This document shows positions 1-64,000 of a stretch of 64,000 bases of DNA, piece after piece. The DNA lies in assembly GCF_036370855.1 (NCBI RefSeq), contig NC_088108.1, positions 7,029,448-7,093,447 on the forward strand, in the 5' to 3' direction. The translations under genes and the position numbers were made by a program. Position 1 is the stretch's first letter. Every line of letters starts with the position of its first letter. The notes under the pieces are model-generated. The model saw nothing but the letters and a program-made list of their open reading frames with translations, had not been told where the DNA came from and did no database searches. This DNA is from Dromaius novaehollandiae. Taxonomy: Eukaryota; Chordata; Aves; Casuariiformes; Dromaiidae.

Positions 1-151
1 GAATGCCTCTAGGGAGGCTCCCTGCGCTCTCCTCCGCTCTCATAACCTGCTCTCTGTTTAATGGGGCTCTGCTGAGCTGTTGTTTTTCCTCTGTAGTGTT
101 TCAAAGTGCTCATACCGCAGAGCTTAAAGATGCTTGTTATTTTCTGAGCAG

Positions 152-253
152 ACTGAATCAGACACGGCTTCAGAAATCAGCTTCCAGTTTAACAAGCACA
201 AAAAGACGCCTAGCATTGGCAGCCACTCCTCCGACATGGCATCTGTCTCCTCG
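152..253 (+). CDS. SYTL2-like exon A (linker before C2A)
   Basis: Acceptor after a T-rich tract ending tctgagcag at 151; donor gtaggt at 254; 34 codons, phase 0 at both ends. It encodes a Ser/Thr-rich linker, including [12 protein letters not shown], of the kind that precedes C2A in Slp proteins. A stop upstream in this frame supports the chosen acceptor. Confidence 0.75.
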
Positions 254-3200
254 GTAGGTACTTAACGCGTACATCTCGCTGGAAAGGGTTTCTTTTGCCA
301 TCAGATGTGGTGACACTGCATTTAAGCTGATACTGATGATGTAGCCTCTAGAGTATTATGTTGGTTTCTGCACGGTACATTATTAAAAGAATGATGGTGA
401 TTAATTGCTTATTTGTGTTAAAATAGTGTCTCAGGGTACCATCCCAAATTAGATACCCCACTGGACCAACGTTAGACAAATTGAGGGTAAGCAATAGCCC
501 CTGCTCCAAAGTGTGGCCGCTCTGAAGTCTGGCAGTATGCAGGAGAGAGGAATGCCCGTTTTCTGGGTGAGGAAATGAGACACACAGCTATAAAGTGACT
601 TGTTTGTGGTGCAGCTCCAACAGAGCTAGGACTGCAGACTGGTGCCCTCCACAAGCTCATCCTTCCCTTTCTCAGCAAATCAGAAGGAATTCAGAATGAA
701 AGTGTGGACAGCAAAAGTGTGATTTGGAGCTTTGCTTCTAAGGAAAGGTTAAAAGGTAAGTATGTTTAGTTAGGCATTTTGAAGAGATTCCTAAGAGGCA
801 GCATTTTGTGGGGTACTGCTTAAAAGTGCTCGAGTCTGCTGTATTTTTGTTGAAGGCAGCTCTGAAGCATGTATGTGAGGTTTAAAGAATATAAGTGAAG
901 CAAAGCTTGTAGGGAGAGGTCATGAATGCAGATAAACATGTAAAAAACCAACAAGCGAACAATACCCCCGCTAAAAAAACAAACCCCAAAACCAGATGAA
1001 CTTTAGGGCATATGAGTCCTTCTCCATGTCTAGAGAGTCTAGGAGCATTAAATGAGCCTTTTGTGTCCATAGTCACATGTTCTTGAATATCTCACTCTAG
1101 ATTCTCTGTTGGGGTGAGTATCTTAGTGGGATGGTAAATGTAACTGCAAGGACTGAGAGGAGACTTTTTTAGTAGGTTCTTGTAGGTTAAAATAGAATGA
1201 AATTAAGAAACAAAGGAAGTAGGGGAGACAGAGAAGAATTAGGTTAATTACCAGGGAAGTTTTCGGATAAAATGAGCATGACTGTATCACAGAAATGTGC
1301 CAAGAGGGTTAGTTATTTGCTTTGTAAACTGTAAACCTTTTGTGTTATCCCATCAGTAATGGTGAGTGATTGGTGCAATGGAAAATTTTCTCATCGTTCT
1401 GGACCTGTGTATTGTTTCTGCTTCATCACTTTCTACCAGTGAAAGACGTAAACCCTTGAAAAAAGATGCCCAAGGCCTATGGGCACATGCAGTTTGTTCC
1501 GGGAAAGCAGTGACTCTTGGATGCTTAATTCCTGTTTAATACCTGCAGAAACCTCATTTTCCTGTGCATCTGTGGTTAGTAGACACACACAGGCAACAGT
1601 GTCTGGTGGGACACCGGCTCTTCAGGACAAGGACCATATTTATTTCTGTTTTGTACAGCTCTGTGCACACTGTGAGCAAGCAATAGGATAGTAATAGTCA
1701 GCTTTTCATGTATTTCTAGTTGATAAGGTTTTTACTAGCCTAATTTAAAATTTGAATGACAATTAGGAAACTATATCTACCAGAACTAAGAAGCTTGTAT
1801 AAAGATAGTTCAAGTTCTCCCAATATATTTCTTTCTTAATGATGGGACTGGGTCAGGATAGCAGCCATTTGTACTCTAAGTGTGCCAAAGGGAAAGGACT
1901 CATGTAGTCCCCCTGTTATATTTGACTCAGTTGCCTAATGCTTTGGGATTAGAGGTGAAAATCTTGTGTTGGTTGAGCATTCAGGAGAACAGACAGTGCT
2001 CCTTAATCCTTGTCTAGGATAGCACATCCCTGTAAGACCCTTTTTCAGGTCCTGTTCTCATTCTCTTAAATCCTGGTCCCCTAACCCTTGCTCATGTGAG
2101 TGCAGATGCAGACCATTACTGTGTCAAGAGCACAGTACTACTGAAGAACAGAGTATGCAGGCTATTTCTCTGGGAATGCACTTCTCAGACCATCATCTTG
2201 GTCCAGAAACCAAATCAGGAGGCTGCCTATTTCAGTAGCGCTAACCTTGCTTTTCCACCTGGCAGGTGAGTGGCAGCGTGCTCAGCGTGTACAGTGGTGA
2301 TTTTGGGAGTGTGGATGCCCAAGGTACTGTTGAGTTTGCTCTAGACTATGATGAGAAGAACCGGGAGTTCCAGATTCATGTCTCCCAGTGCAAGGACCTA
2401 GCTGTTGTGGATGAGAAGAAAGGCAGATCTGATCCGTGAGTGACACTTCCTTTGGGTGCCTCGTGACTTCTAAACTGCAGAGTTTTGTGTTCTGGAGTCT
2501 TCTTTTTTCTTGTGTTTTTTCTCTGTGAATGTCATGGTTTCCTCCCTCCTCCAGATTTCTGGTGCATGCTTACTGCTGTGACTTTTCCAGCTGATGGTCT
2601 GGAGCCATTGGCATCAGTAAAAATGTTGCTCTAGACTAAAATCTGAATACGACTGAGAAAGCTTTGATCACTACAAAGACAGTTTCTGTTATCACAAGAA
2701 TATGTTCTTTCTACATCCATATGAACCTTGGTCTCCCTGTGGCAAATGCATTTCAGTAATACCTCTGGAGATGTAGACACATGTCCATGCAAAAAGAAAG
2801 CCCTAGAAGTGCCATTAGGTGACACAATGGCAGTTATACAGAGGTTAGTGATCTCCAGTTTGGTGATGAAAAGAAGCTCAAATTTGAACCTTGAAGGAGA
2901 GAGACTTATAATCAGACTCCCTGAGATGTTCCACTGCTTCCCTCCTCTCTTTTTTCACCCTGATTTTGAAGGCACAGAAATGCTGCATTATGAACATTTC
3001 AGAAAATAGATTTATGGCCATATTTAAATCCTTGCTGGCTTTGTAGATTCACTAGAAAGCTGCCTGTTCTGAATGTTGGTGGCATCTATCCATCTCCAGT
3101 GAGATTTATAAGTTCACATGCAAGCCAAGTTAACACCCTGACAGATCTCTTAATTAGTTTTGGCTCCAGAGAGTCAACTCTGGGTCTTTTGTTCCCATAA

Positions 3201-6200
3201 ATTCCATGTCACCATTCAGAAATCTCACTCACTCATTAGAGCGTGGTGATACTGAAGAGTACCCAGCTGGAGTTTGTTTTCTTTTACAGGTATGTCAAAA
3301 CTTACCTGCTCCCAGACAAAGCTAGAATGGGGAAGAGGAAAACCTCGGTGAAGAAGAGAACAGTGAATCCCATTTACAATGAAGTGTTAAGGGTAAGCAC
3401 AAATACATGCTGTGAAAAATTGTGTTGTAGCAGGCACCTGTACCAGGCCAGTTTGGGAAAGAGCCTGCCTTCTCGGCAGAGCTCCTTCCCTTGCCTCCTG
3501 CTAACGCTGGGGGACAACGTTGGGCCTGTGATGCTGGCAGTGGGAGAAAGAGTGTGAACTTCTCATAGGCAGTGAGAAAGAGCCAGGCCTGTGCAGCTCC
3601 CATGTGCCAGCTGGTTGGCGCGTATTTGGTCGGTGCCACAGCTAAATCTCATCCTCCACCTGAGGAAGATAAGGCTTACTGCTTACTGCCGAACACCTTC
3701 ATCGGTATGGGGAGAACCGGAAATAAGTTAAGGGAATTGACAGAGACCGTGCATTTGGCTGTGTAGAAGGTGACATGCGAGTCTTTGTGCTGTTGCGCTA
3801 ACTTGTCTGCTAAACACTGCGTTCAGGCCAGCGAGGGCATCCCCAAATGGCCAGGGACAGCAGGGACTGCTCCCTGGGAAGGAGCTTGAAGCACCATCTC
3901 TGAGGTCTGGGAAGGAGAAGCTGGAATGGAAGAGAACAGATGAAAAATGGATTCGGGCTGTCTCTGGAAATCAGGGACCAGAGAGTGTGACAGACTGCAG
4001 AATCCTAAGGAGAAAGGAGCCAGAGAGAAATGTGACTACTGAATAGCTTCTAAACTACTGAAAAAACAGTAATTCATACTTGCTGGTTTGACTGATGCTT
4101 TCAATCTTTTTGTAAGAACTCAAGGGTGAAAACAAGCAAACCAAATCAGGCAGGAGTTACCTTGCTATGTATTAAAAGCAGGAGACTAGAGGCTGCCCGA
4201 GCTTCTAATAACTGGAGGCTTTCCATAAGCTCCTCTGATAGCAGGAGCTTCAGACAGCAATGTGTCAGGTTGCACTAAAAGGGCAAAAAGAAATTCCCCA
4301 AACCCACCACCCTCAGAACAGTGTCAAAAAGTCCTCTGATCCCACAGCTGTAAGTGTGAAAATATAAGTGCTAAAGGCTCAGAAGCAGAGCAAATAAAAG
4401 AGAATCCCTAAATATATTACTTTAAGTCCCACGTTATGAGTCAGGCTCAGAACTTTTGATACCTGGGCTTCAGGATTTGTTTGCTTTTGTGAATTCTTGA
4501 ATACAGTACAAGGATTGTGTGGGGGTGAAGGGACTTCTGAATGCTCATGTGATTATCTCTGCCATTTATTTCTTCTTACCTTCCCTGGCTTGCAATCATA
4601 AAGCATGGGACTATTAAAACAGATCTTTATTCTGTGATCTTACTCATCAAAGCATAGAGAATTTTTTAACAATGTCCAGACCTGTGTTAATAATTCCTAA
4701 AAGAATAATTGCTTTCGTCCTAAGAAGAAAAGAGCACTAGGTTTCCCTGGGCTCAGCAGAAGAGCTTTATTAGGGTGGTGGTGGTATTGCTATAGCGCAA
4801 AAAAGAGATGTTCAGAGCAGGGCCAGTCCTTAAGAGCATGTGTGGAAGGAGTCTGTGACTCTCAGTCAGTCACAGCTAATTCAAGCTTTTGACTAGTTTA
4901 TTTCCAGTTCTGAAAGCAATTAGTCAACAACTTAATTTTGGAGCTAGAAACACAAGGGTTTGAACAACGTGGCTTCTCTTTCTTTCTCTAGTATAAAATA
5001 GAGAAAATGGTATTGCTGATCCAAAAGTTAAATCTCTCTGTTTGGCACAATGACCCACTGGGACGTAACAGTTTCTTGGGAGAGATCGAAATAGACTTGG
5101 CCAGCTGGGACTGGAGTAACAGGAAACTCAACTGGTACACGCTGAAGCCGCGGGTGAGTGTGTCTCAGCTGCGGTCCTGCTTCCTAGCCCAACCGCAAAG
5201 CCGTGCGGGGTGGCAGAAGCCCTCCCTGGCTGCTTGGGCAGTGCCATTTTAGCTCAGGGCTTGTCCCGCTGAGCCCCCGCTGCCCCTGGCCGAAGGCCCT
5301 GCAGACGGCTGCTTTGCAGTGCACCGTGGCAGTGAATTTCCTGCGTGAAGGGAAGACTCCCCTGAGGTCTTTGGGCAGTGAGGTGGAGCCAAACAGCTTG
5401 AACTGCACCCAGGGGGGTAACCCCCCCCCCCCCGCCCCCAAGTCCTGGACATGCCTAGTACAATATTTGCAGTGCTCTGAACACAGACCTTCTTGGATCT
5501 TATTTTGTGACCGCTCTCTGGGGATAATCAGATTCATAAATGTGATCTGACACTAATCAGCAGAAACGCTGACATGACTCTGCCTCTCTCTTTAGTCACT
5601 CAAAGACTATCCCTTAAAAAACAGACAGCAGAGTACTAGGTGATGCAATTGGATGTGCCTTGAGAGGTAAATATTCAGGTGCCAGTTTTCATAAAGCCTG
5701 TGCAGCTCCTTGCATGCTTCTGGGTTCAGAGGTCTGATCCGAAATCCCTTTTTGGAAAATAAAGGACAACTGGCTTTTGGAAATAAGATGTTTAGTTATC
5801 TGGACACAAGCTGGACACATCTGGAAGGGCAACCTTGCTCTGAATCCTTAGGCTTTTGGTTCTGAGGGAGTAAGGTTGAGAACAAAACCACAAAGTAAAG
5901 AGCTGCCCCTGAGAGTGGGCTGTCTCAGCCATGCAAAATCAGAGCTTGTCTGTTTGTGCCCCTGCAGAGAGCTCAAAAGCTGCTTTCCCTGTGGTGTTAA
6001 CACAAGCCCTTGTTTGGTCAGTCATAACTGTTTCTGTTTCAGAGTCTTTCTGCCATTAATGGTGTGGATCATCGAGGAGTGATGAATTTGTCTATTAAGT
6101 ATGTCCCACCAGGAAGCCTAGGTAAAGTATATTTCATACATTAAGAAGAAGTGTTGCCTGTTCATAGGCATGCAGCTTGCAATGCCTCATCTCTTTAATG

Positions 6201-9200
6201 GCTGGCTAAAGACTGATCTCATTAGAGCAAGACCTTAGAGATCAGCACAGTGGCACAGCCACTGGTGTTTCATAGCACCATCTGCAGACTGTATGTGATT
6301 TGCAAGTCTGGATTTATTGGAAGACTCTAGGGGAAGAAAGGAAGGGCTCAACCTTAAACTCAGCAGCTATTACAATCACCATAGGCAATGCGGTGATGTG
6401 GTGGCAGCAGCATGCAGTCCCTCTAACCATGAGGCAGGCACAAGCTTGAGTTCACTCAGCAGTTCTTCTCCTTTGCTGCTTCAAAGCAGTGCTGGCAAGT
6501 GGTATTGGGAGGCCTCTGCAGCTGCAAGAGTGGAGAACTGGAAGTAACAATATGGGACCCAGGTAGAGGAGTGCAGAGCTCCCCAGGAAGTGAGTAGACA
6601 GAGAGGTCATGTTTCTGCTCCCTCAAATCCCCGGAGGGGAAGCCTGTCTTCTTGCTAGCTATTGTAAGGATTGACGTGAGAGTTTGTCTCTTCTCCTAAA
6701 TGGCAGGTCCCAAGAATCCTCCCTCTGGTGAAGTTCACATTTGGGTCAAAGATGTCAAGGACCTGCTGCAGTTGCGTCCTTCTGGAGTTGACTCCTTTGT
6801 GAAATGGTAAGTGCATGAGCACGATCTCAGCTTTGATGTTGGGTCTGTGTCTCCAGGGAGAGGTCGAACTTACAAAGCAGTATGTTTTCTTCTTTTTTCT
6901 CAGGCTCACTTAACAGTGCTTCCATACTGTAAAGCCTGCATGTTGCCTTCTGTCCTGTAGGGATGAAAAATTGCCCTTGTTATTTGTTTGGGGCCAAACT
7001 GGGAAAATCCTTGCTGTGATAAAGCTCTCAGTCAGCCAATGTCTGTGACTCTCTGATTTTGCCTCAATAATGTCTTACTGGAAGAAATATGAGGGCACTG
7101 TGCCTCAGCCTAGTGTGTTCATGTGAAGTTGTGAATTTTATTGTGATACGGACTTCTGTGCAAAGTTTGGGAATGTGTTAGGGACTCACTAGGACTGACA
7201 TAGGCAGTGCGAGCCAGCTTTGGTCTTCTCCAGCATTCAGTGTGGATGTTTTCTGCAGCCTAGGAGATAAGTTCTGCCTGTTACATGGGAGAAGGTGCTG
7301 CAAATATTCCAGAAAATTAAAAATAATTTAAAAGAATTTCAAGATTTTTTAGATATTTGAAGTGCTTACCATGTTTTCCATATATTTCAAACCCTTATGG
7401 AGTTCTCCTGAATAAAAGTTTGTTGACTAAGAATAAATATTTTGAAATGCATTCTTTGGCACTTAAATGATGAAAAGCTATGAAAACAGAAATATGTGAA
7501 AGTAATATCCATCTTTTTATTTAACATGTCGACCTGCCAAAAGCTTTGCTGGAAGCAGGAAATCTTAAAGTTTGTACCCTCCTTTCTGAAAATACTTGCT
7601 TAAAAACTGGATTTTCTTTGCAAAAAAGAATTTGGTCCAGGAATTATGAACATTTCACATTAAATCTACAGAGGCTTCTTATGTGTTGAGACCCAGTTCC
7701 TCCTTATTTCACAACTGAGACATGTTTAGACCCATGTTTAGAATTTTGTAGGAACAATTCAAACCTCAGTGACATTCTGTACTACATGCTGTATTTTTTT
7801 CTCCTCTCAAAGCTATGTGCTTCCAGACACCAGTAAGAAGAGCCACCAGAAGACCCGAGTTATAAAAAGAGACACAAACCCTGTTTTCAATCACACTATT
7901 GTGTATGATGGATTTCACACAGAGGATCTAAAGGATGCTTGTGTTGAATTGACTGTGTGGGATCATGAAAAGCTAACCAACCATTTCCTTGGAGGAATCA
8001 GGCTGGGCCTTGGGACAGGTAAGCAATTTTCTTTATATTTAAATGAGCACTGTTACCATATTGCTGAGCCACATGGTATAATGGTAAGTTGCAGAGCATC
8101 TGCAATGCATGGGGAGTCTCAATAATTGGTGTGGGTCTTGCTACTTTTACCATGCATGTTGGTCTGGAATGGAGCAGACCCCAGTACTGTGATGGCAACC
8201 CCCTGTTCCAGCGATTTCTGCCAACTCTCAGGTTTGGCAAAACTCAAGAACTCAAGCCTTGGGTCAAGTAGATGATGGCAGGGAGCTTTACTGCTGTTAT
8301 CCTTCCCAAAGAGGCAGTGTTACTCATTACTATAGTGCTGCTTCTCTGAGTGAAGAGTGTTCACAGAGGAAGATGAAAATAAAGAACTTTAATGCCATGT
8401 GGGACAGCACCACCTGGTGACTCCGTTCATGTCACCTCCTCCCTTAAAATGCTTTAATAGCAGGAATAACTACTATTTGAAAAACAGGGCTAGATACACT
8501 ATTTGCTCTAGTAGGGAGTCAGCACTGAGACTACGATGACTGTAACTAAAGCACAAATTGGAAAAAATGTATACTTTTTTGGTTTAGATGATATAGTGCT
8601 GAAAGACCTCAGCTGAGGTGCCCTTTGCTTCACTGGAAGAGAGTCTCTGTCTCCAGGAGTTTATGGCATGAGGTTCCAGTTCAGAGAAGGACTTAGACTT
8701 ATGCTTAGTTTGAAGGGTTTTACTTTAGTGACATTACTTGCTTTTGAAGATAGGAAAATGCCCAATGTTTATAAACCTCAGTTGTAAAGACCAGATTGGA
8801 CCATCTCTCATTGTCCAGCTGTCAGTCACGGAGGTCTGTCCCTTTCTAAATGTCCTGTCATGGCTTTCAGTGTACCCCATACCAAGGCTTTGACAGATTG
8901 CATGTTCAACTTTGTATTTTTGTAAGTGGGATGTCTAAAGAATTCTAAACTGAGTGTATTTATTATTAAGCAAGAGGGCTCTCTGAGGAATGAAAGACAA
9001 ACAAAAGATTTCAGGGGGTTGTGAAAAAGAATAACTTGAGGGTATTTGTGAAAGGCCTGTAGTAGCTGGAAGGTCTGCCATGCAGGTGCACTTAGGTTTA
9101 TTGGATTTGCTTTTATGTTCTCTGTTTTCAGTCTCTAGCATGTCACCGGGAGTGTTGTGAGCTATCCAGTGTGAAGTGGCAACAGGAATAAGCTTATGAA

Positions 9201-9888
9201 CAAGATATAAAAATACCAGCCCCAAGATTAGCTATGAATCAAATTTAGACCTTTATCTAGTTGACAAGTAGTAGGCACATGAAAATTTGGTTGAATAATC
9301 AACTTGGAATTAAATGTACACACTTTTACAATAGCATATGTTTGATTCCTAAATAAATGAAATGTAGAGGAAGAGAATTTTGGCAGATAACCCTCCCTGT
9401 CCACAAGATCTCTTAAGGGGAAAAGCAAGCTTTTTAGACCCTCTTTACCACTCTGAAAGAAGCAAGGAAGAGCTTGAGCCCAATATTATTTTCCCTGGCA
9501 GATTATGTTTAAAGTTCTTGTGATTTGGGGCTTCTACATTGACTTCATTTTGAACTCTGGTGTAAAGTGGAGGTCCTTAGCAGAAGAACAAGAGGTGGTT
9601 AGGGTGCACCTTGCTGAGCGGCACTCAGCACCTTTTAGGCTAAGGCCCTACCTGCAGCAGTCACATCCCATTGAGTATTTCTGTATGGAGTAAAAATTCC
9701 GTGTGCTGCTCCCAACGTTACTGTCTCCTTATTCTTCCTAAGGTTTGAGCTATGGCATCTCCGTGGACTGGATGGACTCCACGCAAGAGGAGGTGGCCTT
9801 TTGGCAGGAGATGATGTCAGCTGCCAACGAATGGATCGACGGATTGCTGCCGCTGCGCTCGTTGGCAGGCAGAAAAAAACTGAAATAA
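152..9888 (+). CDS. Synaptotagmin-like protein, SYTL2-like (C-terminal tandem C2 half; 5'-partial)
   Basis: Eight coding exons join in frame (1068 nt, 355 codons plus stop) at 152-253, 2266-2435, 3290-3392, 4992-5153, 6043-6121, 6707-6806, 7813-8018 and 9743-9888. The product is a linker followed by C2A (fragment residues about 50-175) and C2B (about 200-330) of a Slp/exophilin protein. These proteins bind Rab27 through an N-terminal domain, here outside the window, and plasma-membrane lipids through the C2 domains to dock secretory vesicles. Diagnostic pieces are [59 protein letters not shown] and the tail [11 protein letters not shown] basic stretch in C2A ([14 protein letters not shown]) fits phosphoinositide binding. 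Acidic calcium ligands are incomplete in loop 3 of both domains. From memory the match is best to SYTL2, weaker to SYTL4, SYTL5 and SYTL1; true SYTL2 is expected elsewhere, so this is called a paralogue. Confidence 0.9.
2266..2435 (+). CDS. SYTL2-like exon B (start of C2A)
   Basis: Acceptor ggcag ending 2265, donor gtgagt at 2436. It encodes [14 protein letters not shown] and the first C2A strands through KGRSDP; loop 1 keeps two acidic residues (VVD and SDP). Confidence 0.92.
3290..3392 (+). CDS. SYTL2-like exon C (C2A basic region)
   Basis: Acceptor ttttacag ending 3289, donor gtaagc at 3393. It encodes [17 protein letters not shown] through NPIYNEVLR, the lysine-rich strand that binds acidic lipids in this family. 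Confidence 0.95.
4992..5153 (+). CDS. SYTL2-like exon D (end of C2A)
   Basis: Acceptor tctctag ending 4991, donor gtgagt at 5154; 54 codons. It encodes [20 protein letters not shown]. Loop 3 reads [10 protein letters not shown], so two of the three acidic positions seen in calcium-binding synaptotagmins are absent. Confidence 0.95.
6043..6121 (+). CDS. SYTL2-like exon E (inter-C2 linker)
   Basis: Acceptor tgtttcag ending 6042, donor gtaaag at 6122. It encodes the short linker and the first C2B strand ([16 protein letters not shown]). Confidence 0.92.
6707..6806 (+). CDS. SYTL2-like exon F (C2B start)
   Basis: Acceptor atggcag ending 6706, donor gtaagt at 6807. It encodes [19 protein letters not shown] and GVDSFVK; only the second loop 1 aspartate is kept. 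Confidence 0.93.
7813..8018 (+). CDS. SYTL2-like exon G (C2B core)
   Basis: Acceptor ctctcaaag ending 7812, donor gtaagc at 8019. It encodes [29 protein letters not shown] and [19 protein letters not shown]. Confidence 0.95.
9743..9888 (+). CDS. SYTL2-like last coding exon
   Basis: Acceptor ttcctaag ending 9742; TAA stop at 9886-9888. It encodes the conserved Slp tail [20 protein letters not shown] and a basic C-terminus AGRKKLK. Confidence 0.95.
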
Positions 9889-11610
9889 CCCCCCATCTGT
9901 GCTACAGAAAGGCTGAACGTGTTGGTTAGAATTAACTTCTTGCACAGAGGTGACGGAGACCATCTGTGGGCCAGACAAGTGTCAGGTTAATTAGGCAATT
10001 GATGGACAGCACTTTGGAGATGTTAAGTACCGTTTTGCCAGCAGAGGACCTAGAAGATGCTAGACTGATGCAGTGCTTGATTTTGATCAAGAAGGAACCT
10101 CGTTTGCCTTTTTATTTAATCATTTATAGTCAGTATCTTTGAATTCCATTAAGCTCTGGGAACACTGGCAGGGAAGAGGAGGTATAGATATTTTTATTTT
10201 TTTACTGTTTCTTGTGCCTTTTTTTTTTCCTGTGCAGAGATGTAGTTGTACTAAAGCTGCAGCATGGTATTATTCATACTCCCCTGCAAGTGGTACACTT
10301 TGTACTTGATGTAGAATTGCTCCAAGTCACCAGCCAGCACTGTCTGAGAATGGAAGCTTTCTGTTTGTTGCTGGTGATGATGCACCTGTAATGTGAGGAA
10401 AATTGAGATCTGAGGTGAATCTAAAGAAAGAGAGGACTATTTGAAGCAGAAAATGAAGCAACTTGAGGAGGATAACAATGAGAAATTCAGTGTATTAATT
10501 CCTTTCTGCTCTAATATGAAAGAGAGAACTGATGGTCCTGCAGGTAGTGGGATTTTGCAACCAGGGGCTGTTTTCCTAGCTTTCCCACAGGCTTCCTCAG
10601 TGACCTCAGGCAAGTTTTTCAATTAAAGGACAGTTTCAGTGCAATATAAACTAAGATGCTTGCCCAAATGTAAAGTATGGTTACGTTACTGATGTGCCAA
10701 ACAGCACCTCTGAAATGCCTTGTGTGTAAAACATTTCACTATGAAATAATGATGTAGGAAATGGTCTCATGTTAGCCTGGCACAACAGATCAGGAAAGGA
10801 AGGTCTAAGCTGGGCAGGAACCCAGGAGGTCGTGGCAGAGGTAAGCAGGGTGTGAACTCATGCAAAGCGGAGCTGACAGAGCTCCAGGGACTGGGGGGGT
10901 CTTCTGCCCTCCACAGATCTCCTTGCCCCTCTAGTCTTCCTTTCACTCGATGCCGGTCAGTTGGAATTATCTTTTTGGCAGTAGCTTGCAAGTATTTTGT
11001 GTCTGGCACATTAACAGTGGCAGAGTGGCATTATGAATGCATTTTGAAATGCAGCTCTGTAATTTCTTCTTTAAATGTTCATATTGCGATTAAATAGAAT
11101 GTTTTTCCTTAGTCATCAGCTGGTCTCCTTATACCTATCTTTAGCATGGTCTGAGTAACAAAAAAGCAAGCAAGAGAGGTGTTAGATGTTGTCATGTCAA
11201 AATGAACCATTTTTGCCCAAGGGTAAGTGAAATGTTATGGAGAAATATTTTTTGTAGCTATCTTACCTTAGATTTTGGCTCTGTGAATAGTTTGATATTC
11301 TTTAATGTATTGATTTTATTTTTTAACCCAAATGCAGCATAAATTTTCAGCTTAGCAAAGATGGTTGTAAAACAAATGAATGAAAACATGCATGCTAAAC
11401 GCAACAAGACTTTTTTGCAAAATGACGAAATTTGGAAGATAATCACCAGCTCTTGTGGGGAAAAAACAAAGAAAGAAGATATTTTTGTGATGGGGAAAAA
11501 AGATTATACTTGAATATGTACCAGTTCTAGTACTGAAAGCACTAAGAGATAGGCCATGGAACAGCAGAATTAAATAATGACTAAACTAATAAAGGACATC
11601 AAATATATAG
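9889..11610 (+). other. Probable 3' UTR of the SYTL2-like gene
   Basis: Non-coding AT-rich sequence follows the stop. Candidate poly(A) signals on the plus strand are ATTAAA at 10622-10627 and AATAAA at 11588-11593. The true end cannot be fixed without transcript data. Confidence 0.35.
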
Positions 11611-12970
11611 CATGTCAACCCAAAGATGCTCTGTATTGGCTCCAGCCTGGCATGTTCTAGTCACCAAGGTTTGGTCAGTTATTACCCCTGTGGGATAAAC
11701 TAGCAATATTGGGCCTAAGGTGAGAGTTTTTAAATTATTAGCTTTACCTGTTTAGGTGCTGAATGTGTAAGTGTTCATGCATATGAATAATTTAAGTACT
11801 ATGAGGAGCCCTGCTCATCAGAGTGGGTGGTTTGCTGTCACGACGTTACTTATCTGCAGGACGGCTGCTCTCACACCAAGCACTTCCCAATCCCGCAGGG
11901 CTCTCGCCGTGCCGGCAGGATTTCAGCCACGGCCCGTGACGCCTGGGGCCTCTCTGCAGGGTCGGTTGGGTCTCGTCTTGGGAGGGTTCGACTGATTTCT
12001 CTGCGTGGCAGAAATGGAGTTACCTGCCTGCTGCTCCTTCTCACGTGCAGCTTTAGCACGCGCGGTTGCCATGATTTTGCCAAAGCTACTGTTTCCATCA
12101 GTGGAGCTGGAAACGTTTGTGTTGGTGTTTCAGAAAATTAACATCTTCTTCAGTTAGAGGTGCAGATAAAGGGAGGAAAACGGTGTCTGCAGGCCAGCTT
12201 CTTCCCAGAGTTGCTGCTTATGTGAATTTGGCCTGAGACTTTGTGAAAAGAGTATTTTTGCATTCAGATTCCATTGAGGATTTTTGTTAATCTTTTGGTG
12301 GCTTGTTTATTTAAATTAAGCCCTGATTAACTTAAGAAGCTTTCTTTGGTATTTAATAGCTTATCAGAGTAAAAGATTACACTGCCAAACCATGTTCACT
12401 TTTGTAACGGAGTCGTACTTGAGGTGATAAAACTTGCGATGCCGTATCTGTTTCGCTTAGTACGTAGAAAGCACTTTATCAGCAAAAACTGTAAGGCACT
12501 TCGTGCTATGAGGAGGACGAGGGAGCTCGCGGATACCAGGCGCGCGGCCTCTGTGCGTGTGGCTTGTGATGCTGACGCCTGTCACCTGTGAATCTTGCAT
12601 GTAAGAGAAAGTCTGCTCTGGCCTCTGGGTAGGTGCCTGTGGTCGCATGAACTGGGGTTAATTTAAAAAAAAAAAAAACCCAAAAAACAAAAACAGATCA
12701 AGAGTTTTCTGTGTTTATTAGTTCATTGTAGAATGGGTTAAGTAAAGTTTTGTAAGAATGTAGGATTTTATGTATCTGCTAAATGTGTTTAAGAGACTCA
12801 TGTCCCCACATACGAGCGTGGCGCGACCGGCGAAGCCCGTGGGAGCTGCGTGGCCCTGGCGCAGCGGGCAGCTCCCCGGCAGCGATCCCTCGCCGGCACC
12901 GCCGCGGCCCCAGGGCCTGGGGAGGCCTGCGAGGTGGCAGGTTATGGCTGGGACCCCTCGGCAGCATCAT

Positions 12971-13008
12971 AATAAAATAAAATAAAATAAAATAAAATAA
13001 AATAAAAA
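12971..13008 (+). repeat. (AATAA)n pentanucleotide repeat
   Basis: About seven perfect AATAA units directly follow a GC-rich block of about 150 bp, which resembles the tail of a retroposed insert. Confidence 0.9.
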
Positions 13009-13725
13009 CCTCGGTGTCTAAAGTAGAGCTGGGCAACTGCTTTCCATGGGTGTTCCACATTTCAGAGTGAATGTGCTTCCTTCGAGTTTATGCCTTATTT
13101 GTGTATCTTTTTCTCGAGAACTTTGCAAACAAGAGAAGGAGAGAAAACAAGAGTATCGGAAGTATTTCTGCCTAATCAGGCAAAGGTAATATGTGGTCTA
13201 TGTCCATTCAGAATTGTTCACTTTACAAGTATCAGAAACCATCAACAAATAGTTTAGAAACTCAAGTGAAGAAAAGAGAGGATTGCTGACTCTTACATCC
13301 AGCGAGTGTCTCAGAGGAGACAGGAAAAGAAGTGGCTGAATTAATTATCCATTACTAAATATTTGCTCAGCTCTATCCTTCACCAAGACTGAAGGAGAGG
13401 AAAACTGAAGCACCATAGAGATTCAGGGAGAAAAGTACTAGAACTGCTGGCTAAATAAATCCATGTAATAACACAATTTATTGAAATAAAAAATGCTGTA
13501 TTTTTGCAGGCTTGTTAAATTAACTGAAAAAAAAATGTATCAAATAAACCAGTGTATCAAAAACTGAATAAATAAACACACTTTGGTTCCTGATAACTAA
13601 GAGTGTGCCTATTCAGCACTTGGTTGGTGGGTGTGTTTGATTCGGCTGTTTTGCACTTTAACATCTTTGATCGCTTAATCCTTTTTTTCTTTTCTTTGTT
13701 AACCTGTCCCCTTTGCACCCCTCAG

Positions 13726-13960
13726 GTGTCCCCGTTGCCTGCTGCTCGCGTTCGAAGGGCCGCCCGAGGGGAGCCGCCGCTGGCCGGAGACGTCGGGGAG
13801 CTCGCGTTGAAGCGCCGTGCGGCCGCGACGCCGCTGCCAGGTGGGCGCTGCCGGAGGCCGCTGCCGTTTCCCCCACGGAAAGCGCCTGCAGCAGAAGCCC
13901 CTTCCCGGGGAGCGGCAAGCACCCTTCTCCGTGGGCTGCGACCGGGAATGGGTGCTTACT
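13726..13960 (+). other. CpG-rich patch / possible orphan exon
   Basis: A long pyrimidine tract ending in ctcag at 13725 precedes a CpG-dense stretch that is open in one frame; a donor-like gtgggc sits at 13841. No protein similarity is recognised. It could be a non-coding promoter or exon, or simply a small CpG island. Confidence 0.3.
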
Positions 13961-16900
13961 GAAGCAGGCAGATACCTCCTTTCTAAAATGCTGTAAGCCC
14001 ATCTCGGGGCAGGGCTTGTCTCTGGGCTGTGGCAATCCAGCCTCCGGTGTGTGCTGGAAATAGCTAGACCGGCCCTGCTTTAACAGATCGTTTTAGAAGG
14101 AGGGGAGACCTGGGTATGAAGACATTTCTGCTGGTCTATTTTCAGAATATTTCGCGAGACTGCAGTCAGGATTTAGTGACTTATTTGGCATCCTCTGTTT
14201 TCCAAAATGGAAAGTATACAGCAACACAAAGCCACAGGGTCCTACACCCTGCAAAGCCAAAAAGCCCTTCACAATTAGTCCTCAACAGGCACTGCGGCTT
14301 GTCATGAAAAGGTTTGTCTTTGCAGGTGTAGGACAGAGCAAACACAAGTACACTTTGCCTTGTCTCACTGTACAGAACAGTCTGTGCTGCCGCTAAACTT
14401 GGGATGCTACCAGTAGGAACAGAAATCAGACGTCACGCATGTAGCAACCCGTCGTGCCGTCCTGCTCGCTGCCAGCAACTGTAAGTGGCTCTTGAGCTGT
14501 GACTGAGCCGTCTGAGCTCTGGTCTCGGAGGGGAAGCCGAGGCACGGTTTCCTGCAGTGTAGGCAGCTCAGACACCCACTCTGTAGGAAGAGAAATCGCA
14601 ATAACCTCTTTTCCTTTCCTCTTCTCTCTCCCACTCACCATTACTAATTCATCCTGATTGTAATGGCTGTTATTTGCTCTAAGCAGATCCTGTTCTTCTT
14701 GGGAAGACATGAACAGCTACAGGGACCTAATAGTCCTAGCAGAGGGAGTATTTGTTCTCGGATGCAGGGTGACTCAGTCAGACATAATGATCCTTTGAGA
14801 GGAGACCCACTTTTTCGGCCAGCCAACCTATGACCTTTTTGATGTGATGATAATCTGAAATGAGACACAGGGGCTGCATCTGGACTAAGCCATCCCACTG
14901 TAATGAGCTGACATTTAATTTACTGTCACAGGGAAACGTTTTACGAAGAGTGGCAAGGTCTCTTCAAACACCCGGCCAGCCCTTGCTGTCTGTGGTGGCC
15001 GGTGGGGCTGTCCTGCGTGCTGTGTGCACCGCAGAGTGGCCCTGGCACTTCCAAGGATGCAGGGACAAACTTAGCGCTGCGCAGGTCCACCCATGTGGAC
15101 CTCGCTATACCAGAGCTGCTTCTCCCCATCCCATCAGGTTGTGGAGCAGATGCTAACGCTGCCATGAAGCACTGCCATTTACCCCAAAGGCCGTGTGTCT
15201 TTTGGCTGTGGTTTTGTGTGTCTCCTGCGTCCCCACATCAGCAAGCTCCTGGCCAGCTTTGCAACCCCATCTCTCCAGTACCGTTCTGCTCGGGGAGGAG
15301 TGGAGTGAGGAGGAGGCAGAGCCTCCTGCTCAGGGGACGGGGCAATTCAAGCCATCTGAAGTCAGGCAGCTGCTCGGGGCTGGTTGCCTGGTTTCTCAAC
15401 AGCCAAGGGAGGGAGAGCAGCGGCGGCAGAGGGCAGTTCAGCTCATCAGGCTGGAGGGGATGAATTGCTCTCAGGATGTCCCTGTTTCTCTCTGTTGGCT
15501 CCAGAAGGAGCTTAAACACCTAGTTTAGAAGAGATGTTTAGGTACTGTGTTCCTGTATTAATGTGACCATTAATATAAAGCCAGCATCACTCAGCCATGA
15601 CTGTATTTACGAGGCACGTGTCTGCCTTATTGCCTCTGATCTGAACATGGTGTGACACTGGGGGACTAGTGACCCCTCTGCAGGATGCCACCTCTGGAGG
15701 CTAACCAGCATGCTTGGAGCTACCTGGGTGCACTAGACTCCACTGCTCAACAGAGACATTTTTGCCGACAGGTTGGAGTTTGGGGTGGGGGGTTTAGACA
15801 AGTTTCCCGGGGACAGAGGCTGTCCCTGGCTGCCAGTCTGCTGCTAAAGTCCACCACTACGAAGGGTATCTGAGCCCTGCCAAAAGCCAAGGTGGGACAG
15901 AAGTGGCCCAAGTGTCTCCTGGCACTGTGCCACAGTCTGTGGTTTCCCTGCGCCTCTGCCGTTGGAGGCTGTAGAGCTGTCACCTCGGCACAAAGGAGCC
16001 CTAAATTACTGTCCCAGTGCCGGCTGTCAGCTGGGCTGTCAGCTCCTGAGCGCTGCGTGGTGCCCGTGGCTTAATCCTTGTCTGCATCGCCCTGACAAAC
16101 TGCGGGCATCATCTAAATAATAAACATTAATGCCTTCCCTCTGTTCCTGGGTTTTACAGCGGCATGCACCAGCTAGTGCTTTGTGTACGCAATCACTTCC
16201 CTGTCGATAGTGTAATCTGTCTGGGCGTCACATCTCCTAGACATGCCTAATTTAACAGGGATGGTTTTTTGGCCCTAGCTAATAAATCGCTTGCTACTTA
16301 CAGTTAGCCAGCCCCGTTCTCATCACTCCCATCACACTGATGTGTGGCCTGCAGCATGCTGTGCGGCTTTCAGTGAGTGACGGGTCTCTGGCCGGTTTGG
16401 CGGTGTACGCTCGCAGGGCACCCACCGGCTGGGTGCAGTTTATCTCAGCAGCGCTGAGGAACTCCATCGCAAGCAGAGTTTGGAGTAAAACCCCTGCCAG
16501 AGAGACGCACCAGGTCTTGCTCCAGCTGGCACCAAGGTGAGAAGGCTGTGTGTATTGGGCACCTGGATTTGGATGGGTATAATGAATCCTGAACAGGTGC
16601 ATCAGGTCCTAGATTAAAAGCATTGCCTCACAAGTGCAGAGCTCGTCGCTCAGAGATTGCCTGTATCAGGAGTCGTCAACCAGAGAGGAAAAAAAAGTGG
16701 GGAGAGCTATCTATTTTCCAGGCCTGACAGTGACTGGGTGAGATCCCTATCACTGAAGTTACACTGGTATAAAACCAACTGGGCCTAGGTCTTGGCTCTT
16801 CAGGCTGTGGGTTCGGGTGCTTTGGTTCACCAGCATGTTGAAATCGATGCCTCACTGACGCATTGCACCTTCACAGGTTCAGGCACAGGCACAGGCCCTG

Positions 16901-19814
16901 GCTCTCCGAGCTTTGCACAGGGCTTCAGAGCGCAGCTGAGAGCGAAGCTGATGGGTGCCACTTAGAAATGGCATTTCAGCGACAACCCCTCACCGGCAGC
17001 GCTTTCCCTGCTGCGGCAATGCAGGGGGTTTGCAAAAGCCCCATCTGAGCATCTCCTTAGAGCTTCATCACCTAGCACTAAAATAAGAAATATCTGCTCC
17101 CATAGCTACAGATACAGCTAGGTAACAAGGGAGGCTCTTGTTTGCTAGTCCTCTCCCTTTTTGCCCCAGTTTTCTTGCCTTAAAATAAGGTTTCTAAGTA
17201 ATAAATACCCACTCTCATAGCTGATACATGGCTCTTTTCCACTTTGCAGAGGAGCAGCACCCAGGTGTACAGAGGAGGCTCTTAGGAAGGACTTGACCCA
17301 ACCTCCACCAGTCAGTGCAGGGCTTGAGACGGCACCACGCTAGTGCCTACACGGGAGCAGCCCTTGGCCTGTTGCAGCAAAGCCGGGGGCTGGTTTTGAC
17401 CCAGTTTATAGCATCCTACCGAGGCTGCCGGGACATTCAAGAGCCCAACTCCTTCACTCGTGCCAAGGTAGTTTTTGTGGCCAATTAGCTTAATGCACCT
17501 CCGTATGACCGTTCATACTGCTGTTACTGTCGGCAGGCTAGGTGGGATGCACAGGTAGGAGGAAACGCCGTGGGAGCGCCACTGGCCAATGCCAGAGATG
17601 GCTGCAGAGCACCCCAGAGCAAGGTAGCGCTTCCTCCGCGCTCCAATTGCTCCCATCCGCGCACATGCCCGCCTGCACCCACAACCCTGCTTCTGCGGCA
17701 AATCTAGGTTACTCTTCCTTTCAGATACCAGTTTTTCCATTTTCTAAAACTGTACGAGAACAAAGGCTCTCCCAGGATCTCATTTTCTCCTACCTTCTCG
17801 GTTGCTGCTAATTAATAGCGTGGCTGCCTAGTCACGCAGCTTGTGTTCATCTATATGCATGTGTTTGGAGGAGACGAAAATAATACCTGCGTGGTGAGAT
17901 CCTGCATGTTTATTTGCTGGGGAAAGTGGGTCCCGGGTGCTCCAGGAAAGCCATGTTTTTTCCTTGAGTTACTACAGCAGCTGCTGGGCACCATCCCACC
18001 CATTCGAGCCCTCCCGGCGACACCGCTGCTCGGTTCACTCGCAGGCTGTCAGGGAGCCAAACCCGGTAACCACAGGCCGTCTCTCCTGTGCTCCCCTCCT
18101 GCTGTTTCGCGTGACACTTGGCTGTCAGAAATTGCCCCAAAGCAGTGCTAAGAGTGGAACAGCAACCTTGACTTTTAGGAGTGCTTTAAAAGCCCAGCGC
18201 CGGCTTCAAACCCACGAGAGAGCGGGAATGGCGGGGGCTGTGTAGGGGGAGGAGAAGCGAGAGAAAAACAGTTAAGAGCAACCACAATTTGTTGTGAGAT
18301 TGAAGTAATGGGCATCAAAGACTCAGAAATCATACAGTAAAACGCAACAGATCCCCACAAAGTATCCCTGGCAATGAATCACTGGTTAATGTACAGATAA
18401 CCTGGATTTATAGGTTTAATATTATTCTGCTGCACTGTTTCTGTTGCTGTGCAGATTGCTTCATCAGTTTGCTTTACTGTCCTGAGGTAAAAATGCAACA
18501 ATTCTGGTTTGTTATTGTCTTTAATAAATACATTGCATTTCAAATGGCATTAAAAATAATTCCCTGCCATTTTTTCTCCCAAGACTAGAAATGGTCTAAT
18601 GTCCTAGTCCAACTGGCAAGCTGGCTGACTAGCTTGTACCTACATAAATGCCCATTTTTGAAGCGCCACTGAATGTAATAGTCACTATGACTGTACTGTG
18701 TATTTCATTAGCAGTATGTATGAAGAATGTCTTATAATGAAACTGCTTTTCTAAAAAAAAAAAAAGCCTTTTCTAAATTAAAAAGCATCAATTTTACTCC
18801 TTTTCTTTCAAAACATGGCTTAAAACACACATTTTAAGACTGTTTTCAATAATCACACTGGATCATTTTCCCCTCCCGAGATGACAACTCTGCTCCGGCA
18901 GGCGCCGAGCTGCCCGGCGTGCCGGCTCTGCCGTCCCCACAGCCCCACGGCAGCGTGGCCGCCGGGCTCCGCTCGCGGGCGCCCGAACCCTGAGGCTGCT
19001 CGTGCGGACCCTGCGCTGGGCACCCACGCCGGGCAGAAGGTACGGCCCCGCCGGCCGGCTTCGGGAGCCCCGGCGCTGCGCCTAGCCTAGGCGGAGGCCA
19101 GGCCCTGGTCAGACGGAGCGAGCGAGAAGTGCGTTTCTTAAGATTTATGGTATTTAAGCTGCTAGGTATTTGATTTCCGTGTTTTTGAGGCTGCAGACAC
19201 GCCACACAGACGTGCTGGGTTTCATTAGTCTAGCAGTAACGTAACTTATTATTAACACTTCCCAGCTTTCCGAGGGACGTGCAGGCAGGAGCAGGGCCTG
19301 CACGGCCCAGGCGCAGGCCGGGACCCTCGGTCCCCGCTCCTCGCCGCCGAGCCGGGACCGCCCGCCCTCCCTCCGAGGGGGACATTTCACCGCGAACGCG
19401 GTGCGCGGCCGCGCGCAGGTGCCCAAATCACGGCGAAAACCACCCCGGGGCTGGCGGCGGTAACGGCCTCGTCAGCCCCGCGTGCCCGCCCGCGCGCGGC
19501 GGGACCCCCGGCCTCCCGCCTCTCCCCCGCGCGGCGGCGGCGCGTTCCGGGGGTGCCGCTCTTCCAGGCAGTGCGGTAGCGCGCGGCGAGCGGGGCGGCC
19601 GCCATTGCATCACGGCGCGCCCCGCGCCCGGCCGCGCCTCCATCTCGGCGCCCGGCACCGGCGGGGGCCCCGCGGCCGCGGGAGGGGAACCGCGCTCCGC
19701 CGCTGCCCTCGGAGCCGCCAGCGCGCGTCCGCTCGGCCCGCGCCCCCGGAGCCGGCGGCGGGAGAGGCCGCAGCGGCGCTGACGGCCCGGTGGCACAAAA
19801 TGGAGCCGGCCTGA

Positions 19815-24373
<4,559 letters not shown>

Positions 24374-27300
24374 TCTCTTCTAGTGAGGAAAAGTGGTGAT
24401 GAACTCTACTAACCACCTGTATTCTATTAAGTGAACTCAGTGTGACAGACGGGAGTAACCCTCCCCTTGTGAACAGCCTCCCACATTGTTTTGGACACCA
24501 AGAGAACAGACCCAGGAAAGACATGTTCTGTTCCACATAACCTTTCAGAATTGGGAGCAACAAACCTAACTGAGAATGAGTGAGGGTGCATGTGTATGTT
24601 GCAAGGAGACAGGAAGCAGAAAGGAGTGGGAGCAAGAGAGAGTGCGTACACAAGCAGATCTGAATGAGGTGGCACATGCCAGGGAACTGCATGATGTCCT
24701 CTTTTAAGTAAAGCTATAGCTCCATGCTGTCTGTTGAGGCCACAGTATGGATAGTTTAGTAGTATCACACACTGGCAGAAAGAGAAAGAAAGAACATCTT
24801 GGTTTGTGGCAGCTGTTTATTACCAAGAAGATATAACAGCAGCAGAAATATTTTCTCATAAGGCCAATGCTACAGGAAAAGAGTTTACTGAAAGGGTATA
24901 CACACTTCTGAAGTTTCTTTTTTATGTTCTTGAAACTAGTTCAATATATTAAAGACTATTATGAAGGATTTAAAGAGGAAAATAATAGCTAGTTAATTGG
25001 TAATTAAAATTTAAATGATACCCCTCCCCACCCCCCCCATAGTGTTTTCCTTGCTGTGCTGAACTGGGATTCTAAGTGGCGACTGCTGCTCCAGTTGTAA
25101 TTATTCAATCAATATTTAAGTATTAACTGCCTAGATGATTAATCTGAAAATATCCACAGTTCAGGGCTAGCCAGTAGAGTTAAGCGATCAGGAGCATGAA
25201 GCCAGAAACACGTCCTCATATTCTGCATCTTAAGGCTAGGGTGTTGCAGCCGGGTGGGACACACCGGAAGTTCTGTCGTGCCATCTATGTGTCGCTGACC
25301 TCTCAGGTGTCTTACCAGCCAAGGCCACAAGGAGAAATGGAAAGGAGGAGGAGAAAAAAAAAAAAAAAAAAAAGCATGTAAAGCTTAACTCAGGTGCATC
25401 AGTCATCCTCAAAGGTGAGATTTGCTTTTAAAGATGTTAAATAGCATGGAAAGCAGCAGCTTCCATCAGTACTTTCTGCTGTTAAAGTGTCATTTTCTTT
25501 CTTGGCATCGGTGGAAGAAGAGCACTAGAACTGGGAAGGAGCAGCACAGAACAGAAGTGTCTGAGCGGGTGAGAAGGAAAGCCACAAGAGACACAGTAAG
25601 AGGAAAATTTCTTTTCCTCCCTGTTTTAATTTGACAGAGGAAGATCCATCTCAGGTTGGTCATCATGGGTTGGTGGCTGAGTTACAAAGGCTATGCATAG
25701 GTGGCCATTTTATGGGAACGCCATTCACCACTTGAGCTTTGCTTCTGCTAAGTTTCAGCTTAAGCTTTTGAAGTGCAGCAGGGTAACCATGCCCCTGTAG
25801 CAAACCTGGGAGATTTAACCTACTGAACAAACAAACAGGACTACTATAGTGACATTTATTCAAGCTTGCAAGCTTTCACACCAAACTACCTGGGGGTGGG
25901 GGGAGGGATTAGGTGAAACCCCAAGAAGCATGTGGTGTTCAATTTCAGGCCTCTAAGTAGGTAATAGTACAATACTTGCTTCTTTAAGCTAAACCGTCTA
26001 TGAAAGTGTGAGTTTTCCTAGTTGCTATTGAGCTGTTTCTCTGGACCTTTTCCCATGGTTTGCAGCACTTGAGTGAGTCTTTTTGGACAATATCTGTGGT
26101 TTCCATATTAGAGCTGTTCAAACAAACAAGTGAAAAAAAATAACGGTTTTGTTTTCTGCGTTCTGGAAACAATTTCAGTTCCTGGACTCTATGGGCAAGC
26201 AGCAGAGTTGTACCTGCTGGGAGGGCACTGGTAGCAAAGTAGAGCCAGGGAGGAGTGGCAACAGTCTCGCACATTTTGGGAAGCTTGTCACTGCCAAGGA
26301 CCCCTGGTCAAGTCTGAAACTGGCTATAAATACATTGAAAAACCTTATGCTAAGGCACATTAAATTGCAGGCAGAATCAGTGATGGTTGGGTTGTGCGTC
26401 CTAAAGATGCAAAAAAAAAAAAAACAAAAAAAAACAAAAAAAACTCTTTACAAAAAATCTCTTTCTAGGTAAGCAAAGCTGGAGAAGACTGATGCAGAGA
26501 GAGCCACGAGAGCTTGGCTACCGTGGGCGCTCTACTTGCAGCTTCTGCTGACACCAATGGAGAGCACAAGGTCTCTTCAAATCAGGACCATTAGTCATGT
26601 TTTGACTAATGCAAGGACAAACGGATAGAAGAGAGTCAGTTCCTTTACTCTTTGAATGATAAGTAGGCCAAACAACCACTTCAGCCTCTCAGGGTACAAC
26701 TCTGCTCAAGAGGTGTGTCTTGGATCACCTAGCTGAAGGCCAAGCTGGCCTAAAAGCTGAGCTTGAGTGATACATTAAAGACAGCAAAACTTTTGGATCT
26801 AGCAGAGTTTTAGCAATATCAACATTTTTTTAAGCCGCCATGCAGGAACCTGGCCAGTGGGGGGGAGGGGGAAGACCACCTTTCACTCTGTATGCTATAA
26901 AGACAACCAGTACTTCATTTAATGAGTTTGGGACATTCCCCCTTTCCTGCTTCCAGAGAGAAGTTCCAGAAAGCCTAAAAAAGTAAGTGCATTCAGGCCT
27001 TAAGAGTAAATCTTGAATTTATAATACAAGTATCATAATTCTAAAATGGAACAGTACAGAAGAAAATGTATGCAGTCTTAACTACTTAGATGTAATAAAT
27101 GGTTATATTAAATGATAGAGAAATCATTATATACATCTTTTTCTAATTCCTTGCATTTTCTAGACAGCTTATTAAAAATATAGGAAATGTAGATTCATCT
27201 GTACAAAATTTGGGATGTTTTTTCTAAGATGAAGAACTTACAGGCTATGCTAAGAATTCTTTTCTAACAACTGGTTTTAATGCTTTGACTTCTAGCGCAA

Positions 27301-27740
27301 GAGGGATTTAGGGAAGTCAGAAGGTGACACCTTTCACAGGATAAAGGTCAGAAGCTCTTTTACTCTAGGACAAAAAAAAAAGCTAACTTTGTGGTCGTTA
27401 CCACACATTAAAAACAGTCTGCATGTTAGATGACTGAAATTGCTCAGAACCTCCAGAATAAAAGTATACTATAAACCTTTCCTTGCTTTCTGTTATGCAC
27501 TGTAACGAAATGTGAAAATAATGCTGTATTTAGCTGTATGTGATTGAAAATATGCTTGTATTTAGCAAAATGGTTACTATGTGATAATGTGAAATTCAAA
27601 ACTTGTAAAGAAACTGGTGTTTTTTTCCCCCCCCTTCCCCATTCTTTATCAGTAGCCCTCTAGTACCTGTACTACAGCAACCTTAACTGAAAATCTGATA
27701 TGGACTAGCTCAACAATAAACAGCAGACACTCTTTGCAAC
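24374..27740 (+). other. RAB39B: Probable long RAB39B 3' UTR
   Basis: No coding potential. Candidate AATAAA signals at 27094-27099, 27457-27462 and 27715-27720 would give a 3' UTR of about 2.7-3.4 kb; I recall that human RAB39B also has a multi-kilobase 3' UTR. The exact end is undetermined. Confidence 0.5.
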
Positions 27741-29549
27741 AGTATCCGCTATACATTTTTCCTCTAAAGGTCCAATGATTAGATCTTTAAAGCCAGGCAC
27801 CTACCTTTGAGAAACACTGTAGCCATTCTATAAAAAGCAAAAAACAAAAAACCCCACACCCCCAAACAAACAACCTGAAACATTTCATTTCACCCTTGCA
27901 TGTATAGCAACTGTTACATCCAAACCTACATCCCACAGTAGTGGGGGGCAGGAGGCAGAAGCACCTTAGTCTCTCCATGAGGACCTTCCCTGCAGGTAGG
28001 ACTAGTTTCACAGGAGCCAGCACAGTTTATGCACGCTGACATCTTGTTCTTACAGTAATGAAGATTTAACTGCAAAGGACAGATCAACACTGGACAGAGA
28101 TCCACCATCTGCAAGCTAGAGTTCTTGTCTACATTTTTTTTTTTTTGCTTGATATCTAAAAATACCAGACTTATATAATTGCCATGGCCATGTCTCCCCC
28201 CTCCCCCCCCCAAAAAACCCCCCAGGTACCTTTTGAAGCTGCTGGCCAATTCCAGCTCTGCTGCCCCCCCCCCCCCCCGCCCTAATACAAAACATTAGGT
28301 CATTGGTAATCGTACGCAGTACTTTTGCCAGCACATAAATGCTTAACTCATCATTTCATTGTGCACAACAAAGAAAGGCAATCTCTGCCTTAGGACCAGC
28401 CAGAGAAAGCAGGAAAGCGTGCTTTAGCCTGTTGGGAATCTCATTAATCCAAACAGAAGAGAAAACTGCAAGAGCAATCAGGACATGTGTGCAGCTGCCT
28501 TTCCTTTCATTGCTGATAGTCTTAAAAAGAAAGGGAAGGAAGAAGCCTGCAGTTTAGGTAGTCCCAGCTTCAGCCTAGCAGAGCTTGTGCAGATACCTGT
28601 TACCTAATAATACATTAGCTATTACATACATTAATCTTTTCTCTGCTAAAATCAAAGTCACTGCAACAAATAGTAGCCTCCATAAGAGGTATGGAAGAGC
28701 CAAGGCCAAGCAAAACCTAAAGTGAATTCACAGATGAAAGCACATCTTCCCTAATGGCCAAGCCATCAGACAGCAGGCACTGAGGCGTCCCATCTTCTCC
28801 TGATCCCTTCATACTAAGGCCAGAACCCAAGACATACAGTTGACATTTTCTAATGAAACTGGCACAGTGTATTAGTGAAAATAACCAAGTAGATGAGCAA
28901 GGAAAAAAGTTGAGTTATGCAATAACAACCAAATAATTTTTGTCTGAAAGCTTTGGGAAATGCTCTATGCAACAGCAGGTTGGTTAAAAAGCCTGGGGAC
29001 AGAACTGATGCAAATCCACAGCCTCTGCCATGCTCAGGAGCGGAGGCTGCTTCTCCTCGCTGACAGTGGTCAGTTCTACCTGTGGCTCCCCGCTGATGCC
29101 GTCCATATGAATTACTTGTTTTCTTCCTCCATCTTTCCTGCTCTTGAATTCAGTTGTGAAATTACCACAGATCCTTCCTTCCCCTTAAATAAGATTTTTC
29201 CAAGTACTTACTTGTGACCAGTGTTAAGAATTTACCATTACTTCCATTTCTGCAGCTCTCACTCTTTTACCACCACAGTGGTGTCAGATCAGTTTGCTTG
29301 TATTCACAAATCCAGATGTGCTGACTCACATCCGCTGTTTCACTCAAGCCAGTATTCAGCATCTACACCTTTCATGTCTGCTGCTTCAACCAAGTTTCTT
29401 CGCCCCTACCCTTAAGGCAGGAAAACATTATACGAGATTATGCACAAGATTTGTGACTTTCCCCCACAAAGAAAGATGCACAAAAAGAGGTGTTTGCCAC
29501 AACTGTTTAGTTTTACTATTTTAATATCATGAAATAAAAGTACAAAAAC
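27741..29549. other. Short intergenic interval between convergent genes
   Basis: No recognisable gene. It contains a C15 run at 28264-28278 and other homopolymers, and may include the outer parts of the RAB39B or VBP1 3' UTRs. Confidence 0.5.
28264..28278 (+). repeat. C15 homopolymer
   Basis: Fifteen consecutive C between the convergent RAB39B and VBP1 genes; length is likely variable or sequencing-sensitive. Confidence 0.85.
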
Positions 29550-29564
29550 TTTACAGGTATATTG

Positions 29565-29570
29565 TTTATT
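29565..29570 (-). terminator. VBP1: Candidate distal poly(A) signal of VBP1
   Basis: TTTATT on the plus strand is AATAAA on the gene strand, about 1.07 kb past the stop. A nearer AATAAA lies at 30514-30519, about 120 nt past the stop; either or both could be used. Confidence 0.4.
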
Positions 29571-30638
29571 ACATGAAGATTGAACAGTTAACATCTGCAT
29601 TTATTTTGTAGCGAAACCTGTATTCTAAGTCACAGAGTGTGAATACTAGCCACTGACATCACCACTGAGCATTTCATTTTAGAAAGAAACTGCAGAGGTA
29701 AAAGGCAACAATCTTGCAAGGCTTCATAATAACCAAAGAAATACTCCACCTGTTAACACCAGAAGAAGTACTTCAGGAGACCATTCGTATGTTAATACAG
29801 GTTTCACCACCTAGGAGGCTGAGAGCGTTAAGACATTTTAACTGGACATCTGTCTAAGGGATCGTACATGGGGGTTTTCTTGTTTACAGGCTATCAGCAT
29901 TTTGGTGTCCTTGTTCAACACATTTGCAAAAATAAGCAGTGTTGGCATGTGTATGAAAAAGAACGGGGTGAGATCACCTGCAGTCTCGACATAGCTTGTG
30001 CTGTTTACTCCACCATTCTTTTCTGAAGACAAGTCACAAACTGTTGCAGGTAAAGTGCTGAGAGTTCAGTAACAGACAGTTAACTAACCTGTAATTATTA
30101 AAATCAAGTTTATCCCAAGTGGATAGATACCCAGGAATGCTTGTAGGTTTATGCTGCCAAAGAAGTAATTGACTGAAACAAAATCCAAGACTTCACTGTA
30201 CTTGTTCTGTTTACTAAAACATTAGCTGCATGTCTTCCCAGCCCAAGTTGATTTCAGCTTCATCAACTGCACATAACAGAGATGAAAGAGTAAACTCTTC
30301 AATAACCTGCTAAAGTGTCAGAGCCAATTTCATACTTGCACCTCACCTTTTCAAACTTTCAGGCAGAAATTTACTTATGACAGACTGGTCTCATCAAAAT
30401 GCTATGTCCTTTGCTAGACTGTGCGGTGTCTTCAAATAATTCGTAATTTCATGAAGCATGCACGAAACCAAATTTTGAGTTTACAAATAAATAAAATGGT
30501 GCTCACCATTGTTTTTATTCTTATATATTTTACCATTTACTGAAATGATTAAAGTAACTCAGTCCCTTAAGAATGAACTCTGGGGGTGTTTAAATAAAAA
30601 ATATTTGGAAATTGAAACCACATTTAAAATTGCCAAAA

Positions 30639-30709
30639 CTATGCTTTATTTTTGGAAGGGTCTTCCTTGTTTCTTCTCTTTACATCCCAATTATAAACTC
30701 TAGCCATAT
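30639..30709 (-). CDS. VBP1: VBP1 exon 6
   Basis: Acceptor TATCTTCAG; encodes MARVYNWDVKRRNKEDPSKN and ends with TAG at 30639-30641. Confidence 0.95.
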
Positions 30710-33700
30710 CTGAAGATACAGAATTAAGGAAACAGCTCATGTATTAAGGGAAAACAAAATAGAAAAAAAAAAAAAAGAAAAAGCAGGTTATGTACTTGGC
30801 TGAACATAATTCATTTCACTTACTTGGGACAGTCAATATAGAAACCAGTTAATGAAAGAGCTGTCTTGGTGCAAAACCTTCATACCAGAACACTAGTATC
30901 TGTTAATACCTGTAGCATCTATACCATTTATTTAACACTCTAAAACGGTATTACAAAGAAAAGCATTTTTAGTTTTACTTACAGCTACTCTCTTCTGACT
31001 TCAGTCAACCTGCCTCATATCAGTCACATTTGCCTATTTCAGGCATTCATCCTGCATCACTAGATATCTTAAATATCAACATTAGAACCCAGTAATTGTG
31101 CCTTCATGTACTGAATTATCTAATGCCTCTGTTGCAGGCTGTCCTAATCACTAGGTTTAAAAAAAGAAAGAAAAAAAAGAAAAAACTCAAATCCAGGAGA
31201 GGGTTCATGATACTATGATGAAGTTGGAAAAGTTAAGCAACGCGTTAGCTAGCACCAAGTTGCTACAGCAGTGCTTGTATTGCTTGGAGAACATTGCAAG
31301 AGCAGTTGACTCGGGCACTACTACCAACAGCCCAAACAACAGGATTTATACGCTCTCTAGAGGCCACAGCACCAGTCCACACCTTCAAGTCATTCCCAGT
31401 CCAGGTTTGCAGCCATTTCTGTAGTTTTCACAGGGACCCAATTACTGGCACGAGCTTCGCTGTATCAAACCCACCCATCCTCACCCCGGCACTGGAAATG
31501 CCACATCCTGTTTCACTGCTAAAAAGTTCCTGAAGTGCTACAGAATTTTAACTACAGCTAGTTTAAGATAAAAACATGTCTGGAAATTAATAAATACCTA
31601 TAGGTTACCCACCACATATACTACCTCCCCTGCAAATTAAAAAAAAAAAAAAAACAAAGAAAAAAGGATACTGACTTCTGTAGTGGTAAACTGGTCTCTA
31701 AGAAAATCCAGGTCTTCCTCTAGAGAATCAAGGTTTCTTGTGGCTGTTGACAAGTTCTTCTCTAACAGAGCCTGAGCTTCATCAATATCATATTCAAGCA
31801 TCACATTGGCCTAAAAAAAAAAAAAAGAAAGAAATATTTTTAAGCTTAAAAAAAGCTTTCACTCTTGCATTACAAGCAATAAGCCATAGCATAAACAGGC
31901 TGAAATACTCATAACTCATCACGTTAACAGAAGCGTGCCCTGTTACGCCAGGACTACAAGATTCAGGAAGAGCAAAGCCAGAATTCACTTGAGGCCTCCA
32001 TCACTTAAGTAACTGAGAGACAAAACCCTCTAGTGACATGAAAAAAAAGTTCTCTCCTCATTGCTAAGCAACAAGGGATTTCACTCTCCGTAGACTGCAC
32101 TTTTACGTGTCAGCATCTCATCTTCATTCTTTTTGAAAAGCAAAAAAGTTCCTAACATTTCTTAGCAGCATCAAGTGTTAAGTAATTTTTAAAACAATTT
32201 CTGCCACATTCAAGTTTAACCTTAGAATTTCCCTATGCGGGAGGCTGGCAAACTGCCTAATGGCATTAGTTCAAGAAGGTGTTAATAAAAAATTATCACA
32301 GGTATTCAAAAACATAAGATGTACAAGAGCCCTATCCCATTCCATAGTGGCTTTTATCTACAAATCTTCATTTCTGTAAGGAGCTATCACGTGAAGAGAT
32401 AAACAAGCAGTACCAAGTCAAGATGCACCAGTGAAGCTCTGTCCTATTCAAGGACTGTGTACTGAACAGAGCCACGTACTATTATTACTTAACTGGATAC
32501 CATTCCAGGCAATGCTATACAAAGGTGGAAGTGTGGTAAGCGTTTTTTCCCCCCCCCCATTTTAGATAACTGGAAGCTATAGTTTCCCCAATAAAGTGAA
32601 TACACGTAGTCCAACTCACAGACAGACTATAAGCCACAAGGAGGAAAAAGGGCAGAAGGCCAAAGAATGCCTAAATATTATAAACTGCTCGTGCTACTTC
32701 TGTATGAACCAGCAGGAGGATAAACTTTCTCCAACATGCTGTGGCAAATCAAACTTGCAGTGCTCCAGGAAAGTCACTTTGTAAATTCTGCAGCCAGTCT
32801 CTTGACAGCAACAAGGGATCAGACAGAAATCTTTACTTTACTTATGACAGGACAAAAAGTAGGAGAGTTTGGGAGCAACTGCCTAATCAGACAGCATCCT
32901 ACAGCTGCATTTATCAACAATGCTTTTGTCTTAGCCAGAGTTTTGTTTGGCAGCCAATCACATGGGAACATCAGGGATTTAGAAGTCTCAAAATAAACAT
33001 TGGTGAGTTATCTCTACAGATAAGGAAGCCTCCAAATAGAGACTATCCCAACCTGATACCACTTAAGTACTTAGAAATCTGTGTTTTAAGCTCTGATCCC
33101 ACCAATCTTTACTAAAGAACTCTACTCTACACACTGGTAAGAGAGAAAGGAAAAAAAAAACCATGCTGCGAGGAAGAAAAACCATCGTTTCCCCAAACTT
33201 ACGTGAAAAGGAGAGCAAGATGCTAAATAGAAATAACAGATAGAGAAAACAGGAAGCTAGTTGCCAAAGTAATTTGTTGTGTTGGACACATACCAATCCC
33301 AAGGAATGGTGGATGGTAATTTGAACCACAATGTGATAAGGAAAATATTTATGAATGTGTTTTTTGGAAAAAAAAATCCAGTAAAGTTACAATTCTCTAA
33401 AACTCTTAGGATTATGTTATATACAGACACCAAATAACATAGTAGATGAAACCTCTACTAACATGTTGAAATTGTCTTGTTCAATTTGCTCCACCGACAG
33501 GATGCAGTTCTACTACGCACACAGGAACAGAATTATACAATGTCTTTGAGGTGTACAGATGAGACAGCAATGAAAACGGTCTTTTGTGCCCATAAGTTAT
33601 TAAAAACAGTTTCAGAAAGAGCTACATTTTACTTACCCCCAACCACAAACAAACTTTATCTGTAGGAGGAACTGAAGCTTTGCAGTACAGATTATCTGCC

Positions 33701-36700
33701 AATAAAAATCTGGTTTCCATTGGATTTGTGGATTCCTAAAGACAAAAGATAAAACTTAAAATTACTATTTTCACTGGAAACTTACGTCAGAGACATAAAA
33801 ATTACAGTAAAGAGCACACTTCTCTGCTTGATATTATATTAACTTCTGTGGAACTATACATAATTTTACTTCAACATTCAAATTAGAGTCCAAACACTAA
33901 AGCATTTTAAAAATACATATTTAAAAACAATATAGAAGTTCTATAAAGAGTCTATAAAGTCCAAGTTTAGCTGCAATCTATACACTATTAAAAATGAAGT
34001 TTCCATTACAAACATTAACTTTTTTTTTTGAACTAGCTTTCAAAAAGTACTACATACCTTTAAAACAATTCTGTTATTTTTAAAGGCATATTAAGTGTGC
34101 TCTCCAAAACATTTCTTGCAATGTGTTCTGTTAGGGTGGAAAGGCAGTTAGCTTTACTCATACTCACTAGATATTCAAAATAGTTTACCTTTTTCTTCTG
34201 CATGTGTTTTAAAATTTCTAATGTCTGTTTAATTTCAGGAATCTGACTTTTTAGCCTGTGAATTAACAACAGTCATAATTTATTATTTTACACAGACACA
34301 AAATTTTCTAAACAAGTGATCAGCTTTATTATATAATCCAACCACCATTTTAAAACTTGACATTCTAACAGCTTTTCAGACTTAAAAATGAAAATTTGAA
34401 AGATACGGCATGTAAAAACATCTCTTCTACAGCCTCACCTGCCTCATATCATACTGAAACTCAACAGTTTTCTGTCTTCAACAAAGCAGCAGAGCAATAC
34501 ATACAGCTTTCAAAGTGTAACAAATATTTATTAACAATAACTTATATCTGCTTGCTATAATGGCATATTTTTGCATATTTCTGATGTCAACAGAGGAGTG
34601 GGAAACCTCAGAAGAAATACAGACAAAAATCATGGTAGATGGAATAAAACAAGCGTGTTTCTTCGGAGGACCACAAACTGCATTAACAACAGTTTAGTGC
34701 TACAGGAATTAGTGGTATTAAAACAAGAACTCTCTCCAGAGCCCAGGGCATGGGCCTCCGGCAAGCCTTGCAGCAGATTAGCGGAGATGCTCGGATCCCC
34801 ACCAGCCTTGCAGGCATCCAGTCCTCTATAATCAATCAGGCTCACACAGCAGTAGCCTCTTAAGCAGGCCACCAGCTATAAATTATGTGGGGTTCTTCCC
34901 CATGCAAAGTAGTTTAATCTCAAATAAAAATGTTACTCAAAGCTTTGATTTTAGGTTTACAAAATTGTATTTCTTACCTAGCTTCAGAACAAGACTGAAG
35001 CTATTGAGGAGAGATGAAATTACTATGCCAAAAGTTATAGGCTTGATATAAGAGCCATTTGTCAAATTATAGTCTTAATTTTTTTCAACCCAATGTAAAT
35101 AAGAGAATAACAGTCTTTTGGCATTAAAGGCTAAGGACCAATTTAGCAATACTGTAAACTTTTGCATATAATCCTCAGGAAGAAAAAAAAAAACAACACA
35201 AAAGTGAAGCCAAGGCTTTCTGAAAGTACTGCAAGTATTAGGTCTTCTAACATTACTTTTTTGGATATTTAAATAAGCTAGACCATATTTTAAAAATAGA
35301 ACAGTGCTAAATATTTCCTAATCCTGCAAAAATAACAACTTACCTCCTTTTCTTCTGAGCAAGATTAAGTTCCATAAATTTATACTTCTGATACTGCTCA
35401 TCCAACTTCTTAAGAACTACATCTGCTGTCTCATTTCCAGGCTGTTTCATAAAGGAATCTACATCTTCCTTTATGGGGAGAAAAAAAGACCTCAAAGTTA
35501 GAACAGTTTTAGAAATTCCAGATATAGTCATGTTATCATCTTACTGCAACTAAGCCCAGAGATTTTACATGCAAGTAAACATTATTTTTCTGGCATAAAG
35601 TACTAAATCATTTTGTTTCTTTTCTTAGTTAGCCTTTTTTTTGTTTTTGTTAAGAGAGAGAGAGAACCAAATAATAGACACAAGGAATATTTCATAACCA
35701 TACTTGCTAGTGCTAATTAGTGGTGGTTTCAGCCCTGGGCAATGTTAAATGGTATCTAACAAGGGATATCCTCAGACCAAGTCCAAAGTTCAGTTTCCTA
35801 TCTGCAAAGGAAGGATAATGCTTCTTTTTGGTTAATCAGATTATGAGCTATTTACGATATGACTAATGAAATAAAAGAATCGTGGCCTGATCAAGCATAT
35901 GCTATGGCAGAGAAAGAGAGAGGTAAAGGCAAGAAAAAGTGATATTTGCCCAGGTTAGCTTTATGCTCATAAAGCTTGTCTCCGTAAGTTCCTTTGACAG
36001 TCCGCAGAGAGCAACCAAAACTTGTAAAGAACAATTCAAGTCAGTCCTACCATCAACTGGAACCGTAGTCAACGAGGATGGGCCTGACCAGGCGCGAAAA
36101 CTGACTTTTGTAAATGCCTTCAGATTCGCAGAACGCAATTCATCTGCCTAGGGTCAATATTCTCCGTCTAGTTAGACATGTCTGGCTAGGGATCAGTCGC
36201 GAGTTTCTGGCCTTGACAACATTTACCGCTATCGTAATTCAAGATTACTGCACTAGTCTGCTGCAGTAATTCTTCCGTTGGTTGTCCAGACAAATTCTCT
36301 CGCCTGCTGAACATCTCTGAACTCCTAAGAATTAAGCCTAAAAAGATGCTTTGAATTTAGATGCCATAGTTCTGTAAAATCTGATAAAAGCCAATCACAG
36401 GCCTTTTTGGTTTATCCCCTTATACCTACGTGTTTCCATTCCAGTACTTTTACATAAGGAAAAGACTATATTACATTAGTAAAATAAATAAATGCATTTA
36501 AACTTATAGCTGTTTTCCCTTATTATTTATAACTCATAAACTCCCTTGGCTAAGAGAAACTTACTATGAAATCCCCCAGTCTCGTAGGAAGTCACCCACC
36601 TTCCTTATCAATTAACCAAACCTGAAGTAGAAACGTGAACTGCACAACAGACATCAGCAGGCATCACGGTCCAAGCGGTACGACAGCAAGAGAGAACTCC

Positions 36701-39700
36701 TAAGATTATATATATATTATATTTCAGATTAACTGCCTAAGGAAAGCCTCAAACTACCTCACCAAGAACAAAACAAGAAACAGTTCTGCCTCCTGATGGA
36801 GCCTGTCGTGAAGCTTTAACTGGAAAAATGAAGGTTAGATTCAGGCAAGCACTGTAAAAGCAAAGTCACAGGATGTTCCGAAATGAAACTCCCTCTTGTG
36901 GAAGCTATTCTGCCTACATAAACCCCCCAAGGCAGAAAGCAAGAGCAGTAGGTAACCCGGTGGGCAACAACGCACTCCGCACGCAGCCCAGCACCCTATC
37001 TCCACTCCAGTCTGTGCAGAATGCACCCAAAAAGCGAGGGTGAGTCCCCGCAAATGAAGGTGCAGGCAGACAGATCTTGCCAAAGAAAAGGTTCAGATCC
37101 CTTCTGGACAGGAGCGACTCCAGGTCCTCTGTATCCTGGCGACCCTCTCCTAACCCCCAGCCCAAGGGAGGCTCCCGTTTATCACTCAGGTCTCCCAACC
37201 ACAGCTGCCAAGCCCCACTCACCGGACCTGCGGCCCAACTGCAAGGCTGAGATGCAGCCACTCCCCTGAGCTAGAGCAGAGCAGATCTGTAACACAGCTG
37301 GGTATCACTGCTACCACCACATCTTGTCCGGATCTCTGCTTCACAGCATGTCACGGAGCATCTCAGCTGCAAAATCACATTGTGGGTACTGCTAGGACCT
37401 GCCAAAACGCATCTTTCTATCTTTTTAGGAAGAAAATTCACTGGCAAAACAGCATTCTCGGATACTGCAGAGGTAATACAGACTTTACAAACGTCAAGCA
37501 AAGCCACATAAAATCTCTGTAAAAGCTGTGAAATACCGTATGACAGCACATACCCACGCAGCCTTACGTATGCCTTTGGGGTGACGGCCCAAACAAGGAG
37601 CCAGAGGCACACGTGCTGCTTCTGCAGAGAGCTGTCATCACCTGCGGGCATATGCAGGGAGCATGGCACAAAGAAACACTTTTCCAGCTGTGCATCTCCT
37701 GTCCTCCAAGCCATAGGTATGCTACGGAAGGCAGAACAAGCAAGGCATTTTCTCTGGAAACATCTGGACCACAGCTCAAAAGAAAATAGACCTGGAAGTT
37801 GTATTTAGTGTGTTCTTTAAAATCCAGCGAGACTGAGTTAGCGTTTAACGTCACCTGAAACCCAGAGGGGCACAAGAACCCACAGGACAGCTTTAGCTTT
37901 ATCAAAGTCTACGACAAGGCATCCGCCATAAACTCTTTGAAGAGCATCTGCTGAATCAAGATACTTCAAAAAAGCATCGTTAAAGACAAAACTCACAGTA
38001 AGAACATGCATACAGCATGTGGTGGTGGGAAATCAAATTAGTAATCAGTAATTTTTTATGAGCACAATGACATACAATTTTCTTAAACATTTTGTATTCC
38101 TAAAAAAAAAATTCTGAAGAAAAAAACTAGTAAAAAATCCATCCTCAGACACTAATATCTTCACTTTCTAGAGCAGAGTATCATTAAAAATTTCTTAGCA
38201 TAAGCTTATTTTGAATAAAAAAAGTCTATCTTAACATCTACAACCACCTAAAACCAGCATACTGTCACCAGGTACTCTAAAACCAGCATAAAATATCTCT
38301 TCTGCAGGTGTATTTGATTAGAACATCTCTCAAATCAAGAAATAATAATTAAGAAGCTTCCACAGGTTTTAAATCCAGACACGAGGTTAGGAAGAATTAA
38401 AACAGACGCAGAGAGCTAAGCTGCCGCCCCCAGCGCTCTCTCAGGCCGCATGGCACCACCTGCGAGAAACTTCAGACAGAAGTGTCAAAAGGAAGAACTT
38501 GCAACCAAGCACGGTCGCCACCAGCAGCCACCAGCAGGAAGATGCCGGGTCTGACAGATGCCCTCCGAGCGGCTGCTGCGACCGCTTAGGTTTCCGTCTC
38601 CTGCGCCCTGCCAGGGCGAGCCCCTCCGCTGCAGAGCGGGCACAAGCCACCAGCGCTCCTCCGGCAGGAGGCCCAGGCTCTCGCAGGGCAGCTGAAGCTG
38701 CAGGCGGCCTTCCCTCTCTGGCGGTGCTACACGAGCCTCCCGTAACAGAGCGAGAAGTTAGCTGCAGGCAGCAACGGCTTTACGTCTCAGTAAGATTTCC
38801 CAAACCTCATCCTTCAAGTAGCTAATATTTGCTAAAGAATCTTAAAGAAATACAAGGATCTGGATGCATTGAAAACACGCGTAACATACCCCTTTGTTCA
38901 CGATCGAGACCTATGCTTGCTGAGTAATAACACGATGCAAGTCACAGCAGCTGGCTCTCTGTAAGAGCTGCCAAACCTGATCAGTCCAGACAGTTCAGGT
39001 AGAGATATCAAGAAAGATCTGACAAAGATAGATTTTCAAAGCCTAAGAAAATCTCAGTAATAAAGAAGCAAAATGAACAAAGCATTCAGGGCAGGCACCA
39101 GACATCAGGAGATGAAACCCATGGGAGCCAGGTACCTCAGTGCGCACGAGATGTGCCCGCGTGCCCTGCAGCATCTAACACGTAAAGCCCTTTTTCTTTA
39201 AACTGGCCCCCACACATCAAGAAAAGAGAAAAAGGTTAAGCTACGGTATTTAATGCAGCATTCATGCTGTCAGACATCCCAATGAGGATCCTTACTTATT
39301 GATCAACCTAAATAAAGTAGCAACCAAGACAGCATGCAAAGAGTTAGCTTGCAGCAGAGAACGATTAAAAAATGATTTTGGTGTTATGTCAGTGCACGAA
39401 TTGATGAATTCTTCTTTTTCAACCATCAATAGAATTTATAAGTGCTGCTTAAATCACCTTTTAAAGCTGATAACCAAATCTAGTCTCTTTCCAGAAAACA
39501 AAAACCTACCATGTTCATTAGTTTTAGGGAAATCAGGGAAAGCTAGCTGGGCACCACGGTCACTTCTGGAAAGTGATCCTGCCCGTGTATCAAGAAGTAC
39601 GTTAGGAAAAGAAGAGACAAGGAAAAGCAGTAAGAGGGTAAGGTTTCACACTCCGAGAAACCGAGGAAGCAACTCCATCCTCTCCAGAGGAGAAATGACT

Positions 39701-40358
39701 ACAAGGAACCATGATTTCATTTGTACAGCAGAAGGGCTCATTTGTAACGTGCTTATAAATAGCCAGCCAATAAAATAAGATGATAAAATTTAAGACGGGG
39801 ACTTGAGTTCGCTGTAAAATTACGCGGTTTTAACAGAATTAGGAGAGAGGCCAGACGAAGCAGAGCCCCCAGGAGGAGCCCTCCGGACGAGGCACAGAGC
39901 GGCTGACAGCGACCAGCGCCGCGGCTCCCGCAGGAACAGGCCACCCCGCACCAGCCCAGGCGGCTCCGGCGGCCCCCCGCGCCGCGCCGACCCCGCCGCG
40001 CCGCCCCGGGTCCCGCAGCCTCCGCCCGCTGCTCGGGAAGGCAGCGCTCGGCCTCCCGCGGAGCGACTCTCGGGCCCCCGCGGGTCCCACCCGCAGGGCC
40101 CCCCGCGGGTCCCACGGCGCTGTAGCCAGGCGCTCCGGCCGCCACAACGGCCGCGCCGCGCCGCGCCAGGCCCGGCCCGCCGCCCGGCCCCGCCGTAGGT
40201 GCCGCCTGTCGGGGCCGGTCCCGGTCCCGGCTGCCCGAGGCCCCGCGCCTGGAGCGGCGGCTCACCACGAAGACGGCCTCGGGGATGCCCAGGGGGCCCC
40301 GCTTCCCGCCCGCCGCCGCCTCGCCGCACCCCGTCTCGCTGCCGCTGGCCGCCGCCAT
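30639..40358 (-). CDS. VBP1: Prefoldin subunit 3 (VHL-binding protein 1)
   Basis: Six exons on the minus strand (40358-40266, 35468-35344, 34255-34189, 33735-33637, 31810-31672, 30709-30639) join to 594 nt, 197 codons plus stop, the human length. The product is an alpha-class subunit of the hexameric prefoldin chaperone, which hands nascent actin and tubulin to the TRiC/CCT chaperonin in the cytosol; it also binds VHL. Conserved blocks include LGIPEAVFV, DSFMKQPGNETAD, QIPEIKQTLEIL, NLYCKASVPPTDKVCLWLG, NVMLEYDIDEAQALLEKNL and VYNWDVKRRN. The two heptad-rich helices flank the central beta-hairpin region. The Ala/Gly-rich first 22 residues differ most from human. It is convergent with RAB39B and transcribed in the same direction as the PICALM-like gene upstream of it. 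Confidence 0.97.
31672..31810 (-). CDS. VBP1: VBP1 exon 5
   Basis: Encodes ANVMLEYDIDEAQALLEKNL through DQFTTTEV, the second coiled-coil helix. Donor GTATCC is a weaker GT site; its phase matches exon 6 exactly. Confidence 0.95.
33637..33735 (-). CDS. VBP1: VBP1 exon 4
   Basis: 99 nt, 33 codons, phase 0; encodes ESTNPMETRFLLADNLYCKA and SVPPTDKVCLWLG, the beta-hairpin region. Donor GTAAGT. Confidence 0.96.
34189..34255 (-). CDS. VBP1: VBP1 exon 3
   Basis: 67 nt; acceptor TTCACAG; encodes LKSQIPEIKQTLEILKHMQ and ends KKK before GTAAAC. Confidence 0.95.
35344..35468 (-). CDS. VBP1: VBP1 exon 2
   Basis: Encodes EDVDSFMKQPGNETAD through LNLAQKKR, the first coiled-coil helix. Donor GTAAGT. Confidence 0.96.
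40266..40358 (-). CDS. VBP1: VBP1 exon 1
   Basis: ATG at 40358-40356 within a CpG island; 31 codons ending EAVFV; donor GTGAGC immediately follows (plus-strand 40260-40265). Confidence 0.95.
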
Positions 40359-40363
40359 CTTGG
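40351..40363 (-). promoter_or_regulatory. VBP1: YY1-type element overlapping the VBP1 start codon
   Basis: The gene strand reads CCAAGATGGCGGC across the ATG, an excellent match to the YY1 consensus often found just downstream of TATA-less start sites. Confidence 0.55.
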
Positions 40364-40860
40364 GGAACCGACGCTGCGTGCGCGGCCTTCGCCGGGACGC
40401 CCCGGCCGCACGTCATCACGTCGGCGCCGGGCCCGCCTCCACCCCGCGGCTATTGGCTGTCCGGCGTTGAGCGACGGCCCGGCGGCGACGCGTGTGACGC
40501 AAATTAGGGGGCGAGACAGGAGAGCGCGGGGCGGCCCCTATTGGAGCGCTGCGGGAGGGGCGGGGCCGCTGTCCCCATTCACAAAGCGGGAGCGGCGCCG
40601 CGGGCCGCCCCCGCCCCCAGCAGCGCCACGGCGGGGAGGCAGCAGCAGGGGCGCGGCCGAGGCTCCCTGCGGCGGCGCGCAGAGGCTGGCACCGCTGCCT
40701 GCGGCCCTCGTGGCGAGCGGAGGCTGCCGCGCCCACCTGCTTCCTCGGGAGAAGCTCCCTTCGCTCACGGAGCGCGCTTGCGGCGGGGCTGCAGAGGCAG
40801 CGTGAGGCACGGGACACGTGCGGGGGGGCAGGCAGCAAGGCCCCACCGCAACCCTCCGCT

Positions 40861-41975
40861 CAAACGCGCCAGGAGCTTACACTGTAGAGACGTGGCCCTT
40901 GCTGCCGCACCCTTTCATCACCTCATTTAACAGTATTCAGTGCGACCCTTTACCACGCACTTGTTACTATGCAATTTACGGAACTGTGCCAGCTGCTGAA
41001 GTCATTACTGGGAATGAGTAATGCAGCTTCCAGCAACACTTGAAGGAATGAAACCTTCTGCGAGACAAACATGCCTGTCTAGTCTGTTAACTCAACAGCT
41101 TGAGAGCTTAGTGCTTTATAACCAAGACAAAGCTTATGCTGGAACAGCACTGGCTGGCAGTGACACAGCAAGAATTAGTTATTAAATATTTCAAGTTCCT
41201 AACTGAAAGCAAGTGTCTACAACTCAATGAAACAGAAAGGCAGCCATTGAAAGCAACTGATCTTCAAAGCTTCTAATTTAGAAACAGAAACATCTGCAGG
41301 AGAGAGGTCTTATTAGCATGTCTTTCCCAGGCCCCAAGAGCTCAGCTGAAACAGACTGGTTAAGCAATGGTTTTGACTGGAGGCCAGCTGCATCCATAGT
41401 AGCAAACTAAGACACCCCCCAAAACTGACCCTCCCCCCCCCCAACAACACAGTGTCCTGGGGGGCTTAAAGTCAGCAGAAAGCCCATAAGCAGCCACAAG
41501 CACTAAGCATTCCACTTAACTTAAAGTTTCCATGCCCTTGGTTTTGAATCTTGAGGCTGTTTACACACCACACACGATTTGTGACTATACTACAGTGATT
41601 CTAAGAGTACAGAATTATGAGAAAGCCAATATTTTAACTTTACACTCCAAGTTGATTTGCCACTTGGCTGTGGAAAGCTCATTTCTCTTCCACATTCGCA
41701 CCTCAGTGAGACAACCAGCTGCATCTTCCCCTCCACTCCCAGACCAAGCCCACCTTTCCTAAGAGCCTGCAGAGGGAAAAACAAGTTACTGCTTCTCAAA
41801 GAGAAACCGGAATAATTTGCTAACTGATCAAGGTCAGCTACCCTGACAGTTTAAATAAGGGATAACACTTCTGCATTTACAGGCAGTGTGGTAAGTGCAA
41901 CCAAGCATCCTAATTCAGCTGCTGTAATTTGTACTACAGCAGCCTTTTGAGAAGACATGGAAGAAGGACCACACA
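40861..41975. other. Intergenic interval between VBP1 promoter and the PICALM-like 3' end
   Basis: About 1.1 kb with no gene recognised and no strong repeat; short C-runs occur near 41410-41445. Confidence 0.6.
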
Positions 41976-44892
41976 CACCCTCATGTGCCAAAGTTTATTT
42001 TTCAAAACCTCTTTCATCAGTTGACTGAATATGAGCAACAGCCTTAAAAAAACTTTGTATATTAACAAACTGAAGTTAAAATGTCAACACAACCAGTCTT
42101 GTGCTTAGGCTTTTTTTTTCCCCATAGAATGTAAACCCTTGATTTTTTTTCAGTTTGTGGCTAGTAGGTTTTTCATGCATTCTGTATTCTTATAAAATGA
42201 AGGAGCTCACGTAAAGGAACAACCACACAAGAATACACCTGTAAAACAGCTTGAACAATTTAAGGTTTTATCAGCTCCTTTTAAATAAATATCCAATAAA
42301 GGCACAAACCTGTTATGGGGAAAAATGTAACATACAAAACAAGAACTATTAAATAAATAAAGTGTGGGTTGGGGTGGGGGAAATCTGTTCCAGCACCTAT
42401 TTTTGTCATTGCTCCAAGATGAGACTCCAGCCAAAAACATTCAGTAAAAGATTAAACATAATCACAAGGCTACACACATTTCAGATATACTGAAAGATCT
42501 GATGTTACAGTTTGTGTTGTAACTGTGCCAGTTACTACAATCTCTTTAAATAAATGCTCATGAGAATCTGCATAAAGCAGTGATGCAGTAATGTACTTAT
42601 GACAGATCAAATACATCTCCAGAGTAATAGCAACATAGTCTTTCTATATTCCTAGCTACCAGTAAATGTATAAATGGTAACATGTACAGCTTCCATTGCT
42701 CAAAAATATAATCTTTAAAATGGAAATAAATGACTGATACACAGTGCCTTTAGATGTTGTCCTTACAATACAAACTACCCAAAAGTTTTCCCTTTTATGT
42801 ACAAATTAAGCACCGATCCACAGTGCATACTATTCTAATTATAACCCCACCCTCCCTGCCACACATCAAAAACCCAGATGTGGATACACCTGTATTCAAT
42901 CCTGTAGTCAGAAGTTATTCAATGTTTTACAAAAGTTCGTTTGCTATTTTTACCTACAAGTATTCCACCACTATGTGCACAGAACTGAGATTTCTCTAGT
43001 ACATAATTTGTCTGAAATTAAAAAAGTTAAATTCAGTAACTTCTTGGAGGCAAAGTCAAACTATATCTAAAGAACATTAGAAAACCCCAGTTATTTAAAA
43101 AGAAGTACACTTTCAAGTCCAACAGGCCAAACACAACCATCCTTCCCAAATTCCCCCAAAGGTTATATCTTGTTGCATATCCCGTGAGAGACAGCCCCCT
43201 GTAGCAGCGTTAAATCCCATGGGTTAGGCTTGAATGACCCACTAAAGCACAATGCTGCCAAGCGCACGGCATTCTTCACGCCCTCCTCCGTGCTCACGCA
43301 CACAGGGGCTCCCATCTCAGTTATTGGCTTTCTGAAGCATTCAGAACAGGATCCCGACCCACGGAGTTTGTGAACAAAAGGGAAAGTCACATGTATATAC
43401 ATACCTTCCCTGTTTCACTTTCACAACTATTCGCAACTGTTATGGGTTATTACAGGTACCCTCCAGAACAACCTTTGTCTACAATGTGGTTTTTTGGGAG
43501 AACAAATTCTGAGCCATAAGAGCCTTGACAGCATCCTAAGTCCTTGCATTTACTTCTAAGCATATAAACTTTGTTACTTAAAACATAATACTTGTCCATT
43601 TTGTGCATTCCAATATGTCCACAAGGAAGAGCTTGATAAAAAGCAGTCCTGTACAATTCCATGAGGACAGAAGTGTGTTAAGCAATCTTTTCTTCAAAAG
43701 GATAAATCTGTAAGAGCTGTGTTTCAACGTGTCAAACATTCTGAATGAGACTACAGATAAGACAGTTTATAAGATCTTTAGGATGTACCTCGTGGCTGTT
43801 TCTCCTTTTTTAATGCTAAATAAACTGGTATCAGACAGCTTTGCTACAAGAAAGCATACCAAAGAACTATTTTAAAAAAATCCAGAGCAAATTAGAAGTA
43901 GTGCAAACAGTACTTGGTTCTAAATCCATTTCTGAGTGAAGTACGTACATTCCAAATCTTCAGAATGCACTGCAAAAAAAGTTGTAATGAATATATACTG
44001 CTTGCCAGGTACTTGTTTGCTTATTTTATTAAAAATAACTGATCATGGCTTATACAACCCAGTATGGAAAAAAACTAACAGTTCATTGTGTCAGACACTG
44101 CCTGGTTGTAGCACTCTCAGCTATGACATTAATGCTCCGATATTCATTCCTTCTCGTACAATCTAATTTGAATTCAAGACTTCAATGCAGAATAAATCAA
44201 TAAAATTAACTATTTCTTAAGTAAACAACTCCTCTTCCCCCACCCCACGCACACACAGAGGAACAATGACCCATTCCAAATGGAATCTATTCCCTCAACA
44301 CAAAGATGGTAGCTACAGGCACCGGAGAATTCATTGGCTTAAAATCGTACAATTGTTCAACCCAGGAAAGGTGGATTAGAGCTTGAAGCCCTTTATAATT
44401 CAAATTTCAATGTTACCTTGCTGCATATCAATCCAATTCTTCATCACTACACATTCAGAGTCTCAGACTTTAAAATTTCTGCAAGGTTAAATTTCCCAAA
44501 AGGTTAGTGGTTATCAATTCCAAGGGTTGGGGTTTAACTGCTTTGCTTGACATAAGTATTTCCGTAGTATTATTAAGAAATACTTCTTCTGTACTCTTTG
44601 GACAAAATTTAAGCATTTGGAAAACAAGAGGCTTGTTTCCACTGTATTTTGGAAGTTCTCTATAGGACAATTTGACAAGATTTTCAGGCCTATTTGCATT
44701 TATAATAAGATTCAGAAATACTTTTGCAAATATAGCATCTCCAAGAGATAAAAACCATACTAATCTGGAGGTCCATAACAGTAGAAGCTGTCCGGTTTTG
44801 AAAAACCCAACTTTAATATTAATCATCAGTAGAAGCCACATCACAGTTGAGCTTTTCATTGTATTCTGCCACCAAACTTCTGGAGAAAGGGT

Positions 44893-44930
44893 TGTTTCTG
44901 ATTCCATTTACTGTTTCTGATTCCATTTAC
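44893..44930. repeat. Perfect 19-bp tandem duplication
   Basis: tgtttctgattccatttac occurs twice, head to tail, next to the T14 run at 44938-44951. Confidence 0.9.
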
Positions 44931-45712
44931 TCTTTAATTTTTTTTTTTTTTAAGTGCTATCACATTTTATTGGGTGTTTAAAGATACAAGATAAGGCATT
45001 TTCATAGCCAACCTAAATTTCAAAAGAAGATTGTTAAATATGAAAGATGCATCAAAAGCCTGTGTATCTAACCCATCAGCAATAGCATACTTCGTAGATT
45101 AGTTGATTCACAAGATTTTCCTCTCAAAAAAAGTCTGTATTTCTTCTTACAGCATTATCATCTCAAAAATACTACAGAAGAAAGAAAAATTACTGCAGCA
45201 TTAAAGAAAATGTTATTTAAAGGTTTGCACATATTTACACACTTAAAATAATTATTTTTGTATGGTTTGCAAGTAGGTTCTTGTTTCAGAAAAGCAGCAC
45301 AAGCTGTTCTCTATGGCTGGGACAATTTTAATATAGTTACCACTTCTGAAGTGTCAGCACTATTGCAAGGTTTGCTTTTTTTGAACTAAGGAACTGAATT
45401 TTAAAAATAAAGTTACATCTCTTACCTCTTTTGCAGTTAGCAACAAGATTTCCCAATTGCTCCAATTTGCTGCTGTTGGGGTACACGCTTTCACTGTAAC
45501 AAAAGCTACATGCTTCTTTCCCTACTCTGAGACAAGACCTTTCGCCCATGTCAGAGCCTGGCCCTTTCAACTAGCCATGTAACACTGACATTATGCCAAT
45601 GGAGCAATTTATTATTTTCATTATATATATAAAATATACATATATATTTCTTGTTGATTCACAGCATTTAAAACTCACATTATAGAGTTTATGAATTATT
45701 ATAAGCTATACT

Positions 45713-45756
45713 AATGTGAAAAAGCTGTCTGATTTCATACAATATCGGCCTTATGA
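45713..45756 (+). repeat. Diverged 44-nt repeat, copy 1
   Basis: Matches 47224-47267 in direct orientation at 38 of 44 positions; all six differences are transitions. It lies in the PICALM-like 3' UTR. Confidence 0.7.
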
Positions 45757-46235
45757 TAATGCAAGCATTACTCTATCAGAGTATTTATTAGAGCATATGA
45801 AATTTTTATTGCTCAACTTCATTTGAGTTGTGTCTTGGTTAAAACAGCCACAGAATTTATGGAGAAAATAAATAGGATTTATGACATTCTCAGTTAACTT
45901 CCTACAGGCAATCCACTGATGAATAAGATTGCAAAGCAATCACATAACCCTCTTCTCAGAAGGTGCAAGTTGGATTCTCATCTTCAAAGCTGAGTTGACC
46001 TCAAAGATTACAGTTTCCTATTGAACAGTCTAAAAAACCAGTGAACAAACATGATTTCATACCACAATGACTGTTATAAACAAGAATCTCTAAAGCATTG
46101 CAATTCAAATTAATATTACATTATACAGGGGAGAAACAGTTGCCCTGTTCAAGAATACATCATGGGAAGAATGAAATTCAGTCTTTTCTTTTTACCAGTA
46201 TTTGGTTGCTCACACATCTTCCTGCTTTGGCGGCT

Positions 46236-46250
46236 TTACATGAACTGTAT
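46236..46250 (-). CDS. PICALM-like terminal coding exon (IQFM, stop)
   Basis: Acceptor GCTTCACAG; five codons ATA CAG TTC ATG TAA, the exact PICALM C-terminus. Confidence 0.9.
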   Translation of the reverse strand: MQFM

Positions 46251-49200
46251 CTGTGAAGCAGAGATTATATATTGTTAACACCACTTTCATAACACATGGT
46301 TTCTCATTGTTTCAGAGGTATGAATCGATGCAAGTGCCTTGTTATCTGTAAGTTGGGACTATGGGTTTTGTCACTTCAAAAAAGCCAACCCCAAAACAAA
46401 ACAGAAAAACCCACAAGCTTCCCCCCCCCCGCCCCAAATCCCAAAGAGCACTAAGAACAACGTATCTAGACATATCTAGATGACAGGAGTACGCAATTCC
46501 TTTCACTTGAATGGTCTCCCATCCATGCCTGCCTTTGCTTTATAGTTCAACCCAATCCTCCAGTAACCTTTCACCACTGCCATAGTCAGTATGACTGAAC
46601 CAAGTATACACATAACATCACAGAAAGTCTCAAGTTCTAGATTCATTCTCTGCTCCCATTTTCTTAACATTGGCGCAGTGAGAAGCTAGCCATTGTTCCT
46701 GATTGGCTGCTCTCCATTTGTACTTTCTTCCTTGCCTCCTATAGCTGCATGCTTTCATCATCTGTGTATTCTCTCTCACCTGCAAAAGCCTGCTGCCCCT
46801 GAGGAACCCCTCACCTTCTCAGAGGCAGAAATAGATGTTAGTAGCCTGTCATAAAATATGACATTTGGTTTCTTTTACTAAGACTGAAATTTCAATATGA
46901 GCCTAAGATTGAAGAGAACAGTTCACCTGAGTTCCAGAAACAGGTGCAAAGGGGTTTGTTGGCCTTAGACCAGGCTGCGTATACATCATTGACTGCGGTG
47001 CCATCAAAGGAGCAGCTCCAATCTGAGGAGGTACCTAGAAGGAAAAGGGAAACAGATAATAGACAAGTAGTATATACAAATCCACTTGATTCTAGAAGCT
47101 ACATCTTTTTCCATTATAAGCATAGTAACAAATAAAAACAGATTCACACACACAGAGTCGGTTAAGTCACAGCTTTTAAGAAAACTTTCTGTATAAAATT
47201 TAGAATAATGTCTTCCAATGTAGAATGTGAAAAAGCTATCCAATTTCACACAATATTGACCTTATGAAACAATACATAAGCTGCAGGACAAATCAAACAT
47301 AATAATGCTTGCCATGACACCCACTGAAGAAAAAAAAAAAGGCAACAAAAAAGCACGCACACACACACACCCCTACACCTGTTTTCAGGAGTATGAAACA
47401 GGCAAGCTCCTTACCATTCCATATACAGGCACTTGAGGTGTGGTCACTGGGTATGCAATAGGAGCAGGTACCTTCAATCAAAAAAAATTTGATGTCTTTT
47501 AGATAAGCTCACACATACTAGTAACTTGCACAAAACTGTACAATATTTAACACTCAAAATAGCTAACATTTATGAGAAATTGACTTACATATCCAGGATA
47601 ATGTACTCCATTCTGGCAGGGCAAAAGGAGTAAGGACAGAAAATTATTTAAAAGGTCAAACTGAAATTCTAACCAAGGGATGGACTAAAGTCCTGCACCA
47701 AAACTATCTGCAACTATGCTAAAGCCACAAATTAGAACAATTGAAGCAGGGGGAAAAAAGGTGCAAGGACAGTAACATTAGTAACTGTGCCTGGTAACTT
47801 TGATAGGCTCCCTACCTAGGAGGCTATTACTTACAAGATTTACAGCAAAAATAGAACTTTTACTAAATCTGGCCATATTTGAGTATATTGCTTGCATGAA
47901 CAATTGGACGAGAAGCTTTTTGGAAGGCATGCAATAGTCCTTCTCCCTCCTTTTACGTGCAAGATATAGAAAAACAAGGAAGCCAGTGACCAGTCAGCCC
48001 AAGAAACAAATAGCAATGGATGTTTAGTCAGCCAAAATATCGCTTACATACTAAACTAATTCTGATGCCTGCAATATACCACAATACAAAGAACGAGAAA
48101 CAAAAAGCATCTTAACCCAGGTTACGGGTTAACTTATACCAGGTTATATTTATAGGTACAATGATACATGCACTTTATATTGCCATGCATTAAGTAGTGT
48201 TAGTTAATTATATTAAAAAAACCTGAAGCATTATTTAAAGTATTTTGCTATGAAAGATTATATGTGAGGCTGAGCATTACTACAGTCTCTGAATGCCACA
48301 GACCAAGCCAGAACACTTAGGCCATTCCAGCTGCTGGGGCACTGATTTCAAAAGATAGCTTACAGCTAAGGCAGTTCTTTGGATTGTTAATTGTTTGACT
48401 TCCTAGCAAACAAGTGAGCTGATACATGGCATAAAGCACTCAAACATAAGCTTAAACCAGAAAGCATAAGACAAGAACATGCGAAAGAAAAAAAACCCAC
48501 CACACAGCCCAAACATACAGTGGTTAATATGTGCTACGGTGTCCCACAGATAAGTATCTTCTAAAAACCAGAATACATCAGCACTCTAACATAACATGTT
48601 CTAGAACACCAAGAGGGGACAGAAAGATTTTTATGGTCTCAGAAGTCTCACGCACAAATTATAACCTGAAATCACACAAGTACTACACAACTGAGATATT
48701 CTATAATCTAAATTTTTTGATTTTGGTTTCAAGTTCAAATCTGGATTTAATAGCCAATTTAGCTCTGATTTTTGATTGAGCATATCCATATAAGCTAGAG
48801 AAAAAAGAAAATATTTAGGACAAAAGTATTCACACTGGAAAATAAAGTCAGACAGCAGTCCAAAATTCATAGCAAACACTGCAATTACTCTAGTTGTACA
48901 TAAAGCTGAGGTAAACATTCTGAAATACAGCTGCCTTGGAGGAAAGTAGAAGTAAATTGTATTTATACAAATGTTTGAACAGAAAATACTGGAAAAAGCT
49001 CTTAAAAAGCATTGCACAAGAGTCAGTTGCCTACAAACATCCCTCCTGAAAACCAACATTCTGCAAGTTAAGTAATTTTGTAACTTTTACCTAGTATTTG
49101 GTATTGTGTTCAAAATGTGATGAAGTTGCTGCTAAACATGATCAGAAATTCTGAAGTGCTACCTGAACTGATAATTAAGGTGCCTTGAGGGGGCTACGAT

Positions 49201-52200
49201 GCAGTAGCCTTCCATGTAATGAACACAAGAGGGAACAAAATCCAAAAAGAACAGTAGTTATTTGGTCTTGAAACAGGTTCTTAAAGGCATTTTTGTATTG
49301 GGAGGGGAGGGAGGGTTATTTGTGTCAATTAAAAAAATACTCCTGAATTTAGATCTGTCACAAAGCTGGATTTTTCCCTCCCCCCAACAAGTCTTTAATG
49401 GACAAGTTTTACTGTGATATGAAGTAAAGTATACTAATATCTCCATCTCTCCATCCCATTCAGTTTGTGAAATGATCTTACAAGCAGGCTTTTCAGTCTT
49501 GTCCAAAGCAGCCTTTGCTATTCCTTTTAAGTTAATTCATGAAGAAAAAAAGGCATTTGCTAGTAAGAAGTATGATTTCAATGGCACAGAAATTACCATA
49601 TGTGGAATAGGGGGTAAGGGAGTAGGGTTCCATGTGGTTGATGTGCTTGTTTTCGCTTGCCAGTTCATTCCACCAGTAAGTTTTTTCTCTGTAGGCTGGG
49701 TCCACTGCATGTCTGATCTAAAATGAAATTGTAATATTAGTTTTCACATAGGCCAGCGGGTAAATAGTAACACAATATACTGGAAAACAGAAAAAAAAAA
49801 AGGACATGCTTTGTAATAGATGTAGGCAATTGAAATCTACAGGTGACAGAAATACTCAAGATTTATTTCAGTAACTGCTTGTATCCCTACTCCAGTGAGT
49901 ATGAAGTTTTGGGGTTCTGTTTTATATTAAAAGTAAACTATCATCCACTGCACAGTATAATGATTCAAAAGAGCTTTTAATATAACTGCAAGACACTTAT
50001 GTCTGCTCACAGAAATATTCAAATAAAAATACTGCAACTGCAGAACTGAAGCATGCTACCTCATATTTTAAGTTTGCCTGTGTTATGATAACTGAACATA
50101 TTAACTCATTGTTTCAACACTGTTCTTGATAGTGAGATTCTCAGCTCTGGAAAGTAATCTGCTATGTCGGTGCTGGTAAAATGTAGTACAGATTATCAGT
50201 CATACAAGAGAATTAAATAGATATATTCACTTACTTTTTGGGTGGAGTTCCTCCAAAGCCGAGATCTAGGGGGAGAAAAGAAACAAACGCTCACAAAAAA
50301 ATCACCAAATATTTAGGTTTTTTTTTTTTTTGGGGGGGGGGGTGGGCAGCATGGGGGGAGACTCTTGTTTTGTTTGCAGTAGCAAATGGGACAATAAAGT
50401 TTTAAAGCTTCATACTTACTTCCCACAAGATTAGCAAGTGAAGAATCGAGATCATTTGCCAAAATTTTTCCACTTTGCTGATTGGCTAAAGCAGTTCTTT
50501 GACTTTGTGGTGGTACTGTGGGTTGCAGTACGTCATCTAGAAGAATAAAAGCTAAACCAAGACATAAAAAGAAGAACATAAAAAAAAACTGTTACCAAAA
50601 CAGTACAATGCATTTATGGAAAGAAATACATAAGCCAGGGAGGCATCTTCCTTACATAACACTATCAGTAGGATTTTTTTTTTTTTGAATATTTATATGT
50701 GGAAGATCAACATGCCAGAAGTGTTTAAAGCTTAGGCAGAAGCATAGTTTAACCTCTTATTCTGGAGTATTGTATTCTAATACACTGTCCAATTTTACTT
50801 CAACAGTAACTGGTGGCATTTTTAAATTAAGCTAAATCCCTCCTAAAACTCAGAAAAAAATCATTCAAGATAGCTTCAAAGTGTAATTTCTCATAAAAAA
50901 TATAGCCATAGTTTCACAATACTGCTAGTATCTTGAACATACACAAGAGTTCCTTTGTTATACATTCACAAGAACTTTGAGGCAAAATAATATCAATCAG
51001 CAGAAAGATAATTAAGTTATTTTTTATGCAAAGCATACACTTAACTAGCTTTGCATTTTATTTCTAAGTACAACGCCTCTCAACAAACTTAGGGGGAACT
51101 TATCACATACCAAGAGGAAATACCGATTTAATAAGCACTAGAAAAAGAAAAACAATCTTACCCATTAACAAATATCCGATGGACCACATTGGAAGTTTAT
51201 TCCCCCCAAAAAAGAGAGAAAGATTTATTAAACAGTATAAGATTACTCAGAGCTAATTTTAAAATCAAACAAGTACAGTTAAACTGATCGGCCATTATCT
51301 TATCAGCCCTATGTTATTCAGCTTGCAAATGGATTAAGTTATTAATTTCTGCATTGTAACTGCAGTTATGCTAAACTGTTAGGCAACTGTAGCTTGCAGG
51401 ATGTAAGTTAGTTACAAGGTAGTTTTTACCATTAGTAGTCCTGTACTCTGGTGCAGTAGATTTTCCTCCAAAAACAGCATCAAAGTCTGCATTAATTGCT
51501 GAAGAGGTGGTACTTGGAGGAGCCGAATGAAGAGGAAACCCTAAACAAGAAATTCAGAGTAAATGAGATACACCCATTAAGTAGATACCACTCATTACAG
51601 TGAAACCAGAACGTTAAAAATAAATTACCATCAACAGTCAGAGGATGATACACAGAGGTATATGCAGGTTTATGACCACTAAAGTCATCTTCATGAAGAA
51701 AAGGAAGAAAATAAGATCAGATTAAGAGAGAAAAGGAAGGGAAAATCCAAAAAAAAAAAAAATCAAGTCTGCAACTATAACTAAAGAATTCTTAGGAACA
51801 GGAAAAAGATTCTTATTCAGCAAATTTGAAAAATGTCAGTTAACTCTTGCATTGCCTATCACCAAAAAAAGTTTCAGTTTAACAGAAATCAGGAAAAAGT
51901 CTAGCTGAGATACAAGTCTTAGGATGCCTAGCTTGGGCAAGCTGAACAAGATAATGGATTCTTTCAACGCTAGAAATAAAACTTTAGGGAAACACGTTTT
52001 GTTAATAACTCAGGAATAGCAAAAAGTGAAGACTGGTTCAAACCATAAAGACTACACAACACAGTTTGTTAGTAGTATTATCTCCAGTTGGAAAGAAATT
52101 AGTTTTTTGTTTTTGTTTTTTACCACTAAACAGTTCCACTGTTTGTTTGGAGGAAAAGGTAGAACTGATGAAAGGGGTGGTAGATTTTACAGCTTCTTCA

Positions 52201-55200
52201 ACGGGCTTCATGTCAAAGATGTCCAGATGAGGTGGAGAACCAACACAACCATTTGAGGATGAGAAAGGACCTTTCAGATGCAGCAGAAGTCAAGAAAAGA
52301 GAACACAGAATACAAATAGCAGAGAAGAAAAATAGACCGAAACGATTGTACATGAGAATTTCTAGAATTAGAAGTCAAGCAGCAGATTTCCACCTACTGA
52401 CCAGCCCAGTTAAGATACAAATTCTTAATTTCAGATGAAAAACCTAACAGTTCTCTATTTGGGGAAAGTGCAATTCTAGTATGGCCATGAGGTAGGAAAG
52501 GGAGAACAACAGAACACTTCTCAGTAATAAGAATAGTCAGGGATTACTTTTTAGGCTTTAGGAATATGCCTTTTAAATAGCACTTAAGCATATCAGATCC
52601 ACCTATTAAAATACTAACACTTGTAATGGTGTTACCTTTGCCTTATTTCAGTTTAAGGTGTATTTTTTGATGCCTATCCTGATTATTCTTTGGAGGAATG
52701 GGTGAGGGTATAGAGAACGCCATCCCCATGAAACTGGGAACAGCAGCTTTGCAATAGGTACCTGAAGTTACAAATAAATTTTTAATGAAAAATGCATTAA
52801 ATTTCTTAATTGAAAGAAAATACTCTTACAGCATCTTTTCAGTTACCCCCGCTTCATTTATATTTCTCAGTATATTTGGACTTTTCATTCTTGGTTACAA
52901 TTAGTCTTCCCCTCCCCTTTGTTGAATGCCTCCTTCATTCCATTCACTGCACATTGTTCAAGAGATCTTATTTTTTTTTTAAATGCATTACAGTAGTGAC
53001 AATTTGCCAGAGCTTTCAGATGACTTGGTTTTATACTCTATCAAGAATAGAAGTATTTGGATGTGGAGTAATTAAGGTTTAAGCTGCAGATTCAGTTAAG
53101 CATGAACCTGTGCTTTATCATGAGATAATATTCTTGTATTCTAAGAATTCACCCATCATTTAGACAGTAAAAATCACAGTATCTGCTTACCTCCCCATGC
53201 ACTGCTTGCTGATGTTGCTATAGCTGGAGTACTCTGCACAGTTGGAACAAATGCAGGCTGAAGATCAAAAAGATCACTTGAAAGGTTGGGCATGCTGAAG
53301 AGGAAAAGAGAGACGGGTGAACATGAAGATAAAAGGCACTGTATTCTTGTGCTATACACAAACTTGTACCAACCTCACTTTTTTCCTTTTCACTAGGAGC
53401 CAGTCAAGAATAATGGTACAGAACAAGACCAGATAATCAAGCATTTCTTATTGGGTAATACCAAAACCCATGTGAACATACCAGGAAGTCATCAGCAAAA
53501 GGTTATTTGTGAAGAGTATATCCCGTAACTAGGGTTCATGCTTTGCACTTGCCTGCAGAGCTACCTGGCCAATGTCATTTATGCTTGCTTCAGAAAGCAA
53601 ATGCTCTCTCACCTGTTTGTTGTGGGTGCTGGTACTGCAAAAAGGTCAACAGCTGCAGTGGTATTCACACTTTTTCCTGATAAGGTGCTTGGAGATGCTG
53701 ATGTGGAAGTGGAATTTGATACCACAGAAATCTCTCTTAATCGCTGCTCCTGAAAGGTAAGATAAACAGTTCGAAATTTAATTTCATTCATTTATTAACT
53801 CTTCAGTCCTGATTCAGCTTTCAGTGAGAGAAAGAGTATCTTGTCCTGTTCTAGACTATACTGTGCACTTCCTCAGGAAATGGTGATAAACAGGTAAAAA
53901 ACAGAAAGACCAGGATTGAGGCCTTAAGAGAAGGATGTTGCCAGGAGGACAACTCAACCTGTACCAACGAGCTAACAAAGGAAAGACAGCATTAAGGAAG
54001 CAAGAGGAGAGAACACACTGGGTTTTCTTTCAAAAGTGTAGGGACTAAGTCTATAGATTATACCTAAACACCCAAGATCTGAAATGCAAAACCTTTAGCT
54101 TGCAAAACCATACATGAGAACAGTTAAGCATGGACAGAAAAATAGCTTGTGTTCTCATTACGAGCAACATGGCTGAAGAATCATGCTAAGCCATCATTCC
54201 ATACTTTACAGGGGAAAAAAATTCTCATCTAGCAATAAACAGTCCTATAGTAGCAACACTGTATGCTAAACTATTGTGACAAGACCCAGCACTCTTGTAT
54301 ACCCATTTCATGAAGCTCTGAGATATAGAATCCAGTCTCCTGAAAAGAAGAATATCAATGACCCATTTCAGTTGCCAGCTATTCAAATCATACTCCTGGG
54401 TAGAAGGGTCACCATACATTGGCAACCAACACACCTACAGAGTGAAGTCTTTGCCTCTCTTAAGGTTGGAGCCCCCACACACCCTAGCTTAAACCAACCC
54501 TGGTTTTAAGTTGTATCTAGTAAAAAAAAATCTTTGAATATAATCTTTTTAAAGATATAGTACCTTAAGTGCCTGCAGTCTAGCTTGTTCCTCCTCCAGT
54601 GCCTGCTGCTTCTCTTTCTCATCCATCCTGCTAAATGACATTCCTGTGCTGGCAAGTGTGGAAACAGCGCTGGATAGGGCACTAGCTCTAAAAGTAAAAA
54701 TAATTTTTTTAAAAGTTAAATTAAGAAAAACTCTCAGCTAGCACATCACTACTTGTTGAAGCATCAAGTGCCTTATCTTTTATATTTATTCTTACTTTAC
54801 TCTTTTGTACAGAAAAGCAGACATATCAATAATAAGGCAGCGTGGTGAAGGGACAATGCCTCAAGTTTCAGTGAGCAGGTACTGGAAAGTGCAGAATGTA
54901 ACAGTTTCGTTTTTACTTTAAAGGTCATATAGACTAGAATTTTATTCCTTCAAATGGCAGAGGTGTGGAAAGCTTGAGTGTACATATTATACAGACAATT
55001 GGAAACAAAGCGCAGAAGTTCTTCCCCACATACCACAGTTTAGCAGAATACTGTGGAAAGCACATCTTCAGATACTTTTGAAAAGTCTGTTGTGCAGGAC
55101 AGCAATTCAGGCATGCACATTACACTGACATACTTGTCAGTATTTACCCACATTTCTGAGGGGGAATGTCAATGTCAAAAGAGATCTTTCTCTTACGTCA

Positions 55201-58200
55201 GAGTACCTCTCAAGTCAGAGGTGCTGCTCATACATATGGATACCCATCTTGAAAGAAAGAATAATGCAATACTTGCCAGCGCAAAACATCTAAGTTAATT
55301 TGGCAGTTTTAAGAAGAGGAGACTCTGAAATTTTTATAACAGGTTAAGATAAATTCATGGCCTGAGAGGTATATAATTGACAATAAAGGTAAACACCAGC
55401 CCATCCTGGGTTAAAAGACAAAAAATCCCCAACCTCAAAACACATGTACCTTAAAAGTCTTACGAGAGAGGACTTCAAACTGGTAAAAGGTGAAAAGAAT
55501 AATACACAGGCCTCAGCTCAGTGGTTTATTACAGCATAGTAAGAAGTCTGACAGAGACAGGGACACAACAGCTATATCTACTCATCAAGTGTGACTAAGC
55601 TATCAGACAATTACTCAATATATGCTTCATTTATACTTGTACAAAGATACACTTGTAAGTGACTAAAATCCAAGAGGAGAACCTCAAACGGTTGAATCCA
55701 GAAGCCTAAAACTTCAGTAAATACATCACTGCCATTCATTTGGTGCTCACCTGCTGGCAGCAGAGACTTCTTTTGTTTTCTTTCCTTCCAGAGAAGCCAA
55801 ATGCTGTTCCAATGCTTCAAGCAAGCTGCTGGGTGCCTAAAGTTAAAGTATTCATAAAACACTGCTTCTAGACAAAACATTATCATTGTTTAGCACACAG
55901 ATTAGTTTCCCATCCATCGACTGCGAGAAACAAAATAAAATAAACACAAAAATTGTGCCCTGAGGGTCCCCCCCCCTTTCTGTACACGCAAGTTCTAGAT
56001 ATACATTGGTGGTACATTAGAAGTAGTGGCATCACACAGACATGAAATAAGTATTCCCCCAGACTAGGTCTGCTTCTGTGTATGTAAATTGAACTGGGGT
56101 GCGGGTGCGTGTGCGTGTGTGTGTGGAAAACAGTGTTTGCTATGCTAAGATAAAAACAGTAACCAAGTGATTAATCAGCATTCCCTTAAATTTGCTGAAG
56201 TATCCACAGGAAGCCTTTGCGTTTTCATTCCTTCCCCCCACCCATAACAATAAAAAGCCAACAATCACTTTCTTCCAATCAGATCTTCACAAAAGCTTGC
56301 ATTGGAAACATTTATGACCACAACAGTATGTCAGCTTTGATAAAAGCAGAATAAAATTTGACCTAAGTTTTGTCTCAACAATACTATAGACTGAGTAGCT
56401 ATTCAACACACAATTAAACAATAAACTCAGTTTCACCAAAGCTTTTGGTAGCATAAAACATATTAGAAAGTAACATCACTTCAAATAAAGTTTGTTTTTT
56501 TGTCAAGAAAGTCACCCATGAGAAGCTAACAACATTAAGCTGTTTTATAAACAAGGAAAAAGACTAAAAAAAGGCTTCACTCCACTTAAATCTAGTAAAG
56601 TCTGGCATTTGAATGTCTTGCTCGACACTTCAGTTGGAACTCAAGACACCTAAATGAGCATTAGGTGAACAACACACAGGAGCTTATGAAGTCTTTTAAG
56701 AGCACAGCCATGATATTATTCAACACCTGAGACAAATCTTAACTACTGATGGATAACAAGACCAAGTTTAAAATAGAAAGACTAAATAGCACCAGAACTG
56801 CTTTAGTTCCTAAAAAACTAAACAAGCAAAAAACTCACCACACTGCCAATCACAATATGTTTCCTTTCTGCCATATATTTGTACCCACTTAAAGTATTCC
56901 CTCCCTACCAGAAAAAACAGCTTAGAATAAGTTTGAGCTGATCTTGATTACATGTTAGCAGCCAGTAATATTTCTCCAAGTCACGCTTGCAAAAATAAAC
57001 CCTCCAAAAGGCAAAACAATTAGGCTACAACTCTTGGAAGAGTTCACTGCCTTGCTGTTTCAGCCACGTTACTCATGTCTTTTAACTACATAGCCCCTGC
57101 TCCACAAAATGAGTGGATTAAAGCCTACAGCGGATTCAGATGAAGGGAATAGATCTCTTAAGTTTTAACCTACTTGCCAGCTCAGTCCTCATCAACTGGC
57201 AGGGTTTCAGAGACATTAAACCTCTGTTACCACTTGCCAACTTTCAGTAGGTAGCATAACTATGATAAGCACTGCTCAAAAGAAAAAACAAACTTGTCCT
57301 TGCTAGCCCTTCTATCTAAAAACTGGACCAATGTATGTCCTGGAAAGAGGAAAATTATTAATCAGAGAAGGCTTTGGCAAGTCCCTATCTGGAACACTAA
57401 GTACAATTCTGGCTTCCAACATTCAATGAAGCCAGATTCAAGCTACAAGAGATGCAAAGAAAGGCAATTAGAATAATCCTATAAAACTGCTTGGCTTAAA
57501 GGTCTGAGTTGATACTTCTTTCCATAAATAGAGCTACGTAAGCTAGAAGCCAGTGTTGTTACCACAACTGGACATGAATAAATTCAGCCTACAAACTAGA
57601 CAGCCAACCCCCAGGGGAGCAGCACTTTGAAATGCCTTTTCAGAAAGTAATCAGGGACCAAAAAGGACTTTTTGCCTTTCAAGAGAAAGGCAAGTTTGCA
57701 GTAGACATTACATAATACGGCTAGATAGATAATCCCAGTAGCAGGGGTCTGTACTCCAACTCTGGAAAGTTTTTTCTGGTCTATATTTCCTTTCAAGATA
57801 ACACTAAAACCTATCTGCATGGAAAAGCATGTTCTATATTTTAGAGAGTTTAAGAAGAAAAAAAAAAAAACAAAACAGACCAATACGTTCTCTGTAACTG
57901 CATTATCCAGTTGAAAGGCAGTCTGAAAGGTACACTCTCTTTTCTGAACTTTCTCATTGCTAGAGACACCCAACAAAACATTAGAGTTGAAATTTTCTGA
58001 GTGAACAGAGGTTAGTAGTTTTACACCAGAAAAGATGCCTCATTAATACAGATACTATGACTTGAAAGAGTCTGTGTTTTATTATTAGAAAAATCACCTA
58101 AAGACAACATCTGATAGATTAACACCCATACAGGGGAAAGCAATCCTGCCGCACTGATGAAATACAGTAACTAGTAGAAAATAAACAATGTCACCATGAA

Positions 58201-61200
58201 CCAGGGCACCTAGGAAGGACACTGCTATTTCATTGATGAGAGCCAGCAACAGCAGCACTATCAGTGCAAATAGCTAGACTAAGTCTTTCACAGCCAGGTA
58301 AAATAATAAAATGTTCATTAAGTTTTTGGAAACTGACTACTTAGGACTACATCAGATGAAGATGAAACAGAAATAAGAGAATAAGAACGATCAAATTTGG
58401 GAGGACAGCAACATTTAAATCAGTCAGCAATTTAAGCTACTGGTGAGAGTTCAAGAACACTTCAAGTACAAAAAACGACCCTGGCAGTGAAAAAGTGAAG
58501 TGTGAATATTTGTCAGAATTAGGAAAAAAAAGTTATACAGTAGTAGCAATAAGCAGCAGTAATAACAAGCTTCTAAACACACAAATTCGTTGTTCTCAGG
58601 AACAGCTTAAAGAAACTCTGAAATATGCATATCCCCAAACAAAATATACAACAAAACCTAAGCAACTAAGTAATTAAAAATATATGTATATATGGAGAGA
58701 CATAATATGGTAGACCAGAATTTGAACAAAGGACTGCTGTTGCAATTTATCATCCCTGATGCTGTCAGAACTTCTATCAGGACCACGAACACACTGAAAA
58801 CTAAAGCTGTTTTGAATGCCCAGTATCATGAAGTTCTAGGAAGTTGTTTTAACGTGGCACTAAACTGATTTATGATTATTCAACTCTTAGGTGCCATAGA
58901 ATACTTGACTGACAGTGACACCAAATTGCCAAAATACACAAAAGACCGAAGGCCACCACAGTTCAGAGAGTTGCCTTGCATGTCTAACCACGCTTTGAAT
59001 AGCTGAACTACTAGAAGAAATGTAAGATGTGAGAGCAGCAAATTAAATGAGCAAAGAGATTTATAAGTTTCAGATACAAAAGCAACAAAATGAAGTTAGG
59101 TCACCTATTCTTAGCAAATCGAGAAAAACCCCATGCTTTGAAGAACCTCGTAATGACCTGGTTAACTGGCCAAGTAAGAGCACACAAACCCCGCGTTCAA
59201 GCCAATGCCATCTGTGAAGAAATACTGTCTCAGATTTAAGTATAATTTCATTAGCATAATACAGACATCAGCTGAACAGGCAGTGCTGATTAGAAGACAG
59301 TTGAGATAGTAAGATGCTAACAGCTATTCAAACAGTAAGAAAGAACATTACACTACTACATTTGCTTATTACTCGTCTTCATCCTGTTGGTTATAGTCAT
59401 ATTTCTTTCCTGCTGCAAAGGCCTAGAAGTACTTGAAAAGGATTAATATTAATTGCTAAAGCAATTATTAGAGACTGGTACTTTATAAAACAAGTACAAT
59501 TTGAGATGCAAACTGTATCATAGAAAATAATGAACAACAGTGAGGATAGTTCAGATTTGACTTCATATTAAAAACACTGAATGAAATTTAGGCAAACCTT
59601 CACAAAAGATATATATTTACATGATTAACCTATGAAATTTAGTTTCATGAAGACAGCATGGGATTAGACATTGTGGTTCATGAAAATTTACACATCAGAT
59701 TAGCTGTGTCACATGGAGCCCACTTCAACAACTTGAGTACTCTAGAACTATACGGCACTCTCCTCTCGTAACAGACTGCCACCAGGTTATTCTACGCTAC
59801 TGAAAGGATGCCAGGTATCCCAGTCATGTTGCGTTGATGCTAGGTTAGAAACACAGCATTCTTATGGATGGAAGAAACTTGTAAAGAATAGCTTTGGGCA
59901 CTTTTGAGGACTACCAGCGTTTCCTGTTCACCAAGTCAAATCATCTCACTTCCCATCTGCTCCTCTATTTATCCTCACTAGAAGATATTCCCCTGCATTC
60001 CACCTTTTAGACTAAATTTTCCAGTGCACAAGCTATTCTTAAGCATGCTCCTCATTACTGAGCACTATTCAAGCAGAGCACCGATACAGAAACAAATGAT
60101 CTATTTAGAGGCTGGGGGGAGGGCAGAGTCTTGACTGAGCAAGCAAATAGTAACCTTCATATGTTTAGTGGAAGACGTTGTGCTACAGTGAAATGAAAGG
60201 TTTTCCCTCAAGACAGTGCAAGATGCTTACGCACTTATGCACCATAATGTCAATCCCTTGTGATAAAAAAAGTTCTTACATAAGCTTTTCTGAGAGTTTT
60301 ATTGCTTTAAACAATCAGAAAAACTTATTAACAGCTGCAAAATATTTAAGCACTGAGTACTTTTGATCCAAGGGAAAAGTGAGCACATGTATTTCCCATA
60401 TATAAATATATGGAAGTGAATACATCCTCAAAATGAATGATGACTATGATGCACACAAACCTTTAAAAACACAAAGGACAAATTAATTGGGTTAAATCAA
60501 TATGAAATGTACACTGACCTGAGTAAGATCTGGAATGTCACCCTGATCAATTCCAACTTGCTGAGTTTACAAAAAAGGGGGGGAAAAAAATTACATTACT
60601 CCATGCAGCGGCAATGAAAATAAAAACTGTGAGGTCTGAATGTTACATATAAATAACCCTTTTTAATGTCTTAGTTTCTAACTTTCTGTACTGGTACTAG
60701 TTCGGATAAGAACATGCCTTAGAAATCTAAAATATATTACATTGCATCTCAGAACAAAATTCTATCCAACCTTTTTCATGCAGAAAAGCTTACTGGAAGC
60801 ATTAGAAATATCTACATTGCTTACTGGAACTTCTCCCCTTTGAGCAACTACAGTAAAAAAAAAAAAAAAAAAAGTAAAAAAATACTAACATCCAGTCCAT
60901 TCATTTTGGACCACTCAAATTTATAGCACTTTAGACAAAAAAGTTTATGCTGGCTGACAAATGAAAAGGATGCCTTAGAATCTCACTTCACATTAATGAG
61001 CATAAACAATGTTTACAACACCTAGTCTGTAAAATACTACTTTTGTATAATAAAGTTAAGCAAACAGATTCATGTTTGTGAAGTTACCTGATTATGAATA
61101 TGTATCACTGTACCAGAACAGATGCCTAAATGATACCTGCTGCACAGACGTAGATTTATTTACCTCTGCTACTTTGAGGAATTCTGACAATTTGGTCATT

Positions 61201-63879
61201 CTGGCTAGAAATTTTTTGTAAATATCCAAGCCTTCTTTGCACTGGTTCTTCTTCATATCAAAATATTTTTCTGAGGAGGCAAAGGAAAAAAAAGAAAAAC
61301 ACTCTTGTAAGTTAACACTCTCCCTGGCAAAAAGCTGGCATGGAATTATAAATGTTAATTTGAGACAAGCTTCAGGGAGAGAAGAGACAGTAATAACTCA
61401 TTAAAGCTATCTGAGTTTCAAAATGGACATGAATATCTGACACCTTTTGTAATAAAATCAGTCAAAAGAAAAATATTTCTTTTCTTGCTTCAGTATACTA
61501 AAATACAATGCAAAGCTTTATTAAGCACAGATGTGAATCACTTCAACTGTTTAATTAGATATTTAGGGGAATATTTTTAAGAAATTTTATTAGCAGGCAA
61601 TGAGGCAAATTATTTTATTGTTGGAAAATATTCCTGGTATATATTTACATTTTTAGACCCATATCATTATGCTTTGGACACAATATCCAAAAGACATCAG
61701 AATAACAACTGAAGTGGTACACAAACTGAACTGACCTGAAGGATGCGGGTGCCATTCCTTTTGACACTCGTTATGGTTTTGCTCTATATACTTGTAGATA
61801 TTTCACCAAGTCAAAATTAATAGACACGGAAATAAACAGATCAGAAGACATTTTAATTCAGAAATTTGCTTGAATAGTCTTCATTACAAATCTTTGCCAA
61901 GAGCTTACCAAGCTCGAGGGGGCATATATAACAAGATAAAAAAAACAATATAAATAAAGTATGGGAAAACAGAAGTCAGTCATGCTGTGACCACACGAAA
62001 CATACAAAAATAAGTAATGTTCCTGTCTACAATGGGCCAGTGAACATCAGAATTTAAGGAAACCAAACCAGGTGCCTCACTAATACTTTTACAGTCCAAT
62101 TGCCAAAGGGTATCCACTGCAAATTCATGGTACTTTTGTTTTGTTCTCAGTCACTCTCTTGTCTCAGTTTCTATTTCAGAATGGTTCACATCACCCCACA
62201 CGGTCAAAATAAAAAAGTATGCTTAAGCTATGCTCGTTGCCACTGAGACTAATAAGGGCTTAATCTAATGGTAATGAATTTGAGACAATGTACCAGGGAA
62301 TTACAGTCAAACTGCCTACATTTTTTAATTCTCTCAACAGCTTCAACCAAAGTTCAAAAACTAAAAAAAATTCTCACATACCTAAAAGATTAATAATCCC
62401 CTCATTGTATGCTGCAAAAAGTCTAATGGAATCTTTAAAGAGGAGCATAAAGGCAGCATTTATAACACCGTTTGTTAGTTCATTTGGATTTGCCTGTGTA
62501 GAAAAGCAATGAGAAAGTAAATTAGTATTAAATAAAATAACCAAGATCTTGCTTCAAAATAAGAGTGTTACCTAACAATGAGCTTAATGTACTTACATCA
62601 AAATCAAGGAGTGCATCAAGCTGATTCTGTATGATTGGAAGGGTTTTCACAAGCTTTTCAGCATTCATGGTTCTCATCACTCCATCTATCCTACAGAGCA
62701 GGAAACAGGTTTACTGTTTACCAAGAAACTTCAGCACATTATGTTGTTTCAGCAATATTACATTATCTGCAGGGTCACAATCAATACCAACACATGACAA
62801 GCTTAAGGACAACTGGTATTTTCTCCCCATATGAAAAACCCCAATGAAAGAAGCAGCAATAGTCTTACCCTCTTTTCATTTTGGTGAAGTCTACTGCTAC
62901 AAGTCTATATGAAAGTGCTTTTTCATTCAAGTATCTGCTATACCGCCTGATGAAGGTAGACATATCATAGCCTAAAAAATTAAGTGCTTATAAGGTTAGA
63001 CATTTTGAAGATGTACACTTTTAAAGCTTTTTCCGGTACTATTCTCTTATTTGTCCATTTCACATTAATCTGCATAAAAAGAGCACTTCACAGGCACATT
63101 CCAGAATCTTGAGCTTCACGGTTTTCACTCTGAGATGCAGTGTTACAGCTATATTCTTCCCAACTTGCTAAGACTAAGAAAGTATTCATGACAGTTGTAA
63201 GAGAAACTGCTTACAGCATATAAAATATTAGGCAATTACCAAGCAGCTCTTGCTATGTGTTCTAGAAATCACACTGGAAATATATTCCTGATAAAATGCT
63301 AAAGACTTCACTAACATAACTGCAATGCCCCAAAAACCACATAAAGACCTAAAAATAATTTCCACCACTGGCAAGTAATTGGAAGCCCTCTCAGAGACTT
63401 GAATGAGTTCTCTTTATCTATACAGCACATTCAGTTACCATGCCATGCACCTCAACAACTCATATTTACTCCTGAAACACTGAAATGCAATGGCAAAAAT
63501 AGATCAGTGTGCTAATATTCATCAGATTTATTCTAGGCACCTTAAGAGCTCACTTTTTTAATTTATAGCTCTGTAAGTGCACAATATATGTATTACAGGC
63601 AAGTTTCCAGCACTCAGCTGGGTAACTCAGCACCTCACTTTCCTTGTCTCTTGCATTTACTAACATTTCCAGTGCCTCATACAATATAAATTGTAATACC
63701 CTTTTCATATGACAGTAATTTGTCTCTTAGCATGAAGTGACGCAGGTGCTAACACTGAGCAAAAAAAGCAGTAGAGTTGTTTCCTTCAGCGAAACATCCT
63801 TACCCTGCATGGCACTTTTGTCCAGGTAGTTATTAAGATTGAACAATGTGTTTCGGGATGCAAGATACTGGATAAAGCG
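46236..63879 (-). CDS. PICALM-like clathrin-assembly (AP180/CALM family) protein, 5'-partial
   Basis: Twenty exons join in frame (1776 nt, 591 codons plus stop). Fragment residues 1 to about 180 are the C-terminal two thirds of an ANTH domain ([87 protein letters not shown]), which binds PI(4,5)P2 and SNARE cargo. The rest is a low-complexity adaptor tail with DLF/DIF motifs at about 283-285, 301-303 and 345-347, [18 protein letters not shown], an NPF EH-binding motif at 578-580, and the PICALM ending GTQIQFM. It should act at clathrin-coated pits. The ANTH and extreme C-terminus match PICALM; the middle ([23 protein letters not shown]) is unlike human PICALM and partly recalls SNAP91. It is therefore a diverged paralogue. 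The missing N-terminus (about 95 residues) is beyond 64000. Confidence 0.92.
46927..47034 (-). CDS. PICALM-like exon (NPF motif)
   Basis: Acceptor CCTTCTAG, donor GTGAAC; encodes [20 protein letters not shown] and [13 protein letters not shown]. Confidence 0.93.
47224..47267 (+). repeat. Diverged 44-nt repeat, copy 2
   Basis: Partner of 45713-45756, in the intron before the NPF-motif exon of the PICALM-like gene. Confidence 0.7.
47415..47471 (-). CDS. PICALM-like 57-nt exon
   Basis: Acceptor GATTGAAG, donor GTAAGG; 19 codons [19 protein letters not shown]. Confidence 0.88.
47589..47612 (-). CDS. PICALM-like 24-nt microexon (NGVHYPGY)
   Basis: Acceptor CTGCCAG, donor GTAAGT, phase 0 at both ends. 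It matches the optional NGMHFPQY-type microexon of PICALM, so it is probably alternatively spliced. Confidence 0.88.
49597..49717 (-). CDS. PICALM-like exon ([11 protein letters not shown])
   Basis: Acceptor CATTTTAG, donor GTAATT; encodes [20 protein letters not shown] and ends PPIPHM. Confidence 0.93.
50235..50265 (-). CDS. PICALM-like 31-nt exon
   Basis: Acceptor CCCCCTAG, donor GTAAGT; encodes [10 protein letters not shown], matching the NLGIGNGTTK segment of PICALM. Confidence 0.88.
50318..50342 (+). repeat. T14-G11 homopolymer pair
   Basis: Fourteen T directly followed by eleven G, inside the short intron at 50266-50419. On the gene strand it is a C11-A14 block. Confidence 0.9.
50420..50536 (-). 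CDS. PICALM-like exon ([11 protein letters not shown])
   Basis: Acceptor TTCTTCTAG, donor GTAAGT; encodes [20 protein letters not shown] and [13 protein letters not shown]. Confidence 0.94.
51430..51540 (-). CDS. PICALM-like exon ([14 protein letters not shown])
   Basis: Acceptor GTTTAG, donor GTAAAA; encodes [20 protein letters not shown], corresponding to the VDFESVFGNKST block of PICALM. Confidence 0.88.
51629..51688 (-). CDS. PICALM-like 60-nt exon
   Basis: Acceptor CATGAAG, donor GTAATT; encodes [19 protein letters not shown]. Phases fit both neighbours; similarity to known family members is weak. Confidence 0.7.
52124..52270 (-). CDS. PICALM-like exon (LDIFDMKP block)
   Basis: Acceptor ATCTGAAAG, donor GTAAAA; encodes [20 protein letters not shown] and [14 protein letters not shown]. 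The DIF-MKP order recalls SNAP91 rather than PICALM. Confidence 0.82.
53191..53294 (-). CDS. PICALM-like exon (second DLF motif)
   Basis: Acceptor CTCTTCAG, donor GTAAGC; encodes [20 protein letters not shown] and ends at SAWG. Confidence 0.92.
53613..53749 (-). CDS. PICALM-like exon (first DLF motif)
   Basis: Acceptor CCTTTCAG, donor GTGAGA; encodes [20 protein letters not shown] and [14 protein letters not shown]. Confidence 0.92.
54564..54687 (-). CDS. PICALM-like exon (coiled [12 protein letters not shown])
   Basis: Acceptor ACTTTTAG, donor GTACTA; encodes [19 protein letters not shown] and an acidic/basic helix [18 protein letters not shown]. Confidence 0.93.
55751..55836 (-). CDS. PICALM-like exon ([13 protein letters not shown])
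   Basis: Acceptor AACTTTAG, donor GTGAGC; encodes [20 protein letters not shown]. Confidence 0.95.
55837..60518 (-). other. Large intron of the PICALM-like gene
   Basis: About 4.7 kb between the ANTH-closing exon and the APSSLL exon. It holds a CR1-like remnant near 57375-57475, a GT-rich microsatellite near 56105-56126 and a possible alternative terminal exon at 59369-59422. Confidence 0.85.
57375..57475 (+). mobile_element. Degenerate CR1-like LINE fragment
   Basis: The run from ggaacactaagtacaattct to gcaaagaaaggcaattagaa follows, with many changes, the 'ggagcactgtgtccagttctgg ... gagtccagcgaagggccac' region of CR1 retrotransposons as I remember it. It is old and truncated. Confidence 0.45.
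60519..60560 (-). CDS. PICALM-like 42-nt exon ([13 protein letters not shown])
   Basis: Acceptor AAACTCAG, donor GTCAGT; 14 codons, phase 0 at both ends. It closes the ANTH domain. Confidence 0.93.
61164..61270 (-). CDS. PICALM-like exon ([16 protein letters not shown])
   Basis: Acceptor CTCCTCAG, donor GTAAAT; encodes [20 protein letters not shown] and LSEFLKVAE. Confidence 0.96.
62382..62493 (-). CDS. PICALM-like exon ([16 protein letters not shown])
   Basis: Acceptor TACACAG, donor GTATGT; encodes [20 protein letters not shown] and [11 protein letters not shown]. Confidence 0.96.
62597..62690 (-). CDS. PICALM-like exon ([16 protein letters not shown])
   Basis: Acceptor CTCTGTAG, donor GTAAGT; encodes [20 protein letters not shown] and [11 protein letters not shown]. 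Confidence 0.95.
62869..62971 (-). CDS. PICALM-like exon ([14 protein letters not shown])
   Basis: Acceptor TTTTTAG, donor GTAAGA; encodes [18 protein letters not shown] and VDFTKMKR. Confidence 0.95.
63804..63879 (-). CDS. PICALM-like exon ([14 protein letters not shown])
   Basis: Acceptor CCAACAG, donor GTAAGG. Encodes [20 protein letters not shown] and KSAMQ. It is the most 5' exon inside the window. Confidence 0.95.
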
Positions 63880-64000
63880 CTGTTGGTAAAGAAAAAGTTA
63901 AGTGTATCATTTTTGTTGTTTTGAGAGCTAAAACATTTAAGCATAGTACAAGTAATTGTTTACTAGTAATCTCCATTAATACAAATTGGTTACAAGACAA

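Follow-up and report, generated by a model that had tools for sequence, protein, structure and literature searches.

How a SYTL2-type and a PICALM-type gene come to stand on either side of RAB39B and VBP1 is the question raised by the window, by which we mean the whole 64,000-nt stretch of emu DNA analyzed here (C11:7029448-7093447; C1, C3, C11, and C23 are contigs). SYTL2 acts as a Rab27 effector, and PICALM is an endocytic adaptor that has been studied intensively. The first-pass annotation had read the locus as an ancient duplicated block, and this reading is largely supported by separate SYTL2 and PICALM genes on C1, by the SYTL tree, and by synteny. We conclude, with a probability of about 0.87, that the two outer genes of the window, named here SYTL2L and PICALML, are ohnologs from an ancient duplication that are absent from the matching interval of the human X chromosome.

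Gene Content of the Window

The window contains SYTL2L (+), RAB39B (+), VBP1 (-), and PICALML (-) in this order, and all four genes lie close to where the first-pass annotation had placed them within the 64 kb (Table 1). The Pfam matches are to C2 (two stretches, 3.1e-41), Ras (1.5e-59), Prefoldin (4.4e-36), and ANTH (8.6e-78), respectively. Exons of SYTL2L, VBP1, and PICALML were located by tblastn with human proteins, and those of RAB39B from reading frames. Exon chains were then fitted for RAB39B, VBP1, PICALML, and the C2 part of SYTL2L. AG/GT borders were demanded by the fit, so the canonical splice sites are a condition and the result is the existence of a stop-free exon chain: 11 exons for PICALML (two of them beyond the window), seven for the SYTL2L C2 part, six for VBP1, and two for RAB39B. 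Five further C-terminal matches of PICALML, the SYTL2L exon before C2A, and the exons of the N-terminal SHD of SYTL2L stand outside this border fit. Both outer genes extend past the ends of the window into flanking DNA.

SYTL2L combines an N-terminal SHD with tandem C2A and C2B domains, the architecture of the SYTL (Slp) family. The SHD stretch scores above the cut-off for FYVE_2 in Pfam, and its best PDB match, among 7 sequences matched at E 0.1, is 3bc1 (Synaptotagmin-like protein 2, 2.7e-12). The order and strand of the SHD and C2 exons suggest that they belong to one transcript. The SHD carries TGEWFSE, a stretch that also lies in the 3bc1 alignment, and at this position Slp2-a has SGQWFYE. 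The stretch at 143-256 of the window, upstream of C2A, is 53.7% identical to human SYTL2. At five C2A positions aligned to synaptotagmin-1, which we take to be the calcium ligands of that protein, SYTL2L has D, D, H, D, and S, a pattern that it has in common with the SYTL2 gene on C1. Since D is kept at only three of the five positions, as in C1 SYTL2, the predicted C2A domain is likely to bind membranes independently of calcium. By analogy, the SHD of SYTL2L would serve to dock vesicles that bear Rab27, and its C2 domains would bind to acidic membrane.

In PICALML, an ANTH domain at the N-terminus precedes a long linker that carries adaptor motifs, as in the PICALM/AP180 family, and by analogy the protein would bind PI(4,5)P2 through ANTH and recruit clathrin. 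Position 63879 is the first base of one of its exons on the minus strand. The last exon was not found by tblastn with the human protein, for which the C-terminal-most match lies at about 46924. A Vma12 match (Pfam, below the cut-off) on the plus-strand open reading frame 46845-47135 was rejected, as this frame is the antisense of a C-terminal PICALML exon.

Table 1. Coding features of the window and its flanks (window positions unless a contig is given)
Feature	Position	Strand	Basis
SYTL2L exon before C2A, ending ...ASVSS	152..253	+	in frame after AG, borders by eye
SYTL2L C2A exon 1	2266..2435	+	AG/GT fit
SYTL2L C2A exon 2	3290..3392	+	AG/GT fit
SYTL2L C2A exon 3	4992..5153	+	AG/GT fit
SYTL2L exon at C2B start	6043..6121	+	AG/GT fit
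SYTL2L C2B exon	6707..6806	+	AG/GT fit
SYTL2L C2B exon	7813..8018	+	AG/GT fit
SYTL2L last coding exon, stop codon 9886-9888	9743..9888	+	AG/GT fit
SYTL2L SHD exons, outside window	C11:7013996-7014097 and 7016472-7016630		flanking DNA
RAB39B coding exon 1	20061..20275	+	AG/GT fit
RAB39B coding exon 2	23947..24373	+	AG/GT fit
VBP1 (prefoldin subunit 3), six coding exons, stop at about 30639	40358-40266, 35468-35344, 34255-34189, 33735-33637, 31810-31672, 30709-30639	-	tblastn, fit, Pfam
PICALML, third exon to C-terminal part	46924..63879	-	tblastn, fit, Pfam
PICALML fitted exons in window	63879-63804, 62971-62869, 62690-62597, 62493-62382, 61270-61164, 60560-60519, 55836-55751, 54687-54564, 53749-53613	-	
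PICALML matches without fitted borders	51544-51455, 50540-50418, 49719-49609, 47468-47436, 47034-46924	-	
PICALML exon 1, outside window	from C11:7104529	-	
PICALML exon 2, outside window	about C11:7096698 downwards	-	

Related Genes Elsewhere in the Genome

It would have spoken against the duplication if the assembly (1,468,444,375 bases, 271 contigs) contained no other SYTL2 or PICALM, but searches located both genes as neighbors on C1 (SYTL2 at 212.10 Mb, PICALM at 212.24 Mb). With the ANTH domain and the part that follows it as query, 19 matches fall at three places: the window, C1:212.24 Mb, and C3:38.90 Mb. The C1 gene is PICALM, with joined ANTH exons that are 99.6% identical to the human protein over 245 residues (its exon 1 was not found in this search), and the C3 gene is SNAP91, with joined ANTH exons that are 99.3% identical to human SNAP91 over 289 residues. 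As C1 carries a separate PICALM with an ANTH domain so close to that of human, PICALML itself is not the direct PICALM ortholog.

The C2A-C2B query gives at least 60 matches in the genome. Six places are of SYTL type by C2 likeness: C11:7.03 (the window), C1:212.10, C23:7.16, C11:20.36, C1:126.3, and C3:67.7 Mb. The remaining matches are mostly weaker and resemble C2 genes of synaptotagmin type. Exon reading identifies C1:212.10 as SYTL2 and C11:20.36 as SYTL4, the latter resembling PDB 3fdw; we take the genes on C23, at C1:126.3, and on C3 to be SYTL1, SYTL5, and SYTL3, respectively. A mere relocation of the SYTL2 and PICALM orthologs to this place would agree with the overall likeness of SYTL2L and PICALML to these genes, but it is refuted by the separate and much closer orthologs of both on C1, and we give it practically no credence. 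A scan of viral contigs with PICALML and SYTL2L revealed no relative.

The Rab gene of the window is RAB39B rather than RAB39A, and its closest paralog elsewhere in the genome is a separate gene at C1:201.44 Mb (86% identity in exon 1 and 77% in exon 2). We take this paralog to be RAB39A, where the A versus B assignment follows from comparison with human sequences. RAB42-like reading frames lie at C23:6.71 Mb.

Phylogenetic Position of SYTL2L and PICALML

The SYTL tree has eight rows and 267/270 columns, drawn from this genome and human; its human SYTL2 row is not letter-perfect, and its SYTL3 row, in which two of the five segments are missing, sits on a long branch. C1 SYTL2 and human SYTL2 form a pair (100/99), SYTL2L is sister to this pair (96/95), and SYTL1 joins next (99/99). 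SYTL2L thus branches beside, not inside, the group of bird and human SYTL2, and a grouping of SYTL2L with C1 SYTL2 is rejected by the AU test (p = 0.00044). The corresponding values are p = 0.020 for SYTL2L with SYTL1 and p = 0.00008 for SYTL2L with the SYTL4 pair. With rows from bird and human only, the SYTL duplication node is datable only as older than the bird-human split, and the aligned sequences support that age.

The PICALM tree has six rows from this genome, human, and Drosophila, with LAP as the outgroup. On ANTH alone (289/301 columns), C1 and human PICALM form a pair (79/86), and none of the tested groupings is rejected: PICALML with C1 PICALM (p = 0.061), PICALML with SNAP91 (p = 0.138), or PICALM with SNAP91 to the exclusion of PICALML (p = 0.129). 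On ANTH plus linker (418/432 columns), the C1-human pair (90/94) and the grouping of PICALML with PICALM (77/83) are recovered, and PICALML with C1 PICALM is rejected (p = 0.038). A position of PICALML outside the PICALM group is weakly supported with the linker, and ANTH alone is compatible with either placement. The linker identities are clearer than this tree, with 122/129 between C1 and human PICALM versus 65/124 between PICALML and C1 PICALM.

These tests bear on a later segmental duplication, in which C1 SYTL2-PICALM would have been copied onto C11 in the reptile-bird line and then diverged fast. A single copied segment could have included both genes, as they are neighbors on C1, and the ANTH-alone tree agrees with such an event insofar as it fails to reject it. 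The SYTL test and the PICALM test with linker both reject it, however, and the synteny described below includes several pairs that it leaves unexplained. We consider a later duplication of this kind very unlikely.

Synteny with C1 and Other Contigs

The SYTL2 and PICALM genes of C1 have the same orientation, with their nearest found exons about 125 kb apart, and RAB39A lies about 10.6 Mb from SYTL2. RAB39A is on C1 with SYTL2 and PICALM, and RAB39B is on C11 with SYTL2L and PICALML, as the duplicated-block reading predicts. Exons beyond PICALML at C11:7.13, which look GAB-like by a motif, have their sole other match at C1:214.70 Mb (43% identity, E 5e-6). For four families that lie within about 125 kb on C11, the best paralogs thus all fall in a 13.3-Mb stretch of C1, less than 1% of the genome. 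The chance that four random places fall in one such span is about 3 in a million (4 x (13.25/1468)^3), a rough estimate, as gene placement is non-random and the GAB family came to attention post hoc. The C11 block and C1:201.4-214.7 Mb show the paralogous-block arrangement expected of 2R ohnologs across these four families. Colinearity is imperfect, since the SYTL and PICALM types face each other on C11 and share a strand on C1, and since RAB39A is so distant from SYTL2 on C1.

Further copies are found on two other contigs. The SYTL1-type gene and the RAB42-like frames are 0.45 Mb apart on C23, and SNAP91 and the SYTL3-type gene are 29 Mb apart on C3. This pattern over C1, C11, C23, and C3 is what repeated copying of one block by whole-genome duplication would be expected to leave. 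The later duplication considered above accounts for neither the RAB39A/RAB39B pair nor the GAB-like pair, nor for the SYTL1-type gene and the RAB42-like frames of C23. A segmental duplication before the bird-mammal split that belonged to neither of the two genome duplications fits a node dated only as older than the bird-human split, but C1, C11, and C23 each carry both SYTL1/2-type and RAB39-type genes, and the C1 partners are spread over 13 Mb, which is expected of chromosome copies and not of a local event. Such an older segmental event has a slim chance of being the explanation.

The Human X Interval

To our knowledge, the human members of these families are SYTL1-5, PICALM, and SNAP91 only. 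The first-pass annotation had stated that Xq28 carries RAB39B and VBP1 without SYTL or PICALM relatives. The human Xq28 interval int22h1-int22h2 is listed as FUNDC2, CMC4, MTCP1, BRCC3, VBP1, RAB39B, CLIC2, and part of F8, a list that agrees with this statement in naming neither family, and the words SYTL and PICALM are absent from the main text of the same paper (PMC4422130). The same interval list without CMC4 is given in PMC9987063. BRCC3, listed next to VBP1 for human Xq28, lies in the emu at C11:24.09 Mb and is thus separated from VBP1 by 17 Mb, a further departure from perfect colinearity. The window seems to lie on the sauropsid equivalent of the old region of the mammalian X. No title or abstract among the matches listed in open-licence PMC text reports a third PICALM or a second SYTL2, and genome databases may well annotate both already.

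Discussion

Open gene models in the window, true SYTL2 and PICALM genes on C1, a SYTL node before the bird-human split, and shared synteny are the observations on which our conclusion is based. The C11 block and the RAB39A-SYTL2-PICALM-GAB-like stretch of C1 would both descend from a single ancestral segment, whose copying is most simply placed in the whole-genome duplications of early vertebrates, and the window would keep two ohnologs, SYTL2L and PICALML, either side of RAB39B and VBP1. The 2R date of the duplication is the probable one, and the loss of SYTL2L and PICALML would have occurred on the mammalian side. Ohnologs retained in one lineage and absent in another are a known kind of case, of which this locus would be a good example.

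A broader proposal is that sauropsids retain a third PICALM/AP180 gene and a second SYTL2 that were once general in vertebrates, that co-regulation of a Rab27 effector with a clathrin adaptor kept the neighbors together in two blocks, and that mammals lost the whole X-side pair. We regard this combination as speculative and rather unlikely. If birds or reptiles keep both genes and mammals do not, functional extrapolation between chicken and mouse must take an additional copy into account, and gene loss can be tested for in the part of the human X that surrounds VBP1 and RAB39B.

Compared with SYTL2 (Slp2-a), SYTL2L has the same tandem C2A-C2B arrangement and an SHD whose best match is the SYTL2 structure 3bc1, and it is 66% identical to C1 SYTL2 over the joined C2 exons. 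It differs in its location on C11 rather than C1, in branching outside bird and human SYTL2, and in ending with another 11-residue stretch where SYTL2 has LRMLMVAKLTK. PICALML resembles PICALM (CALM) in its ANTH domain, with the KKKH basic patch, and in keeping an 11-residue stretch and, near the C-terminus, an NPF motif. It differs in being 88.6% identical to C1 PICALM in ANTH and 65/124 in the linker, whereas C1 and human PICALM reach 99.6% and 122/129. SNAP91 (AP180) has the ANTH domain in common with PICALML, which is 80.3% identical to C3 SNAP91, but SNAP91 is a separate gene on C3.

Neighbouring genes and related matches elsewhere in the genome

Two GAB-like exons lie past the PICALM-like gene on C11, the contig that holds the window, and their sole further match in a genome search (E 0.01) is at 214.70 Mb of C1, the contig carrying the separate SYTL2, PICALM and RAB39A; we take these GAB-like genes to be GAB3/GAB2. 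On C23, the SYTL1-type gene is located 0.45 Mb from three RAB39/RAB42-like frames, which are perhaps a tandem pair. BRCC3 is 17 Mb from VBP1 on C11; for human Xq28, PMC4422130 lists BRCC3 next to VBP1.

Features in and outside the window
Feature	Location	Strand	Remark
C2-type match	C33:65414956-65415309		C2A-C2B protein search of genome
C2-type match	C35:79207636-79207989		C2A-C2B protein search of genome
Additional PICALM-like linker frames (putative exons)	window 51400-53700	-	
Three consecutive RAB39/RAB42-like frames	C23:6711514-6713518		
GAB-like exon	C11:7132642-7132902	-	outside window, past PICALM-like exon 1
GAB-like exon	C11:7137772-7137903	-	outside window, past PICALM-like exon 1
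BRCC3	C11:24090233-24095736		

The C2-type matches on C33 and C35, both large contigs, are equal in score, length and open frame, and could be scarcely diverged Z and W copies; if they are, this would point to a palaeognath bird. One PICALM-like linker frame, a putative exon, reads [13 protein letters not shown] and resembles SNAP91-type linkers.
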